Source of the DNA: Allorhodopirellula heiligendammensis
Lineage (GTDB): Bacteria > Planctomycetota > Planctomycetia > Pirellulales > Pirellulaceae
Assembly (NCBI RefSeq): GCF_007860105.1
Contig: NZ_SJPU01000001.1
Span: 2,685,326 to 2,749,325 of the forward strand
Length of the DNA stretch: 64,000 bases
Direction of reading: 5' to 3'
Below, in pieces: positions 1 through 64,000 of the stretch. A program made the position numbers and the translations under genes. Position 1 is the stretch's first letter, and the number at the start of each line of letters is the position of its first letter. Below the pieces are notes generated by a model. It did not search any database. It worked only from the letters and a program-made list of their open reading frames with translations, and was not told the origin of the DNA.

Positions 1-1071
1 CGCCATCGCAAAAAGTAAAAAACCCTGCGCACCCCAACCGGTGGCGATGTCGAGATAGCCGTTGTGGACGGCGCGGTATTCATTACGAATGTCCGCGATG
101 TATTTCACGCCAAGATCGGAAGCGAAGGCTGCTTCACCACCCGAGCCCAGTGGATGGTCAGCCAACATTCTCAACGCTGCCTTCCAAAACTGCAGGCGCT
201 CGTCCGCCGAGGCATCGCGTTCCTCCTCACCCGCAAAAGTAGTCGAAAAGCGTTCGAAAATTTTGGAATCCTGCGCCATCATAAGAATTCCGAATACCCC
301 TAGCGCGCACACCGTCAGAATCCGCTTCCTGGCTGCACCACGTGTCCCCCAAATGAGCCAACCTGTCGATGCAATCGCGGCCAAAAATGCGCCGCGTGAG
401 TTGCAACGTAGCAGGACTTCGACGATCCACACGCTGCCGAGTACGGTGATCGTTTTTATAGGCCAAGTCGATTTACCGGATACAAACAAATACGCACCAA
501 TCATCAACCCCATCGTCAGCAACCCGCTGACGCCGTTGGAATCACTGGCTCCCGGCAGATGGATGCCTTCCAACCGGCCTCGCTCAATCGACCCCGCGTC
601 GCGGACAACGACTTCAAATCCCACATAAACGCAACCGCAGAACAACGCAATCAAAAAGATCCGCAGGTCTTCTTTGCTTTGGACCGCGAAATAGGTCAAC
701 ACGGCCAGCAGGGATTGCTTCCACGCTAAATCAAACTGCGTGTAGCTGAGCAACGGATTGCTGGCAAACAAAAAGTGCACGAGCCCGGCATTGATGGAGA
801 ACAAGACGAGCAGGAAATAGGTTCGTCGCGCTGTGGAAGTTAACTTTTGACGCGTCGGCCAATGCATGGCCACGGTCAAGGCTAACGCACACGCGGCGTA
901 CAGGTTCCAGCTCGTCGTCATACTGAGCATTCCCGATCGCCCCCACCACCAGAATTGCGGCGCGGCAAAATAGGTCATCAAATATGCGCACACTGACCAA
1001 ATGGGGCGTGAAAACCCCTTCGCTGTCAGCGTCAGAAACAAGCCCAGCCAAATGATCGCGGTTAAGCTCAC
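1..1071 (-). CDS. O-antigen ligase/polymerase family membrane protein (3' end beyond window)
   Basis: Reading the minus strand from a GTG at 1071 gives an uninterrupted, strongly hydrophobic protein of at least 357 residues that runs off the left edge. Near the visible end is the motif HNGYLDIATGWGAQG, which matches the HNxxLxxxxxxGxxG signature of the Wzy_C/O-antigen ligase family; many tryptophan- and leucine-rich membrane segments precede it. The family joins or polymerises polyprenyl-linked glycans at the outer face of the inner membrane. The GTG overlaps the TGA of the upstream glycosyltransferase by four bases, which supports this start and translational coupling. Whether it acts as ligase or polymerase cannot be told from sequence. 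Confidence 0.85.
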   Translation of the reverse strand, partial: MSLTAIIWLGLFLTLTAKGFSRPIWSVCAYLMTYFAAPQFWWWGRSGMLSMTTSWNLYAACALALTVAMHWPTRQKLTSTARRTYFLLVLFSINAGLVHFLFASNPLLSYTQFDLAWKQSLLAVLTYFAVQSKEDLRIFLIALFCGCVYVGFEVVVRDAGSIERGRLEGIHLPGASDSNGVSGLLTMGLMIGAYLFVSGKSTWPIKTITVLGSVWIVEVLLRCNSRGAFLAAIASTGWLIWGTRGAARKRILTVCALGVFGILMMAQDSKIFERFSTTFAGEEERDASADERLQFWKAALRMLADHPLGSGGEAAFASDLGVKYIADIRNEYRAVHNGYLDIATGWGAQGFLLFAMA

Positions 1072-2318
1072 GCGGAGTGACCCCCAGGTGCAATCTGACG
1101 TTCCGGTACGGACAGCAATCGCATGTACAACTTGCGGTAGCCTTGGATCATGTGATCGAGCGTGTAGTGGTTTTCATAAACGCACTCGGACGATGCACCA
1201 TGACGGTTTCGCAAGGGCGGGTCGCCTGCATACTGCGCCAGCGAACGAGCGAGGCACACCGGGTCCCCTGCAGGAACGACCATGCCACACTTAGCACGGG
1301 ACTGGACCAGGATGCTGCTGTCGCCTACGTCGCTGGCGACGATTGGCAATCGGCAGCTCATCGCCTCGAGAATGGACATGCTCATCGCTTCGGTATGACT
1401 GCAATTGACATACACGTCCATCGCCGACATCCAGTCGCCCACATTGGCATGATAGCCAACCAAGTGAACCCGCTCGCCGAGCTCGCACTGCACGATCAAT
1501 TGCTGCAGCGATTGCTGCTGGGGTCCGTCGCCCACGATCACGGTGTGAACATCAATGCCACTGTCCACTAATTCCTTCGTGGCTCGAATCAGAGTATCAA
1601 ACCCCTTGAGTGCTTCCAGTCGCCCCACACTGCCGACCAAGATTGCTGAGTCCGCAATGCCGAGCGATTGACGAACCTGAGAATCAACTCCAGACGCAGG
1701 CCGTTGAACGCCGTTGGGAATCGTGACGACGGAGGCTGCAGGGAACGCCCATTGTTCCTCAATCCCCTGGCGCACCGTTTCCGCACAGGCCACCACAGCA
1801 CCGCATTTCCGAAAGGCAAATCGCCGCAGCTTTGCTTGAGCTTCGCGACGAAGGCCTGCCGTTGCCGTGCCGAGCCGGTCCTGCTGACTGTGCTCAGCGT
1901 GCACATGCACCACACCGGCGAGTCGACACGCCAAGCTGGTTTCAACCAGTGTTCCCCAGTTGTGCGAATGCGCGATCTGAATCTGATTGGCTTTCAACCA
2001 CCTCGCCAAGCGGAAGACGAGACGCAGGTCGTTACCCGCTCGCTTGTTCATGGAAACAGGCATGATCTGCTCTCGCGTTACCCAATCGGGAGCACTGCCG
2101 AGATCACCAAACGAGACGATCTCCGGTGCAAACTGATCGGCCGGGAGGCGATTAACAAGATGCGCGACACAGCGTTCTAAACCTCCAGCGGCATAACGCG
2201 TCACCACAAACGCGATACGGATCGGCCGATGACGGACTGCTGCAGAAGACGCATCGTCGCTGGAAGGCCTAGCCACCGGGCGCGTCCTGGGCAGCTGAAT
2301 CGCCGATGTTGAAACCAC
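1068..2318 (-). CDS. Glycosyltransferase family 4, exosortase/EPS-system type
   Basis: A protein of 416 residues with a GT-B fold pattern. The N-terminal Rossmann half begins at about residue 33 with RIAFVVTRYAAGGLERCVAH, a glycine-rich segment resembling the Stp2 sugar transferases found in PEP-CTERM/exosortase loci. The C-terminal half carries GSVGRLEALKGFDTLI and the nucleotide-sugar EX7E region around EAMSMSILEAMSC. It probably adds a sugar to a polyprenyl-linked repeat unit in the cytoplasm. The start is a GTG with an in-frame stop close upstream, and the first 30 residues are low complexity, so the exact start is uncertain. It overlaps the following polymerase gene by 4 bp. Confidence 0.88.
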   Translation of the reverse strand: MVSTSAIQLPRTRPVARPSSDDASSAAVRHRPIRIAFVVTRYAAGGLERCVAHLVNRLPADQFAPEIVSFGDLGSAPDWVTREQIMPVSMNKRAGNDLRLVFRLARWLKANQIQIAHSHNWGTLVETSLACRLAGVVHVHAEHSQQDRLGTATAGLRREAQAKLRRFAFRKCGAVVACAETVRQGIEEQWAFPAASVVTIPNGVQRPASGVDSQVRQSLGIADSAILVGSVGRLEALKGFDTLIRATKELVDSGIDVHTVIVGDGPQQQSLQQLIVQCELGERVHLVGYHANVGDWMSAMDVYVNCSHTEAMSMSILEAMSCRLPIVASDVGDSSILVQSRAKCGMVVPAGDPVCLARSLAQYAGDPPLRNRHGASSECVYENHYTLDHMIQGYRKLYMRLLSVPERQIAPGGHSA

Positions 2319-2898
2319 GTCCCCTACTCATGTTTCGATCCCCAGTTACGAGAGCACCCTCCGGTCTCCCCTCACGTACGCGTCGGGGGAGAGTGAGCGG
2401 CGACACGGGGACGCAGTTTTGTCTGGATATAATGGAATTTACCAATGGAAACGGATTGCAAAGACCGGTTTCGGCAACGGGGTCTCTACAACATGGACGG
2501 CCGCGAACGCATAAACCGTGTTGTTACGTGGGCCAAAACGTGGACCCTACTGCTTGGCGGCGGTGGCTACGTGGTCTCCACCGCCTGGCGACGGAGCGCG
2601 GGTTTGGGTTGTCTATTCCGCAAAACCCTACTAGCCGTTTCGGCGTTAGCCTGGGGCTACCGGGAAATCAGACTGGGCCTGCCGGGAAAAACGGGGCGAA
2701 ACTCTGCAGGGGTGCGGGATTGGCAAGGCATGTCCCGTTCGATGATATCCTAATGCTATTTCCAGGCCCTGCGGAACATTCGTTTGGCGGAGAGGACTCG
2801 TGCGAAAACATTTTGGATACTCGATGGGGCTGAAGCATTATTGGCGTTGGAAAGATGGTGCACAACGAGCGTCCTCTTGAATGCTGGACAGCCTGCGT
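2319..2898. other. 580-bp gap inside the EPS cluster, no gene seen
   Basis: This stretch separates two glycosyltransferase genes on the minus strand. The short reading frames in it lack codon bias or recognisable motifs on either strand. It probably holds the promoter for the downstream glycosyltransferase-polymerase pair, but I could not identify convincing promoter hexamers or a terminator. Confidence 0.4.
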
Positions 2899-4242
2899 CT
2901 ACCCACCTGCCTTAATTGATTCGTCGAGGACGGACGCCAGTAACTTTGTCAGTTCACGACCATTGTAACGCAACCGCGCTGCCTGCCGCTGCGTCGTCAG
3001 CTCTGCGGAGCCACGCATCGCGACCGCCGACTGGAGTGCTTGAGCAATGCCGTCGATATCATTGCTCGCGGCGGTTGTCCCACCTGCCTGCCGTATAACT
3101 TCCTCAGTTGGCGCACTATCGCAGACGGCCACGATGGGCTGATCGAAGAGCAACATTTCGAACACCTTTCCAGGGATCTGGAAGGGGGCGTTGGGCTGGA
3201 TCACAACCAGCAGATCAGCACGGGACAAACGACTCAGCGTCTCACCGTGCGAAAGTTCACCGAGCCACCGGACCGACGCCTCACAACCCACCTCGCCCGC
3301 GATCTTGACCGGATCGAATGCCGCGTCGTAGGAGCCGATATGGTGGAACTCGATATTCGTACCCGACTTCGCTAATTGAGCGATGGCTTCGATCAGCGGT
3401 CGGGGATCACGCTGAACATAGAGCGAGCCGGCGTGAACCGCGGTGATCGGAGTAGCATCGCGACGGGCAACAACGTGACCGGCGACCTCGATCTCTGGGT
3501 CAAACCCGTTCGTGATCGTCACAAACCTGCCAGACTTCGCCAAAGCCGGGTACGCCGCCACAAAACTAGCGAGCGATCCGGCGTTATTGGCGATCACCTT
3601 CGTAGCCGAACGGACCACCATCCGCTCCAGCCACGGCGTCAGCCGGCGGCCGATGGGATTGCGTTTACGAATCCAGCTATTCCTGGCCCACGGGTCGCGA
3701 AAATCAGCGACAAATGGGAGCCCCATTTTCTGGGCGACGTGCCGCACGGCCAAGTGGACTGAATGCGGGGGGCCCGTGGAGTAAACCACGTCCACGCCAC
3801 CTTGGCGACAACGCTCAATCGCTGCACCGGCAGCCTTTCGACTCCATCCCCGCTCCAAATCAGGGGTCTGCTCGATAAACTGCCAGATCGGCCGAAGCAG
3901 CGATTTCCCCATAGCGACAACTTTGCTTTCACGGGGTACCGATCGCGGTTGCGAATCGCTTGGGAGCTGCGACTCGGCTGCCAAACGGGGCGCTGCGCCT
4001 GGCGTATGGCCCTGCCTATCATCGTCAATCCGGATAATTTCGAGGTGCTCAAGCCCCGGAATCCGCATCTCGCCTGGTACGGAGAACTGCGTCTCGGCAG
4101 CGAGAGGCACCGTTTTGGTGATCACAATCACTTCCCAGCCAAAGTCACGCAGGTACCGAACAAACCGATCAGTGCGATGAGCTCCCGCCGCAGCGTTCGG
4201 TGGGAACAGTGGAGCGATCATTAAGACGGTTTTTTTCGACAT
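2899..4242 (-). CDS. Glycosyltransferase family 4
   Basis: A 447-residue GT-B type protein. The N-terminus (KTVLMIAPLFPPNAAAGAHR) has the usual donor-independent Rossmann start of GT4 enzymes that remodel surface glycans. VVYSTGPPHSVHL and VADFRDPWARNSW are typical of the WfgS/YfnE-like subgroup, and the C-terminal half has HAGSLYVQRDPRPLIEAI. The ATG at 4242 is preceded by an AGAG-type ribosome site. It lies between the acetyltransferase gene (about 135 bp upstream) and the second glycosyltransferase. The sugar and linkage cannot be predicted. Confidence 0.87.
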   Translation of the reverse strand: MSKKTVLMIAPLFPPNAAAGAHRTDRFVRYLRDFGWEVIVITKTVPLAAETQFSVPGEMRIPGLEHLEIIRIDDDRQGHTPGAAPRLAAESQLPSDSQPRSVPRESKVVAMGKSLLRPIWQFIEQTPDLERGWSRKAAGAAIERCRQGGVDVVYSTGPPHSVHLAVRHVAQKMGLPFVADFRDPWARNSWIRKRNPIGRRLTPWLERMVVRSATKVIANNAGSLASFVAAYPALAKSGRFVTITNGFDPEIEVAGHVVARRDATPITAVHAGSLYVQRDPRPLIEAIAQLAKSGTNIEFHHIGSYDAAFDPVKIAGEVGCEASVRWLGELSHGETLSRLSRADLLVVIQPNAPFQIPGKVFEMLLFDQPIVAVCDSAPTEEVIRQAGGTTAASNDIDGIAQALQSAVAMRGSAELTTQRQAARLRYNGRELTKLLASVLDESIKAGG

Positions 4243-4378
4243 AGTCTCTTTAGTTTCGCTGATCTCGAAACAATGCTAATGAATCTGTGCACCGGTCTCA
4301 ATGTGTTCAATACGGACAAACCGCGTTAACACCTGATACCTCGAAAGGTGCTCCTAGCACTGTGTCAAAGACCTAATA

Positions 4379-5215
4379 CTAAGCATCAAAGTTCCCCCGA
4401 GGTTTCAACAAAAAATGGGGGTTTGCAAGCAACTTGGGCAAAAGCCAATCATGAAATGCTTTCGCATCAATCATCGTCGACCTCGACTTTCCAATCGGCC
4501 GCGAGCGGACGCAGGCTACGGCTTCTAAATCCTGCTCCAACTCGGAAAAACGACTTGGAATCGCAGTGGCGTGACAGCGTATATCCACAAATCGACTCTC
4601 GCCACTACTATCTATAATTTCAAACCGATCAGACTCTGCTTTTGAAAGATATGAACAGTTTGCCAACGATTCAACGCAGTGAAAGCAGGTATTTCGCTCT
4701 AGCCCTACACCGAACAGTAGGATCTTTCCGCTTCCCATAATGAGTTTATGGTAAGGTGATTTGGCACCGCATGGGGAATCGCATGCCAAGTGATTCGCAG
4801 TAAAACGAGCGGCATCCTTCCCCCAAGCGGCGACAGAATGACTCGGATGCTCGCTACGAATGACATCGTCACGAAGCCGAAAGCACTCAGATATCGCACC
4901 AACAAGGGAAGGCGAATTCCGCACATCAAACTTCCGAAGTCCACGATTAACCTCTCGCCAATTATGAGTTGGAAAGAGCAGCGTTCCTGTCGGCCCGACC
5001 ACTTTCATCAAGGACTCAATCACTCCTTCTGCACCGTGCTCAATGCGCCCCGCAGACGACAAAGATGAATGAACGAGAACGGAATCACCCGAAGCCAAGC
5101 CGAGCTCAAGAAAATGTTCGACAAGCTGTCCCTCGGTTATCTTCGGCTGTGCAATGAAACGCAGTGCCGTTTTCGCTATCTTTTTAATCCTTCGCTTCAT
5201 TTGTCGCGTACTCAT
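4379..5215 (-). CDS. AAC(3)-family N-acetyltransferase, probable sugar acetylation in EPS locus
   Basis: The protein (278 residues from the ATG at 5215) matches the aminoglycoside N3-acetyltransferase fold. It has GDSVLVHSSLSS near the N-terminus, GPTGTLLFPTHNW, SEHPSHSVAAWG with the catalytic-type histidine of this family, and LLFGVGLERNTCFHCVE. Members inside polysaccharide clusters usually acetylate an amino sugar rather than an antibiotic, and that is the better guess here. A longer frame starts at a TTG (5275), but the ATG at 5215 with GGA upstream gives a family-like N-terminus. Confidence 0.8.
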   Translation of the reverse strand: MSTRQMKRRIKKIAKTALRFIAQPKITEGQLVEHFLELGLASGDSVLVHSSLSSAGRIEHGAEGVIESLMKVVGPTGTLLFPTHNWREVNRGLRKFDVRNSPSLVGAISECFRLRDDVIRSEHPSHSVAAWGKDAARFTANHLACDSPCGAKSPYHKLIMGSGKILLFGVGLERNTCFHCVESLANCSYLSKAESDRFEIIDSSGESRFVDIRCHATAIPSRFSELEQDLEAVACVRSRPIGKSRSTMIDAKAFHDWLLPKLLANPHFLLKPRGNFDA

Positions 5216-5324
5216 GATGTATTCCGCTGCAACATGTGCATGAACAATTCTATCGCCCCGTGTATCAAACACCAACTTATCATTTCGTCAGAGCGGTATA
5301 CTCAGGACTGAAACAATGAGCCGG

Positions 5325-6896
5325 CTAGTCGATTGAACGACAGCGAGGGCGGGGAACACGGTCGAACATGCGACGGGGAATTGATTTGAGGATTTCACGT
5401 TGGGCAGGCTCCAACAGCACCCACGCGAGCAACGCAAGTGCCATGCTGCCCTGCAGCAGGAATGCGAGTATCAATCCCGTCCAGCCCACGGGAGTGAACA
5501 AGCGATAGCACGCGTAAGACACCCCCGCTAAGACGCAGGCGAAGACTGCCGGACGAGCCAGCACTCGCCATAGCACAGCGGGTACCGATAACTGCAGCAC
5601 ATGTGCGTGACGAGGCAGGTGTCCCAGGACGGCGAACAATGCTGCCGGCACCAGCGTTCCGATCGCAACTCCCACTACCCCATACAGTTTTCCGAGCGCG
5701 AGACTGAGGCCAAGGTTGCAGACGGCTTCGCCTGCGTACAGGATCGCGACGCTACGAACGGCCCCCTCGGCTAACAACAATTGTGTGCCACAACGTTGCA
5801 CACTGACGAATACACTCGCACCGCCCAGCAACAGAAACAACAGCGGGGCCTGGCTCTGGATCTCCGCTAAGACATCAGTGTCGCGCAACCATAGCCCGAT
5901 AAATGGCGCCAGCAATGCTGATCCGCAAATCGTGGCTGCGACCGACACCCCGATTACCAACCGAGACATGGTGAAGTAGAGCTGCCGTCGCTTTCCCATA
6001 TCCTTACTCGACCTCAAGTGCGCCATCGCGGGAAATAGCACGCGAACGGAAATCGTCACCAGTCGATTGCATTGATCGATAATCGACCCGGCAATCCCAA
6101 ACGGGACCACCGCAGCGGCTCCGATCAAATACGTGATCACAATCGCATCGGTAAAGAAGATCAGTTGGCGACTGACATACGTGGCCGCATTCCAGATCCC
6201 AAATTTCCACAACTCTTTTAACTCCGCCACGCTCCAGCACCATCGCAGGCCGCGCAGGGCTGGATACATATGCCTCGCTCGCCACCAGCGCAGCGTCCCA
6301 TCAATCAACGCCATACACGCGGTCACCATCGCCAGTCCAACCAGCCCGCCACCGAGCGACAGTACGAGCACGATGACGAGCGCCGATACGATGCGTGAGA
6401 CGACGACAAATAGGTTTTCGATGTCAAATCGCTGCAGCCCCGTCAGCACCGATTGGTAGGGGGCGAAAAGCATTTGCGTACAAAATGCCACTGCGTTGAG
6501 CAAGACAACGGGAACGATTTGACGACGCAGTTCTGGCGAAACGTCAATCGAACTGGCGACCACGATCGCGAGCACCGTTGCAACGACCAGAAGAATGCCA
6601 CCGAGCGCCGTGAGCACTGGCATCGCTGCAGCGATGTGCCGCCGCACCGCCTCGGAATCATCATCGGCGATGCGACGGGTGATCGTCTGGACAATTCCGG
6701 CACGCAGCCCCAGATCCACGAGACCGTAGTATCCGACAAGACTTTGCAGAAGCAGCCACAATCCGTACGCTTCGCCACCGAGATTCTCGATGATGATGGG
6801 CGTGAGGAAAAAAATCACCGCGAGGTTGACGGCGAACCCTACCCAGTTCGCCGCAATGTTCCGGGTGACGATACGGGTGACGCTATTGCTACGCAA
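5325..6896 (-). CDS. Polysaccharide flippase (oligosaccharide flippase/MOP superfamily)
   Basis: A 523-residue integral membrane protein with about 12-14 hydrophobic segments. The start RNIAANWVGFAVNLAVIFFL is followed by GGEAYGLWLLLQSLVGYYG, a classic Wzx/RfbX-type opening in which the first two helices are joined by a short loop. This family flips polyprenyl-linked repeat units across the inner membrane, which fits the neighbouring sugar transferase and O-antigen-ligase-like gene. The frame opens with TTG because an in-frame stop lies just upstream and no early ATG exists; a GAAG sequence precedes it. Confidence 0.87.
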   Translation of the reverse strand: MRSNSVTRIVTRNIAANWVGFAVNLAVIFFLTPIIIENLGGEAYGLWLLLQSLVGYYGLVDLGLRAGIVQTITRRIADDDSEAVRRHIAAAMPVLTALGGILLVVATVLAIVVASSIDVSPELRRQIVPVVLLNAVAFCTQMLFAPYQSVLTGLQRFDIENLFVVVSRIVSALVIVLVLSLGGGLVGLAMVTACMALIDGTLRWWRARHMYPALRGLRWCWSVAELKELWKFGIWNAATYVSRQLIFFTDAIVITYLIGAAAVVPFGIAGSIIDQCNRLVTISVRVLFPAMAHLRSSKDMGKRRQLYFTMSRLVIGVSVAATICGSALLAPFIGLWLRDTDVLAEIQSQAPLLFLLLGGASVFVSVQRCGTQLLLAEGAVRSVAILYAGEAVCNLGLSLALGKLYGVVGVAIGTLVPAALFAVLGHLPRHAHVLQLSVPAVLWRVLARPAVFACVLAGVSYACYRLFTPVGWTGLILAFLLQGSMALALLAWVLLEPAQREILKSIPRRMFDRVPRPRCRSID

Positions 6897-7255
6897 CGAT
6901 CTTCATTTTTAGAAAGTGGGAAGGGCCAAGTGAATGGACTGCAGCGAACTGTCTTGCCATCCGAGTGGACTTCGTCCGCTTGGGTGACAGCGTGATGCTG
7001 AAACCCATGGCGAGATCGCGAGGGAAACCCACGCAGTTAACTTTAGGAATTGGTCTTGATCGTAGGACGGGACCATTGTCCCGTGCTTGAAGTGATTTCG
7101 GTGACACATCGCCCAGCTGCACACTCGGGACAATGGTCCCAAGCTACGAAGTGGCGCCCCCGAAGGGCGGCGATGATTTTTTGAACAGGTGGGAGGCTAG
7201 CTTAACGGTGCCGAGGGAGGGTGGAAGGCATGGAGGAAGTAAATGCGTGATAGGA
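6897..7255. other. 359-bp intergenic region with paired palindromes
   Basis: No convincing gene lies between the deacetylase and flippase genes. The stretch contains two self-complementary hairpins that are also inverted copies of each other (annotated separately). The remainder shows nothing recognisable. Confidence 0.5.
7061..7149. repeat. Pair of inverted hairpin repeats
   Basis: The left copy contains ACGGGAC-CATT-GTCCCGT (7067-7084), a perfect 7-bp stem with a 4-nt loop. The right copy contains GGGAC-AATG-GTCCC (7127-7140). The 26-bp segments 7061-7086 and 7124-7149 are inverted copies of each other with about three mismatches, separated by 37 bp. This looks like a REP-type palindromic element or a bidirectional attenuator in the exopolysaccharide operon. 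Function is not known. Confidence 0.6.
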
Positions 7256-8167
7256 TTACGCTTGAACGACTGGGGCGATCGGACAATTTTCCAAAGACTG
7301 TTGCATCGTGCCGAAAGGGTGGCTTTGGATGAGGCGGCGAAGCTTCGGTTCGGTACGGGCGAGGTTGACGTAATGCCGAAAGCGACTCTTCGCTCCGGCA
7401 CCGCGAATTCGTGGTTGACCGGGGTCAATTTCCCAGGGGTGGATGTAGAACATCGCAGGGCGGCCGATGCGCTCGAGTTGAGTGATGGCCGCGGAAGTGA
7501 CCCGGCGCGGGAGCAGGCGGAAGTAGCCGCCACCGACGGGGACGGTGACGCCGCTGATCTTCGATGCGGTGGGTGGGAACTCTAGTAGGTCGCCGCGCTT
7601 GGTGCTGATTGTGTGAATCTCGGGCGTGGCGCTGGGCATGCCATACCGGTCGTGGCCGGAAATGGGGAAGATGCTGCTGTCGTGCGTGAAACCGTGCTCG
7701 GCCAGAATGTCTAACGCCCACAACGAGCGCTCGACAATCGAGAAACTTGGAGCACGGTACGCGGTCGCTCGAACGCCGCAGGCGTTGTGGATCGCATCGA
7801 CCGACGCGGTGATGTCCTCAGCGAATTGCTCGGGGGTGAGATCGTATACGAGCCGGTGCCAATACCCGTGTGAGGCGATCTGGTGACCTGATGCGGTGAT
7901 CCGGCGGACGAGCGCGGGGTACCGTTCGGCGACCCAGCCCAGGACAAAAAAAGTCGCTCGAACTTCACAGTCGTCAAACAGAGCGAGCAGACGATCCGTG
8001 TTGGCTTCCACCCGGCTCTCGTGCTGGTCCCAGTCGCTTCTCGAAACTCGATGTTCAAATGCGGATACTTGATAGTAGTCTTCCACATCGACGGTTAAGG
8101 CGTGACAAATCCGATGTTCCGATGCCAGCTTCTGGGGTGGCAGTTCGTGGGCGTTCGGACTCGACAA
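7256..8167 (-). CDS. Polysaccharide deacetylase, exosortase-locus subfamily (DUF3473)
   Basis: A 303-residue NodB-homology (carbohydrate esterase 4) protein. The metal-binding aspartates are in LTVDVEDYYQV near residue 28, the histidine motif is SHGYWH, and RAPSFS is the third NodB motif. The C-terminal FYIHPWEID is typical of the DUF3473 extension found in PEP-CTERM/exosortase polysaccharide loci. It should remove N-acetyl groups from the nascent surface polysaccharide. No ATG exists at the family-like N-terminus; TTG at 8167 is the best start. It lies between the sugar transferase and flippase genes on the same strand. Confidence 0.9.
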   Translation of the reverse strand: MSSPNAHELPPQKLASEHRICHALTVDVEDYYQVSAFEHRVSRSDWDQHESRVEANTDRLLALFDDCEVRATFFVLGWVAERYPALVRRITASGHQIASHGYWHRLVYDLTPEQFAEDITASVDAIHNACGVRATAYRAPSFSIVERSLWALDILAEHGFTHDSSIFPISGHDRYGMPSATPEIHTISTKRGDLLEFPPTASKISGVTVPVGGGYFRLLPRRVTSAAITQLERIGRPAMFYIHPWEIDPGQPRIRGAGAKSRFRHYVNLARTEPKLRRLIQSHPFGTMQQSLENCPIAPVVQA

Positions 8168-8400
8168 AATCTTACTGAGGAGTTGTGAGGGTGTGGTAAG
8201 TATTGGGAGCGTTGTCGGGCGGTTGGATTGGTGAGCCGAGGCGCGTTAGCGGCCGGGGTCGCGATAACGCCCGGTGCTAGTCGGTACTCGGCTCAGCCTA
8301 ATGCCCGGTGAATTACGGCACTCGGTTCAGGGAATGCGTGGGGCTTCGATGAAAGCTGACAGGTCGTTAGCGCGTCCCAGCAGAGGGAGCGTGGCGAGCG

Positions 8401-9411
8401 TTAGCGGGGGCGATTTGGAAACGATGTGTAAGATGAATCGTCGCTGCCCGCAGCGAGCGAGAACGCAACGGCAGGGCTTACGGAACTCCGTGAGTCCACC
8501 ATCGCCTCGGCACGTACCGCAGGGCGAACTTGGCGGATCGATGACGCGTGTTGCGAATCCTGCGTAGAACAAACGTCTTTGACGAGGTGGGTTCGATCCA
8601 ATCGCATCAGCTTCGTGACGATATGCCCTTTCACGCCGACCATTCGCAACGCAGTCGCCGCGATCATGCGAACATCGAGCCACAGATTGGCGTTATCAAT
8701 ATAGTTCAAGTCAAGGATTTGCTTGCGTCGGACGTCCTCAATGCTCTCATCTGGCGGCAGATTGATCTGAGCCAGCCCCGTCACACCTGGCTTGACCGCG
8801 GTTCGCAGGTAGTAGCCACTGATCTGCTGGGCGAGGTCCTCGCAAATCTGCGGCCGCTCGGGACGCGGACCCACCAAAGACATTTCGCCTCGGCAGACAT
8901 TGTACAACTGCGGAAGTTCGTCGAGATGCAACTTCCGTAACACCCGGCCAACGAAATTGACGCGTGAATCACCCTTGACCGCCCACTGCGGCTGACCAGG
9001 CTTCTCAGCGTTTTGGACCATGGAGCGAAGCTTAAAAATTTCGAATGGCTTGCCATTCAAGCCCACTCTTTCTTGCTTGTAGAACCCGGGGCCACGAGAG
9101 GTCGCTCGCACGACCAGATACAAGGCAAGTATGACTGGTGAAAAGAGCACGAGCAGCACAAAGCCAATGCATCGATCCAGCAAATACTTTCTCTCAAAAA
9201 ATGCGCCGCTTTCCGCTGCACTGAAGCGCTGGGCATGCGGCGAATCCACTCGCGTCGGGAATACCCTGGCGGCGGGACCGTCGTCCGCGCAACCCGTGCA
9301 CTGGGGGGCGATGGCACGTTGCAGGCTGTGGTTTCTGTGAGTTGCAGGTTGCTCGCCATGAGCTGCCTGCTGCTCTGAATCCGTCGCTGCGTCTGATGAA
9401 TTACCGTACAT
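8401..9411 (-). CDS. Polyprenyl-phosphate sugar transferase (initiating phosphoglycosyl transferase)
   Basis: The 336-residue protein has a low-complexity first 75 residues and then a monotopic phosphoglycosyl transferase domain. It shows one hydrophobic re-entrant segment (CIGFVLLVLFSPVILALYLV), YKQERVGLNGKPFEIFKLRS, the catalytic dyad context LHLDELPQLYN, and SLVGPRPERP. The enzyme transfers a phospho-sugar to undecaprenyl phosphate at the cytoplasmic face, starting repeat-unit synthesis. The ATG at 9411 has AGGAT about nine bases upstream. About 65 residues follow the conserved domain without recognisable features. Confidence 0.92.
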   Translation of the reverse strand: MYGNSSDAATDSEQQAAHGEQPATHRNHSLQRAIAPQCTGCADDGPAARVFPTRVDSPHAQRFSAAESGAFFERKYLLDRCIGFVLLVLFSPVILALYLVVRATSRGPGFYKQERVGLNGKPFEIFKLRSMVQNAEKPGQPQWAVKGDSRVNFVGRVLRKLHLDELPQLYNVCRGEMSLVGPRPERPQICEDLAQQISGYYLRTAVKPGVTGLAQINLPPDESIEDVRRKQILDLNYIDNANLWLDVRMIAATALRMVGVKGHIVTKLMRLDRTHLVKDVCSTQDSQHASSIRQVRPAVRAEAMVDSRSSVSPAVAFSLAAGSDDSSYTSFPNRPR

Positions 9412-9533
9412 ATTGAATATCCTATGATCTCCTACCGGGGGGACGCCAGCATCCTAGCAAGGGTGGTGTCAGTGACAAGGGGATGTCCCTGCCGAATAAT
9501 AAAAAAATCGTCGAGGTCTGAACGTGACAGAGA

Positions 9534-10217
9534 CTATGTTGAACCCATCAGCGGGTGGGTCACAGGCAGAAAGGCGTCAATGAAGTCTTCGACAGGCCGA
9601 TTGCCTTCCTCGCCAGCTGGGCCGGCAACTTGGATCTTGTAGAGGTTTTCAGTCAACCAAAACCGGGGTTGCTCTCGTGCTTCCCACGGTCCACCGTCGC
9701 TCCAGCCGTACCAAACGTTCAAGCTCGGGTCCGATGAAGGGGCTGTGGCGAACTGAACCGACCAGAGTGCGTCTTCTTTGCCGGCCAATCCCATCCGCTC
9801 GACTTTACGACCACCGACCTGCTTCGTCCCGACGGAGCTGTAGCAGATTTCAGGGGTATGTACGGCGATGGGACCACGGGGGCCAAACAAGACCGCCACA
9901 TTTACCATCGCGCCAGTTTTCATGTTTTCATAGATGCGAACTGATGAACCGTAGCAACGCAACAGATCGGCTGCCCCGGGGTCCAGTTCGGTCGTCTCTG
10001 TCAATCGCCAGTCACCGACCTGCTCAGGCAGATCGGCAAGTTTGCTGCCAACGACGTGCAAGTCTGCGTTTGCGGTCCAACGACCATCGAGGTATCCGTG
10101 GACAACGCCCGCGAACAAAGTAAGCACTACCAGGATTGCTGTCGCGGCGATTCGCAATGAACCACGGGGTGCAGTCGGGGGCTGGCGGTCATCCGGTGAC
10201 TCGGGCAAGGAACTCAT
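9534..10217 (-). CDS. EpsI-family exosortase-associated protein (DUF3485)
   Basis: A 227-residue protein with an N-terminal membrane anchor (IAATAILVVLTLFAGVVHGYL, about residues 24-44) and a periplasmic domain. The signature elements are LPEQVGDWRLTE and VHTPEICYSSVG, which match the EpsI/DUF3485 family that accompanies exosortases and is sometimes fused to them. It appears to lead the exopolysaccharide operon. The usual partner, an exosortase, is not found next to it. The molecular role of EpsI proteins is not well defined. Confidence 0.88.
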   Translation of the reverse strand: MSSLPESPDDRQPPTAPRGSLRIAATAILVVLTLFAGVVHGYLDGRWTANADLHVVGSKLADLPEQVGDWRLTETTELDPGAADLLRCYGSSVRIYENMKTGAMVNVAVLFGPRGPIAVHTPEICYSSVGTKQVGGRKVERMGLAGKEDALWSVQFATAPSSDPSLNVWYGWSDGGPWEAREQPRFWLTENLYKIQVAGPAGEEGNRPVEDFIDAFLPVTHPLMGST

Positions 10218-10508
10218 CTCAGCGGTGGGGAGTGGGAGGTAGGGCCGACGGTTAACGTGGGGGGGGGAACCGTGGTCTGTGTAGTTGAACGATGATGGTA
10301 TGCAGTTGTCACTATATTAATTCGACACATTTCGCTTACGCGAAACAAACACCCCTTACTAGCCATGCGGGGGGGCGATGGGCGGTCATTGCACGTGAAA
10401 TAAGTTGTCGAACAGGACAGTTTGGGAGGGGGGCGGGAGGCGTGTTGATGCACCGGGTAGTGGAACATTCTTGGACGGCAATCTGGGCCTGCGAGTTCCC
10501 ACGCGACT

Positions 10509-10540
10509 GAGCGATCAGTGACAAAGGGATGTCATCGCTC
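10509..10540. repeat. Interrupted stem-loop
   Basis: GAGCGA (10509-10514) and TGAC (10519-10522) pair with GTCA (10531-10534) and TCGCTC (10535-10540). The left arm has a 4-nt bulge and the loop is 8 nt. It could be a transcription terminator-like hairpin or a protein site; no T-tract follows. Confidence 0.4.
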
Positions 10541-10558
10541 AGGATTGAAACATTTGTT

Positions 10559-10574
10559 TTAAACAGGTGTTTAA
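10559..10574. promoter_or_regulatory. Candidate operator for the TetR-family regulator
   Basis: TTAAACA-GG-TGTTTAA is a perfect inverted repeat with a 2-bp centre. It lies in AT-rich sequence about 170 bp before the TetR gene. Size and symmetry suit a TetR-type dimer, and autoregulation of the efflux operon is the natural reading. That it is the operator is inference. Confidence 0.5.
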
Positions 10575-10744
10575 CTTTTCAGATAATTTAGTCATGATAG
10601 GCGTGCTGCGACCTCTGAGCCGAGATCGCGAGCCGCCGGCTGCGACCGATTTCACTGTGCTGACCCGACCTGTGAAATCGCCTATGGGTAACCTGCGGCC
10701 ACGTTCTGGTTACGGCGGCTACCTCACTCTTTGTTTGAAATAAA

Positions 10745-11596
10745 ATGTCTAGTTCCTCTGATCCCGAGCTACCACTTCGCGTGACGCGATCGCCCGCGTG
10801 CGCGGAACAGGCTCGAGAACCCTGGCCGTCGGATGACGGGGATGATGAGGCTAGCGAGCCGGCTGGTCGGCTGATCGCCGCAGCGGTACCGGTATTCGCT
10901 CAGCGGGGGTACGACCGGGCGACCGTGCGGGAGATCGCTCGAGAAGCGGGCGTCAACGTGGCTGCCGTCAGCTATTACTTTGGCGACAAAATGGGGCTCT
11001 ACCGAGCGGTCATTGAAGACATTCGCGATCAACGGCAGCGTGAATTTCCAGCGCCTGCCGTGGGCGATGCCCCGCCTCATGAGATGCTTCGCAGAATCGT
11101 GCGTACGCTGCTGGCGCGGATGCTCGCGGGCGATCAACGAGGTTTCGAAGCGATGTTGATGATGCGAGAAATGATGTCACCCACGGCGGTGCTCGGCGTG
11201 TTGGTGCGTGAGTATTTCAAGCCGACGTTCGATGTGCTCCGCGCGACGATCGAGCAATTGATCGAACCGTTGTTGGCGGGTGAATTGAATACGCAAGCTG
11301 CCCACGAGGGAAGTACCAAGTGCGCTGAATCGCTCGTCACACAGGTCGCGCTGGGCGTCGTTGGACAGTGCTTGTATTATCGCATCGGGCGGCCCGTCCT
11401 CGAACAAATGATTGCCACCGAGACCCTCGCGAAGCACTATGACCTGGAGTCATTGTGCCAGCACATCACTGCCTCCACGCTCGCCGCGTGTGGGCGCTTC
11501 GACATCATCCAGGAACGTGATCGCCTGGAACATCCATCTTCCTTCACAAATGATCGACGAATCCACCTCGAAAGCAACGGTCGTCATGAGCATTGA
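10745..11596 (+). CDS. TetR/AcrR-family regulator, CecR-like
   Basis: A 283-residue protein. After about 35 variable residues comes a TetR DNA-binding domain: RLIAAAVPVFAQRGYDRATV, then VREIAREAGVNVAAVSYYFG, the helix-turn-helix ending in the characteristic YYFGDK. The C-terminal ligand domain (about residues 110-240) resembles the DUF1956/CecR type. The stop overlaps the adaptor gene by 11 bp, so regulator, adaptor and permease form one operon. It most likely represses this operon through the palindrome upstream and responds to an efflux substrate. Confidence 0.9.
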   Translation: MSSSSDPELPLRVTRSPACAEQAREPWPSDDGDDEASEPAGRLIAAAVPVFAQRGYDRATVREIAREAGVNVAAVSYYFGDKMGLYRAVIEDIRDQRQREFPAPAVGDAPPHEMLRRIVRTLLARMLAGDQRGFEAMLMMREMMSPTAVLGVLVREYFKPTFDVLRATIEQLIEPLLAGELNTQAAHEGSTKCAESLVTQVALGVVGQCLYYRIGRPVLEQMIATETLAKHYDLESLCQHITASTLAACGRFDIIQERDRLEHPSSFTNDRRIHLESNGRHEH

Positions 11597-13601
11597 ATCG
11601 ACGCAGGTCAAACCGAGTGTCAAGCCGGTTGAGAATCCGTATAGCGAGAACACGCAAACGCGGTCCCCGGCGGCCGATCGATCGGGTCACGCGCCCGGAT
11701 CGGAAGACGCGACGCAGGTCGGCAACGGCAGCCTGTCGGGAACATCTGCCGGCGACGCCCACGCGGATGCAGCGAATGAGCTGCCGGTTCATCCGACGCG
11801 CGATCTGCCGAATTGGTTGCTTCTGAACATTGTCGTGCCCTTGCTGCTGTTGGCGGCCGCCGGTGGTCTGGTGTGGTTTCTCGGCAGCGTGGAGTCGGCG
11901 GCGCGCCCACCGATCGATGACACGCCCATGGGGCGTCTATTTGCCTTGCCGGCCGTCGATGTTGTTCCTGTCCGGTCGCTCGCCAGCACAGGTGAGAAAC
12001 TACACTTGAGTGCGGACGGGACGGTCGTTCCCTATCGCGAAGCGAGTCTGGCGACGGAGGTCGCTGGCCGTATCGTCGAAAAATCGCCGCTGTGCGAGGC
12101 GGGGAAATACGTGACCAAAGGACACGTCCTGATGAAAATCGATCCCACCGACTACGAGCTCGAGGTCAAACGGTTGCAGCGGCAGCAGCAGCAAGCGTAC
12201 GAGTCGCTCGGCGAAGTTGATCAGGAGATCATCAACACCAATCGATCGATCGAATTGGCGAGGGCGGAAATCGCCTTGCAACAGCGTGAGGTCAAACGAC
12301 GTGAGGCGCTGCCCAAACAGTATGCCAGTCAAGGTGAACTTGATGAGGCGCGGCGGGCGGTACTCACCGCCGAGCAACAGCTGGTGCTCTATCAAAACCA
12401 AATTGACTTAGCCAAAAAGAAGCGCACCCGCCTGGAATCATCCGAACGGCTGGCCGCCCTGCAGCTCGATGCGGCCACGATCAACTTGCAGCGAACCGAG
12501 ATTATCGCGCCCATGGACGGCGTCATCGTCAGTGAGCAGGCGGAGATCAATACGTTTGTGTCACGAGGCAGCCCCGTGGTCACCATGGAGGACACTTCCA
12601 AAGTCGAGGTCGCATCGAAGTTGCGGGTCGATCAATTGTACTGGGTGCTCAATCAAAAAAGCGCCCGGCGCGGCTCGCAAAGCAATGCGGGCGAGCCTGC
12701 TGAGCAAGATCGCGGCTACCAATTGCCGCCCACATCGGTGATCGTCCGCTACATCGTCTCGGGGCGTGAGGGCCTTGTCTACCAATGGAAAGGCAAGCTG
12801 AGCGGTTACGACGGAATTGGCCTCGACGAGCAGACCCGCACGGTTCCGGTGCGAATTGTGGTCGATCACCCGCAAGCTTTCCAAGTCATCCGGGACGGCA
12901 AGGTGCTCGAATCGAGCGATGGGCTCGGCGATGTGGCGGGACCGACAACGCTCGTCCGCGGCATGTTCGTGTCACTCCGGCTGGAGCTGGATCCAGCGGT
13001 GGAATTGGTCGTCTTGCCAAGCGAGGCGCTCAAGCCGGGCAATCGTGTGTGGCAATTCGTGGCCGACCCGCGCGTGCTGGAGACCTCGCTTCTGCCAGCA
13101 AATGAACCGACGGATGAGGCGGCTGCCGAATCGCCCTCCCCAGCCGACGTTGCCGCCGACGTGACTTCTGAAACCGACGGCGAGACTGGCGTGGTTGCTG
13201 AAAAGACGCCAGCTCTCCCCGATGCGATGAACCCGATGGCCGGATTCAAACCGGACCTCTGGGTGGCGGGCGAATTGAGGGTGTTGCATGGGATTCGGCC
13301 GGTCGATCAATTCATTCCCACGGCCAAATTCACCACCGGAGAGGATATCGCCCCCACCGATGAGATTGACCCAGATGCGGGGAAGGCGTGGATTTGTGAG
13401 ATCGCGGGCACAGCACTCAAAGATGGGGCCTTTGTCGTCGTCTCGCCGATGGGCAGTATCCGTACGGATGCCTTCCCCGTGCGTGCTCCGCGTGCTGAAG
13501 TCGGCGGGGGGCAGGTTGATCTAGCGATCGCGTCGAAGCGGGGAGTGCCTGAGCACGATCCTTCGGCGAGTTTCTCGGCGCGGGAGGCGAACGACCGATG
13601 A
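11586..13601 (+). CDS. RND efflux periplasmic adaptor (HlyD/MFP family)
   Basis: A protein of 671 residues from the ATG at 11586. A long hydrophilic N-terminus precedes a single membrane anchor (LLLNIVVPLLLLAAAGGLVW, about residues 75-94). Next come a barrel-sandwich half (LATEVAGRIVEKSPLCEAG), a long alpha-helical hairpin rich in Q/E/R, and the second half (INLQRTEIIAPMDGVIVSEQ). The C-terminal 150 residues, with an acidic linker, are longer than usual. It bridges the RND pump to an outer-membrane channel. The frame remains open upstream inside tetR, but ATG 11586 gives the sensible N-terminus. It ends in a 4-bp overlap with the permease gene. Confidence 0.9.
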   Translation: MSIESTQVKPSVKPVENPYSENTQTRSPAADRSGHAPGSEDATQVGNGSLSGTSAGDAHADAANELPVHPTRDLPNWLLLNIVVPLLLLAAAGGLVWFLGSVESAARPPIDDTPMGRLFALPAVDVVPVRSLASTGEKLHLSADGTVVPYREASLATEVAGRIVEKSPLCEAGKYVTKGHVLMKIDPTDYELEVKRLQRQQQQAYESLGEVDQEIINTNRSIELARAEIALQQREVKRREALPKQYASQGELDEARRAVLTAEQQLVLYQNQIDLAKKKRTRLESSERLAALQLDAATINLQRTEIIAPMDGVIVSEQAEINTFVSRGSPVVTMEDTSKVEVASKLRVDQLYWVLNQKSARRGSQSNAGEPAEQDRGYQLPPTSVIVRYIVSGREGLVYQWKGKLSGYDGIGLDEQTRTVPVRIVVDHPQAFQVIRDGKVLESSDGLGDVAGPTTLVRGMFVSLRLELDPAVELVVLPSEALKPGNRVWQFVADPRVLETSLLPANEPTDEAAAESPSPADVAADVTSETDGETGVVAEKTPALPDAMNPMAGFKPDLWVAGELRVLHGIRPVDQFIPTAKFTTGEDIAPTDEIDPDAGKAWICEIAGTALKDGAFVVVSPMGSIRTDAFPVRAPRAEVGGGQVDLAIASKRGVPEHDPSASFSAREANDR

Positions 13602-16600
13602 GGCGAGTACTCAGCTGGGCGATTCACAACGCGCCCGGAATGAACGTTGTGATGTTGGCGTTGGTGGCGATCGGTGCCGCTTCGTTCTGGTCGATGCGAC
13701 GGGAGGTGTTTCCGGAATTCGAACTCGAAGTGGTGATGATCAAAGTCCCTTACCCGGGGGCGACGCCGCAGGATACCGAGGAAGCGATCTGCCAAAAGAT
13801 CGAAGAGTCCATTCGGTCGATCAATGGCATCAAGAAGGTGACGTCGATCGCGATGGAGGGCAGCGGCTATGTGCTCGCGGAACTCCGCAGCGATGTCGGT
13901 GACGTCCAGAAAGTGATGGCGGAAATCGATCGCGAAGTCGATCGGATCCCCAGTTTTCCGGATCTGGCTGAGGACGCGAGCGTGGAGCAGATCACGTTTC
14001 GTGAGACGGCGATTCGCGTCGGTATCATCGGACCGGAGGACCGCACCCATCACGGGGAACTCGCCCTGCGTGATGTTGCCGAACGCATTCGGGCAGAAAT
14101 GCTGCTGTTGCCGAGCGTGACGGTGGCGGAACTGATGGGAACCCGCCCATATCAAATCGACGTGGAGATTCCCGAGGAGACGCTGCGTTCGTACGGGCTG
14201 ACCCTGGATCAGGTCGCCGCCATCATTCGTTCCCGCAACATCGAGTTGCCTGGGGGCCAGCTGAAGTCGAGCGGTCAGGAGATCCTGTTGCGAGCCAAAA
14301 ATAAAGGCCGAATCGGATCGGAGATCGAAAAACTACCGTTGGTCACTCAACCCGGTGGTGTGGTATTGACGGTCGCCGACCTCGGTGTCGTTCGCGACGA
14401 GTTTGAAGACGTCACCGCCACGGGCGAAATCAATGGTGAACCGGCGATGGTCATCAATGTACAGCGTACCAAGAGTGAAGACTTGTTGGCGTTGGTTGAC
14501 GACGTCCGCGGCTATGCTGCGACGGCGGAATTGCCACCGGGTTATCGGATGGTGTTATGGGGCGACACGAGCGTGGATGTGCGTGACCGGATTTCCTTGC
14601 TGATGCGAAACGGTGCCCAAGGGTTGACGCTCGTCTTCCTCGTGTTGGCATTTTTCCTCGAAGTCCGGTTAGCATTTTGGGTAGCGCTCGGAATTCCGAT
14701 TTCGATCATGGGTGCTGGCGCCGCACTCGTCTACGGCGGCCAGACCCTCAACATGCTATCGCTGTTTTCGTTTTTGATCGCCCTGGGGATCGTGGTCGAC
14801 GATGCCATCGTGATCGGCGAGAATATCTATGCCCACCGGCAGATGGGCAAAACGCTCATGGATGCCTCCGTCGATGGCGCGACGGAGGTATTGCCGAGTG
14901 TGGCGGCATCGATCGCGACCACCGTGCTCGCTTTCGCACCGATGTTCTTTGTGTCGGGGGTGATGGGCAAGTTCATGGCAGTGATCCCGTTCGCGGTGAT
15001 TGCGATGTTGGTGATCTCGTTGTGGGAGAGCACCTTCGTGCTGCCCTGTCACTTGGCCCATTCCCATAACGGGTTCTTTCGGGCGATGGGCATCCTCGCC
15101 TATCCCTTGCGTCCATTCACGCTGCTGTTGTTTTGGTGCAATCGGCACGCGAGCGACGCGATGGAATGGTTTGCGAGAAACATTTACGTGCCCATCCTGC
15201 ACTTCTGTTTGCGTAACCCTGTGTTGCCGATTGCCGTGGCCATCGGCATGCTAGTCGGGACGATGGGAATGGTTCGCGGTGGGATCGTGAAGAGTGTGTT
15301 GTTCCCGAAAACCGACAACAATTATCTGCAGGCGACGGTCGTCTTCCCCAATGGAACCCCGGCGTCTGCCACCGACCGGGCAACGCGGCGGATGGAGGAG
15401 GCGTTGGCGCGGGTGAACAATCAGATTGCCGCCGAGCGGGCAGCGACGGAGAAACGCCCACTTGAGGAGATCTATCCTGTCGACGAAGGCACTTATCTTG
15501 GTCCGGTGCGGCTGGCCTACCGCGAGGTGGGGACGATTACGAATACGCAAGGTCCGATGGGCGGCCAGGGTGGCACGGGCAGTAACTCAGGGCAAATTTT
15601 TGCAGAACTGCACGGTCCTGAAATTCGCAATATTCGTAGCGAAGACCTGATCAATCGATGGCGACATGAAGTCGGCGAGATTCCCGGCATTGAGAAGATT
15701 ACGTTCGGCAGTGTGGGTACCGGTCCGGGTGGAAAGCCGATCGAGTTTAAGTTGCTCGCGTCGAGTGATCATGTCGACGAACTGCTCGCCGCTACCGAAA
15801 CGATGAAGGAACGCGTTGCCAAATTCGCAGGCGTGTATGACATCTCTGACGACAATACACCAGGCAAGTGGGAGTTTCAATTCCGCGTCAAAGACAGTGC
15901 CTTGTCGACCGGAGTGACACCTACTGATCTGGGACAAACCGTTCGCAATACCTACTACGGCGCCGAAGTCATGCGGCTGCAGCGGGGGCGGCATGAAGTC
16001 AAGTTGATGGTGCGTTATCCCCAGGAACAGCGTGCGTCGCTGGTGAACTTTCGCGAGATCCAAGTCAGCGACAAAATGGGGACGCTGCGGCCGATCGGCG
16101 AGCTCGCTGAAATCGATTTGCAGCGTGGATTCTCTGAGATCAATCGTGTCGATCAACAACGCAGTATCATGATTTCCGCGGACCTGGACGAGATCACGGC
16201 CAATGCCGATCTGATCATCCGCGAGTTGAAGGAAGACTACCTGCCCGAGTTCGCGCGGATGTATCCCAACGTATCGATCCGCTGGGAGGGGCAACAGGAA
16301 CAAAGCCGGGAGTCCGTGGGTAGTTTGATCGTCGGGTTCTCCGTAGCCATCCTGTGCATGTTCGTGCTGTTGGTGCTGCAGTTCCGCAGCTACGCCCAAC
16401 CGTTGCTGATCCTCGCAATTGTGCCGTTTGGCATGATTGGCGCCGTGTGGGGGCATGGACTGTTGGGCTTGCCCTTAACCCTCTTCAGTATGTTCGGATT
16501 GGTGGCCCTGGCGGGTGTGGTCGTCAATGACTCAATCGTTCTGATTGACTTCATCAATACCCGCGTGCGGGCTGGCGAGTCTCCGCTGGAATCGTTGCTA

Positions 16601-16843
16601 CAAGCAGGCGAGCGGCGTTTCCGCCCGATCATGTTAACGAGCATGACGACAATCGCCGGTTTGTTGCCACTGCTGTTTGAAAAATCGTTCCAGGCTCAGC
16701 TACTCATTCCCATGGCAGCAAGTTTGGCGTTTGGACTGATGCTCTCAACGGTACTCGTGCTATTGCTGATCCCGGTCCTTTACCTGCTGTACCTATTGAT
16801 GCTGCAATCGTTCGGGATCTCATTTGTGGAGGTGGAGGAGTGA
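13598..16843 (+). CDS. RND efflux transporter permease (AcrB/HAE family)
   Basis: A 1081-residue protein with the full RND layout: an N-terminal helix ([20 protein letters not shown]), a first porter loop opening with FPEFELEVV, and helices 2-6. Helix 4 carries the proton-relay aspartate pair in [16 protein letters not shown] second large loop and a second helix set follow, with [14 protein letters not shown]. The substrate is not predictable; the opening [20 protein letters not shown] is typical of the wider HAE1/CusA-like group. The ATG overlaps the adaptor stop (ATGA). Its last 24 bases overlap the end of pdxJ on the other strand. Confidence 0.93.
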
Positions 16844-17587
16844 GACACTATCAAGCAATCGTCGCATCTCAGCCACAGCTTCTTTCATCCCGACCATCAC
16901 GGCACGACTGATGATACTGTGCCCGATATTGAGTTCGCGGACGCCCTCGATGGCGGCGACGGCGCGAACGTTGGCATAGGTTAAGCCATGGCCAGCGTGC
17001 AGTCGCATGCCGTGGCCGGTGATTTGACGACCCACTGAACGCAGTCGCTCAAGCTCGAGCTCGGTTTGATCGCGGGACGAGGCGTCATGCTTATCGGCGG
17101 CAACGGCATAGGGCCCGGTGTGCAGTTCAACGGCATCGACACCGAGGGCCGCGGCGGCGTCGATCTGAGCTGGATCGGGATCAAGAAACAAACTCGTTTG
17201 AATCCCGTGGTCTGCGATCCGCTTGACCGCATCGCGAATCCGCCCTTGATCACCGGCGACGTCCAATCCGCCTTCGGTGGTGACCTCCTCGCGGCTCTCA
17301 GGTACGAGCAGTGCCCAATCAGGCCGCAACCGGCAACAGATCCCGAGCACTTCGTCGGCGCAAGCCAACTCAAAGTTCGTGCGGACGCGAACGGTCTGCA
17401 TGAATAACTCAACGTCACGATCCTGGATGTGCCGGCGATCCTCACGCAAGTGAAACGTGATGCCGTCGGCGCCGCCCTGCTCCGCGAGCGCCGCTGCCAC
17501 GATCGGATCCGGTTCGGTCGTGCGGCGTGCCTGGCGAACGGTCGCGACATGGTCGACATTGACGCCGAGGTCGATGAAGTGGGACAT
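16820..17587 (-). CDS. pdxJ: Pyridoxine 5'-phosphate synthase
   Basis: A protein of 255 residues from the ATG at 17587. It opens with [20 protein letters not shown], the PdxJ signature, and carries [16 protein letters not shown], a glutamate in VELHTGPYA, and LHAGHGLTY with the phosphate-binding end [12 protein letters not shown]. It condenses 1-deoxyxylulose 5-phosphate-derived and 3-amino-2-oxopropyl phosphate substrates to pyridoxine 5'-phosphate in the cytoplasm. The frame extends upstream, but only this ATG matches the family start. It converges on the RND gene with a 24-bp tail-to-tail overlap. Confidence 0.97.
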
Positions 17588-17783
17588 AGCGTGGAAGTGG
17601 TGGCGAGGGGCAAGGGTGGGTTTTCGGGGGATTGCAAATTTAACATTGCCATTTAGAAAATGGCAGTGTGACGACCGCAGTTCGTCTCTCAATTTGCAAT
17701 GTTCAATCTGCGACTTGCAATTTCGATAGCAATGGTGCGTTTACCCCCTGCCGCGAATCACCTCGCTTCTCACCACGAGAGGG

Positions 17784-19415
17784 CTATCTTCCCCAGCCGG
17801 CGACATCGATCAGCCAATCGGTCAGTGAACTGACGGGAGCAGCGGGCTCGGAATAGCTCCACATATTGCGGATGAGGTCCGTCATCAGCATTCCGCCGAG
17901 ACTCATCACCAGCAAAATCAGCAACAGGCCGACCGTTTGGAGGAGCGTGAAGGGGATCTCGAAGCCAGTGGGAGCACCGACTGGAGCCCCTGCTGATTGC
18001 GCGACTTCGTCCTCTTCCATCACGTCGGCGCCATGATCGTCAAATCCACCGACTTCATCGACTGCTGCGGCACCCGCGTCGTCGAATGCATCGACTTCCT
18101 CAAATGCACCCGCTTCCTCGAAGGCTGGATCGTCAAAGTCACCGGCAAAAGAATCCGAGTTCTCGACATCGATTTCTTGCGATTCGCTCTCGTCCGATTT
18201 ATCGAGCTGGATTCCTGAAGGTGAGAGCTGAAACTCCTCGTCGGCGGGGAAGTCGATATCGGATCCGCTATCGTCGGCGGGGATCAGACCAGAGCCATAA
18301 CCGCTGCTACCGACCCCCGAACCACTACCGTCGTTCAGCTCCGCACCCAGATCGAGTGAGGACACGCTGCTACTGGCCAGGTCCAAGGGCTCGCTCTCTA
18401 GCGACAAACCGCTGTCGGACGGGCTCATCAGATCGATTCCGCTATCGCCTGCCATGGAAATGTCATTTCCCTCACCGCTGATGATCAAATCATCGTCATC
18501 GTCGGAAATCATCAAATCGTCATCGGCCAGTGCATCGTCAACTCCCGAGCCGGTGTCCGATAGGCCGCTCAGGGGGCCTACCACGAGGGCATCACTATCA
18601 CTGCCGAGGACGCCACTGCCAACGGAATCGCCGCCGAGAAGGTCAAGTTCGCTGAGCACATCACCGCTGGCACGCGGCTGTGGCTGTTCGCTCTTGCCGC
18701 TATCGAGGCCGCTGAGCATCTCCAGATCGCTGGCGCGTTCGTCTTGGTCGTCCAACCGCAAATCAAGATCTTGATCGCTACCGGGAACGATGTCCTCCTC
18801 CAGGTCGAGAACGCTGCCGAGATTAAATTCGTCGCTGTCTTCGGAGGCAGCTGCGGGTTGCTGCGGCTTGCCGGCTGGTGTGGCCCCAGCTGCCTCCGCC
18901 CCCAAGTCCCCTGTTTTTGAGCCGCCCTCATCCGGACCGAGGTTCAGTTCTCCGCTATTGTGGGAAATCGCTGAGCCGGCGATGTCGAGGTCATCGAGAT
19001 CCAGAATGCCCGAACCACCCGCGCTGGGGATGACGAGTACATCGCTGCCGTCGGAGCCGTCGCCCGGTACCAAGTTCACATCACTATCGCCACCGCGTCC
19101 GGAGGGTTCGCTGCCGAGCTCGAGACTGCTACCAGCATCGTCATCGCCAATGACACCCCCTAGCGATAACGCACTGTCGTCCGCCATCACGCCGCCGCCC
19201 TGGGTGCCCGAACCCGTGCCACTGCCGATCCCCGACCCGATACCGGATAGGTTCGGCAGATCGTCCTTCAAACGATCGATTTCATTTTCCGGGAACTTCC
19301 AGCTCGTTCCATCGCGAAATCCTCGGACCTGGCCCTGTGACCGTAGGTCAATCAACTTTTGAGTGGGAATACCGAGTTTTGTCGCAGCTTCTTCGAGCGA
19401 GAGATAGTTGGCCAT
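17784..19415 (-). CDS. HTH-domain protein with acidic low-complexity body and C-terminal membrane anchor
   Basis: A 543-residue protein in three parts. Residues 1-50 (YLSLEEAATKLGIPTQKLID and FRDGTSWKFPENEID) form an excisionase/MerR-like helix-turn-helix. Residues 60-490 are extremely rich in Asp, Ser and Gly, with GSGIGSGIGSGTGSG-type runs and recurring SGLSL/DDDDLIISG patterns. Near residue 500 comes one hydrophobic helix (LLQTVGLLLILLVMSLGGML) followed by a short tail. The layout suggests a membrane-tethered DNA-binding or scaffold protein; I do not recognise a characterised homologue. The low-complexity body makes the net charge strongly negative. Confidence 0.75.
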   Translation of the reverse strand: MANYLSLEEAATKLGIPTQKLIDLRSQGQVRGFRDGTSWKFPENEIDRLKDDLPNLSGIGSGIGSGTGSGTQGGGVMADDSALSLGGVIGDDDAGSSLELGSEPSGRGGDSDVNLVPGDGSDGSDVLVIPSAGGSGILDLDDLDIAGSAISHNSGELNLGPDEGGSKTGDLGAEAAGATPAGKPQQPAAASEDSDEFNLGSVLDLEEDIVPGSDQDLDLRLDDQDERASDLEMLSGLDSGKSEQPQPRASGDVLSELDLLGGDSVGSGVLGSDSDALVVGPLSGLSDTGSGVDDALADDDLMISDDDDDLIISGEGNDISMAGDSGIDLMSPSDSGLSLESEPLDLASSSVSSLDLGAELNDGSGSGVGSSGYGSGLIPADDSGSDIDFPADEEFQLSPSGIQLDKSDESESQEIDVENSDSFAGDFDDPAFEEAGAFEEVDAFDDAGAAAVDEVGGFDDHGADVMEEDEVAQSAGAPVGAPTGFEIPFTLLQTVGLLLILLVMSLGGMLMTDLIRNMWSYSEPAAPVSSLTDWLIDVAGWGR

Positions 19416-19531
19416 GGCAGCGCGTGAGATTCGGAAGTGAGCGTTAGGAAACGTGAGGTTGCTTCACACCACTCCGTCCTACGTGCATTCCGCCCGAATC
19501 GATCGCCCGCGCCGGCAGGCGATCACCGCGA

Positions 19532-20074
19532 TCAGTTCGATCGCGGCGGGATTCCTTGCAGGCGGCGGATTTGGTCCGGCAGCGGAGCCGTGGCATTGAG
19601 TTGGAGTGTGAAGTCAGCGGCAATTTCACGACTGCTGGCCAGTCGGATCGTACCCTCTGAATTTACATGATACACCGCCATCCACCGTTTTTCCGCATCT
19701 ACGATCGTAATTACTTGAGTTCCCTCACCGTCAACGTGGGAAAATCCGATCAATCCTCCCGAACCGGCAACGTCGCGTCCCCCGCGAGCCTCAACGACGG
19801 TGACCCGCTCGCCGACTTGGTCACGGAACTGGCGAGCGGAAAACTCGCTAGATTTCTGCGTTAAGTTGCTAGCGGATGCTTCCGGATCGGAAAACGGGGC
19901 ATCTGCAGCCGGGAACATTTCGGGAAGAGATGAGGGGACGGGGGGGGGTGATTGAGCCGTGACAATTGCCGGCGGATCGGAAGTCCACGCCACCCCGATC
20001 AGGATCCCCACGACCAACGACATCAGCCCAGGGGCGATTCGCGTCAGTTTTCCGCGAAGTTGGAAGAAATTCAT
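19532..20074 (-). CDS. Membrane-anchored hypothetical protein
   Basis: A 180-residue protein from the ATG at 20074. It opens with a signal-anchor (MNFFQLRGKLTRIAPGLMSL, then VVGILIGVAW), a proline-rich linker, and a globular periplasmic part with GERVTVVEARGGRDVAGSGG and TQVITIVDAEKRWMAVYHVN, which looks like beta-strand repeats. I do not recognise the family. It is divergent from the TolQ-like operon, so the two may share regulatory sequence. The longer frame upstream of 20074 lacks a plausible signal sequence and was rejected. Confidence 0.65.
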   Translation of the reverse strand: MNFFQLRGKLTRIAPGLMSLVVGILIGVAWTSDPPAIVTAQSPPPVPSSLPEMFPAADAPFSDPEASASNLTQKSSEFSARQFRDQVGERVTVVEARGGRDVAGSGGLIGFSHVDGEGTQVITIVDAEKRWMAVYHVNSEGTIRLASSREIAADFTLQLNATAPLPDQIRRLQGIPPRSN

Positions 20075-20431
20075 GGGAGAACCCGGTATTGGCTTAAAGG
20101 AAAGGGCGATTTCAAGGATCGAAGATGTGCGTCGGAGAGAAAATCCCCAGCGGCCCGGCCGCCAGCACGCTCGGCTCACCAAACCGGACGACAATTATCA
20201 ACAAATCGCGTGAAACGTTGGCATTCGGTTTCCATTGATACCGACCAAGCCGGTTGTGCCGCAAACCCGAAATTTCCCGTTTCGGTAAAGTTGAGGGGTT
20301 GTAGCGGTCGATCTGGTGATTCGTACGTCCGGCATGATATGGTCGCACATCGCTCGCCCGTGAACTCTGGGTTGGCCTTCCAAACATGTCGCTGATTGGC
20401 GGCTCAACACTCCAAGCGGAAACGCAGTCCC
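20075..20431. promoter_or_regulatory. Divergent intergenic region
   Basis: These 357 bp separate a leftward membrane protein gene and the rightward TolQ-like operon, so they should carry both promoters. I saw no clear operator, RNA gene or repeat. Confidence 0.4.
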
Positions 20432-21907
20432 ATGACTCAGCCTCCCAAAAAACAAGCCTCATTGACGCCGGCCTCCACTCCAGGCAAGAAACTGATCCGC
20501 AAATTAACCCCGATGGCCTTCGGGTTAGGGGGTTGCGCGGCGTTCTACGCGGCCTTGTACGTGATCAATTGGGAACCGTTGAACCGGTATTTTCTCGGGC
20601 ACCCCGTCTCGGTCGCAGCGACCACGCTGTTCGCGGTGGCCATCGCAATCTTAGCGCTGATGTCGCTGGACACCGCGTCCCAGCAACGCTCACTGCAACT
20701 CCTTCGCGATGACGATTTGTTGCCCCAGACGGTCGACGATGATGCCACGCAGACACCATCGCAGCGATGGCGAAGCGAGAACGATGCCGGACACGCCGCT
20801 CGTTTGTGGCGGATGGGTTTGTGCCGACTGCCGGCCAGCACCCGCTCGAGCGCGGTCGTGCGGCGACTCGACGAAGTATTGACACGCCAGAGTCATCGGT
20901 CGACGACGGGAGAGTTGCCTGAGGACTTGCGTGAGCTGTCCGTTCGCGATGCAGACGCGGCCCACGACTCATTGGGTCTGATTCGGATCATCGTGTGGGC
21001 GATCCCGATGCTGGGATTTCTCGGTACGGTCATCGGGATCACACAGACTCTCGGCGGTCTGGATTTCTCCGATGGTACCGCCGCGGTCGATCGCCTCAAG
21101 AGCGGGCTCTACGTCGCCTTCGATACCACCGCCCTAGGCCTCGTCTTGTCAGTCGTAGCGATCTTCCTGCAATTCCCCGTCGAGCGGGGGATGCAGAGTC
21201 TGCTCGTTGACATTGACGAGCGGGTACGAAACCTGGTTTCGATTGGCTTGCCCAATGACGACCCTGCCGACGACCAAACCGCAATGATCACCCGGCTGTG
21301 CAGCGGGATCGAGACTGCAGTGGCGGAGTCATTGTCCACGCAAGCGAAACTTTGGGCGGATACGATCCAAGAGGCTCAGCAAGCGTGGCGGAGCCAGCAA
21401 TCCGAGGGCACCGAACAGTTTCGGCAACTACTGCAATCGGCCATGAAGCCGGCCCTCACCCACCACGCGGATCGCATTGACGCATCGATTGGTCGCCTCG
21501 ACACCGCCGCGAACTCGGTTGGTAATGCGTTGCGCGAACAGACCACCGCGTGGCGAGCGGCGATGCAAGAAACCACATCCGAAGTTCACACGCACCGCCG
21601 CACGCTGTTGACGCATACCGAGGCCATGACCACGCTCGCCTCCCGCCAAAGCGAGCAGGATTCGTCACTTCGCGATGCCTTGAAAATGGTCGTCTCCGAT
21701 CGCCACACGTCCCAGGGGAAAGCTATTGAGACGGTCGATCCGGCGGTAACCCAAGCCATGACGACGCTCGCCCGCGCCGTCGACGTGCTGTCCGCACGGC
21801 TAGCACCGTCAGATGACCAGACCGCGCCACAATCGCCCTCAGCACCGCTGAAAGAACGCGTCCGCGCCGTTGCCGACGTTGACTCCTCCATGGGACGGGC
21901 CGCATGA
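20432..21907 (+). CDS. MotA/TolQ/ExbB-like proton channel protein
   Basis: A protein of 491 residues from the ATG at 20432. Two N-terminal hydrophobic segments are followed by a cytoplasmic stretch and then the diagnostic MotA/TolQ/ExbB pair: WAIPMLGFLGTVIGITQTL and, after a short loop, FDTTALGLVLSVVAIFLQFP. The last 220 residues are a polar, probably coiled-coil extension absent from classical ExbB. Such proteins use proton flux to drive movement or force across the envelope, together with a TolR/ExbD-type partner. The next two genes, which overlap, are the likely partners. Confidence 0.85.
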   Translation: MTQPPKKQASLTPASTPGKKLIRKLTPMAFGLGGCAAFYAALYVINWEPLNRYFLGHPVSVAATTLFAVAIAILALMSLDTASQQRSLQLLRDDDLLPQTVDDDATQTPSQRWRSENDAGHAARLWRMGLCRLPASTRSSAVVRRLDEVLTRQSHRSTTGELPEDLRELSVRDADAAHDSLGLIRIIVWAIPMLGFLGTVIGITQTLGGLDFSDGTAAVDRLKSGLYVAFDTTALGLVLSVVAIFLQFPVERGMQSLLVDIDERVRNLVSIGLPNDDPADDQTAMITRLCSGIETAVAESLSTQAKLWADTIQEAQQAWRSQQSEGTEQFRQLLQSAMKPALTHHADRIDASIGRLDTAANSVGNALREQTTAWRAAMQETTSEVHTHRRTLLTHTEAMTTLASRQSEQDSSLRDALKMVVSDRHTSQGKAIETVDPAVTQAMTTLARAVDVLSARLAPSDDQTAPQSPSAPLKERVRAVADVDSSMGRAA

Positions 21908-24039
21908 GTCGTCGCCGCGCCGGACTCTCGCCGTCGCTCTTCCCGTTCCTGGCGGTGCTCATTTGCACGCTTGGCACGCTCATCCTCTTGCTTGCGCTGG
22001 TCGCTCAGGACGCGAAGGAAGCCGTGGTCGCCGAAGCAGAGCAGGAGCGAATCGCTGCCGCAGCATCGCCTCAAGCTGTAGTGAAAGAGGCTGCGCTGAA
22101 GGGCGACGATGCTCCCGCACAGATGACCGCAGTGGCTGCGGCGCGGCTGATCGAACAAGAACAGTTCCGCGTCAAGGAACTCATATCTTACCGTGACCAA
22201 CAAACTGCCGACCTGGAGAAGAAACGCGATGAGATTACGCAGGTGGAGTCTCACATGCGTAAGATCAAAGAAAAGCTCTCAGCCCTGAACACGGAAGTCG
22301 AGATGGCGACAGCATCGACCGACAAACCGGATCGGGATCATAAGACCGATGAGCAAACACTGTTGTTGATGCGTGAGGAAGCTGAAAAACTTCGTGCCGA
22401 TATTAAAGAGCTCGAATCGAGTGAGCGTGGCAGCAAGCCGCGCGTGGTGATCGTTCCCCATCGCGGCCCCAACGGTACACAACGCCGCCCGGTGTATGTG
22501 ATTTGTGAAGCCGATGGTCTGCGGGTGATGCCCGAAGGTGTTCAAATCACCAAAGCGCAGGCGCTTTCCGCCACCGAATCGGACAATCCGCTGAGCAATC
22601 CTCTTGGCTCCGCGTTGCGGGTCGCCCGTCGATTCGCCGTTGAAAAGTACGGCGACCGAGAACCTCCCTACCCGCTGTTGATCGTGCGTCCCAACGGAAT
22701 CTATATGTATCGTGTAGCGAGTGCATTGATGAAGGATTGGGATGATCAATATGGATATGAACTCGTACCAGGCGAGGTCGAACTCGCCTTCCCCGGGGGC
22801 GACCAAGTGCTCCGCAAGGACATGGAAGTGGCTGTCAAAGAAGCTGCCGCAAGGAACTACAGTTTTGTTGGCGGTGGCTCGGGAGGTGGCGGTCGCGGAC
22901 GTGGACATGGTGACGGCAGCGGAGACGGCTTCGGAGCGGGAATGGACGACAATGCGTTCGCCGCCGGTGCGCCCGGACCAGGCGGTGCCCACCACTCCGG
23001 ATCCAGTGAAATGGCAGGTGGAGACACCACAGGGAATACGAGCGATGCGCGGCCGCCGCGGTCCCTGCCTACCCTTTCTGCACGCGAGCTCGATCGTCAA
23101 GCGCAATCGAAAGGTTACTCCCCCGCACGCGACCAACGCTTTGCGGCTGGCATCTATTCTGAACCACCCGGTTCACGCAACACCGGGTACGGTGCCGCCC
23201 CGATGGTCCAGTCTCAATCGGATGCGTTGAACGATTTCTTGGAAGGCAAATCATCGATGGATGCCGAAGGCTCCCAAGGCCAGAGTGGCGGCGCGGGCTC
23301 GGGAGAGATGGAAAACGCACAGGCTCACGCGTCACTCGCTGATGATGGAAACAGTGCAGCGATGAACGGCGGACAGAACGGCGGACAGCATGGAGGACCA
23401 GGCGGAGAGGGGCCTAATGGGCAAGCGAACATCGACGGCGGAGATTCACCAACAGGCAAATCGGCGACAGCCGCGATGTCTTTGACGCAACCGCAGTCCA
23501 ATGGCCAACCCGGACTGCCGGAGCAATCGGCGTCTGCGAACAGCGCCGGTAGCGCGAATCCGGTGGCGATGGCGCTGACCGACGCGCAGCAATCTGGGTC
23601 GCCACAGAGTGGCTCGACATCCGGATCCAATGAGCCATCCAGTGCGTCCACCTCCGCACCAGCGACGCCCCAAGTCGCCCAGAACATGGTCCGGCCCGAG
23701 GGCCAGGACTGGGCGCTACCCGACGCGTTCCGAGGGATGGGAGGAACCGAATTCATTCGCCCCATTTCGATGCGTTGTCACCATGACAGGTTTGAACTCA
23801 TTGAACAGGGACGCGTGGTGCAAACATTCCCATTTGGTGAGGAGGGTACCTACCGACCGACCATCCAGCTCGCCACGGCGATTCGCGACCGCGTCGCGAA
23901 CTGGGGAGCGACGATGCAAGGCGGCTATTGGAAGCCACGTCTGGAAGTCAGTGTGGGGCCGCACGCGGAATCGCGGTATCTCGAACTCGAGAAACTGATG
24001 CAAAACAGCGGTGTCGAGGTCATAAGGAGATTGCCATGA
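21904..24039 (+). CDS. Single-anchor envelope protein, putative TolR/ExbD-like partner with low-complexity body
   Basis: A 711-residue protein starting at an ATG that overlaps the TolQ-like stop. Residues 8-33 (LSPSLFPFLAVLICTLGTLI) make one N-terminal membrane helix, as in TolR/ExbD. It is followed by a coiled coil (about 90-180), a conserved-looking domain around RRPVYVICEADGLRVMPEGV, a long Gly/Ser/Gln-rich region (about 320-590), and a second ordered domain near the C-terminus. I do not recognise a characterised homologue; the partner role is inferred from anchor topology and operon position. Confidence 0.75.
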   Translation: MSRRRAGLSPSLFPFLAVLICTLGTLILLLALVAQDAKEAVVAEAEQERIAAAASPQAVVKEAALKGDDAPAQMTAVAAARLIEQEQFRVKELISYRDQQTADLEKKRDEITQVESHMRKIKEKLSALNTEVEMATASTDKPDRDHKTDEQTLLLMREEAEKLRADIKELESSERGSKPRVVIVPHRGPNGTQRRPVYVICEADGLRVMPEGVQITKAQALSATESDNPLSNPLGSALRVARRFAVEKYGDREPPYPLLIVRPNGIYMYRVASALMKDWDDQYGYELVPGEVELAFPGGDQVLRKDMEVAVKEAAARNYSFVGGGSGGGGRGRGHGDGSGDGFGAGMDDNAFAAGAPGPGGAHHSGSSEMAGGDTTGNTSDARPPRSLPTLSARELDRQAQSKGYSPARDQRFAAGIYSEPPGSRNTGYGAAPMVQSQSDALNDFLEGKSSMDAEGSQGQSGGAGSGEMENAQAHASLADDGNSAAMNGGQNGGQHGGPGGEGPNGQANIDGGDSPTGKSATAAMSLTQPQSNGQPGLPEQSASANSAGSANPVAMALTDAQQSGSPQSGSTSGSNEPSSASTSAPATPQVAQNMVRPEGQDWALPDAFRGMGGTEFIRPISMRCHHDRFELIEQGRVVQTFPFGEEGTYRPTIQLATAIRDRVANWGATMQGGYWKPRLEVSVGPHAESRYLELEKLMQNSGVEVIRRLP

Positions 24040-25079
24040 GTGGACGTCGCCGCAGCACTGTGGAACTCGGTCACGATGCCTTCTTAGACATCGTAGCTAA
24101 CCTCGTCGGAATTCTGATCATCCTCGTTGTGATCTTGGGTACGCAAACCCACCACATCACCGAGATGATGCGCTCCGAGACCAAACCCGACGAGAGTATC
24201 CAGATCGATGAATCCACAACCGAGTTCGCCTCACGCGGGCAACTCGATCAGCTCGGCGAAATGGCGATGCGTGCAGCGTCGGCGCAGCGTGAATCTCTCG
24301 AGTTGGAAGAGAAGCTGCGGCGATATGATGCTCAAATTGCCCAGCTCAACGCGGCGCGAGGTCAAATGCTCGATCTGCAGGGCATCGCCGAAGCGGCGTG
24401 GGAGGAGGCGCAGTCCGAACTGGATCAAACCAAAGTGCGCAGTGCCAAGTTGCAACGCGAGATCCGCGAAGCGGAATCAGAGGTGGCTGCTCTCGCTGGC
24501 ACAAAGGATCGCTTGGCAAACGAAGAGGCACCTGTCGTCGCGGTAGAACATCTCCCCACACCGATGGCCAAAACGGTGTTTGGCGATGAGATCGATTTGC
24601 GGCTCAAATCAGGCCGACTGTCCGTTGTGCCCGTCGAAATTCTCATGAAGGAAATCAAACAAGACGTGCAGCGGATGACGAGAAAGCCAGGCAACACGGC
24701 CGCTACGGTGGGACCCGTGCGAGATTACGTCGCCAACTACGTGATCGAGAGAACCGTCGGCCGGGTCACGCAAGACGGCAGGACCGGGATCGCCATGACA
24801 GCACGACTAGGGGCCGTTGCCTTTGAACCACTCACCGAATCGAGTGGCCAGCCAATCGGCGAAGTTCTGCGAAACCGCAGTTTCCTCGATGTCGAGTTGG
24901 CCGGACGCGATCCGAACGCGACCACAATTACGGTCTGGGTCTACCCAGATAGCTTCGGAGAACTTCGCCAACTTAAAGAGCACTTGTATCAGCGAGGATT
25001 CGCTACCGCCGCGCGACCACTGATGGATGGCCAAGCCATTATTTTCAGTAGCACCGGGACGCGTTCAAAAGCCCAGTGA
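24036..25079 (+). CDS. Single-anchor coiled-coil envelope protein, TolR/ExbD-like topology
   Basis: A protein of 347 residues. The ATG at 24036 overlaps the previous stop and has a strong AAGGAGA site at 24024-24030. ELGHDAFLDIVANLVGILII is a TolR/ExbD-like opening, with an Asp at the membrane edge in the position of the proton-path aspartate. A coiled coil (about 70-170) and a globular C-terminus follow. Together with the preceding two genes it forms a translationally coupled trio that looks like a proton-driven envelope machine. Exact function is unknown. Confidence 0.78.
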   Translation: MSGRRRSTVELGHDAFLDIVANLVGILIILVVILGTQTHHITEMMRSETKPDESIQIDESTTEFASRGQLDQLGEMAMRAASAQRESLELEEKLRRYDAQIAQLNAARGQMLDLQGIAEAAWEEAQSELDQTKVRSAKLQREIREAESEVAALAGTKDRLANEEAPVVAVEHLPTPMAKTVFGDEIDLRLKSGRLSVVPVEILMKEIKQDVQRMTRKPGNTAATVGPVRDYVANYVIERTVGRVTQDGRTGIAMTARLGAVAFEPLTESSGQPIGEVLRNRSFLDVELAGRDPNATTITVWVYPDSFGELRQLKEHLYQRGFATAARPLMDGQAIIFSSTGTRSKAQ

Positions 25080-25326
25080 GACGCATCGGTCACACGCCCA
25101 TCGCTTCAGAGAACCTTCCACGGTACTACGGAGCATGCGTCGGTCGGATGAGCCGATTATGAAGGCCGTGCGGAAGTGAAGACAGCCAATTGAGGCTGCT
25201 GCAATGCGATGGGTATTATCAAAGGTCGACATCAATTGAACCGGAAGTGCTTCGATGTTGTTGGTAGGCGCGTCGACTCCGGTCCGATCGGCCTCGGCAG
25301 CGTGGCATCGCGTGCACGAAACCGGG

Positions 25327-26070
25327 TCAGTTAGACGCGCCGCCATCGACGCGTAGATGCTGGCCGGTCATCCATCTCGCTTCATCGCTAAGGAGAAACT
25401 CAACGACACCGGCGATGTCGTCCGGACGGCCAAGTCTGTGGAAAGGCGACAGCTGTCGGAAAAACTCTTTGCGCTCCTCATTGCTATTGGCAAACATGCC
25501 CGGTTCAGTCGCTCCAGGGCGAACACTGTTGATGGTAATCTGCCGGTTTCCCAGTTCTCGGGACATCGAGACGATCATGGCGTCAATGGCGGCCTTCGAT
25601 GCCGAGTACAAGCCGGTACCTTCCCGTGGTCGTTCGGCGAGTTGCGATGAAATGAAGACGATCCGGCCGCCGCGTTCGATCCGGCGAGCTGCTTCACGAA
25701 TCGTCAAGTACGCTCCTACCGTGTTGACGCGGAGCAGTTTCTGGAACTCGTCCAGGGTCGTTTCTGCAATCGGTCCGCCACCACCGATCCCCGCGCAGGC
25801 GACGACGCCCTGAATCTCGCCGAATTCTGAGATGGCAGAGTCAAATAGGCCGGTAACTTCCTGCTCATCACTGAGATTGCATTTCACGGCTACCGCTTTG
25901 CCGCCGGTGCCCGTCAGCCTAGCAACGATTTCGTCTGCCGAATCTTTGTCGCTGTGATAGTGCACCACAATGTTCCAGCTAACTTTGGCGAGATGTCGGC
26001 AAATTTCGCTACCGATGCCTCCTGATCCGCCGGTCACAATCACGGTCTTGTTGTTTGACACTGTCGTCAC
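25327..26070 (-). CDS. Short-chain dehydrogenase/reductase (FabG-like)
   Basis: A 247-residue classical SDR. It has the cofactor motif TGGSGGIGSEI, the NAG-equivalent CAGIGGGG, a catalytic serine in FISSQLAE, the YSASKAA Tyr-Lys pair, and an NSVRPGATEPG segment. It probably reduces or oxidises a keto/hydroxy group with NAD(P)H; being FabG-like does not prove a role in fatty-acid synthesis. The start is GTG 26070 or a GTG three codons later. It follows the methyltransferase by 93 bp on the same strand, so the two may be co-transcribed for a small biosynthetic step. Confidence 0.88.
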   Translation of the reverse strand: MTTVSNNKTVIVTGGSGGIGSEICRHLAKVSWNIVVHYHSDKDSADEIVARLTGTGGKAVAVKCNLSDEQEVTGLFDSAISEFGEIQGVVACAGIGGGGPIAETTLDEFQKLLRVNTVGAYLTIREAARRIERGGRIVFISSQLAERPREGTGLYSASKAAIDAMIVSMSRELGNRQITINSVRPGATEPGMFANSNEERKEFFRQLSPFHRLGRPDDIAGVVEFLLSDEARWMTGQHLRVDGGASN

Positions 26071-26163
26071 ATCACCTGAGGAAGAGTAAAGCCATCATTG
26101 GCCAAAAGGGCAACTTTGTTACCAATGAACGATCAGGGGGCTGATCCGCCAAGTGGGAGGGGG

Positions 26164-26901
26164 CTACTTAATGGCACCGAAGGCTGCAAAACATGAGTTC
26201 TTGTGAAGCAGTTCGACCTGCGAGAATCCGACCTCCTTCAATAAGGCAAGCTGGTAGGTGACCGGACGAGGCGAGTCTTCCTTGTCGATATATGCGAACA
26301 CTTGCTCGCGGTAGTCTTCGCCACCGAGTTCGCTGAGATACTCGCCGTATCGATGCCACATCATCGCCTGCACCGCTGGCATCTCGTGGGAAACCAAGTC
26401 CGTGATCCATACCGACCCACCGGGTTTGAGCAGTCGGTAGATTCGCGTGAATGCGCTTTGCCAGTCCGCATCATCGCGCAGATGATGTAATACTGCCGCT
26501 GCCAAAATCACGTCGAAAGAGGCTGTGGGTAAATCCGCCTCGCGAAGGTCATTCTGCCAAAGCTGCACCTTGTTTGCGCCCGCTCGAATCACTCGCTCTT
26601 CCGCTTTGATCATCATCGGGTGGCTCAGGTCGAGGAGGTCGACATCGAAGTTTCGTCCATAGACCTGTCTGAGTTTGACCGTATTATTTCCAGCCCCACA
26701 GCCGATATCTAACACGCGGCCAATATCGACGGTCGCTGAAACCGCCGCTCGCGTAATGAGTTCCATCGCCAACGGCGCATCGATCGTTGCTGATTGTCCT
26801 GTTTCAAGGTGAGTGAATCGTTCGACGTCATTGTCAAATCGTGCCCGTATTTCAGCGTTGGTTGACTTGCGTGCCAGCGGCGTCGTTGACATGGGGTCCA
26901 T
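26164..26901 (-). CDS. Class I SAM-dependent methyltransferase
   Basis: A 245-residue protein with the SAM-binding motif VLDIGCGAGNNT (motif I), DLLDLSHPMM (motif II), FDVILAAAVLHHLRD and LLKPGGSVWITDL. These define a UbiE/CmoA-like Rossmann methyltransferase. The substrate cannot be predicted. It lies about 100 bp downstream of the large chemotaxis-like kinase gene on the same strand and 93 bp before the SDR gene. The first ATG (26901) and another three codons in are both possible starts. Confidence 0.85.
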   Translation of the reverse strand: MDPMSTTPLARKSTNAEIRARFDNDVERFTHLETGQSATIDAPLAMELITRAAVSATVDIGRVLDIGCGAGNNTVKLRQVYGRNFDVDLLDLSHPMMIKAEERVIRAGANKVQLWQNDLREADLPTASFDVILAAAVLHHLRDDADWQSAFTRIYRLLKPGGSVWITDLVSHEMPAVQAMMWHRYGEYLSELGGEDYREQVFAYIDKEDSPRPVTYQLALLKEVGFSQVELLHKNSCFAAFGAIK

Positions 26902-26998
26902 TGAATCATCTCGGTTACTGAAACGGTGGCGAATGCCCGACCAGAGCGTCTCTTGCGGATCGTTCTTCCATTCAAATTCGGCGCCGGTGGTCGAGCGG

Positions 26999-29900
26999 TC
27001 AACGACCCAACATATCCGCGATCAGGTTTGTAAGCAGCAACGCATCAATCGGCTTGGGAAAGTACTCGTTGCAGCCCATCGCGATACATGATTCTCGTTC
27101 ACCATCCATCGCGTCTGCGGTTAAAGCGATGATCGGCGTCCTGTATCCAAGCGTGCGAAGTCGAGCGACTGCTTGCCGACCGTCCAGCACAGGCATCTGC
27201 ATATCCATCAAGATCAGTGCGAAGGGTTCACCTTCACCAGCCGCCTGTTCGACGTGCTTGATGGCTTGGAGACCATTCTCTGCAATCGTTACTTGGGCAC
27301 CGCATTTCTCCAGGAAATGCTTGCCAACTTGCCAAACGTCACGACGATCATCGGCGAGCAAAATCTTCGCACTGATAGTTGGGAAATCCGCCGGTCGCTC
27401 GGTCTTCTTGGCGTCGACGAGTGTGGCTTCGCCCGTACGTGTCTGGGCTTGTTCCGCCGTGATGGGCAAACGCAGCGTAAAACAACTGCCTGTTCCTAGC
27501 TCACTCTCCACCTCGATCGTTCCATCCATTCCCTCCGCTAAGCGTTTGCTGATACTCAGTCCGAGTCCGGTACCGCCCGCGTGCCGGGGGGTCTGTTCCT
27601 GAGCTTGATTGAAAGGTGTAAAAAGCTTGGTGAGTTGCTCATCCGATATTCCAATCCCAGTATCGGTGACCGAAATTTCCAGACAGTACGCCATTGGTTG
27701 GTCGTCGTGATCACAATTCTCCTTCACCACCGCAGCGACGAGCACCTCGCCGTCTTGAGTGAACTTAATCGCATTGCTAATCAGGTTTACCAAAATTTGT
27801 CGGACGCGAACTTCGTCTGCGGTGACATCGGTGGGTAAGGGCTGGCGGAGGTCGAACCTCAACGGAACGCCCGCTTCCTTCGCACGTACCTGCATGAGGA
27901 TTTCGACTTCTTTCAACACTGCTCGAACGTCGATGCTCTGTTTGCCGAAGGTCAGCTTACCGGCTTCAATTTTGGATAGATCGAGGATGTCATTGAGCAA
28001 TGCCAGCAGATAAGCGCCGTTGCGACGAATGGTGTCGATTTTGTCGAGATAATCGGGATCGTCGGACTCACTGCGGAGGATGTCTGCGAATCCAAGCACT
28101 GACGTCAGGGGTGTGCGTAGCTCATGCGACATCATCGCCAAAAATGAGCTTTTGGCATCACTGGCCTGCTGAGCGGCTCGATTGGCTTCTTCGAGTCTTT
28201 GCTGGGCCTCGACCTGAGCGGTCACGTCGTGCTGCACGCCCACAAAGTTGACAATCTCACCATCCTGGTCACGGACCGGCGTGATGCTGAGGTCGTTCCA
28301 GAACGCGGTGCCATCCTTGCGATGATTCAAGATCGCCATCCGAACCGGATCACCGGCTGCCAACGAGCCACGAATCTGCGAGATCGCTTCCTGATCGGTG
28401 TCCCGACTCTGCAGGAAGCGACAATTTCGATTGAGCACCTCGTCACGTTCGTAGCCGGTTAGATCAAGAAAACCTTGATTGGCGTAGATAATCGGGTCGT
28501 CATCCTGCCGAGGATCAGTGATGACGATGCCATTGATCGCCGACTCAATCGCCAGCTTCTGAAGGCGAATCTCAGCTGCCGCCTCTTCGAGCGAGTTGAT
28601 ATCGATCAGCGTTAATACCAGGCCCTCCGTCGTGTCGTCGCTGCGATAGGGAAGAACGCGTAATAGGAAAAAGGTACCTGCACGATCAGCTACCTTGACC
28701 TCCAATTCTCGCTGCGTATCGAGGACCTCATGGAGTTTTTCCGTAAGGTTCGAATAGTTCAGCGCATGCGCAAACTGCTCCATCGACCGCCCGGTGTCTC
28801 CACCAGTTAAATGAAACACACGAGCAATTTCAGGAGTGAAGCGGCGAATATACAGATCTCGATCGAGAAAGATCACACCGACGCGTGTGGTCGCCAGTAG
28901 GTTGTCCATGTCGTCATTGGCGATCGCCAACTCTTCGACACGGCGTTGATGCTCCGCGTTAACGGTGTACAGTTCTTCATTGACGCTATGCAGCTCTTCG
29001 TTCGTACTCTGCAGTTCCTCATTCGATGCGATAAGCTCTTGATTGCTAGCCTGCAGTTCCTCGTTGGAGGTCTCCATCTCCTCCAACGCTGCCTGCAGAT
29101 TCTCTTGCGAGACCTTTAGATCGCTCTCCAGACTATCGACACGGGTGCGATGCATTTCGGCGGCGGTCGCATCAATGGGACGTTGTGGTTGTGTAGCCGA
29201 GCCAGTCGCTTCGATTGCGACAAGAAAGTTGCTCGGCCCGGAGGTACCCTCTGACAACGGTGTGATCGTAATGACGACCTCTTCCTGCCCATCGGCGCCG
29301 TCAAAGGTCGTCGGTCCATTACGCACGGACTCAGCTTTTTTGATGGCATGATGCCAAGCTGCCGCGACGGGGTTTCGCAAGGAATCGTCGAGCACTTCCA
29401 GCAGATGATTCGACGGTCGACCGCTGCGGTTTCTCAGGAACCGTTCCGCTCCTCCAAACACATGATGGATCTCGCCCGCTTCGCTAACCAGAATACTGCA
29501 TGGCATTACCTTCGCGAGGACCTGGTCGTATACCTCGATCAGATCCTGATCGACCCGATTGCTGCGAGGCGGCATGGCGGGCAAGGTAACGTGCGGAAGT
29601 CTCTCAGCTCGCCTGCCACTCGGAGCCCGCATTCCCATCGACAGGCGTACGTCCCTGCGTTTGCTGTACAGACGCCACTTCGTGTCAATGGTTTTGAACT
29701 CGGCGGAAAGTTCGCCCGTGGATTCGCTAGGTCCGAGAAACAAAGTGCCGTTGAGTTTGAGTGCAAAATGGAACATCAATAGCGATTGCCGCTGGGCCGC
29801 CGGCTGCAGATAGATCAGCATATTGCGGCACGTCACCAGGTCCATCTGCGTGAAGGGTGCGTCGTTGATCAAGTTATGAGACGCGAAGACGACATAGTTC

Positions 29901-31132
29901 CGTAGGGTTCGATTGACGTGGTAACCATCACTGGCACGCGTGAAATAACGGGCGAGTCGCTCTTCATTTAACTCACTAAGTGCTTCTCCGGAGTATATCC
30001 CCTTGGCTGCAATTTCGAGGGATCCTTGATGTGCGTCGGTGGCGAATATCTTCACCTCAATCGCTCGGTTTTCTTTGCGTAATTCTTCGTCTACCAGAAT
30101 TGCGATCGAATAAGCTTCCTCACCAGATGCGCACGCGGCCACCCAAATTCGAATCGGCTCGCCGGTACTTTCACGAACGAGCCGCGAGATGCATTCACGC
30201 CGTAATCTTTCAAACGCTTCCGGGTCACGAAAGAACTTCGTCACGCCAATCAACAAGTCCTCATACATCTCGCTGAGCTCCGTCGCATCGGTAGCTAGGC
30301 GAGTGACGTAGTCGTCAATGGAATCGAGCCCTAATAGAGAAATGCGGCGACGGATCCGGCGTCCCACCGTGCTCGACTTGTATTGAGAAAAATCGATGCC
30401 GTAGCGACGGTTCAGTAGCAATGCGATCTGATCAACGCCCTCCATGTTGTTCATCTCCAGCGCCTCGTGCACAAGTGTCTCCTTGGACACAGCACGCTGG
30501 GAGTAAGACACGAGTGTTTCGGCAATTGCCGCAGGAGGCAGCACTAAATCGACGCGACCGGTCGCGTTGGCACTCGTCGGCATCCCGCTGAATTTCGCCG
30601 ATGTTTCATCCTGAACCAGCACGAAACCACCGACGGTACTGACGTCGACAATCCCGCGTGAACCATCGCTACCGGTGCCTGAGAGGATCACCGCCAGGCC
30701 GCGATCACCGACATCAGCGGCCAGCGACGTTAAAAACTGATCGATGGGATGGATCAGGGATCGATCATTGCTGCGTTCGGTCAACAGCAGCTTTCCATCG
30801 CTGATCACCATCTCTTTCCTTGGTGGGATCAGGTAGATCGAGTTTGGCTGGACCTCAACACAGTTCTCGACGCGGTGGATGGGTATACTGGTGTGGCGAG
30901 CCAGTAACTCCTCCATGTGACTTTTAAAGTCGGGTGACAGATGTTGAATGACGACGAACGCCATTCCAGAGTCCGCGGGCATGGCATGAAAAAACGCTTC
31001 GAGAGCCTCCAGACCACCCGCGGAGGCTCCGACCCCAACAATGTGAAAGTCTTCGCACTTTTCGCGATCGGGTTCTGCTGCCAGTGCGTCATGGCTCATC
31101 TTCAGTCGGTCTCCGTTGTAGGGGCTGCACAT
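26999..31132 (-). CDS. CheB-CheR-PAS-LOV hybrid histidine kinase
   Basis: A single 1377-residue frame. Residues 30-215 are a CheB methylesterase (Ser37 in GVGASAGG, His64, Asp156 in GTGSDG). Residues 220-490 are a CheR methyltransferase ([22 protein letters not shown]). Residues 660-745 are a heptad-rich coiled coil, and 745-850 a PAS domain. Residues 865-975 are a LOV-type PAS with NCRFLQ (Cys904), Asn936, Asn946 and Gln967. HisKA follows with His1003 in SHELRTP, then HATPase and a C-terminal receiver (about 1255-1377, LILMDMQMP). It joins methylation-type signalling with a predicted blue-light-sensing kinase. An ATG at 31099 is an alternative start. It is divergent from another hybrid kinase. 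Confidence 0.93.
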
Positions 31133-31294
31133 GACGTCTGAAATGAGCCATGGATCGTCAAATTCTGTCAGTTAGAGCCTTAATGTGCAAGTTGCGTGCC
31201 TATCCTGACTCGTCCGCTGGCAATCTTCCGCTAGAATGGAAGCGCCACCGATTCGCCAATCCGCTTACTACCGCCCAGCCAGGATGTTTTTCAG
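31133..31294. promoter_or_regulatory. Shared divergent promoter region of two signalling genes
   Basis: These 162 bp separate the leftward CheB/CheR kinase gene and the rightward CHASE3 kinase gene and must carry both start regions. AGGA at about 31281 serves as a ribosome site for the TTG start at 31295. No palindrome stands out. Confidence 0.4.
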
Positions 31295-33460
31295 TTGCCC
31301 CGATCCACGATTCGTAAGCTGAACCGACTCTTCGAGCCGATCTGTGCTGCAGGCGTTATCACGCTACTGGTCATCAGCGGCTTTGTCACGCTGCACAGCC
31401 TCACAAGGATGTGGCAGGACGTGGACAAAGTGGGTGGCTCGTATGCTGTTCTGGAGACGCTCGATTCGCTGTCGATTGCCCTTCGTGAAGCAGAAGGTTA
31501 TCAGCGTGGGTTCCTCGTCACTGGGGATGACAGTTATCTCGATCGGTACATGGCGGCCGAGGCAAGTTTGGATGACTTGCTCTCTGAACTCACCCAGCGA
31601 ACGGCGAACAATCCGTCCCAGGATGAAGTTCTGGATTCTCTCAAACAGTCCATTCGCATCAAACGTGAAGAGCTCAGCTTCACGATCAAGCTGCGACAAG
31701 AGGGCAGTCAAGCAGACGCGGACGTGGTTGCCCGAACGAATTTCGGCAAAGACCTGATGGCACAGATTCGTGATGAGGCGGAGTTGATGCGGGGCAACGC
31801 GCGAGTGCGATATGCCATGCAATTGGCCGAAACGAAACACACCTACCAAACCGCGTGGCTGACTGGTCTCCTACTCACCCTGTCTGCGCTAGCACTGGTG
31901 GGTGGCGTTTTATGGGCGGTTTACCGACAGCGAAGGCTGAAGGAAAAGAACCGTAAACTCGATGAACAGATCCGCTTGTTCCTCGAACAAATCTCCGACT
32001 ACGCCATCTTCATGATGGACACCGAGTGCCGCGCTACGACCTGGAACGATGGCGTCAAGCAAGTTCTCGGCTTCGATGAGCTTGAGTTCTTAGACCGCGA
32101 CGTCCGCCCACTCATATTCACGCCGGAGGCCCACGCTTCTGGCGTTGTCGACGCCGAATTTGAAAGGGCTACTAAGAATGGTGCCGCGAGTGACGATCGC
32201 TGGATGAAACGCAAGGATGATACTCAGTTTTGGGCATCCGGAATTACCAGCTCCATTCGCAACGCCTCCGGTAAAGTTGTCGGATTTAGCAAGGTCATGC
32301 GAGACATGACCGAACAGAAACAGAACAGCGATGAGCTGAGTCGTTTGGCCGCAGAACTCTCCGAAGAATCGCGTCGCAAGAATGAATTCCTCGCCACGCT
32401 AGCGCACGAACTCCGTAATCCGCTTTCGCCGATCAAGAGTGCCGTCCAGTTGATGTCGCTAATGGACGTCAGCCCTGAAATTCACGATTTACGCGCGACC
32501 ATGGAGGTTCAGGTCGAGCAAATCGTTCGTTTGCTCGACGATTTGATGGACGTGTCACGCATTGGACGCGGAAAGATCGATCTTAAGAAACAAGTTGTCG
32601 AGATCAGTACGGTCATTGACGCCGCGGTCGACAACGCCCAGTCGCATGTTGAAGCGAATAGCCAGCAGCTCTCCGTGCGAGTTGCTCCAAGTGGATTGTG
32701 CGTTGATGTCGATCCCGCCCGCATCACACAGGTGATCTGTAATCTCATCAATAACGCATCGAAGTATAGTGATGTCGACTGTAAGATTGACGTTTCCGCT
32801 GAGCGTGTCGACGAGTTTGTCGTCATCACCGTCACTGACAATGGCAGCGGGATTTCACCTGAACGGATTGACGATATCTTCGAGATGTTCGCGCAGATCG
32901 AAGATTCTGTTGAACGTGGCGTTGCCGGATTGGGGATCGGGTTGACCCTTGTTCGCACGCTCGTCGAGTTGCATGGAGGAACCGTCGCAGCCGCCAGTGA
33001 CGGAATCGGCAAAGGTAGCGAATTCACGATTCGCCTACCCGCAGCGATCGCTCCCGAAGTGCAGGAAGCTGTGCCTGCGAAGGCGCCTCATAACGTCCGC
33101 CCCATGAAGGTTCTCGTTGTAGACGACATGCGAGCTCTGTCGGTCATTCTCTCGCGACTGCTCACCAAATTGGGGCACGACGTCCGCATTGTTGACAGCG
33201 GAACTGCCGCTCTCGAAGTGCTCCAAACCTTTCCAGCGGACGTGGTTTTCTCAGATATATCGATGCCAGGCATGACTGGATATGAACTCGCCAAGCAGCT
33301 GCGCAAAGACCATCGCCATCGCGATATGAAATTGGTTGCGATGACTGGCTACGGCCAAGCCAGTGATCGGCAGAAGGCACTCTCAGCAGGATTTGATGAG
33401 CACATGGTCAAACCCGTCGACTTCAAAGTCCTGCAAGCCTTCTTTCAGGGCGACGATTGA
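31295..33460 (+). CDS. CHASE3-PAS hybrid sensor histidine kinase with receiver
   Basis: A 721-residue protein. TM1 is at about 16-34, then a periplasmic CHASE3 domain (LREAEGYQRGFLVTGDDSYL), TM2 at about 185-207 and a PAS domain (FLEQISDYAIFMMDTECRAT). Next come HisKA with the phospho-accepting His in LAHELRNPLSPIKS, HATPase (NLINNASKYS, DNGSGI, GLGIGLTLV) and a C-terminal receiver (VLVVDDMRA, phospho-Asp in VVFSDISMPGM). It starts with TTG at 31295 because no in-frame ATG precedes TM1. Its divergence from the CheB/CheR/LOV kinase suggests one signalling module. Confidence 0.92.
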   Translation: MPRSTIRKLNRLFEPICAAGVITLLVISGFVTLHSLTRMWQDVDKVGGSYAVLETLDSLSIALREAEGYQRGFLVTGDDSYLDRYMAAEASLDDLLSELTQRTANNPSQDEVLDSLKQSIRIKREELSFTIKLRQEGSQADADVVARTNFGKDLMAQIRDEAELMRGNARVRYAMQLAETKHTYQTAWLTGLLLTLSALALVGGVLWAVYRQRRLKEKNRKLDEQIRLFLEQISDYAIFMMDTECRATTWNDGVKQVLGFDELEFLDRDVRPLIFTPEAHASGVVDAEFERATKNGAASDDRWMKRKDDTQFWASGITSSIRNASGKVVGFSKVMRDMTEQKQNSDELSRLAAELSEESRRKNEFLATLAHELRNPLSPIKSAVQLMSLMDVSPEIHDLRATMEVQVEQIVRLLDDLMDVSRIGRGKIDLKKQVVEISTVIDAAVDNAQSHVEANSQQLSVRVAPSGLCVDVDPARITQVICNLINNASKYSDVDCKIDVSAERVDEFVVITVTDNGSGISPERIDDIFEMFAQIEDSVERGVAGLGIGLTLVRTLVELHGGTVAAASDGIGKGSEFTIRLPAAIAPEVQEAVPAKAPHNVRPMKVLVVDDMRALSVILSRLLTKLGHDVRIVDSGTAALEVLQTFPADVVFSDISMPGMTGYELAKQLRKDHRHRDMKLVAMTGYGQASDRQKALSAGFDEHMVKPVDFKVLQAFFQGDD

Positions 33461-33574
33461 TTCCACGCCTTGGCGACACTGACAACGTCCGCACAACACC
33501 CTCGGTCGGCCGTGTGTCCCCCAACGCCGTGGCACCACAGAGGACGCAAGCAATGTCCAAGATAAAATAGAAAG

Positions 33575-33648
33575 TAGGGCTGGCAGGACTTGAACCCGCG
33601 ACCTAGGAATTATGAGTTCCCAGCTCTAACCAACTGAGCTACAGCCCC
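33575..33648 (-). tRNA. tRNA with CAT anticodon (elongator Met, or lysidine-type Ile)
   Basis: On the minus strand a complete cloverleaf is readable. The acceptor GGGGCTG pairs with CAGCCCT (first pair G-U). The D arm is GCTC/GAGC. The anticodon stem GGGAA/TTCCT holds loop CTCATAA, and the T arm GCGGG-TTCAAGT-CCTGC follows. The discriminator is A and CCA is not encoded. Loop CTCATAA occurs in both elongator tRNA-Met and the tRNA-Ile whose C34 is modified to lysidine, so identity is left open. Confidence 0.93.
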
Positions 33649-33783
33649 TGGCAAAATGCTGCTCGATTAAAGCTGCATTTCGAGAATAGTTTAGCAGGCC
33701 TGTCGACTTTGTTGCAGTGGGGACCAGGCCTGCCAACGGACAGGTTGATGGTGCGGATCGTATTGACCCATGGAGTTTCCGGA

Positions 33784-35238
33784 TCATCGACCCTCGCGAG
33801 AATCGAAATCGCTGGAATCGGTGTGTTGGGGTAGTCGCAGGCTGAAACGGCTTCCCTGCCCCGGCGTGCTCTCACACGATAGTTCGCCACCGAGTGTTCG
33901 TGCGATCCGATGGGCGATCGCCAGCCCGAGCCCGTTGCCCGCAATCCCCAGGTTCCTCGCCTCACGCGATCGAAAAAATGGGTTGAATATGTGCGGACGA
34001 TCGTCTGCTTCGATGCCGCAACCACGATCAATGACATGAATGAACACGCCGCCACCGTGAGTTTCCGACGAGATGGTGACGGGGGTGCCCGGCTCACTGT
34101 ACTTCAGCGCATTGGCAACGAGATTGCTGATAATCTGGGTGAGTAATGACGGTGTGGCTAACGCCTCCGTTCCCGCTGCGACATGGTTTTCAAGGTTGAG
34201 ATCGTTTACTCGGGGGAAATGTTTCCACGAGTGCTGCTGCTCGTCCAACCACGTGTGAATGTCGATTGGTTGCAATTGGGGAAGAGTCGCGTCTGCTTCA
34301 TTGCGGGCAAGGAACAACAGCGACTCGACGATTTCCTGGAGGCTCCGGCAGTGCGTGCGAAGCACGCTCAACGTCTGTTGGTACTCAGCCTGAGTACGCG
34401 GTTTTCTCAGCGTCACGTCGATTTCACCCATCAGTACCGTCAGCGGCGAGCGTAGTTCATGGGCGGCATCACCTGCGAAACGACGTTGTTGATCGAACGC
34501 AGCCTGCTGCCGATCGAGTAACCGATTGAATGTCGAGCTGAGTTCGGCGAGCTCATCCCCTGAGTCATCTATTTTGAGTCTAGCCTGAAAGTCCGATCCG
34601 GCGATCGATCGAGCCTGATGTGACATGGCAGACACTGGCCGCAGAGCTTGGCGTACAAGCCATCGGCCCAGCAGTGCTGCGATCAACCACGCCGCCAGCG
34701 GCAATAGAATCACGAGCAACGTTAACCGTCCCAGCATCGCATCTCGCTTCACGGTCGCACGACCAACGACGACCAAGACTTCGTCAAACTCATCGAGTTC
34801 TCTGTTAAGGGAAGCGGGTCGCGGGGCACGCAGTCGTTGGTACATCAGCATGGTGGGCTCCGACGCCAGGACGCTATTGCGAATCGTTCCACTGGAAACC
34901 GTCAGTGCAGCAAGTTCCATAGCACGGGATCGAAATGTGGGAGTGGCGGTCGGCGATGCCTCGACGACCAGCTGTTGGTCGCCAACGACAATCCACTGCG
35001 CCTCCCCAAACTCGTCCAAAGAGCCGAACGCAATCGAGTGCTCCAGCGGTTGCCACTTGACCTCCGTTTCTTCGACCTCCGCCGCCGCGACGAGAGAGTG
35101 GAGTGCCCCACTCAGCTCGCGGTCAAACTGAAAATGGATCTGCCGACTGGTGACCGAATAGAACACCAGTGAATAAATGATCAAAGCTCCGGCGAGGGCG
35201 GCGAGAAAGAATGCGGAAACGCGCGTCGTAAGCGTCAT
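33784..35238 (-). CDS. Two-component sensor histidine kinase (CusS/QseC-like topology)
   Basis: A 484-residue kinase. TM1 is at about 8-28, followed by a periplasmic loop of about 140 residues, TM2 (LTLLVILLPLAAWLIAALLG) and a HAMP domain with QARSIAGSDFQARLKI. HisKA follows with phospho-His in DAAHELRSPLTVLMG, then HATPase motifs NLVANALKYS, DRGCGIE and GNGLGLAIAHRIA. The ATG overlaps the stop of the response-regulator gene (ATGA), so the two are coupled. The periplasmic ligand is unknown; metal or envelope-stress sensing is common in this subgroup. Confidence 0.93.
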   Translation of the reverse strand: MTLTTRVSAFFLAALAGALIIYSLVFYSVTSRQIHFQFDRELSGALHSLVAAAEVEETEVKWQPLEHSIAFGSLDEFGEAQWIVVGDQQLVVEASPTATPTFRSRAMELAALTVSSGTIRNSVLASEPTMLMYQRLRAPRPASLNRELDEFDEVLVVVGRATVKRDAMLGRLTLLVILLPLAAWLIAALLGRWLVRQALRPVSAMSHQARSIAGSDFQARLKIDDSGDELAELSSTFNRLLDRQQAAFDQQRRFAGDAAHELRSPLTVLMGEIDVTLRKPRTQAEYQQTLSVLRTHCRSLQEIVESLLFLARNEADATLPQLQPIDIHTWLDEQQHSWKHFPRVNDLNLENHVAAGTEALATPSLLTQIISNLVANALKYSEPGTPVTISSETHGGGVFIHVIDRGCGIEADDRPHIFNPFFRSREARNLGIAGNGLGLAIAHRIARTLGGELSCESTPGQGSRFSLRLPQHTDSSDFDSREGR

Positions 35239-35924
35239 GAGTCGGTCACGTGGGCAGCGTCCAAAATGTAGCCCTGGCCTCGCCGGGTCAGGATCACTCG
35301 CGGACCAAACTGTTCGAGCTTGCGCCGCAGGTCTTTGATATGCACTTCGAGTGTGTTCGAGAGGCCGTCAAAGTTTTCGTCCCACACGGTCTCATAAATT
35401 CGTGTGCGCGACAGCACTCGCTGTGGATTGCGCATGAACATGGCCAACAGTGAGAACTCCTTGGCGGTTAGATCTAACATTTCACCTCCGCGAGTCGCAC
35501 GCTGTTGAGCCAAGTCGATGCGAATGTCGCGGTAGTCGAGATAGATCGAGTCCGTTTGGCTCGGCCGCCGGAGCAATACCCGGATACGAGCCAATAGTTC
35601 CTCAAATGCGAAGGGCTTGGTCAGATAGTCGTCAGCGCCCGCATCCAACCCTTGAACGCGTTCGGTGACGCCGTCACGAGCAGTCAAGAAAAGCACCGGC
35701 GTGCTGCGATTCTTCTGTCGAAACCGCTGTAACAATTGAATGCCGTCTTCTCCCGGAAGCCACCAGTCCAAGATCACAAGGTCCCAGACTTCAGACTGCA
35801 ACCGCAACCAGGCTTGGCGTCCATCAGCGGCGTGCTCAACGACATACCCCTCCTCCGTCAATCCGCGCACGAGAAAATTGGCGATGCCAGGATCATCTTC
35901 CACCGCGAGGATGCGCACGCTCAT
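35235..35924 (-). CDS. OmpR/PhoB-family response regulator
   Basis: A 229-residue regulator. The receiver (1-120) shows the acidic pair in LAVEDDPG, the phospho-Asp in LVILDWWLPGEDG, the Thr in FLTARD and the Lys in TKPFAFEEL. The C-terminal winged helix (about 130-225) has LDLTAKEFSLLAMFM and NTLEVHIKDLRRKLE. It is coupled to the sensor kinase downstream. Two TAAACT hexamers 7 bp apart (35949-35961) lie just upstream and could be an autoregulatory site; that is inference. Confidence 0.94.
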   Translation of the reverse strand: MSVRILAVEDDPGIANFLVRGLTEEGYVVEHAADGRQAWLRLQSEVWDLVILDWWLPGEDGIQLLQRFRQKNRSTPVLFLTARDGVTERVQGLDAGADDYLTKPFAFEELLARIRVLLRRPSQTDSIYLDYRDIRIDLAQQRATRGGEMLDLTAKEFSLLAMFMRNPQRVLSRTRIYETVWDENFDGLSNTLEVHIKDLRRKLEQFGPRVILTRRGQGYILDAAHVTDS

Positions 35925-36067
35925 TCACCGATACCTCGGAACATAAAGTAAACTTTAAACTGCTTTCACGGTGGGTTTCGGGTGGATGGCAAGAATGGAG
36001 GCATGGTCGAAACAAGCTCCTCTTGTCGGCAACCTGCTCCATTTCCACCAGTCGGAAGAACCATACC

Positions 36068-36616
36068 ATGTCCATGCAAACCATCGCTGCGATTCATTCA
36101 ACTTTTCCACGCGAACTCGCACCAACGTTAGCGAATAGCTTTTCCATGATGGGAGCACCGCGGCAGGATGAGGTCAAGTCACCCACGATTTCAGTGACGA
36201 CCTTCCATTCGATGGAGAACCTGTGTGACATTGTCAAAACCCTCGACGGGCGATTCGGTCGACGCCTGGGGGTCGCGATTGAACTGCCTGATCACGGTGC
36301 ACCGGAGTGGCATCGTCTTGCTCGGACCGTTGGCGACGGAGGACGACTGGCGATCGTCGTCCCTCCCCAATCCAGAACCACGCTGCCCTTACTCAGTGCG
36401 AGCAGCGAGGGGCCGAGCCGCAAGGGGACGAGCAGCAAGGGGGCATCCATTGCGGGGTGGGATCAGACGCAGCACTATGTCTCGGTGGATCAAGCTGTTG
36501 AAAGTCTGTTGTCGGATCGCATGAAGTTCGATCGGTGCTTCATCCTACGCCCGGAATGGCATGACGCGGGTAGCGTCTTCGCTGCGATCGGTCGCAGCAT
36601 CGTCGCCTGCGGATAG
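36068..36616 (+). CDS. Hypothetical protein
   Basis: A protein of 182 residues from the ATG at 36068. I do not recognise the family and no membrane segment or signal peptide is seen. A Ser/Lys-rich stretch (PSRKGTSSKGASIAG) interrupts what otherwise looks like an alpha/beta fold (LCDIVKTLDGRFGRRLGVAI, CFILRPEWHDAGSVFAA). It is divergent from the two-component genes with 143 bp between, so it could be a target of that regulator. A hairpin follows its stop. The TTG frame extension to 36023 is less likely. Confidence 0.6.
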   Translation: MSMQTIAAIHSTFPRELAPTLANSFSMMGAPRQDEVKSPTISVTTFHSMENLCDIVKTLDGRFGRRLGVAIELPDHGAPEWHRLARTVGDGGRLAIVVPPQSRTTLPLLSASSEGPSRKGTSSKGASIAGWDQTQHYVSVDQAVESLLSDRMKFDRCFILRPEWHDAGSVFAAIGRSIVACG

Positions 36617-36635
36617 TTCCGCGGGGTGCACAGCA

Positions 36636-36659
36636 GGGGGCCTAGTTGCACAGGCCCCC
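36636..36659. terminator. Terminator-like hairpin
   Basis: GGGGGCCT (36636-36643) pairs perfectly with AGGCCCCC (36652-36659) around an 8-nt loop, 20 bp after the stop of the preceding gene. No T-run follows, so it could also be an mRNA-stabilising hairpin. Confidence 0.55.
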
Positions 36660-36812
36660 ATGCAACCCTAGTCTATAGACATGTTGCCCGAGCTGCTCGC
36701 TCATTTCTACGGGCGAGTGAGTGCGTGATTGCGGGACGTCGCCCGCCCTTGAATACGGTTACTGCTAACAATTGATTACTGCCAACAGTTATTCGTCAGG
36801 ATACACAGTCCA

Positions 36813-38843
36813 TTGAGAAAGCAAGACAAGCGAGTTCCCTTCCTAGCCGCCTGCGCATTTTTGGTCGCGCTCGTTTCGCGGTCGCCAGTCGCCGATGCAC
36901 AAACGCAGCCCTGGGCGGCGGGCGAAAAATTGCGTCTGGCCGTCGACGTGGGGCCGCTGGGCGTGACACGTCACTCCCAGGTTCCGTTGCTCGGCACCGC
37001 CGACATCCTCGGCAATGGCCCGTATGATCTCCTGGTTAGCAATCGCACGTTCTTGCCTTTCGAGCACTTTACCGCCGGCGGTGTGCCGGTCTACGGCCAA
37101 CCTCGCGAGTTTCAAGCTCCCCCAGGATCGCTGGCTCTCATTACTGGGGATGAAAAACTCTCAGCAGTGGTGTACCGCGATAACAAAGTTCGGATGGCTC
37201 AGTTCGATCGGTCCAACCTCCGGTTCGAATTCTCCGACCCACGTTCGGTCGAGGTACCCGGCGGGCTAAAGACTCTCACTGCGACGTCACTCACGAATAA
37301 TCGCATCGCGGTGCTGTTTACGAAAGGGGATGGTAAAGCCCATGGAGTGCCTGGTGCCCATTCTCATTCGGCAGAATATCGGCCATTTAACGGATCGGGA
37401 ATTTGGCGTGGCAAGCTATCGTACGCGGTGCTAGGAGCATTGAAACTGGGGATGGACACGCCCGCTGCGGAGGTAAGTTTCCCGATCTTCCCTTCTCAGC
37501 GAGACTTTCTGATTCGCTGCACGGGTCTATCTCAGGTGGAGTTTCCTGCGCATGAACAGCGGGGCGTGATGGGAGCGGCTTCGCAAGGAATGTTCTACTA
37601 CTTTCGTAACTCAACTCAGAACGGATTGGAGTTGGAACCAGCGGTGTTGATGTGTGGTGCTGATAGCAACGGCATGCGGCATCCCGGCATCTACCCGAGT
37701 CCGGCAGCGATTCCCGATCCGACCACCGGGGACTCGGATCTCCTGGTGGCGGACACCAGCGCGGTTTGGTTCTATAACTTTTCAGGTCGGTTTAGCTCGC
37801 GCGGCGGACCGATTTATGATCCACCGGTGCCGGTGCTGATCAAGGACCCAGCCCTGATGATCGGAGCGCTGCCCGTCCTGACCTCGGGCGACTTGGACGG
37901 TGACAGGCTGACGGATCTGCTGAGTGGAAACGACGCCGGACACTTCTTTTTCATTCGCAACATTGGAACGGCAGAGCAAGCTGAGTTTGCTGCACCGCAG
38001 CGAATCAATGCAGGCGGGAAAGTGGTTAAAGTCGATGCTGGTTACACCGGAATCCAAGGCCCTTCGGAGTCACGCTGGGGGTACACCTGCCCGACACTGG
38101 TCGATTGGAATCACGACGGATTACTGGATATTGTCTACAACAGTATCCAAGCGGATATTTCTGTAATGCTTCATGAGCCGGGTTCCAATCCTCCCGCATT
38201 TGCGCCGCCGGTGGTTTTAAAGAGTGATACGATGGAACTGCATTTGGTTTGGCGTACTCAACCTGCCATCACCAATTGGGGTGTTGCTGACGGTCCTCAA
38301 TGCATCATCGTCAATGACGAACAGAATCAGTTGCGTCGGTACTGGCAGGTAGATGATTACAACGTCACTCCGGGCGAGGTCCTTCGGTTGACGACGGGCG
38401 AACCTATTCAAGCACATGGAAAACGATTCGCTGGGCAGTTTGGTCGAACCAAGTTGCAAGCAGTCGACTGGGACGGTGATAGCGTTATCGACCTGCTCGC
38501 TGGCACGGGCCGGGCAGCTTCACTGCCTGGCCCCGGCGGAATCCCCGACGACACCTTTGAGGGAGAGCGGCGACAGGCAAGCGTCTTGTTTCTTCGCAAT
38601 GCAGGCACCAATAGTGAACCGGTTTTCGAATACCCGCGCGTCATGACCTTCAACGGCGACAAGCTCGAGATGGGGACGCACAGCTGCTCGCCTTTAGCGG
38701 TGGATCTGGGACGTGGTCAACTGGATTTGTTGGTGGGTGAGGAACACGGCAGCGTGATCTACTATCCACGAGAGAAGCTGGCGACAGTTTCCGTAGGTTC
38801 GGCTGACGCATCGCCCGCTGTGGAATCCATTCCAAACGATTAG
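36813..38843 (+). CDS. Secreted FG-GAP/VCBS-repeat protein
   Basis: A 676-residue protein with a signal peptide (FLAACAFLVALVSRSPVADA, cleavage near ADA-QT). It contains beta-propeller-type repeats with calcium-binding loops: GDLDGDRLTDLLSGND, VDWNHDGLLDIVYNS, VDWDGDSVIDLLAGTG and a final LGRGQLDLLVGEE. FG-GAP proteins form seven-bladed propellers used in adhesion or ligand binding outside the cell. The start is TTG at 36813, since no in-frame ATG precedes the signal peptide. It stands alone on the plus strand. Confidence 0.85.
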   Translation: MRKQDKRVPFLAACAFLVALVSRSPVADAQTQPWAAGEKLRLAVDVGPLGVTRHSQVPLLGTADILGNGPYDLLVSNRTFLPFEHFTAGGVPVYGQPREFQAPPGSLALITGDEKLSAVVYRDNKVRMAQFDRSNLRFEFSDPRSVEVPGGLKTLTATSLTNNRIAVLFTKGDGKAHGVPGAHSHSAEYRPFNGSGIWRGKLSYAVLGALKLGMDTPAAEVSFPIFPSQRDFLIRCTGLSQVEFPAHEQRGVMGAASQGMFYYFRNSTQNGLELEPAVLMCGADSNGMRHPGIYPSPAAIPDPTTGDSDLLVADTSAVWFYNFSGRFSSRGGPIYDPPVPVLIKDPALMIGALPVLTSGDLDGDRLTDLLSGNDAGHFFFIRNIGTAEQAEFAAPQRINAGGKVVKVDAGYTGIQGPSESRWGYTCPTLVDWNHDGLLDIVYNSIQADISVMLHEPGSNPPAFAPPVVLKSDTMELHLVWRTQPAITNWGVADGPQCIIVNDEQNQLRRYWQVDDYNVTPGEVLRLTTGEPIQAHGKRFAGQFGRTKLQAVDWDGDSVIDLLAGTGRAASLPGPGGIPDDTFEGERRQASVLFLRNAGTNSEPVFEYPRVMTFNGDKLEMGTHSCSPLAVDLGRGQLDLLVGEEHGSVIYYPREKLATVSVGSADASPAVESIPND

Positions 38844-39078
38844 CGGTTTCACCACTAATGCACGAAAATGCAAGCCGGTCGATCGCCCCGGTGGATTTCC
38901 ATGCAGTTTTCCCGCGTCGTGGTCACACAATTGCTGCCGTGGCAGCCTTGCAGACCAGCTGCGATGGGCTTGGCACACCAGTTGCTCTACCTCTTGTAGA
39001 CAAGTTCAGTGGCGGTCCCAGCACGATTACCTGCCAGAGCCGATTTCCGCCACGCTCTGGCCCATTGGAGAAGATACC

Positions 39079-39342
39079 ATGAGAAAGTCGTTTCTTTTTA
39101 GCTCGCTCGCCGCCATGTTGACCTTCGCCTTGGTCGGCTGTGATGTCGAGCAGACGCGCGAAGGTGAACTGCCAACCGTTGATGTCGACCCTGGGCAAGT
39201 CCCGGCCTATGACGTCGATGCACCCGATGTCGATGTGTCGATGGAGGAATCGACGGTCGAGGTTCCCGATGTCGACGTGGAGATGAAGGAAAAAGAAGTC
39301 GAGATGCCCAGTATCGACATCGACTTGCCAAAAGACGAGTAG
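39079..39342 (+). CDS. Small acidic lipoprotein with VDVD-type repeats
   Basis: An 87-residue protein with a strong ribosome site (GGAG eight bases before the ATG). A lipoprotein signal (FSSLAAMLTFALVGC) places the lipidated Cys at 21. The mature part is built from short repeats of the PDVDV/PTVDV/PSIDI kind alternating with Glu/Lys-rich spacers, giving a strongly negative, probably extended chain. I do not recognise a family. The repeats could bind divalent cations or basic partners at the envelope. Confidence 0.78.
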   Translation: MRKSFLFSSLAAMLTFALVGCDVEQTREGELPTVDVDPGQVPAYDVDAPDVDVSMEESTVEVPDVDVEMKEKEVEMPSIDIDLPKDE

Positions 39343-39465
39343 TCAAGCTGGGCACTCGGAACTGACCGGGTTCCCGCTATGGTAAACATAGGGCGAGCAA
39401 GACCTGCTCGCTGCCACGTTGAGTGGGCATCTTTCACCCCAATCGATTAAGCGTTTCTCAGCAAT

Positions 39466-40176
39466 ATGAACACCAGCGGAGACGACAAGACTGCGGCCTC
39501 CAACTGGCTGGTTCACCAATGGATCGTCGCTGGCATTGTTTCCGCGTCGGCGCGATTCATTCCGATACCGTTTGTTGATGACGCTGTCCGCAGCCAGTGT
39601 CGCCGTTTTGTGGTGTCACGAACGCTTTCGTCCCATCAGCCAGCAATTCCGATTGATCGACTCAAGCCGTACTATTCCGACGGCGAAGGGTGTCTCCAAG
39701 GTTGCCTCGGTATGGCCCTGAAAGCTCCTATCAAGCTGCTGTTGTTTCCCATTCGGAAAATTGCCAGCGTGTTGACGTCCATCCACAGCGTGCCAATTGA
39801 AGTGCTACGGCTTGTGTTGCTGGGGCGGACGCTCGATCGCTACCTCAGCGCGGGAAGACTCAGTGGCGACCCGCTTCAATCCGCTCAGATGCGGCGCGCC
39901 TTCGAGGGTGCATTCGCGCGAATGGATTTCCGCGTTGTCCGCGCTGGCATGGCTGACGCACTCTCAAGTGTTCGAGGCTGGAAGACGGCAGCAACCGGGC
40001 TCGCGAAGAAGCTCGCCGGACGTCGAAGTGTCGAAAGCGAGGAGCTCGAATCGCCACCGGAAGTGGAGCAGGGGGCTCAGGAGATTCAGGTGTTTCTCGA
40101 TCGGCCTGACACCTTGGCACTCTTTGCGGAGTTTGACCGTCGTTTCGACGAACTCATGTCCGCTGAGTCTCGCTAA
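39466..40176 (+). CDS. Hypothetical protein with hydrophobic segments
   Basis: A 236-residue protein. Amphipathic or hydrophobic segments occur near residues 18-40 (IVAGIVSASARFIPIPFVDD) and 78-110 (LGMALKAPIKLLLFPIRKIA). The first resembles the membrane-associated region of DUF697/EcsC-type proteins, but the match is too weak to assign. The C-terminus is charged. The gene converges on the kinase gene with 33 bp between. No function is proposed. Confidence 0.65.
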   Translation: MNTSGDDKTAASNWLVHQWIVAGIVSASARFIPIPFVDDAVRSQCRRFVVSRTLSSHQPAIPIDRLKPYYSDGEGCLQGCLGMALKAPIKLLLFPIRKIASVLTSIHSVPIEVLRLVLLGRTLDRYLSAGRLSGDPLQSAQMRRAFEGAFARMDFRVVRAGMADALSSVRGWKTAATGLAKKLAGRRSVESEELESPPEVEQGAQEIQVFLDRPDTLALFAEFDRRFDELMSAESR

Positions 40177-40209
40177 CTTCACACGTCGTGGTTCCGCCCC
40201 AGGCGAAGG

Positions 40210-42528
40210 TCACTTTGCCAATAGGTGAAAATAGGCGCGGGCTGCGCGGTGAAAGGCGAGTCCCTGCCATTCAGCGGCGTGATCTGCGGGGATGAGGCCA
40301 ACGAGGGTGGGTGAACGGTAGAGCGCCTCGAGAGCAGCCTGCACGAGCGCGTCAGAGGCGTCTTGGCGACACACAAGAAAGGCGGTGGTACCTAGCGTTT
40401 CGATGGTCGCGTCTTCATCTCCTGTCGTTGGACTGTCGATGTCGGCCTCGCGCAGTGATGCCTTGGCGGTGTAGGTGTTGCGATACGTCGAACGCTGCAG
40501 GATCATTGGCAGGAGCGTGGGATGTTGTAGCGAAATCGCCACACTACCGGTCAGTGATATCAGCTCCCAACTCCCGTCTGCCAAAATCCCACGGACCAGT
40601 TCACTGCCGGGACCAATGCAGATGATCGCGACGGACACCCGGTCTTCACCGGGCGAAGTCGGGACCAGCATGCTTTTCAGTTGAGGCCACTCCACGTCAA
40701 TCCGCGGGCAGGTATCCGCATCTAGATCCAGTGAGTCCAGCACCAGATCGGCAGCGCGTCGCGATCCGCTGCCGGCAGGACCGACGGCAATTGCGTGTCC
40801 CGGCAGGTCGGCAATGGAGCGAACCGGACCATCGCGGCGGACCAGAACATGGACGGCCTCATAAAACAGCGGTGCCACCACCGCGAGTTCGTCTCCACCG
40901 ACCGCCGAAGCCTGCATCGGTGCAAGATGCACCTGCCCGGTCACGAGTTGCTCACGATTGTCCCAGGTGCCGTTCGTCGGAACGACCCGGCATGGAATGC
41001 CGGTCTCCTGTTGCATCATCTCGGCAAGGTGGGCGGCGGTGTCGGTGTACAACCCACCGACCAACCCACCAGCCAATTTGACTTCGCTCGGCATCGCCGC
41101 GATGCGGTGATGATGCCACCAGGACCATGACAGGATCACCAGTGGTATCAGGGCGGCGAGGATGACCATCATGGTCTGAAACCGCCGCTGGCCGATGGGG
41201 GCATCCGTCGAGGGCTGGCCCATCAAGGCTGCGACGACGGGGACCTGCCGAGTCCACTCGATGGTCTTGCCTAACCTGCCTTTGGAGCGGGCTGAAATGG
41301 ATCTGCCCGCGAGGTAGCAATCAAGATCATCGGCGAGCTGACCGGCGGTCGCGTAGCGAAGGTGGGGTTGCTTTTCTAAACATTTGCCCACGATCGCTTC
41401 AATCTCGAGATCGGCATGGGCGCACACACTGCGCAGGGCAGGGGCCGGGTGATGGGCCACTCGCATCAACGTTTGCATTACGGTATCGCCGACGAGCGGC
41501 GGATGTCCCGCGATAGCTGCGAACAGGATGCCGCCGAGTGAATAGATGTCACTCTGCGAGGTCGCTTCGTCACTGTTTCCGACCGCCTGCTCAGGAGCCA
41601 TGTAGTGGGGAGTGCCGATGGCGGTGCCCTGGCCAGTCAAACTGCTGTCGGCGTCAATATGTTTTGCCAAACCAAAATCGGTCACATGAATCTGATCGTG
41701 CTCGTCGATCATCACGTTGCCAGGCTTGAGATCGCGATGCAAGACGCCGCGACTGTGGGCATGCTGGATAGCTCTAGCAACATCGCGAACGATCGCGGCC
41801 GCCCGACGTGGCGGCAGGGGGCCGTTGGACAGCACGCGTTGCAAATCCGTGCCGGGGATGTACTGCATTGAAAAGAAGTGGTGCCCCGCCAGTCGACCGA
41901 ATTGATGGACGGCGACGATATTTGGGTGCCGCAATCGCGCGGCGGCTTTCGCCTCTGTATAAAAACGCTTGACCTCGTCCGAACCCGCCAGAATCCCGCT
42001 GCGAATCATTTTCACAGCAACGAGGCGATCAAGATCACGCTGTTTGGCCAGATAGACGACACCCATTCCTCCCATCCCCAGGACTTTGAGGAGCGTGTAG
42101 TCTTCCATCTCAAATGGCAACGAAGGTCCGGAGTCACCTCGTGGACGATTGGCCACGGGCAGCGTCGCGTGGGGATCGAGCCCCGAGAGATCGCCGTCGG
42201 TTTCATGAGGTCCGAGCGCAGCGATACCGATGGTCTCAGCGTCATCGTTGCCGGGAAACGAATCGCCATGCAAAAATTGATCGGCGACGGACTCCGTCGG
42301 CAATTTCTGTGGTGGACCGCTGGTGTGGGTGAAGCTGCCGATCAGATCGGCGGCATCCATCAGTTCCCGCAGCTGTCCCGATAGGCTGGGGAACTGTTTC
42401 AGGAAATCTTCGCGGGATTCCACTTCGCCCCGGTCACAGGCTTGCAGGTATGCCGCAAAGGCTTGATCGATCTGCGTCTCGATATCGGTTGTGAAACGAG
42501 GTTCCTCGTTGGGATCCAACTCGCTCAT
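40210..42528 (-). CDS. Ser/Thr protein kinase with C-terminal TAXI-type solute-binding sensor
   Basis: 772 residues from the ATG at 42528, whose start overlaps the sigma-factor stop (ATGA). The N-terminal 140 residues include the helical ETQIDQAFAAYLQACDRG motif seen in planctomycete kinases. The kinase domain (about 144-410) has LGMGGMGVVYLA, VAVKMI, HRDLKPGNVM, DFGLAKH and a GTPHYMAPEQ activation segment. After one TM helix (about 452-470) comes a domain of about 290 residues resembling TAXI-family TRAP solute-binding proteins (AGGLVGGLYTDTAAHLAEMM, REQLVTGQVHLAPMQASAVG). The layout predicts outside ligand sensing coupled to inside phosphorylation. Confidence 0.9.
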   Translation of the reverse strand: MSELDPNEEPRFTTDIETQIDQAFAAYLQACDRGEVESREDFLKQFPSLSGQLRELMDAADLIGSFTHTSGPPQKLPTESVADQFLHGDSFPGNDDAETIGIAALGPHETDGDLSGLDPHATLPVANRPRGDSGPSLPFEMEDYTLLKVLGMGGMGVVYLAKQRDLDRLVAVKMIRSGILAGSDEVKRFYTEAKAAARLRHPNIVAVHQFGRLAGHHFFSMQYIPGTDLQRVLSNGPLPPRRAAAIVRDVARAIQHAHSRGVLHRDLKPGNVMIDEHDQIHVTDFGLAKHIDADSSLTGQGTAIGTPHYMAPEQAVGNSDEATSQSDIYSLGGILFAAIAGHPPLVGDTVMQTLMRVAHHPAPALRSVCAHADLEIEAIVGKCLEKQPHLRYATAGQLADDLDCYLAGRSISARSKGRLGKTIEWTRQVPVVAALMGQPSTDAPIGQRRFQTMMVILAALIPLVILSWSWWHHHRIAAMPSEVKLAGGLVGGLYTDTAAHLAEMMQQETGIPCRVVPTNGTWDNREQLVTGQVHLAPMQASAVGGDELAVVAPLFYEAVHVLVRRDGPVRSIADLPGHAIAVGPAGSGSRRAADLVLDSLDLDADTCPRIDVEWPQLKSMLVPTSPGEDRVSVAIICIGPGSELVRGILADGSWELISLTGSVAISLQHPTLLPMILQRSTYRNTYTAKASLREADIDSPTTGDEDATIETLGTTAFLVCRQDASDALVQAALEALYRSPTLVGLIPADHAAEWQGLAFHRAARAYFHLLAK

Positions 42529-43250
42529 GCTGACCACCAGGGGCTGCTATCGGTATTGAGCAGGGTCCGCAGCTTTTGCAGTCCACGTTTGAGTAGTCCT
42601 GCCACCGCGGTATCGCTTTTGCCCATCCGCTCGACAATTTCCTTCAGCGGCAGGCCTTCCATGTATCGCAACCGAATTGCTTCGGCCTGGGTCTCTGGGA
42701 GTTGATGAAGAGCCTCCATCATCGCGAGCACTGCTTCCTCGCGGACGGCGACCCCGCTGGGGCTCGTCTTGCCGCCGGGCAACTGGGCAATCCAGTTTTC
42801 CCGCGACCCGGTGCCGGCGTTGTCGGCCTGCGCGTGGACCTCCTTTTTCGTGCTCCGCTTCTGAGTCATCACATGATGCGACAGTGCCGAAGCGACATTG
42901 TTCTTGAGCATGCCACGCAACCAGCCGGCGAATTCTGCCGGCGACTCGCCTCGAAACGAACTGAGATCACGCTTGGCTTCCAGAAACGTCACCTGAACAA
43001 CATCGGCAGGATCGATCCGGCGGCGCAGCTGGTCGGACAGATAGCGATGCGCCAACATCAGCAAAAAACCACGATAACGCAGCAGGAGGGAGCCCAGGGC
43101 TTCATTGCTGCCTTGCTTCGATGCGATCACCAGTGCTGTGGTCGACGACAGATCGCCCCGAACAGCTGGATTGTCGGAGTCGCGTGTATCAGAATTCACG
43201 GAATAAGCGGGCCTTCTCAGAGTCAACAGAAACAGCGTCCATGTTACCAT
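42525..43250 (-). CDS. ECF-type RNA polymerase sigma factor
   Basis: A 241-residue protein with region 2 (LLLRYRGFLLMLAHRYL, IDPADVVQVTFLEAKRDLSS) and region 4 (LPETQAEAIRLRYMEGLPLK, then EIVERMGKSDTAVAGLLKRG). This matches the ECF groups paired with Ser/Thr kinases in planctomycetes, where the kinase gene directly follows. The 4-bp overlap with the kinase supports one regulatory unit. The first ATG (43250) adds a hydrophobic leader that may not be real; a GTG 17 codons later (43199) is an alternative. Confidence 0.88.
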   Translation of the reverse strand: MVTWTLFLLTLRRPAYSVNSDTRDSDNPAVRGDLSSTTALVIASKQGSNEALGSLLLRYRGFLLMLAHRYLSDQLRRRIDPADVVQVTFLEAKRDLSSFRGESPAEFAGWLRGMLKNNVASALSHHVMTQKRSTKKEVHAQADNAGTGSRENWIAQLPGGKTSPSGVAVREEAVLAMMEALHQLPETQAEAIRLRYMEGLPLKEIVERMGKSDTAVAGLLKRGLQKLRTLLNTDSSPWWSA

Positions 43251-43321
43251 ACCGCATGGATAGGCGTTTTGCTGGAAATGAAATTCGAGAACGCCTGCGT
43301 CGACCTCGATTGTAAGAGAGA

Positions 43322-44644
43322 GTGAAGGTGATGGTGCGACTAATCGCTACTGCGGGGCCCGCTTGGGCTAGCAAATCGGCTGCTCGTCTCGCTCGGATTG
43401 GTACGGGGTGCGTGCTTGTGGCGGTTCTGTTTGCCGCCCCGCGAGGACATGCTGCAAGTCCTGGTCAGCCCGTTGTTGCGAAAGTGGAAATGAAGCTTCA
43501 GGGAGAAGCGAAAGCCGTCGAGTTGATCGCCAGAGGAGACCTGCTTACGGTGATCGAAGATCGGGGTGATGATTACGTGATCGTTACGCAACACGGCATC
43601 CGTGGCGCAGTCGGCAAAGCGAACGTCGCCGAGCTGGCAGACTCCACCGACATCTACACCGAGCTGATCGAGAAATTTCCGCAGCAGGGACGCTACGATA
43701 CGCTTCGCGCTTCGGCCTGGTGGGCGAGGGGGGAACATGACCGGGCGCTCGCGGATTTCAACAGCGCCATCGACAAGGGATTCCAGGCTGCACAAGCCTA
43801 CAGCAGTCGCGGGCTTTTTCTCGCCGCCCAAGGCGACCACCAGGGTGCACTCGCTGACTACGACCGCGCCTTGGCTATCGACCCGGCCGACGTGACACCG
43901 TTAGTCAACCGCGCCGAAATCAACATGCAGCAGGGTGAGTTTGACAAAGCCATCGCAGACTACACCGCAGCTCTGAAGACCCGTCCAGACAACGCAGCGC
44001 TGCTGCGACAACGGGCGATTGCCTCCAAAGCCGCTGGGAAACTCGAGCAAGCTATCTCAGACCTGGATGCCATCATTGCTGCAAACGCGGAGGACGCCCA
44101 AGCGGTGATGGACCGTGGATACATTCGTTTTCAACAAGGCCAATACGCCGCTGCGGCCGCCGACTTCTCAATCGCCATCAAACTGAACGATCAAGACTCT
44201 GTCGCGTGGAACAACCGCGGCTACAACCTTTATCAACTGGGCAAGGGTGCGGAGGCACTGCACGATTTTGATCGCGCCATCGAATTGGCCCCCAACTACG
44301 CGCTAGCCCACCAGAACCGCGCGTGGCTGCTCTCAACGTCCGACGATCCGTCGCTGCGAGATCCCGAAGCAGCGGTCACGGCGGCCAAGCGGGCGTGTGA
44401 CATCAATGCCTATAAAAATATCAGTGACCTGTCGGCACTCGCGGCGGCCTACGCCGCAGCAGGGCGATTTCAAGAGGCTATTCAATGGCAAGAGAAAGTG
44501 GTCGAGCTCGCTCCCGAGGACGTCAAGGCAGTGGCAAAGTCTCTATTGAGCCGATACCGCGATCAACAGCCGTTTATCAAACAGAATCCTGCGGATAAAA
44601 ATGGCTCCGGCCAGCGCGAGGGAGGAGAGATTCAGCCTCGCTGA
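43322..44644 (+). CDS. Secreted TPR-repeat protein
   Basis: 440 residues (GTG 43322; an ATG three codons later is equally possible). A signal peptide (GCVLVAVLFAAPRGHAA) is followed by an SH3-like segment (ELIARGDLLTVIEDRGDDYV). At least seven TPR units follow, with the usual G-Y/A-F-P spacing (for example GLFLAAQGDHQGALADYDRA and GYNLYQLGKGAEALHDFDRA). TPR proteins mediate protein contacts; here probably in the periplasm. It is divergent from the sigma/kinase pair, with only about 70 bp between, and so may be a target. Confidence 0.85.
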   Translation: MKVMVRLIATAGPAWASKSAARLARIGTGCVLVAVLFAAPRGHAASPGQPVVAKVEMKLQGEAKAVELIARGDLLTVIEDRGDDYVIVTQHGIRGAVGKANVAELADSTDIYTELIEKFPQQGRYDTLRASAWWARGEHDRALADFNSAIDKGFQAAQAYSSRGLFLAAQGDHQGALADYDRALAIDPADVTPLVNRAEINMQQGEFDKAIADYTAALKTRPDNAALLRQRAIASKAAGKLEQAISDLDAIIAANAEDAQAVMDRGYIRFQQGQYAAAAADFSIAIKLNDQDSVAWNNRGYNLYQLGKGAEALHDFDRAIELAPNYALAHQNRAWLLSTSDDPSLRDPEAAVTAAKRACDINAYKNISDLSALAAAYAAAGRFQEAIQWQEKVVELAPEDVKAVAKSLLSRYRDQQPFIKQNPADKNGSGQREGGEIQPR

Positions 44645-44750
44645 TTTTGACGACTCGGCGTCAGATGAACGGCCACTTGGAAGCCTAGACGTCAGAATTC
44701 ACGTGTCTGCGGTGAAGTGCCACATTGCTGTGAAAGGCCCCGACGTGGGA

Positions 44751-45380
44751 CTAGGCCGGCTGGAAGTGCTCGAAGACCTCCACCATGCCCGCTTCGTAGC
44801 CGCTCGCATCGCCTTCGACCTGGCGCCAGACATCAACCTTCGCGGCTTCAAATTCAATTGCCATGGCGGGATTGCCACGAAGATGGTCGCGAAACTGGAT
44901 GGCCCGCTGCAATAGCGGCGAACCTTGCGTGACAAAGTATACCCGATGAGTGGTTTCGCTGTAGCGAGGTTTGTTGAGCACGAGTTGTTGGCGACGGCCG
45001 TCCTCCGCCCACTCCGGGGGTGCCGCCGTGCGGTAATTGAGTCCTTCGGTGAGCAGCACGGCATCACGAAAATCGACCGGATCGGCGATCACCGCCACAG
45101 CATCAATGATCGGCTGGGCGATGACCCCACCAATAGCGGTCGAGCCAATGTGTTCGACCGCGACGACTCGGCCTTGGCAGCCCTGCAACAGGCCACTGCG
45201 AGTTTGTTCAAACTCTTGCCGCCACCGCGCGTCGTGGTGCATCAGCCGAACGCGGCCGGCATCGCTGTAGCTATTGTGCGAGAATGCATCACGATCGCTC
45301 AATCTCTCACCTTCGATAGTCGAGTAGGGTCCCCGAGTTGAATCAAGCCTGGAAATGCCAAGGGGGCGCGAGCGCTCCAT
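44751..45380 (-). CDS. GrpB family protein (nucleotidyltransferase fold)
   Basis: The core from about residue 44 to the end matches the GrpB/UPF0157 family: VAVEHIGSTAIGGVIAQPII carries the nucleotidyltransferase-type GS motif and PIID acidic residue. HRVYFVTQGSPLLQRAIQFR and a conserved C-terminal helix follow. Biochemical function is not established for most members. The ATG at 45380 gives 209 residues, longer than usual. A TTG at 45302 has AAGGTG at an ideal distance and gives 183 residues, and I consider it the more likely start. It is divergent from purE. Confidence 0.85.
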   Translation of the reverse strand: MERSRPLGISRLDSTRGPYSTIEGERLSDRDAFSHNSYSDAGRVRLMHHDARWRQEFEQTRSGLLQGCQGRVVAVEHIGSTAIGGVIAQPIIDAVAVIADPVDFRDAVLLTEGLNYRTAAPPEWAEDGRRQQLVLNKPRYSETTHRVYFVTQGSPLLQRAIQFRDHLRGNPAMAIEFEAAKVDVWRQVEGDASGYEAGMVEVFEHFQPA

Positions 45381-45551
45381 CGAAGGCTTTCCGGCTCAAT
45401 GCGGGGCGTGTTGAAGGTTTCCACCACGATGCCTGGGGGATGAGATGACGTTCGGACTGATTTCGAGAGTCGGCGATCTCGGCTATAACGGGCGCCGCTT
45501 CGTGTTTGCTCGCCAAGCTTACAATTTCCCCGCTCCTGGAGGCACCCCCAC

Positions 45552-46085
45552 GTGAATTCGAAAGCTGATGATTCGCCCTCGAAGGAAAGTTCGGTTGACC
45601 CGTTGGTCGGCGTGATCATGGGCAGCCGCAACGACTGGGATACGATGTCGGCTGCTTGCGAGATGCTTTCGCAGTTCGGGATTCCATTTGAGAAGTCGGT
45701 CGTTTCGGCACATCGAACACCCAGTCGGATGTTCGAGTACGCGAAGACCGCTCGGCAGCGCGGGCTCCGGATCATCATTGCCGGCGCGGGAGGCGCTGCC
45801 CATTTACCGGGGATGGTCGCATCCGAAACGATCTTGCCCGTGATTGGGGTCCCGATCCAAAGTCGCGCCTTACAGGGACTTGATTCCTTGTTGTCAATTG
45901 TTCAAATGCCCGGTGGGATCCCAGTGGCGACCATGGCCATCGGAATCGCGGGTGCCAAGAATGCAGGGATTCTCGCCGCCCGAATGCTGGCGATGTCCGA
46001 CTCCGCCCTGGCCGACCGCATTGCGGCGTTCGTGCAGCAACAACACGATGATGTGATCGCTGCTGCCGATCTCGATGACGTCTGA
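45552..46085 (+). CDS. purE: N5-carboxyaminoimidazole ribonucleotide mutase
   Basis: 177 residues from a [17 protein letters not shown], the SAHRTP loop with the catalytic-type His, and the [14 protein letters not shown] glycine-rich loop are all present and typical of bacterial class I PurE. It converts N5-CAIR to CAIR in de novo purine synthesis. The partner purK follows 209 bp downstream on the same strand. The intervening segment holds a short tandem repeat. Confidence 0.96.
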
Positions 46086-46144
46086 AGCGACTCTCCACGA
46101 GACTTGCTCCGGCCCCGCTGCGTCCGTCCACCTTTTGGACGAGA

Positions 46145-46206
46145 GTGGAGCGTTGACTAGCACGGAGCGATGACTAGCGTGGAGCAATGACTAGCGTGGA
46201 GCGATG
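46145..46206 (+). repeat. 17-bp tandem repeat between purE and purK
   Basis: Units (GTGGAGCGTTGACTAGC and variants) occupy 46145-46161, 46162-46178 and 46179-46195, with a partial fourth at 46196-46206. Copies differ at two to three positions. The segment lies in an untranslated spacer. It could have arisen by slippage or bind a regulator. Confidence 0.8.
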
Positions 46207-46294
46207 CCCTCGCCTCATGCAGAACACATGTTGAGCACCCCCGCTCAATGCTTTTCGATGAACCCCAAAACACCTCCATTTCTGAACCGTTCCC

Positions 46295-47467
46295 ATGAAC
46301 TCTACCTCTGGTCCGATCTTACCCGGCGCAACAATTGGGATGGTTGGCGGCGGCCAGCTTGGACGCATGTTTGCCATCGCCGCCGCCAAACTTGGTTACC
46401 GCGTCGGTGTATTTTGTGGCAGTAGTGACGAACCCGCGGCGGATGTGGCGTCATTTACGGTGTGTGGGCCACTGGAAGATCATTCGGCAATCGAAAATTT
46501 TGCCCGTCGTTGCGACGTGATCACACTCGAATTCGAAAACATTCCCGCCGAGACGATCGCGGTTTGCGGGCAACACGCGCCGACCTATCCGGACGCCTCG
46601 GTACTCGCCACTGCCCAGGACAGGCTGCTAGAAAAGACGACGCTTCGCGACGCCGGTCTCCCAGTGACGCCGTTTGCGCCGGTGCGTGATGCGCAGCAGA
46701 CCTGCGCTGCCGCGGATTCATTGGGCTGGCCGTTAATCGTCAAAACACAGCGAAGTGGCTATGACGGCAAGGGGCAACATCGCTTAGCAGACGCCGCCGA
46801 AGCTGAACGGGTTGATTGGCAGGGCGGTGGCGACTGGGTTGCCGAAGCGATGATCGATTTGCAACGCGAGGTGTCCGTGATTGTCGCCCGTCGCGCCGAC
46901 GGTGTGATGGATACCTTTCCCGTGTTCGAAAATACGCACCGCAACCATGTTCTGGACGTGACCACATTGCCGGCTGCAATCTCACCGGATATGCAACAGC
47001 AGGCCTGTGATCTGGCCATTGCCGCTGCAGAGTGTTTGGATGTCGTCGGCCTGCTATGCGTGGAGATGTTCATCGAAAATGCGGGGAACGGTGAGCCGCG
47101 AATACTCATTAACGAAGTCGCGCCACGACCTCACAACTCCGGACACGTCAGTATGGAGGCCTGTCGAACGAGTCAATTCGAACAACATGTGCGAGCCATT
47201 TGTGGTCTCCCGCTGGGCGATACAGCGCAGATCACACCGGCCGCCGCCATGGTGAACCTGCTCGGTGACTGGTGGGGGAGCCAAGGTGAACAGCCGAATT
47301 GGCCCGCCGCCTTGGACGTTCACGGCGTTTCGTTGCATCTCTACGGCAAACATGCTGCCCGGCCGGGACGTAAGATGGGACATCTCACTGCCGTCGGTGA
47401 GACACTCGACGAGGTGACCGCACGATTGGAACGCGCCCGCGATTCGCTGCGCAATCATCAGTCATAG
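46295..47467 (+). CDS. purK: 5-(carboxyamino)imidazole ribonucleotide synthase
   Basis: A 390-residue ATP-grasp protein. GMVGGGQLGRMFAIAAAKLG forms the N-terminal Rossmann loop. ITLEFENIPAE, FPVFENTHRNHVLDV and the ATP-grasp Asn/Glu segment LINEVAPRPHNSGH match PurK closely, and the C-terminal LYGKHAARPGRKMGH is the family end signature. It makes N5-CAIR from AIR, bicarbonate and ATP, feeding PurE. Confidence 0.96.
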   Translation: MNSTSGPILPGATIGMVGGGQLGRMFAIAAAKLGYRVGVFCGSSDEPAADVASFTVCGPLEDHSAIENFARRCDVITLEFENIPAETIAVCGQHAPTYPDASVLATAQDRLLEKTTLRDAGLPVTPFAPVRDAQQTCAAADSLGWPLIVKTQRSGYDGKGQHRLADAAEAERVDWQGGGDWVAEAMIDLQREVSVIVARRADGVMDTFPVFENTHRNHVLDVTTLPAAISPDMQQQACDLAIAAAECLDVVGLLCVEMFIENAGNGEPRILINEVAPRPHNSGHVSMEACRTSQFEQHVRAICGLPLGDTAQITPAAAMVNLLGDWWGSQGEQPNWPAALDVHGVSLHLYGKHAARPGRKMGHLTAVGETLDEVTARLERARDSLRNHQS

Positions 47468-48079
47468 GCGGCAAAGAGCGAGCCCTGCATCACACGGAGT
47501 TCCAGAGGTGATCACCGTGAGGGACCGTCGGACGCGCCAAGTCGGCGGATGACCGGATCACTCGTGGATAAGGGGTGTCCGCCACGCATCCTGGGAAGTC
47601 AATGCTGCCGCAGGCCGCCTTTGGGCCGGACTTTGACATATCTTCCGAGTTTGCTCCTATTGCGATTGCCGCATTCACGTTAGACTCTGCTGCACGTAAG
47701 AGCCGTCGAAGGTTCACAGAACTTCGACCGGGTCGGCCAATGTCCCAGAATTCACGAGTTGATTGCTTGTTGCGATCGGTTCCAGGTCGGGGAGCATGTC
47801 GAGCCAATTCACGGGCTCCTTTACGCGACAAGTCTTTTTTCGATTCAGCCATGGTGGTGTTTCATCACAGCGTTTGGGTCGTCCAACGGGTAGGAATGTT
47901 CAGCGAATCAAGCTGGTTCATCTTCCGGGAAGTGAAAGCAGCGTCGCGATCTGTGTTTCGTCACTTCGGTACGTACCGAAGTGTCCGTTCGCCACGCCAT
48001 CCTTCCAACCCATCCTCGCTCCTGACCGACCGGTTTCGTGACTCGGTTGTGGGAGTCCCATTGCGCAAGCGGCACCTCT
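47468..48079. promoter_or_regulatory. Long leader region upstream of the DEAD-box helicase gene
   Basis: 612 bp without a convincing gene; frames on both strands have unbiased codons. A perfect 22-bp palindrome lies about 100 bp before the helicase ATG. Long structured leaders are common for cold-shock helicase genes, so post-transcriptional control is plausible. Confidence 0.45.
47962..47983. promoter_or_regulatory. Perfect 22-bp palindrome
   Basis: CACTTCGGTAC (47962-47972) is followed immediately by its exact reverse complement. As DNA it is a symmetric dimer site; as RNA it would fold into a hairpin. It sits 97 bp before the ATG of the RNA helicase gene. Confidence 0.7.
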
Positions 48080-50476
48080 ATGTCGAGCCCAACCCCCAAC
48101 TCTGAGAATCTATTGTTGTCTGAAAACGAACAAGCCGGTGGCCCCACCCTCCTCAATCGTCCCGAGCTGGCCGATGAAATTTCAATTGATCCCACACCGG
48201 CTACCCATGACGCACTCCTCGCCTGCTACGCCCAAGATGTTAGCGTCGAATGCTTGGCAACTGCGCCTACGACCGAAGTCGAAATGATCTGCCCCACTCC
48301 CTCCGCAGACGTGGAAGAATTGTATCAAGAGGAGGCCGTCAGCTCGAATCAGCCCGAGTGCGAACAGGAATCGATCCCACCTCAGCCAATGCAAGTCTCC
48401 GCCGCAGCGGAGCAAACTGAGGTTGCTAAGCAGGTTGCAACGGCCGCACAAGAACCAGCTCCTGAACAAGAACCAGTGACCTTACGGCGGCGGGTTCCTC
48501 AGCGGCCGCCAGCCGCCGAGCAGGCACCAGCCGCCGAGCAAGCACCAGCCGCCGAGAAACCAGCCGCCGGGAAGAAACCCGTCGCCGAGAGCGAATCGGT
48601 TGCTGAGCAGCAGCCAGCAGCGGACGATGCTGTCGAGGCTGAGGCCGATCTCGGCTTCGCCGCCTTCCCACTACGTCGGGAAGTGTTGCAGGCGATTGAA
48701 AAGTCCGGATATGACACGCCCACGGCCATCCAAGCGGAAATCATTCCGTACATGCTCGACGGCCGCGACGTGCTGGCTCAGTCGCAGACAGGTACGGGCA
48801 AAACCGCTGCCTTTGCATTGCCAATTCTCACGACCATCGATGTCAAGAAGGCTCATCCTCAAGTACTAGTATTGGCACCCACGCGTGAACTGGCGATCCA
48901 GGTTGCGAAGTCGTTCTCGACCTACGGCGCCAGTGTGCCTGGTTTTGCGGTTGCGGCGATCTACGGGGGACAAGACTACGAGCCGCAGCTCAAACAACTT
49001 CGCCGTGGTGTGCAGGTGGTGGTTGGGACTCCAGGCCGCGTGATCGACCATGTCAATCGCGGCACGCTGAATTTGGGCAAGCTCGATTGTTTGGTACTCG
49101 ACGAAGCTGACGAGATGCTCAACATGGGCTTCCTCGAAGACGTACAGTTCGTCCTCGAAAAGACGCCGGCGACGCGCCAAGTCGCATTGTTTTCCGCCAC
49201 GTTGCCAGGACCAATTCGTGAAATCGCGGATGAATACCTGCGAGATCCCGCCAGAATCACGATTAAGAAGAAAACAGCGACAGCGGAATCCATCCGCCAA
49301 CGAGCGTTGTTTGTTTCGCCTCGAGACAAGGTCGACGCCTTGGTCCGCTTGCTCGAAGTGGAAGAGACCGATGGTGTGATCGTCTTTACCAAAACAAAAG
49401 ACGCTACGATCAGCGTTGCCGAGGGCCTGTGCCGGGAAGGCTTGTCCGCCGTCGCCCTCAACGGTGACATGCCGCAAAAGGTTCGCGAGCGGACGATCAG
49501 TCAGTTGAAGAACGGCAAGCTCGATATTCTCGTCGCAACGGACGTGGCGGCTCGCGGACTCGATGTTCCACGCATCAGTCACGTGTTCAACTTCGATCTC
49601 CCCCACGACAGCGAATCGTACATTCACCGCGTTGGCCGTACCGGACGAGCAGGCCGCGACGGAGAAGCAATCATCTTTCTCACCAATGCCCAGCGGAGCA
49701 AGCTGCGGCAAATCGAGCGGGCCACCAAACAGCCGATTGAGATCATCGGCATCCCGACGGCTAAAGATATCAATGCGATGCGGGTCAAGCGATTTGGCCA
49801 GCAGATCACCGACATCTCTGCAGAGAAGGATTTGACGCATTTCAAAGAATTGATCTCCAGTTATGCCGAAGAAACCGGTAAGCCGCTCGATATGATCGCT
49901 GCCGCCTTGGCAGAACTCTGCCAGCAAGGGCGTCCGTTTTTGATGAAGGACCGGCCAGCGACGGCGCGATCGTCCCATCGCGAGGAGAACTTCGACCGGG
50001 GTGATCACTTCGGCCGAGGCGACCGGCAAGGCGGCTCGCACGATAGAGGCGGCAAAGCGCCCCGCCAACTCGGTCCACCCCGCGAAGGCATGGTCCGATA
50101 CCGCATTGATGTCGGGTGGCAAGATGGCGTGAAACCAGGCAACATTGTTGGGGCGGTTGCTAACGAGGCTGGTATCGAGGGCCAATACATCGGTCCGATT
50201 AATATCCGCGACGAGTTTTCGACGATTGACCTTCCTGAAGGCATGCCCTCGGACATCTATCAGAAGCTTCGCAAGACCTGGGTCTCCGGCAAGCGTTTGA
50301 ATCTGGAAGTCTCCCGTGACACGGGTGGTGACGGTGGTTCACGAGGTGGATATTCCCAGGGTGGTGCACGAGGACGGTTCCAACCCAAGCACGCCAAGAG
50401 TGGCGGTGCACCTCATAACGCCAAGCGTTCGTTCGCCGGTAAAAGCAAGAAGGCCAAGCGAAAAGCCAAGCCATAA
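48080..50476 (+). CDS. DEAD-box ATP-dependent RNA helicase (DeaD/CsdA-like)
   Basis: 798 residues from the ATG at 48080. An N-terminal Ala/Pro/Glu-rich tail of about 190 residues contains repeated AEQAPAAEQAPAAE-type units. The helicase core follows: a Q-motif with GYDTPTAIQAE, SQTGTGKTA (I), PTRELAIQ, LDEADEM (II), SAT (III) and HRVGRTGRAGR (VI). A DbpA-type RNA-binding domain (about 640-715, YRIDVGWQDGVKPGNIVGAV) and a Gly/Arg/Lys-rich tail end the protein. It should unwind structured RNA in ribosome assembly or mRNA decay. A GTG at 48038 would add 14 unlikely residues. Confidence 0.94.
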   Translation: MSSPTPNSENLLLSENEQAGGPTLLNRPELADEISIDPTPATHDALLACYAQDVSVECLATAPTTEVEMICPTPSADVEELYQEEAVSSNQPECEQESIPPQPMQVSAAAEQTEVAKQVATAAQEPAPEQEPVTLRRRVPQRPPAAEQAPAAEQAPAAEKPAAGKKPVAESESVAEQQPAADDAVEAEADLGFAAFPLRREVLQAIEKSGYDTPTAIQAEIIPYMLDGRDVLAQSQTGTGKTAAFALPILTTIDVKKAHPQVLVLAPTRELAIQVAKSFSTYGASVPGFAVAAIYGGQDYEPQLKQLRRGVQVVVGTPGRVIDHVNRGTLNLGKLDCLVLDEADEMLNMGFLEDVQFVLEKTPATRQVALFSATLPGPIREIADEYLRDPARITIKKKTATAESIRQRALFVSPRDKVDALVRLLEVEETDGVIVFTKTKDATISVAEGLCREGLSAVALNGDMPQKVRERTISQLKNGKLDILVATDVAARGLDVPRISHVFNFDLPHDSESYIHRVGRTGRAGRDGEAIIFLTNAQRSKLRQIERATKQPIEIIGIPTAKDINAMRVKRFGQQITDISAEKDLTHFKELISSYAEETGKPLDMIAAALAELCQQGRPFLMKDRPATARSSHREENFDRGDHFGRGDRQGGSHDRGGKAPRQLGPPREGMVRYRIDVGWQDGVKPGNIVGAVANEAGIEGQYIGPINIRDEFSTIDLPEGMPSDIYQKLRKTWVSGKRLNLEVSRDTGGDGGSRGGYSQGGARGRFQPKHAKSGGAPHNAKRSFAGKSKKAKRKAKP

Positions 50477-50600
50477 TGGCCTTGGCCGCATGGGTCGGCT
50501 AACAAGTCTACAGTGAACCATTCACTGTGCCCGCGATCGGGTCGCGACGAGGCTCCGGGCCGAGGACGCAAGTCCCCGGCTCGGCGAATCCCGATACTCG

Positions 50601-50783
50601 CTAGAGCGTCAGCAGGCCAGCAAGGTCTGAAAAATCTCGGCGACGCTCGCTTCCGTCGGATGAAACAATCTCCGTCGTAGTGGACGTCTGTCGATGGGAC
50701 AAGGCTTCAGTAGGTTTATCAGGTGTCATCAGCGGACGGGCACCGGCAATTGCCTCTATCGCGGCTTCAAGTGCAGTGCTCAT
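50601..50783 (-). CDS. Small hypothetical protein, possible last cassette gene
   Basis: A 60-residue frame (MSTALEAAIEAIAGARPLMT...) with ATG at 50783, on the cassette strand. Just upstream (about 50800-50820) is a sequence resembling the R' side of the attC-like sites found further right (GGTGGCGATGTGCAGG). The first 20 residues look helical. No family is recognised, and the short length makes it uncertain. Confidence 0.4.
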   Translation of the reverse strand: MSTALEAAIEAIAGARPLMTPDKPTEALSHRQTSTTTEIVSSDGSERRRDFSDLAGLLTL

Positions 50784-51077
50784 TTAGCGTCCAGTAACTC
50801 ACTTCGGGTAATGGTGGCGATGTGCAGGTCGGCACCTTTAATTTGCCATTTCGAAACGCCTCTCTACCGCGACTCGCTTGCATCGGAGGGGACGCCGCTT
50901 TTTCTCGTCGTCGCGCGATAGTGGATGCGGTGGAGTACAGGTCCCTCGGGTGTCTTGCCGTGAGTTTCAACAGTGACCAACCCGATTTCTGTTGTGCGAT
51001 GCATCGGCTTTGGAGTGAATCGGTGAAGACGCAATCTTCAGACCTCGAGAGAGTGCGATCAGTTCAGTGACGTGACG

Positions 51078-51692
51078 CTACCGATCACCCGGCGGGCGCT
51101 GTTGATCCTCCGCTTTCAAATCGCCCCGACTCTCTGACTCGGGTGTAGCGGTTTGCTTTCGCTCTTGGTTCGCTGCTTCGTCGTCAACCGCCGTGAAACG
51201 CACTTTACTGATTGATGCCGACTCCAGTCGTTGGAGAAAACAGATCACAACCTTGCTTGGCACCGGCCGCAACGAGCGAAATGTGACGGTGTCGGTCTCG
51301 ATGTTGACAATAAACGACACGCCCGTCGGCGACAAAGCCTGTTTGGCAGCCACGACCTGCGAAACCGTAATGCCGTCGTAACCCAGGTCAGTCGCTGCGT
51401 CCATCGCCGCCGTCATGCAGCTCAGCGGTAGTTCTCCATCGACTAGAATTGTCGCTTTCGCGTCATCTAGCGTAAGAGTCATTCGCTGCCTAGTTTCGGC
51501 AGCATCAAGCCCGCTGCCCGCGGCTAGCGTTAACACCATGAGGATCACGTGAATGCATGTCAACGTTGGGCTCCGAAATTTTTGATTGCATTGACGAAAG
51601 GTAGCGGTGTGCCGGAGGCGGGATTTCGCTGGCAAGCACACAGAAACGGCGACCACCGCCGCTTCGTCACCGGTCGCATGGTAATCTCGCAT
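51078..51692 (-). CDS. Secreted hypothetical protein
   Basis: A 204-residue frame on the cassette strand. A hydrophobic signal-like stretch (IHVILMVLTLAAGSGLDAAE, about residues 47-66) suggests the true start may be internal. The mature part has TILVDGELPLSCMTAAMDAA and VSQVVAAKQALSPTGVSFIV, vaguely like the periplasmic domain of ExbD/TolR, but the match is weak. The C-terminal tail is charged. It ends only 22 bp after... the next upstream gene begins its own end at 51714, so the two cassette-strand genes are closely packed. Confidence 0.55.
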   Translation of the reverse strand: MRDYHATGDEAAVVAVSVCLPAKSRLRHTATFRQCNQKFRSPTLTCIHVILMVLTLAAGSGLDAAETRQRMTLTLDDAKATILVDGELPLSCMTAAMDAATDLGYDGITVSQVVAAKQALSPTGVSFIVNIETDTVTFRSLRPVPSKVVICFLQRLESASISKVRFTAVDDEAANQERKQTATPESESRGDLKAEDQQRPPGDR

Positions 51693-51713
51693 TTGTTCGA
51701 ACCAAGCGAAACG

Positions 51714-52088
51714 TCAGTCTATGAGAACAACATGGTATCCGACGGCAACAAGTGAGACCACGATCGAAGTAATCGCAAACACACGATGCATGGTGGTACG
51801 AGTGAAGATCGCGCAGATCAGCCCGAGAACTACGGACAATGTACCAGCCAGACAAATGTAATTTACGAAGGTCGCCATGACGGAGTTGTGGTTCCATGGT
51901 CCGCCGGTGGACAGCGTCGCGCCCGGGAGGGGTATTTGAGCGGTAGACCAAGCGTAGCACCATGTGCACGCAACGAGCGTCAGCAGTCCAACAAGCGAAC
52001 CAAACGCACACACGAACGGCAGACGCGACGCTTTGCAACCATGCCATTCGGAGTTTGCTTCCGTATGGATTTCATCAGTCATCAGCAT
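51714..52088 (-). CDS. Small membrane protein
   Basis: 124 residues from the ATG at 52088. Three hydrophobic helices are visible: FVCAFGSLVGLLTLVACTWC, FVNYICLAGTLSVVLGLICA and VFAITSIVVSLVAVGYHVVL. No family is recognised. The ATG lies just after the R' side of an attC-like site (52103-52187), the position expected for a cassette gene. The longer TTG frame runs back into that site. Confidence 0.65.
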   Translation of the reverse strand: MLMTDEIHTEANSEWHGCKASRLPFVCAFGSLVGLLTLVACTWCYAWSTAQIPLPGATLSTGGPWNHNSVMATFVNYICLAGTLSVVLGLICAIFTRTTMHRVFAITSIVVSLVAVGYHVVLID

Positions 52089-52102
52089 GCAGTGTCTTGT
52101 CG

Positions 52103-52187
52103 GGATTACGTTGGCGATCACGGCGCGGCGACGAATAATTTGCAATCGTTAAAAGACGCGACGTCGCCGGTTCCGTCACCATTGCAT
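52103..52187 (-). repeat. attC-like cassette recombination site (degenerate boxes)
   Basis: Arms 52113-52133 and 52162-52180 are imperfect inverted copies (left GGCGATCACGG...CGGCGACG against right CGTCGCCGG...TCACC). The outer boxes are decayed: GGATTAC (52103-52109) where GGxxAAC is expected, and ATTGCAT (52181-52187) where GTTxxxx is expected. Its left arm closely resembles the site at 52650. Confidence 0.55.
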
Positions 52188-52214
52188 GATCATCCGGAAT
52201 ACGGTTTGTCATCG

Positions 52215-52526
52215 CTAGGAATACACGCAGGGGAGGATTGAATTGATGATTGCAATACAGCGAATTCCGATCCATCCGTCTGCGAGAGCTGAAGACCCGA
52301 CAATCAAGCAAGTGCGATCCGTAATCTCGAGCAATGATATGCGGTGCATACGCTTCACGTCGCTCGTCCTCGTCCACTCAGTTTCACCGTGAAGCAGGTG
52401 CCAATAGCGCGGTTTCCAATAGGACATATGAATCTCCGAGGGGCCCAGCTTTGCACCTGCAATCATTACGTTAGCGACGCGAATGAAGCCAGTTCCGCCT
52501 TCCCAGAACCAGCTGAGCACTTCCAT
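52215..52526 (-). CDS. Small hypothetical protein, probably membrane-associated
   Basis: A 103-residue frame from an ATG at 52526. One hydrophobic stretch near the C-terminus (CLIVGSSALADGWIGIRCIA) could be a membrane segment. No family is recognised. It sits between two attC-like sites (52103-52187 and 52650-52740) and on the cassette strand, which is the main support for calling it a gene. Confidence 0.45.
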   Translation of the reverse strand: MEVLSWFWEGGTGFIRVANVMIAGAKLGPSEIHMSYWKPRYWHLLHGETEWTRTSDVKRMHRISLLEITDRTCLIVGSSALADGWIGIRCIAIINSILPCVYS

Positions 52527-52649
52527 GTTATGGATGCGGGCCTCTGAAATACGAATGGTTACAACCTTTCAAAATGGCTCAAGTTGAATGTTCCGTAACT
52601 CGCTCCGACCACGGCAGACGCCAGCGACTCAGGAACTCTTGCAACAGTC

Positions 52650-52740
52650 GGTGAACGTTGGCGATGTGCGGGCGGCGGCGAATCACTCACCACTGCGAAA
52701 ACGGTACTCAACGCCGCACCGCCGCGATCGCGTGTTTACT
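52650..52740 (-). repeat. attC-like cassette recombination site
   Basis: In + coordinates, box GGTGAAC (52650-52656) faces GTTTACT (52734-52740). Arms 52660-52680 and 52712-52731 are imperfect inverted copies (GCGAT...GGCGGCG against CGCCGC...ATCGC). Total 91 bp. The right box overlaps the stop codon of the neighbouring membrane-protein gene, as R'' boxes often do in cassettes. Confidence 0.75.
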
Positions 52741-53236
52741 CGCTTCGAGCATGGAATAAATTGAGTGTCCGAACAAATTCAGCAGCGGCAACCGTTGCTA
52801 CTGGAGCCGCAATCACGGCGATGTAAAGGTCATTGTACCACGGCAGAATGTCGTGTAAGGGAAACCCGAGCAAGCGACGGGGTAAAGGTGCTACGACGAA
52901 AAGTAGCGAGACAAGCAATCCTGTGAAACACGTTGTTTCCACAAAGATCCCAGTAATACTCAGCGAGCCGATTGGGTTGCAGCGCCGGCGCATAGCACGA
53001 TAGCAAGAGCACAAGAAAAACGAGAGCGTAGCAACAATGCAACAACCGATCGCCACACCCAATCGATCCGAACCCATTTTGCCCGCGATTTCTTGGAATC
53101 CTCCAAACAAGCCAAATGTCGTAAACAAGCCGATGAATGCGCCGAGAACGCGAGCGACACTTGACAACGCAAGCCATGCAATCCAGTTGTGTGATTCTGC
53201 TGGCTCTGTTTGCGATACAGATTCGTACGGATTCAT
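52736..53236 (-). CDS. NPYE-type small membrane protein
   Basis: 166 residues from the ATG at 53236. It opens with MNPYESVSQTEPAESHNWIA, the short N-terminal motif I associate with many planctomycete membrane proteins. Four hydrophobic segments follow, including VLGAFIGLFTTFGLFGGF, GVAIGCCIVATLSFFLCS, TTCFTGLLVSLLFVVAPL and IAVIAAPVATVAAAEFV. Function is unknown. The ATG is 27 bp from the R' box of the attC-like site at 53264. Confidence 0.75.
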   Translation of the reverse strand: MNPYESVSQTEPAESHNWIAWLALSSVARVLGAFIGLFTTFGLFGGFQEIAGKMGSDRLGVAIGCCIVATLSFFLCSCYRAMRRRCNPIGSLSITGIFVETTCFTGLLVSLLFVVAPLPRRLLGFPLHDILPWYNDLYIAVIAAPVATVAAAEFVRTLNLFHARSE

Positions 53237-53263
53237 TTCATTGCCGTGGGGTCGTTCAAAAGC

Positions 53264-53355
53264 AAATAACGCTAGCACCAGCCGGGACGGGCGAACTTGT
53301 GACAAGCAGACGATAAAACAGACCGCCCGTCCTTGGTTGCATGCGATGGTTCTGT
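53264..53355 (-). repeat. attC-like cassette recombination site
   Basis: Box AAATAAC (53264-53270) and box GTTCTGT (53349-53355) enclose arms 53275-53293 and 53324-53340, which pair strongly: GGGACGGGCG against CGCCCGTCC, then CCA against TGG, with unpaired bases between. Length 92 bp, identical to the sites at 61385 and 63165. Confidence 0.8.
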
Positions 53356-53410
53356 CGTCTTCGGTACCGTTTCTCGGTCTGTCCCAGTCGGCATCTTATA
53401 CGGCAAGGCT

Positions 53411-53878
53411 TCAGTCTGTAGCACTATTCTCCACGGTTTCATCGGATGATGAATCACGTCTCCTAGTTCGTCGGCGAGACCGACGAAAGCGATCGTAAAA
53501 GAACGCCCAAATCGCGGCAACGAGCCAAATTGTGATGACAGCAATCAGTGCACCGGCAGGCATGCTGCCGGTCGAAACGCCAACGCTTGTAAGTATCAGA
53601 ACGGTCATCGGTGGCACGATGCACGCGAAGAATGCTTTAGTGGCGTTTGACATAGTGCCATGAATTAAGCGATTGGTTGGTGGTATCAATAATTGCGGCA
53701 ACCTATGTGCATGTTCGATCCACAGAACGCTGGCCATCAGCGTCCCGTGGTGTAAATCAATTTGGCAAGTCCAGTCTCGACGCGACCCGGTTGCATGGCA
53801 TCGCTCTTCGCCGGTTAGGAACCAGCGTTTCAGGGTCACGAAGGTTCGTTGACGCTCAACCACACTCGGCTTCGGCAC
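53411..53878 (-). CDS. Hypothetical protein with two C-terminal membrane helices
   Basis: 155 residues if started at the GTG at 53878, which falls just after the R' box of the attC-like site at 53881; codon usage from there looks coding. A later ATG (53653) gives an 80-residue form that keeps the membrane part (FFACIVPPMTVLILTSVGVS and AGALIAVITIWLVAAIWAFF) and an Arg/Ser-rich tail. No family is recognised. The choice of start is uncertain. Confidence 0.5.
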   Translation of the reverse strand: MPKPSVVERQRTFVTLKRWFLTGEERCHATGSRRDWTCQIDLHHGTLMASVLWIEHAHRLPQLLIPPTNRLIHGTMSNATKAFFACIVPPMTVLILTSVGVSTGSMPAGALIAVITIWLVAAIWAFFYDRFRRSRRRTRRRDSSSDETVENSATD

Positions 53879-53880
53879 GA

Positions 53881-53966
53881 CTTTAACTCGTAACGGCGGA
53901 CGGAGAGTTGATTGCCCGTTAAAGCAAACGCCACAAGCCGACCTACCGTGCATGTCACTGTTCTGC
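53881..53966 (-). repeat. attC-like cassette recombination site
   Basis: Box CTTTAAC (53881-53887) and box GTTCTGC (53960-53966), 86 bp apart in total. Inner arms ACGGCGGACGG (53893-53903) and CCGACCTACCGT (53938-53949) pair over about nine bases with bulges. The GTTCTG-side sequence resembles that of the 53264 site. The right box lies inside the 3' end of the next gene. Confidence 0.6.
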
Positions 53967-54443
53967 CTTCGTTTGGAATCGCGGAAGTCGCCCCCACCGT
54001 TCCTCTGCGTCATATGCATCTACAGGAAAATTCGGGTCACTGACGACACCCATCCAGAAGTCAAAGTAAGTGAGCGAAGTGTGCAATACAAAATCATCGG
54101 GAATGAAGCTTTGTCTGGGGTACATCTCGTCGTGGAAGATAAAACACATCAGGAAGGAATCTAAGTCGATTGCGACGGGGTCACCGTTCAAGCCACCTGC
54201 GATTGTCAAGTATCGACGAACGTACCACGGCAGATAGAGCTCTTCAGTGTTGAGACTCTCGAGTTGATTTACGGGTGCAATGGAAAAATGACGCAATGAC
54301 ATCCAGTCATCGTAGCCAAACTCAGTGATTGATTCGACAATCTGCTGCGGCAATCCATTGCCATTGAGGAAGCTGACGGCGGCTTCGTTCACATTGACTT
54401 TGTGTGCATTCGGGTTGTCAATTGCAACTAGCTCGGCAATCAA
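53955..54443 (-). CDS. Hypothetical protein, possibly SUKH/SMI1-KNR4-like
   Basis: 162 residues from a TTG at 54443 with a strong GGAGG site nine bases upstream. The pattern YLTIAGGLNGDPVAIDLDSF followed by CFIFHDEMYP resembles the core of SMI1/KNR4 (SUKH) proteins, in which a GDxVAID-type strand and a nearby HDE loop recur. Many such proteins are immunity proteins for toxins. The match is by eye only. The gene is flanked by attC-like sites at 53881 and 54474. Confidence 0.55.
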   Translation of the reverse strand: MIAELVAIDNPNAHKVNVNEAAVSFLNGNGLPQQIVESITEFGYDDWMSLRHFSIAPVNQLESLNTEELYLPWYVRRYLTIAGGLNGDPVAIDLDSFLMCFIFHDEMYPRQSFIPDDFVLHTSLTYFDFWMGVVSDPNFPVDAYDAEERWGRLPRFQTKAEQ

Positions 54444-54473
54444 AACAAATGGCCTCCAATGGCAGGACGTTGG

Positions 54474-54540
54474 CGTTAACAGGGCCGCTGATAAAAACCT
54501 ATGATATCAAATCCCGCGTCATCGGCGGCTCCCGTTTACC
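54474..54540 (-). repeat. attC-like cassette recombination site (short form, 67 bp)
   Basis: Box CGTTAAC (54474-54480) and box GTTTACC (54534-54540). GTTAAC-AGGGCCGCTGAT (54475-54492) pairs with ATCGGCGGCTCCCGTTTAC (54521-54539) with only a few bulges and mismatches. It is one of the clearest arms pairs of the array and overlaps the 3' end of the DUF4279 gene. Confidence 0.8.
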
Positions 54541-55020
54541 GCTTTGTTCTGCCGCGTTGCTGGCCTGTTCGTTGCCAACTCCGTAGTAGTCGAGACGGAC
54601 CGAAACTCCTGCGTCTCCGAGTTGACGCAGGGTGGCCGCTGGTATCTCAAAGTCGCAGAGCTGCTCTGCGAACAGCCCTATGAATACCGAAACTGACCCG
54701 CCTGTTTCGTCTATTCTTCGAGTTAAGTCAATCGCATCGGATCTTTGTGTGTTGATCAGGTTTTGTAGGAATTCCGGCACGTCGTGACCGGCAACGATTT
54801 TGAGATCAATACTCCAGTGGTTTTCGTCATATTTTCTGGTGAGCAGGCCTCCGTCACGTCTTTGCCGCCGCTCGCCACGCCGCTTCACTCTTTTGGGTTC
54901 CTGTTTGAACGCGGCTGTCAATTCATTGGGCTCTACCAACGGATGCTGGACATGCAACGAAGCGACAAATCGGTAGTCGTTGAGTCCTGCGGTTACCCGT
55001 GATTCGGATCGAGCTGGCAT
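54499..55020 (-). CDS. DUF4279-domain protein
   Basis: 173 residues from the ATG at 55020 (MPARSESRVTAGLNDYRFVA). The order of elements fits DUF4279: an N-terminal strand, PLVEPNELTAAFKQEPKRVK, a Trp in ENHWSIDLKI, VPEFLQNLINTQRSD, a central strand SVSVFIGLFAEQL, and a final LRQLGDAGVSVRLDYYG. The function of the family is not known. The frame is open much further upstream, but that part is antisense intron and a neighbour's shadow. It ends inside the 54474 site. Confidence 0.78.
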   Translation of the reverse strand: MPARSESRVTAGLNDYRFVASLHVQHPLVEPNELTAAFKQEPKRVKRRGERRQRRDGGLLTRKYDENHWSIDLKIVAGHDVPEFLQNLINTQRSDAIDLTRRIDETGGSVSVFIGLFAEQLCDFEIPAATLRQLGDAGVSVRLDYYGVGNEQASNAAEQSGKREPPMTRDLIS

Positions 55021-55034
55021 GTCGGTGGCGCTAA

Positions 55035-55086
55035 GGCAGAATGGTGGCGATATGCAGGCGGCGGCGAACGACTCAACCACGGTGCA
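55035..55086 (-). repeat. attC-like site, R' half, split by an intron remnant
   Basis: GGCAGAATGGTGGCGATATG and the following GGCGGCGGCG match the left halves of the sites at 52650 and 61824, but the GTT box has become ATT. The right half is separated by the intron remnant; its box GTTATCC lies at 55255-55261, overlapping the stop of the next gene. Confidence 0.55.
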
Positions 55087-55254
55087 GTACGCCCAACATG
55101 GACGTGATCTTGTGGGTTGAGAATTTCCTGTACCAAGTTCCGGTTTCTTTCTACGAGGCAGTATACCAAAGGTAATCCAACAGAAAGACAGTACGAGCCG
55201 AGGACAACTGCGGCGAGGTGACCGACCGTGGAGAGGAAGCCTGCGAAGACGATC
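55087..55254 (+). mobile_element. Group II intron remnant A (5' end only)
   Basis: About 168 bp almost identical to the first part of the introns at 58972 and 61898, beginning GTACGCCCAACATGGACGTG and continuing through the GGCGAGGTGAC segment of domain I. Identity ends at about 55254, directly before the GTTATCC box. No domain V or protein remains, so it is inactive. It lies on the strand opposite to the cassette genes. Confidence 0.8.
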
Positions 55255-55255
55255 G

Positions 55256-55771
55256 TTATCCGCCAGAACGCATGTCAGGATCAGCGTCAATCGCATCCTG
55301 TATCTGCGGAACGGTTTCGTACTGCTTGGCGTGCCACAACAGCATGTACGCCCGCGAGGTATCGCCATCGGCGAGATAGCGCAGAAATCGCGGCCATATA
55401 TAGTCTGCCAAGTTCGCATTGTCGTTAGTCCATCCAACCCACTCATCTCGGTTACGGACCAGCGGATAGTACGCCATAGTGTGCCCATCACGCCATTGAG
55501 CGTTGAAACGAGCGATCTCAACTCGGCTCGAAATGGCATTCGCCTCGCCGTAGCGATCAGCCAGTAGGTCAAGCAATGGGTTCTCGATTGCGTGTGGATT
55601 AGAACGCCAGATCGCGAGCGAAGTGCCAGGCAGCACATACTCAACGGTATTTGTTTGACGGCAACGCGAAAGGTCAATGGTAACAATGCAGCCTTGGCCG
55701 ACGACAAAAGACGATGCGACGTAGACCGTAGTTAGAAGCATGACAACGCTAAGAAGTATTCTGTGTCTCAT
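55256..55771 (-). CDS. Secreted or membrane-anchored hypothetical protein
   Basis: 171 residues from the ATG at 55771, with GAGTGAGGA directly before it. Residues 5-25 (ILLSVVMLLTTVYVASSFVV) form a signal peptide or anchor. The rest is polar with aromatic clusters (EWVGWTNDNANLADYIWPRF) and no recognised family. The stop codon lies within the GGATAAC box of the adjacent attC-like site. Its start is 10 bp from the GAATAAC box at 55781. Confidence 0.65.
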   Translation of the reverse strand: MRHRILLSVVMLLTTVYVASSFVVGQGCIVTIDLSRCRQTNTVEYVLPGTSLAIWRSNPHAIENPLLDLLADRYGEANAISSRVEIARFNAQWRDGHTMAYYPLVRNRDEWVGWTNDNANLADYIWPRFLRYLADGDTSRAYMLLWHAKQYETVPQIQDAIDADPDMRSGG

Positions 55772-55827
55772 TCCTCACTCGAATAACGCTACCGATCATC
55801 GCGAGAGATTCTCCACGGTCAAAACGC

Positions 55828-56739
55828 CTAACTCAGCGACTCGGGTGTATCGGATGGGCCACTTCTGTGTTGCTTGAAAAACGCGGATAACCGATTGGCC
55901 AGCCACTCGCGGAACTCCAAGGTCATCGGTGGACAATGCTTGCAGTCGGGAATAACCTCGCCCTCAGAATTCGGGACTACATCGCAAATCCGCCGAACCA
56001 CTTCTGCACCCGGGAACGATATGTCGTTGTCTGCCCCCAGCACAAGGACCGGCATACTCAGCTTCGTCAGCTGCTCGTTGGGCACGATTGGGGGGATTCG
56101 CAAATCAAACGGCATGTCTCGCAGCGACTCAGCAAAGTACATCGCCCAATCGTCGTCCCACGTTGTGAACAAAGGTGCAAGAAGTCGACGCAAGTTCTTA
56201 TCCGTTGAACATATGCGGTAACGAATCATCGGCCAAGCCATCTTTGCCAGCCCATCGAGATGAGAACCGTTAGCGATGCCCGCGGGGACCAAAAGACCCA
56301 AGCGATCAACACGTTCGGGATTTGCGTTTGCAAACTGCCGAGCAATGAATCCTCCCCAGCTGACTCCAAATAAATTCGCAGAATCGATGTCAAGCTCGTC
56401 CATCACATCGGTCAACCACGCAGCGTAAGAATCGTCATCGAGCCGCATCCGAATTTGGGGACCATGAACCGATTGTCCCGGAATGTCCGGAGCGATCACG
56501 CGGAAATGCTCGAGAAGAGGATTAAGCTCGGAAAGTAGAAAGGATGCCCCAGTTCGCATAGAGTGTAGGCAGAGCAGTTTGGGAGCGTCGCGAGAACCAC
56601 CAAGCAACACCCTGCCAGGTCCATGACGAGAGAGCACTTGGTAACTCTCCACAGGGGAAGCGATTCGGTCAAGGAAGCGTTGAGACCAATTCTCTAGCCT
56701 CTGACGCGCTTTTTCGTTTCGCCAGGTGGTTGTCTTCAT
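55828..56739 (-). CDS. Alpha/beta-fold hydrolase
   Basis: A 303-residue protein with the catalytic triad visible: nucleophile Ser in LFGVSWGGFIA, Asp in VLVLGADNDISFPG, and His in DCKHCPPMTLEF. The oxyanion-side LCLHSMRTGASF and VIAPDIPGQSVHGP loops support it. The substrate is unknown (ester, lactone or similar). It is the longest cassette gene here. The ATG follows a GAATAAC box (56755-56761) by 15 bp. It is cytoplasmic, since no signal peptide is seen. Confidence 0.88.
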   Translation of the reverse strand: MKTTTWRNEKARQRLENWSQRFLDRIASPVESYQVLSRHGPGRVLLGGSRDAPKLLCLHSMRTGASFLLSELNPLLEHFRVIAPDIPGQSVHGPQIRMRLDDDSYAAWLTDVMDELDIDSANLFGVSWGGFIARQFANANPERVDRLGLLVPAGIANGSHLDGLAKMAWPMIRYRICSTDKNLRRLLAPLFTTWDDDWAMYFAESLRDMPFDLRIPPIVPNEQLTKLSMPVLVLGADNDISFPGAEVVRRICDVVPNSEGEVIPDCKHCPPMTLEFREWLANRLSAFFKQHRSGPSDTPESLS

Positions 56740-56790
56740 TACAGAATTTACTTCGAATAACGATAGAAGGTCGATCGGCTCAGCACTTGA

Positions 56791-57342
56791 TTAGACGCGT
56801 AAGCCGTCCTTGAGTGCCTGACATTGCTCTGCCTCTTCCGGCGGCGTCAACTCGACCGCCATTGCCCAATCGCGATTTCGCCGCGCCCGGATCTCGACGG
56901 GATGACCAGGCTCGCAAAGCGCGGGAAGCCCGAAATGGTCGAGGAGCCCCAGGCGGAAAATGCAGTTCGCAAAACATCTGTCGTTCTCCGGGTTCAGCTT
57001 TACATCAATGTCGAACGGGGCAAGTCCGTCGCTTCCAATCCAAGTGACACCGGCCAAGTTATAGTTGTCACGTGATTGCTGACTGATTCTCAGTTCTATT
57101 ACCCCATCGGACCACCAATTCCTGAGCTTTCCCGTTGGTTCATGGCCTACACATTCGCAGATGAACCATTCGAGCAGCAACGCGATCTTCTGTTCGTACG
57201 TCTGGCCACCGATCTCGGTCGCACTTGGATCACTGCTCCAGCGTCTCAGGCATTTGGCAAGGCGTGTTTCGATCGGGAGCTTGTATTCGGGAGTGAACCA
57301 GTCGCTATCGCAAATATTGTACTCCAGGTGACAGAACGTCAA
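56791..57342 (-). CDS. Hypothetical protein
   Basis: 183 residues from a TTG at 57342 that lies within the flanking attC-like site. No family is recognised. The sequence is rich in Trp and Cys, with EQKIALLLEWFICECVGHEP and TWIGSDGLAPFDIDVKLNPE, and looks globular and cytoplasmic. Codon usage is consistent with a real gene. It is followed after 51 bp by the hydrolase gene on the same strand. Confidence 0.6.
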   Translation of the reverse strand: MTFCHLEYNICDSDWFTPEYKLPIETRLAKCLRRWSSDPSATEIGGQTYEQKIALLLEWFICECVGHEPTGKLRNWWSDGVIELRISQQSRDNYNLAGVTWIGSDGLAPFDIDVKLNPENDRCFANCIFRLGLLDHFGLPALCEPGHPVEIRARRNRDWAMAVELTPPEEAEQCQALKDGLRV

Positions 57343-57425
57343 CGATCACGTGGTCGCCGCGAGCGACTCACCAGTTCAATAAACTCAACTCGGCGACGCA
57401 CGTGCAGCGCCTGGCACCTCGCATC
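57331..57425 (-). repeat. attC-like cassette recombination site (one box decayed)
   Basis: Box ACAGAAC (57331-57337) is on the left. Arms CACGTGGTCGCCGCGAG (57347-57363) and CTCGGCGACGCACGTG (57389-57404) pair almost perfectly with two unpaired bases. The right box should contain GTT but reads GCGCCTG, although the AGGTGcCAG flank still mirrors the left side. Confidence 0.65.
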
Positions 57426-58210
57426 CGCCCTTTGCGAGCGAGACTGAGACGGCGTGTGCGTCCGGTTTGACGCAAGTGATTATAACAGAACAGGTATCGC
57501 CTGCCTGATGCTTCGGCATCGTCGTAGCGAATCGGCCTCGCTGGCCAATATCTTCCCTTCATCCCTCGAAACTCTGTCGTCATCTCTCCCCCGTTTACGT
57601 CATACCGATCTCTCTAGGAACCCGCTGCCAGCCCACGACATGAACCATCAAGGAACAGACCTACCCTCCGTACGGAGCACCGACCCACGTTGATGCGGAC
57701 CGTTCGATCTAGGATCGATCGTTTGCAGAGGATCGCAAGAACTATCCGACACTTCCCCCCAAAGAATGTGCCGTACCGGAGGGAGACCACTTGCTGCTCA
57801 TGGAAGCCTCCAGACAAGTGCTCGCCGAAACATGTCGCCAGTCCGAATCAAGTGGCTGGAACCGAGCCAGGATACCTGAGGGGACGCCGCCAGCACGAAG
57901 CGTGTTGGTCCATTGGGAATCAGAGCGTTCACACCTCGAATAGTCGTTTAATCCAGCGTCTTACTTGTTCACGTCCTACGCCGTTGTTGTAGCCGTGATC
58001 GACATCCACCGAGATGGAAACCGGTGCCATTCACCTGCGCCAGCGGAAAAAAATGGTCCATCCGAGTTTACCGTGAGTTTCGCCGCGGTGAGCCAAGTGT
58101 GGGGGATTTTCAAGGCATGGCGGTGGCGTCCGAAATTTTGTCACGCTGATGTCAACCGATCAGGTTTCACGTGCGGAAGGGGTGGAAGTACACTCAGTCG
58201 CTGGGCGATT
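57426..58210. other. 785-bp stretch without a recognisable gene
   Basis: Reading frames on both strands here are short and unlike known families. Composition suggests decayed accessory DNA. I saw no complete attC-like palindrome and no intron sequence within it. Confidence 0.4.
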
Positions 58211-58414
58211 CTACAAGCAATATCCTGGTCGAACTGGACCCGAAAGGTGCCTTGGGCTGGCGGCGTCTGCGCCAGCCTTCAGCGTTATTTCTGCTACGGC
58301 CTCCTTCAATTCGGACGCCACCGCCATACCTCCAAAATCCAACATGCTGGATCTACCCACGATAATCCCGGATGGACCAAAAAAATACAGCAAGACAAAA
58401 AAACAACCCAACAC
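58211..58414 (-). CDS. Small hypothetical protein with N-terminal hydrophobic segment
   Basis: A 67-residue frame from a GTG (MLGCFFVLLYFFGPSGIIVG...) followed by an alanine-rich helical part (GGMAVASELKEAVAEITLKA). It is on the cassette strand. No family is recognised and no clear ribosome site is seen. It could be a fragment. Confidence 0.3.
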   Translation of the reverse strand: MLGCFFVLLYFFGPSGIIVGRSSMLDFGGMAVASELKEAVAEITLKAGADAASPRHLSGPVRPGYCL

Positions 58415-58537
58415 TACTTGTCAAACCTTGGGCTTCATAGTCGCTGGCGATCAGCGGGTCGCGGCAATGTGATTTCCTTATTCAAAAGCGTCACCCGCGA
58501 ATTCGGTCCAGCGCATAGTGCGCCGCGTTTGTATGCA

Positions 58538-58883
58538 TCAGTCCACGTAGTACGTCCACATGCCATCCGGATCCAGTACGACGAACCCAATGCAGACAAC
58601 GCACGCTGCGACAAATGCAGTCGGGTAGCAGACCGAACCTCCGCTGCCTTCGCCACCCGTACCAACGTCCGACGAGAAAGGGATGCACAACGAAGAGCAG
58701 CGGTAGAGCGCTGAACGCCCAGTTGCCAACGCCGCCTGTGTGATCAGCCCACGGCGCCAGCAGCTGCAGTGCGAGCAAACCGCAGAAGAAGCAGACAAGA
58801 AAAATGATACCGCGATTGTTCCCGCCTCGCTCGAAGGCGGTGACCCGTTGCGTAAACTCTTCAAGTGGCAATGGAATGACCAA
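58538..58883 (-). pseudogene. Frameshifted small membrane-protein gene
   Basis: From a TTG at 58883 one frame gives two good membrane helices (GIIFLVCFFCGLLALQLLAP and AFSALPLLFVVHPFLVG) and then degenerates. The next frame, from about 58650 to the stop at 58538, gives a third helix (AFVAACVVCIGFVVLDPDGM). A one-base frameshift near 58630-58680 explains both. The start lies 12 bp after the GGCGAAC box of the attC-like site at 58895, so this was probably a cassette gene. Confidence 0.6.
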
Positions 58884-58894
58884 TGTTATACGTC

Positions 58895-58971
58895 GGCGAA
58901 CGCTGGCCGTAACCGGGTCGCGTCGAAAAGGTCTGCCATGGCAGGAACGCATGACACGCGACTCCGGTACA
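58895..58971 (-). repeat. attC-like site interrupted by intron B
   Basis: Box GGCGAAC (58895-58901), arm GTAACCGGGTCGCGTCG (58909-58925) and opposing arm GACACGCGACTCCGGTAC (58953-58970) pair well with single unpaired bases. The second GTT box is missing because the group II intron begins directly after the right arm, at 58972. Confidence 0.75.
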
Positions 58972-60240
58972 GAACGCCCAACATGGGCGTGATCTTGTGG
59001 GGTGAGAGTCCCCTGTACTTAGTTCCGGTTTCTTTCTACGAGGCAGTATACCAAATGTAATCCAACAGAAGGACAGTACGAGGCGAGGGCAACTGCGGCG
59101 AGGTGACAGACCGTGGAGAGGAAGCCTGCGAAGATGATCGATAAGCCAGCGAACAGCACGTGCTGGACTTCTTCTCGCCAAGACCTGCCAGGTTACGAAC
59201 AGAAACCTCATAGGAGGCCGACGACTCCAGGCGAGCGGGCTGCTGACCGCGAAGCCGAACCGGAAGAATGAGCGGAGGTAGATGAGGAGCTTGGGCAGCG
59301 ATAGATCACGACCCTTATTTGGGGAGAGCTGTGGACGTACCCGTGAGTAAGGCTTCGCCTGAAAGGCGGGGCGATCGGGGTGACCCGAGTCGTGTCCCCA
59401 GCAGTCAGCATCAGCCGTAGTGCTGAGCTTCCGCATCCCAGCGGAAACAGGAAGGGCCTCACGTCACTTCACAAGGAACGAACCATCCATGACCTCGACC
59501 GCCCCGAAACACACAGAAGCCAGTTCGAGCAACCACAACGGTGTCGATCACGCGAAGGCCCCGTGCTCTTCGGAGCTCCAGTCGGAGAAGACGGCCTCGG
59601 CGGTCATGGAGAAGTCAGCCTTGAACTCGCATTCATCATCTCTGATGGAACTGATTGTCGACGAATCCAATATGGAATGTGATTGGCAGAACGTCAAAGC
59701 CAACAAAGGGGCTCCTGGGCCCGATGGCATCACCCTTGGCGAATTCCCCGAGTCCTTCCGGCACCATTGGCTGGAAGTTCGTCAGCAACTACTGGAAGGG
59801 ACTTATCGTCCGGGGCCTGCCCGGCGTAAGTCGATTCCCAAACCTGATGGCAGTCAGCGGCATCTCGGTATACCCAACGTGATCGACCGTCTGATCCAAC
59901 AAGCCATCTTACAAGTCTTGACCCCGATCTTCGATCCATCTTTCAGCGAATCGAGTTTCGGCTTCCGACCACGACGCTCTGCACATGGAGCGATCAAGCA
60001 GATTCAGCATACGATTCGCAGCGGCTATCGCCGATGCGTGGACATGGATTTGTCGAAATTCTTCGACCGAGTTCAGCACGACGTCTTAATGGCGCGCGTG
60101 TCTCGTAAGGTCCACGACCGGAGATTGCTCAAGTTGATCGGCCGCTATCTGCGTGCGGGCGTGATGGTCGATGGTCTACTCCAACCCTCCGCCGAGGGAA
60201 CCATGCAAGGTGGTCCGCTTTCACCCTTGTTAGCCGCCGC
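58972..60240 (+). mobile_element. Group II intron B (3'-truncated)
   Basis: Begins GAACGCCCAACATGGGCGTG; domain I sequence is shared almost base for base with the copy at 61898 over about 400 bp. It carries the N-terminal half of an intron-encoded reverse transcriptase and stops near 60240, abutting the 3' end of a minus-strand gene. The rest of the protein and domains V/VI are lost. The first bases are GA rather than the GT of the other copies, which also argues that it cannot splice normally. Confidence 0.85.
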
Positions 60241-60256
60241 TTTGAGCAGGTCTTAG
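59489..60256 (+). pseudogene. Group II intron reverse transcriptase/maturase, N-terminal fragment
   Basis: ATG 59489 with AAGGAA upstream. The fragment keeps RT0-RT4: NKGAPGPDGITLGEF, RKSIPKPDGSQRHLGIP, FSESSFGFRPRRSAHGAIKQ, VDMDLSKFFDRVQHD and EGTMQGGPLSPLLA. It ends at once in unrelated sequence before the catalytic YADD block, so it is inactive. The protein would normally reverse-transcribe the intron RNA and assist splicing. The matching C-terminal fragment is in intron C. Confidence 0.88.
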
Positions 60257-60757
60257 ATTGCGAAAATATCGAAGAACGTAGCTTGCCGCGCGTGGGACGC
60301 CACACCCAAAAACGATCATTGTCGGCATCATAGCAGCAAAAATCATTGCGCGAGCGGGGTGCTCAGGAGCGATCCTCCATCTAAGCAGGTGGAAATCAAG
60401 AGAGATGAGAACGCATGCAGAAATGGCGATTGCTCGGGTCAACAGTGGGCTTTGATGCAGTGGCATTGTTGAGAATGAAGTCAGTACCAGCACTAGCCCC
60501 AATGTGATCGATAGATTGTTCGCTACCTCTTGCGCGAAAACCGACCATGCATCAGGACCGGGATTGTCACCGCCGAATACAAGGCCATAGTAGGAAATAA
60601 GAAAGCGAACTGGCAAGGCTCCAATTGCGAGCATGCCGACAAGAATTAGTGCATTCCAGAGAAATTCCGCCCTACCGTTTCGCGCGGAAGGGTCCAGCTC
60701 AACGTGAGGGGCGTATGGGTCAGGCTTTAACACGGTTCGTGTATCACATGCAGGCAT
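60230..60757 (-). CDS. Small multi-pass membrane protein
   Basis: 175 residues from the ATG at 60757, which begins 10 bp from the attC-like site at 60767. The N-terminus (TVLKPDPYAPHVELDPS) has a PYxP motif like the NPYE-type cassette proteins. Four hydrophobic segments follow (NALILVGMLAIGALPVRFLI, LSITLGLVLVLTSF, AIAISACVLISLDFHLL, IFAAMMPTMIVFGCG). Its last codons overlap the truncated end of intron B, showing where the deletion junction fell. Confidence 0.7.
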   Translation of the reverse strand: MPACDTRTVLKPDPYAPHVELDPSARNGRAEFLWNALILVGMLAIGALPVRFLISYYGLVFGGDNPGPDAWSVFAQEVANNLSITLGLVLVLTSFSTMPLHQSPLLTRAIAISACVLISLDFHLLRWRIAPEHPARAMIFAAMMPTMIVFGCGVPRAASYVLRYFRNLRPAQSGG

Positions 60758-60766
60758 CGCCGAGTC

Positions 60767-60857
60767 CCATTACGACACGCGTCACCCAGTACGCGTGAGA
60801 GATTCTCAATTTCAAAACCACCCGACTCGCGTAATCGGGTGCACGCGATGGTTCACC
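60767..60857 (-). repeat. attC-like cassette recombination site
   Basis: Box CCATTAC (60767-60773, AAC decayed) and box GTTCACC (60851-60857). Arms GACACGCGTCACCC (60774-60787) and GGTGCACGCGATG (60838-60850) pair with one extra base. A second internal hairpin CACCCGA/TCGGGTG lies within the loop. Total 91 bp; the right box is 13 bp from a gene stop. Confidence 0.7.
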
Positions 60858-60869
60858 GTCGGTTCGGCA

Positions 60870-61115
60870 TTACGCAGTCGTGGCGGGTGGATCGAGACGG
60901 TAACGCGATCCAAACAGGAACACACCAGCGAACGCCGCGAACAGCAGCAACATCGAGGCGATGTCTGCCGGTGTAATCAAGGCCGCAAGTGCGGCGCAAA
61001 CAACGACGGCAATACCCGCACGATAGTGCCGCTGGTTTCGGGCATAGAGCAATGCAACAGGAATCGCCAGCACGGACAGCAACAGCAATTCAACGGCACC
61101 AAGTGAAAACGGCAT
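60870..61115 (-). CDS. Small membrane protein
   Basis: 81 residues from the ATG at 61115, chosen because AGGAG lies nine bases upstream. Hydrophobic helices LGAVELLLLSVLAIPVALLY, AGIAVVVCAALAALITPADI and ASMLLLFAAFAGVFLFG fill most of the sequence. No family is recognised. The frame continues upstream without support. It is followed on the minus strand by the attC-like site at 60767. Confidence 0.7.
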   Translation of the reverse strand: MPFSLGAVELLLLSVLAIPVALLYARNQRHYRAGIAVVVCAALAALITPADIASMLLLFAAFAGVFLFGSRYRLDPPATTA

Positions 61116-61384
61116 AAGAGAGTTCTCCTGCAACAAGGAATGGGTGGAAGTCTCGCCGAGAGCACTCCGTCGGCAATTGCCACGAATGTGAAGCGAAGTT
61201 TCAAGTTTCGTTGATTTGATGGATGATGTCAAGAAAGACGAAGCATGGTTGATCGGGCACCCGAGTCCGCGATAGGCTTACCTCGACGAAGCAATCCACG
61301 CAGGCCCGACTAACGCTCGCCAGCGAGCGATCGCGACGTCTAAATCGCGACTAAGATCATCGTCCAATCGCAGAATTGTCATTC

Positions 61385-61476
61385 GGGGAACGGCGGACAT
61401 CACCGAGGACGCGCGAAAGATTCAATCATTGCCAAACTGCTTGGCTCTCGTCCTTCGATGTATTTCATTGTTCCCC
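61385..61476 (-). repeat. attC-like cassette recombination site
   Basis: Boxes GGGGAAC (61385-61391) and GTTCCCC (61470-61476) are exact complements. Arms ACATCACCGAGGAC (61397-61410) and GTCCTTCGATGT (61450-61461) pair with two extrahelical bases, and the box-arm spacers are 5 and 8 nt. Length 92 bp. This is a near-ideal attC architecture. Confidence 0.85.
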
Positions 61477-61606
61477 GCAATTTTAGCCATTAACACCCGC
61501 ATCGATCACAATTCCGCTGGCAAATGGAAATCATCACGGTCCGATCCAATCAGCAACGATCGCTCGAGTTTTCCTGACTGTGGTACTGGTTGCTGCGCGA
61601 CCGGGC

Positions 61607-61879
61607 TCATGACGAAACCGAGAATCGGCAAAGAGCGATGCCAAGAGCCAAACAAACCGTGCAAGCGAACAATGCACGCATCGTTATCGGCTTACGTCGA
61701 ATCATTTGTTGGGTTAGCCAGCACAATATGCCGAGCGTTGCCAGCACAGCAGGCCAATATTCAATCGCGTAAATCGCGATCAGGACGTCAACAGAATAGT
61801 TTTCGGCAAGCAGAATTCTGTCGGGGAACGGCGATATGCGGGTGGCGGCGAGCGACTCAACCGCTGAGCCAACGGCCAC
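61607..61879 (-). CDS. Small membrane protein, start uncertain
   Basis: The C-terminal 65 residues are convincing (VDVLIAIYAIEYWPAVLATL, GILCWLTQQMIRRKPITMRA, LFACTVCLALGIALC), giving two or three membrane helices. The annotated frame opens with a GTG inside the neighbouring attC-like site; no standard start codon lies between that site and the helices, so the true start could be a rare codon. No family is recognised. Confidence 0.5.
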   Translation of the reverse strand: MAVGSAVESLAATRISPFPDRILLAENYSVDVLIAIYAIEYWPAVLATLGILCWLTQQMIRRKPITMRALFACTVCLALGIALCRFSVSS

Positions 61880-61897
61880 TACGCCGCTCCGCCATCA
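61824..61897 (-). repeat. attC-like site split by intron C (second part at 62795-62805)
   Basis: Box GGGGAAC (61824-61830) and arm GGCGATATGCGGGTGGCGGC (from 61831) face GCCGCTCCGCC (61884-61894). The second box, GTTACCC, lies at 62799-62805 directly after the intron. Joining 61897 to 62795 restores an 85-bp site with paired arms and complementary outer boxes. Confidence 0.8.
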
Positions 61898-62794
61898 GTA
61901 CGCCCAACATGGGCGTGATCTTGTGGGGTGAGAGTCCCCTGTACTTAGTTCCGGTTTCTTTCTACGACGCAGTATACCAAATGTAGTTCGACGCAAAGAG
62001 AGTACGAGGCGAGGGCAACTGCGGCGAGGTGACAGACCGTGGAGAGGAAGCCTGCGAAGATGATCGATAAGCCAGCGAACAGCACGTGCTGGACTTCTTC
62101 TCGCCAAGACCTGCCAGGTTACGAACAGAAACCTCATAGGAGGCCGACGACTCCAGGCGAGCGGGCTGCTGACCGCGAAGCCGAACCGGAAGAATGAGCG
62201 GAGGTAGATGAGGAGCTTGGGCAGCGATAGATCACGACCCTTATTTGGGGAGAGCTGTGGACGTACCCATGAGTAAGGCTTCGCCTGAAAGGCGGGGCGA
62301 CCGGGGTGACCCGACTCGTGTGAGCAGAAGTCAGCAGAGGTCGTAGTACCGCACTTCTTCGTAGCCAGCGGAGACGGGAAGGACCGAACGTTTCTTGGAA
62401 CTACGACGGTACTTTCAAGGATGGATTGGCTACTTTCATTACGGCCTACGCAAGACGCAGTTGCAGTATCTCGACAAATGGATTCGACGGCGCATCCGCG
62501 CTTGCTACTGGAAACAGTGGTACCGAGTCCGCACGCGGGTACGAATGCTGCTGAAACTAGGAGTGCATAGGGACGAAGCCATCTCGCACGGATGCAGTGG
62601 AAGAGGATACTGGGTGATGTCATCGAGTGCTGCGATGCACGTCGCGATCTCGATCGACTATCTCAAGAAGAAGGGACTAGCGAACCTTGAGGAAATCTGG
62701 AGCAAGTTTGCTTCCAAGAAACGAACCGCCGGATGCGGCCCCGCATGTCCGGTGGTGTGAGAGGGGGCCGCAGCAATGCGGCCCCTATCTCGAT
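61898..62794 (+). mobile_element. Group II intron C (internally deleted, both ends present)
   Basis: Starts GTACGCCCAACATGGGCGTG and ends with a domain V-like hairpin (CCGCCGGATGCGG...CCGCATGTCCGGTGG around 62728-62756) and a domain VI-like GGGGGCCGC...GCGGCCCC stem ending CTATCTCGAT at 62794. The 5' 490 bp match intron B. Nearly all of the reverse transcriptase is deleted, leaving the maturase C-terminus. It might still splice with help in trans. Confidence 0.82.
62395..62760 (+). pseudogene. Group II intron maturase, C-terminal fragment
   Basis: About 120 residues of the maturase/DNA-binding end: YFQGWIGYFHYGLRKTQLQY, LDKWIRRRIRACYWKQWYRV, RTRVRMLLKLGVHRDEA and YWVMSSSAAMHVAISIDYL. This corresponds to the part missing from the fragment at 59489. 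No HNH endonuclease motif follows. It is a remnant created by deletion of the reverse transcriptase domain. Confidence 0.85.
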
Positions 62795-62816
62795 CATGGT
62801 TACCCGTCCGATGTGT

Positions 62817-63146
62817 TTATGTGTCCGGTGGGCTGCTATTGCAAGACCGATAGTACTGATTTTGCAGAACCGCGATAGCCCAACCAATCACCGCGCCGAA
62901 TAGTGAGGGGCCGAGCAAACCCGCGAACAACAGGGCACCCAATCCAGCATACGTGTAGCAGCGAGCAATTGACCAAAGTTGATCGTGGCGAACAAGGCAG
63001 ACGATGAAGAACGCCGGAACGCCAACGACAAACCCCAGCGTGAGCCCTCCAAACGAGAGCGAACGGTAATACGCGAGGGAAGCCGCTAGGACGACGAAAG
63101 CTAGCCCTGCTCTGCGTAACGAGACGTCGGTGCGTGTAGGCTTCAA
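62817..63146 (-). CDS. Small multi-pass membrane protein
   Basis: 109 residues from a TTG at 63146, the first start after the GGATAAC box at 63165. Helices AGLAFVVLAASLAYYRSL, GGLTLGFVVGVPAFFIVCLV and TYAGLGALLFAGLLGPSLFG are clear. No family is recognised. It lies between the attC-like site at 63165 and the split site restored at 61824/62799, and so forms one complete cassette. Confidence 0.7.
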   Translation of the reverse strand: MKPTRTDVSLRRAGLAFVVLAASLAYYRSLSFGGLTLGFVVGVPAFFIVCLVRHDQLWSIARCYTYAGLGALLFAGLLGPSLFGAVIGWAIAVLQNQYYRSCNSSPPDT

Positions 63147-63164
63147 GCTCGGTGCACTTCAGTC

Positions 63165-63256
63165 GGATAACGCTGGAATTCACTGGGCGTCGGGAGTTGA
63201 TCATCCACTTCGAAACGTGTCGTCACCGCCGCTCCAGTGCAATTCTCTGGTTATCC
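63165..63256 (-). repeat. attC-like cassette recombination site
   Basis: Boxes GGATAAC (63165-63171) and GTTATCC (63250-63256) are exact complements. Arms CTGGAATTCACTGG (63173-63186) and CCAGTGCAATTCTCTGG (63234-63250) pair over about 13 bases with two extrahelical bases on one arm only, the asymmetry that marks the recombinogenic strand of integron attC sites. Length 92 bp. Confidence 0.88.
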
Positions 63257-63327
63257 CCGATTGTAGCGGGTAATGCTCGTGCATTGCACCACGCGAGTGG
63301 AAAACAACGACGGAACGTCGCCAGAGA

Positions 63328-63633
63328 CTATTCAGCGTGTGGCCTAGAGTGAAGGAACGGGAGTCGATGACCAGTGCAGCAAATCCAACCGAAGCATACG
63401 AACGAAAACGCCATGATCGCAATGGCGAGTAGTCCATTAAGCGTGGGAGCGGCAAGCATGTCCAAAAAAAGACGGTAGATTGCAAAAAGAAAAAGACAAC
63501 ACATCAACCCGGAGAGGAATTGAAATATCGGTTGGGCAACGTTCGGTTTCATGTCCGTGGGCTTCGGCGTTGTTGAGGAGATCAAGATAGGTTCGTATGG
63601 ATTCAAAACAGGAGGTTCGCCTACGTCAAGCAA
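63328..63633 (-). CDS. NPYE-type small membrane protein
   Basis: 101 residues from a TTG at 63633, just after the GGATAAC box at 63637. A second TTG opens LNPYEPILISST, again the NPYEP motif seen in planctomycete membrane proteins. Two helices follow (FLSGLMCCLFLFAIYRLFL and LLAIAIMAFSFVCFGWICC). Function is unknown. It forms a complete cassette with the 63165 site after its stop. Confidence 0.68.
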   Translation of the reverse strand: MLDVGEPPVLNPYEPILISSTTPKPTDMKPNVAQPIFQFLSGLMCCLFLFAIYRLFLDMLAAPTLNGLLAIAIMAFSFVCFGWICCTGHRLPFLHSRPHAE

Positions 63634-63636
63634 GTG

Positions 63637-63715
63637 GGATAACGGCTGACATCAGCCGGCACGAGCGGAAGAGCAACCATTGCCCAAAGACACTTTCGAG
63701 TGCTCGGTTGCATGT
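63637..63715 (-). repeat. attC-like site interrupted by intron D
   Basis: Box GGATAAC (63637-63643), arm ACATCAGCCGGCACGAG (63649-63665) and opposing arm CGAGTGCTCGGTTGCATGT (63697-63715) pair with several unpaired bases. The second GTT box is not present before the intron begins at 63716 and should lie beyond it, outside the window. Confidence 0.72.
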
Positions 63716-64000
63716 GTACGCCCGACATGGGCGTGAACTTGTGGGGTGCCGCTTCCTTCGGGAAGCCAGTCCCCTGTACGAAAACGGAACTTGAACGAAG
63801 GACAGCATACCAAATGTAATCGATCAAGAAGAAGTACTAGGCGAAGGCAACTGCGGCGAGGTGACAGACCGTGGAGAGGAAGCCTGCGAATGTGGCCGGT
63901 AAGCCAGCAAAGAACCGTCGCTGGCACACGTTCTCGCCAAAGCTGCGAGGTGACGAACAGAAACGTCGTGGAGGCAGGCGGATGTTGAGGCGAGTGGCCC
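63716..64000 (+). mobile_element. Group II intron D (5' part, continues beyond window)
   Basis: Starts GTACGCCCGACATGGGCGTG and follows the same domain I order as introns A-C (GGCAACTGCGGCGAGGTGAC, CAGACCGTGGAGAGGAAGCC). It has a distinct stem-loop insertion near 63749-63770 and scattered differences, so it is a diverged member of the same family. Whether it still encodes a protein cannot be seen. Confidence 0.8.

What the first reader, a model, noticed from the sequence alone, without database searches (positions are those of the whole stretch)
50600..64000. Integron-type gene-cassette array in a planctomycete
Seen: about 17 short genes, all on the minus strand, with palindromic sites of 67-95 bp between many of them. 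Each good site has outer boxes (GGxxAAC / GTTxxxx), inner arms that pair imperfectly with extrahelical bases, and a gene start 10-30 bp from one box. Several boxes overlap the previous stop codon. Known: this is the layout of integron attC-cassette arrays. Inference: the region is a chromosomal integron or an attC cluster lacking an integrase.
Basis: partly seen in the sequence, partly recalled or inferred. Interest (0 to 1): 0.93.

Follow-up and report, generated by a model that had tools for sequence, protein, structure and literature searches.

The report
Integron array invaded by attC-targeting introns
This stretch of a chromosome, likely of a Rhodopirellula species, is a train of integron gene cassettes in which at least three of the attC joints are split by related group II introns that likely home to attC by base pairing, six to nine bases away from the point used in a clinical-type integron.

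Summary
A covariance model built from 18 attC sites of this genome (15 from outside the window) finds 16 sites in the window; all lie on the minus strand between 51,074 and 63,721, none in the other 51 kb. The 14 best show strong compensatory pairing. The genome has at least 142 such sites, 138 of them in 23 single-strand clusters, and five intI genes. The contig ends 281 bp beyond the window, so the array's own intI, attI and first cassettes are not visible. Integrons in planctomycetes are already in print.

All are antisense to the cassettes, follow attC or attC-like sequence, and lack an intact reverse transcriptase. They are related to IIC-attC introns: the family's RT is nearest to GsI-IIC, and a relative sits beside aadA1 in a class 1 integron. 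Known members mostly insert at TTGT/T in R''; these insert about 6-9 nt upstream, near the L'' bulge. Across relatives the predicted EBS1 loop covaries with the target letters. That is a new variant of a known kind.

The parts
63637..63721 (-). attC, interrupted by intron copy 3 (its 5' exon side)
   Evidence: R1 26.9 bits, E 2.7e-4
63716..64000 (+). group II intron copy 3; runs to the contig end 281 bp past the window; RT N-terminal part deleted
   Evidence: 99% to the C12 intron over 514 nt; alignment
63328..63633 (-). cassette ORF, 101 aa, no Pfam match
63165..63256 (-). attC, R boxes 7/7, extra base in L''
   Evidence: R1 71.0 bits, E 4.3e-15 (training row)
62817..63146 (-). cassette ORF, 109 aa
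61898..62794 (+). group II intron copy 2, RT N-terminal part deleted (GIIM end left); 3' end placed by comparison, inferred
   Evidence: Rfam RF02001 and RF01998; GIIM
61823..61904 (-). attC R'/L' side split by intron copy 2; an R''-like GGGTAAC lies beyond the intron at about 62,798
   Evidence: R1 33.0 bits, E 8.5e-6; joined flanks
61607..61879 (-). cassette ORF, 90 aa
61385..61476 (-). attC, R boxes 7/7
   Evidence: R1 73.3 bits, E 1.2e-15 (training row)
60870..61232 (-). cassette ORF, 120 aa
60772..60852 (-). attC
   Evidence: R1 43.2 bits, E 2.7e-8
60230..60757 (-). cassette ORF, 175 aa
58972..60240 (+). group II intron copy 1, 5' end present, RT cut off part-way, 3' end missing
   Evidence: Rfam RF02001; RVT_1; TIGR04416 positions 2-191 of 353
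58895..58978 (-). attC interrupted by intron copy 1
   Evidence: R1 36.6 bits, E 1.1e-6
58491..58952 (-). cassette ORF, up to 153 aa
58442..58518 (-). attC
   Evidence: R1 29.5 bits, E 5.9e-5
57368..57583 (-). possible cassette ORF, 71 aa (not scanned for families)
57331..57420 (-). attC
   Evidence: R1 36.4 bits, E 1.2e-6
56791..57342 (-). cassette ORF, 183 aa
55828..56739 (-). cassette ORF, alpha/beta hydrolase, 303 aa
   Evidence: PF00561 3e-21
55781..55859 (-). weak attC-like match
   Evidence: R1 12.9 bits, E 0.7
55256..55771 (-). cassette ORF, 171 aa
55087..55247 (+). group II intron copy 4, 5' piece only; its 5' exon resembles half an attC by eye but is no R1 hit
   Evidence: 91% to copy 1 over its match
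54499..55020 (-). cassette ORF, 173 aa, DUF4279
   Evidence: PF14106 7.7e-8
54462..54552 (-). attC
   Evidence: R1 44.6 bits, E 1.2e-8
53955..54443 (-). cassette ORF, 162 aa
53891..53952 (-). weak attC
   Evidence: R1 17.8 bits, E 0.044
53722..53809 (-). attC
   Evidence: R1 25.4 bits, E 6e-4
53411..53653 (-). cassette ORF, 80 aa
53264..53355 (-). attC
   Evidence: R1 43.3 bits, E 2.6e-8 (training row)
52736..53305 (-). cassette ORF, 189 aa
52650..52740 (-). attC
   Evidence: R1 40.8 bits, E 1.1e-7
52215..52526 (-). cassette ORF, 103 aa
52103..52195 (-). attC
   Evidence: R1 42.0 bits, E 5.4e-8
51714..52145 (-). cassette ORF, up to 143 aa
51078..51692 (-). cassette ORF, up to 204 aa
51074..51160 (-). 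weak attC
   Evidence: R1 25.6 bits, E 5.3e-4
50601..50783 (-). last ORF on the array side, 60 aa; no R1 hit after it

Best explanation
The region is a chromosomal integron-type cassette array in which at least three attC sites are split by group II introns related to the IIC-attC introns, which likely choose their site by reading the folded attC bottom strand and pairing a 3-4 base intron loop (predicted EBS1) with the exon. Shown: attC sites on one strand with covarying stems; four intron copies on the opposite strand, three at model-detected attC sites and one at an attC-like half site; the same arrangement in relatives. Inferred: IntI once assembled the array; intron RNA, with RT supplied from elsewhere, reverse-spliced into attC exposed as single strand; in this lineage changes in the EBS1 loop moved the insertion point from R'' (TTGT/T) to near the L'' bulge (mostly TGCA/). 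An insertion there parts R'' from the rest of the attC and would freeze the cassette. The window copies are degraded and are not expected to move on their own.
For: Array: 16 of 16 R1 hits in the window are on the minus strand inside the array; stem covariation; 142 genome hits, 138 in 23 clusters, none of mixed strand; five intI over the TIGR02249 cut-off; a textbook layout at C1:1.711-1.719 Mb with intI minus and attC plus. Intron class: the C12 RT scores 411 bits with GsI-IIC RT (6ar1), 333 with 7uim, 158 with LtrA, 116 with 6me0 (that 7uim is a IIC and 6me0 a IIB enzyme is recalled). Target: R1 finds an attC whose end lies within about 10 bases of the intron start in 33 of 47 fetched 5' flanks, each time on the strand opposite the intron. 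Without the model, 34 of 54 5' exons exceed the helix score that 10 of 300 random window stretches and 11 of 270 shuffles exceed. The C12 copy has an empty twin attC at L030:13991-14081, one mismatch from the AAC of R' to the insertion point. EBS1-IBS1: 60 of 92 base pairs at a fixed register against 28.5 +/- 4.8 shuffled, 0 of 10,000 shuffles as high; any register: 13 of 24 combinations with >=3 bp against 6.7, 3 of 5,000. Control: a class 1 integron intron (51.5% RT identity) starts with the same GTACGCCC, follows TTGT and carries ACAA in the same loop.
Against: 14 of 47 flanks give no R1 hit, among them window copy 4 (L116) and the own-genome copy L115; L099 follows a terminator-like hairpin. 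20 of 54 exons do not exceed the helix control. Shuffles ignore kinship of the introns. Some loop pairs fail (ATGC with CCTGGG 0 of 4, CGAC with CCGGGG 1, GTGG with CCTGGG 1); window copy 1 has 2 of 4, and copy 3 could not be scored (N in the loop). No splicing, mobility or cassette exchange was tested. The array's own intI and attI were not seen.
Confidence: 0.85

Rival explanations
1. The array is a CALIN: an attC cluster without intI, served if at all by integrases encoded elsewhere in the genome, and not the far end of an integron.
For: Many attC sites are degenerate (R1 12.9-44.6 bits for 14 of 16), while those of the intI-linked C1 array score 56-90. Around the helicase neighbour of the array, 12 of 12 same-genus relatives show no R1 hit in the fetched flanks of about 1.5 kb (1 of 13 loci hit, the window's own).
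Against: The contig stops in an intron repeat 281 bp beyond the window. The array reads away from that end, the direction in which an intI would be expected, and two intI (C4, C10) lie near contig ends with an orientation that could fit.
Confidence: 0.5
2. The intron insertions are not attC-specific: they are ordinary IIC introns that follow any hairpin, and attC is simply a common hairpin here.
For: L099 follows a terminator-like hairpin; most IIC introns use terminators (PMC4424553, passages); 14 of 47 flanks are no R1 hits.
Against: 33 of 47 flanks are attC by the model; 15 of the 20 rows of one well supported clade end in TGCA, a shared point inside attC.
Confidence: 0.12
3. The palindromes are dispersed REP/MITE-like repeats and not recombination sites.
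For: One element in the array (about 58,054-58,385) is such a repeat: 56 matching stretches in this genome.
Against: R1 sites are clustered and of one strand per cluster, differ in sequence while keeping pairs, and lie between ORFs.
Confidence: 0.02

Closest known systems
Sedentary chromosomal integron / CALIN
   Same: Unidirectional small ORFs separated by attC sites of about 90 bp with R and L boxes and extra bases in L''; intI of the TIGR02249 family in the genome; R. baltica treated as an integron host (PMC3108266, passages) and Planctomycetes listed as hosts (PMC2426708, passages).
   Different: At least 142 sites and five intI in one genome, over 23 clusters. I did not compare these figures with a published census.
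Group IIC-attC introns (S.ma.I2 and kin)
   Same: IIC-like RT, bottom-strand insertion in attC, antisense to cassettes, 5' end GTACGCCC and same EBS1 hairpin as the class 1 integron intron in L189.
   Different: Published majority rule: insertion in R'' at TTGT/T (PMC7923331, Background and Fig. 1 legend). The window type inserts about 6-9 nt upstream near the L'' bulge, with a different EBS1 loop.
Group IIB introns in integrons (UHB.I2, H.ha.F1/F2; PMC7923331)
   Same: Group II introns, some truncated, in cassette arrays or CALINs.
   Different: Different RT class; the H.ha. copies are 5' truncated.

Membership tests
Integron cassette array (attC) | Imperfect palindromes with pairing R''/R' and L''/L' between unidirectional ORFs | tested here: met
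Integron cassette array (attC) | Bulged (extrahelical) bases in L'' | tested here: met
   the best window sites have a one-base bulge on the L'' side in their scan alignment; not checked for the degenerate sites
Complete integron | intI next to the array | tested here: inconclusive
   contig ends 281 bp beyond the window; five intI elsewhere
Complete integron | attI and Pc | not tested
   outside the sequence available
Complete integron | IntI-mediated cassette exchange | not testable with these tools
   no assay
Group IIC-attC intron | Class IIC reverse transcriptase | tested here: met
   closest solved RT is GsI-IIC; tested on the C12 copy, not on the broken window copies; no tree with named IEP classes was made
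Group IIC-attC intron | Insertion in the attC bottom strand, antisense to cassettes | tested here: met
   33 of 47 flanks; window copies 1-3
Group IIC-attC intron | Insertion at TTGT/T in R'' (stated for the majority, not for all) | tested here: not met
   window exons end GTGCA, GGTACA, CCATCA, GCATGT; TTGT-type ends were seen only in other genera of the family and in L189. Hence filed as a variant related to this family
Active group II intron | Intact ribozyme and RT | tested here: not met
   window copies are truncated or ORF-deleted; the C12 RT frame is shifted near its C end

The most novel reading that the evidence does not exclude
Rhodopirellula integrons carry a lineage of IIC-attC introns that re-aimed itself inside attC: by switching its EBS1 loop it moved from R'' to the L'' bulge, close to the bases that the integrase reads, so that intron and integrase compete for one folded strand and each insertion locks a cassette in place. 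ORF-deleted copies sharing one deletion (window copies 2 and 3) would be non-autonomous passengers of it.
Probability: 0.5. Interest if true: 0.62.

Novelty: new variant of a known kind. Interest (0 to 1): 0.45.

Why it matters
The cassette array itself is ordinary for this genus. The introns give a natural series in which the target position inside one DNA hairpin changes together with a short intron loop. That makes the question of how IIC introns combine hairpin recognition with base pairing directly testable. It also suggests a brake on cassette mobility, since a split attC would not be expected to recombine.

Tried and rejected
Simple R/L box scans were too weak to tell attC from chance and were replaced by a covariance model. 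I first thought the introns might be class IIB, from the domain V letters and PMC7923331; the RT comparison and the class 1 integron control speak for IIC. I considered that the truncated intron at 55,247 ends by integrase recombination at a secondary site; a short GATC repeat offers a simpler deletion, and R'' is not the box that IntI cuts (recalled), so I dropped it. Placing the window array on the C2, C4 or C10 intI contigs: C2 does not fit by orientation, C4 and C10 cannot be told apart, so this is left open. PADLOC found nothing in 10 of the 18 cassette proteins. Paper searches (listings) showed me no report of TGCA-type attC insertions or of such introns in Planctomycetes, but the primary papers on IIC-attC introns that I looked up are not held, so priority is not settled.

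Rows dropped: the 47 flanks are my selection of the places that start near the intron's first base. One search found 54 distinct 5' ends in all loci then held. EBS1 test: 47 of these 54 were long enough to align, 11 of 47 were set aside as not alignable at the loop, the other 36 gave 24 different combinations, and one with N in the loop was left out (23). Tree: 37 of 54 rows, short and unalignable ones left out. The genome attC count scored 150 of 2,402 first-look candidates and is a lower bound. An earlier count said 10 of 13 same-genus genomes match the intron; one search shows 11 of 13 (20 of 60 in all).
Full report
WHAT IS THERE. The window is bases 2,685,326-2,749,325 of contig C1 of a 7.18-Mb draft genome, and C1 ends 281 bp to the right. 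The last 13.4 kb hold about 18 small ORFs on the minus strand. Of the 17 scanned (all but 57,368-57,583), two have a Pfam match above the curated cut-off: an alpha/beta hydrolase at 55,828-56,739 and a DUF4279 protein at 54,499-55,020. The left border is a plus-strand gene at 48,038-50,476, which I read as a DEAD-box helicase from its sequence motifs (recalled, no family search).

ARE THE PALINDROMES attC? I aligned 18 sites: 3 from the window and 15 from arrays elsewhere in the same genome, next to intI genes. Their consensus has 21 pairs, 17 of them with at least one compensatory change. The model R1 gives 16 hits in the window at E<=5, all on the minus strand and all in 51,074-63,721. Aligned to the model, the 14 hits with E<0.01 have 86.8% of cells paired and a covariation score of 0.529; partners slid by 1-3 columns give at most 0.119. 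This alignment is fitted to the structure and leans towards it; three of its rows trained the model. Scans of boxes and arms without the model did not separate the array from background, so the case rests on the model, the clustering and the single strand.

GENOME CONTEXT. R1 finds at least 142 sites in the genome (E<=0.05). 138 fall in 23 clusters and no cluster mixes strands. Five intI pass the TIGR02249 cut-off. One cluster, C1:1.713-1.719 Mb, has the standard layout, with intI on the minus strand beside plus-strand attC sites. In the genus, 13 of 13 genomes have R1 sites (31-150 each, lower bounds) and 12 of 13 have intI at E<=1e-60. The best named integrase locus is Rhodopirellula rubra. 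Integrons are thus normal for this genus; R. baltica as an integron host and Planctomycetes as hosts are in print (PMC3108266 and PMC2426708, passages seen). The helicase neighbour has no R1 hit beside it in 12 of 12 same-genus relatives, within fetched flanks of about 1.5 kb.

INTRONS IN THE ARRAY. Rfam finds group II intron domains on the plus strand at 59,183-59,303, 62,109-62,229 and 62,298-62,384, and RT and maturase pieces lie at 59,420-60,256 and 62,395-62,760. Comparison of copies gives four in the window: 55,087-55,247 (5' piece), 58,972-60,240 (RT cut off), 61,898-62,794 (RT start deleted; 3' end inferred) and 63,716 to the contig end (same deletion). A longer copy lies on C12 (L035). 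Its 434-aa RT frame scores best with GsI-IIC RT (411 bits), then 7uim (333), LtrA (158) and 6me0 (116), and passes the TIGR04416 cut-off. It is shifted in frame near its C end relative to window copy 2.

WHERE THEY INSERT. On the intron strand, which is the attC bottom strand, the 5' exon is the R', L', centre and L'' of an attC; an R''-like box follows the intron in the two copies whose 3' side could be read (copy 2 and C12, both with CAT after the intron). For C12, the joined flanks match an empty attC at L030:13991-14081 from the AAC of R' to the insertion point with one mismatch, and the three bases after the intron continue it. Of 47 fetched 5' flanks from this and related genomes, R1 finds an attC ending within about 10 bases of the intron start in 33, always on the other strand. 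The 14 without a hit include window copy 4, the own-genome copy L115, one insertion after a terminator-like hairpin (L099) and some that look like worn attC by eye (L103, L107). A test without the model gives 34 of 54 exons above a helix score exceeded by 10 of 300 random window stretches and 11 of 270 shuffles. In the class 1 integron of L189, an intron with 51.5% RT identity follows ...GAACGAATTGT, in line with the published TTGT/T rule (PMC7923331, Background). Most exons of the window's clade end at ...TGCA, about 9 nt earlier, next to the unpaired L'' bases; copy 3 and the C12 group lie some 2-3 nt after that. These distances were read by eye. TTGT-type ends were seen only in genomes of other genera of the family.

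HOW THE SITE IS LIKELY CHOSEN. The hairpin GGCGAG-loop-CGAAGCC holds a loop that pairs with the last exon bases: ACAA with TTGT, UGC with GCA, CGUG with CACG, ACC with GGT, CGA with TCG, AUG with CAT. That this loop is EBS1 is inferred from this pairing. At one fixed register, 60 of 92 possible pairs form in 23 combinations, against 28.5 +/- 4.8 in shuffles, 0 of 10,000 as high. In any register, 13 of 24 combinations have 3 bp or more against 6.7, reached by 3 of 5,000 shuffles. Failures: ATGC, CGAC and GTGG exons pair with 0 or 1 base at the fixed register. Shuffles do not remove kinship. On the intron tree, with the loop masked in the rows where the pattern could read it, one well supported side (20 rows, 100/100) holds the window copies 1 and 2, and 15 of its 20 exons end in TGCA; the R'' label needs two changes on 37 rows.

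MECHANISM AND LIMITS. Best reading: a once active integron array, entered repeatedly by introns that take attC as a folded single strand and use 3-4 base pairs to set the exact point. Insertion parts R'' from the rest, so the site would be expected no longer to recombine. This is inferred. None of the window copies has an intact RT, so movement would need RT in trans. Not shown: splicing, mobility, intI in cis, cassette exchange.

VERDICT. The array is a new member of a known kind. The introns are a new variant of a known kind. I could not read the primary IIC-attC papers, so the claim that the shifted site is undescribed rests on the searches alone.

Noticed in passing
window 58054-58385: A palindromic repeat of about 330 bp sits in the array; 56 matching stretches in this genome, 27 in G006, 2 in G010, 1 in G012 and none in the other 9 same-genus genomes. 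It looks like a MITE.
   Followed up: partly
L032 17939-19327 (minus): The integron integrase has about 139 residues before its TIGR02249 match with no convincing Pfam domain; all 16 full-length intI matches in the genus lie in open frames of 448 aa or more, one with a stop inside.
   Followed up: partly
window 61898-62794 and 63716-64000: Copies 2 and 3 share one deletion of the RT start, while their 5' halves belong to different intron subfamilies: chimeras, or a non-autonomous form.
   Followed up: partly
window 55247 and 60240: Two intron copies are cut off where an R''-type box (GTTATCC, GTTAGCC on plus) begins. Deletion limited by the neighbouring stop codon, or something more; not resolved.
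   Followed up: no
L029 12253-19373: At the end of contig C2 the cassettes read towards the nearby intI, with a run of N between them; a scaffolding error or a true inversion.
   Followed up: no
L099 and L056: An intron of the same family sits after a terminator-like hairpin instead of an attC.
   Followed up: partly
G000 contigs C1, C2, C8, C13, C14: Twelve partial matches to the integron integrase model, two with stop codons inside, besides the five full ones: decayed intI or other tyrosine recombinases.
   Followed up: no
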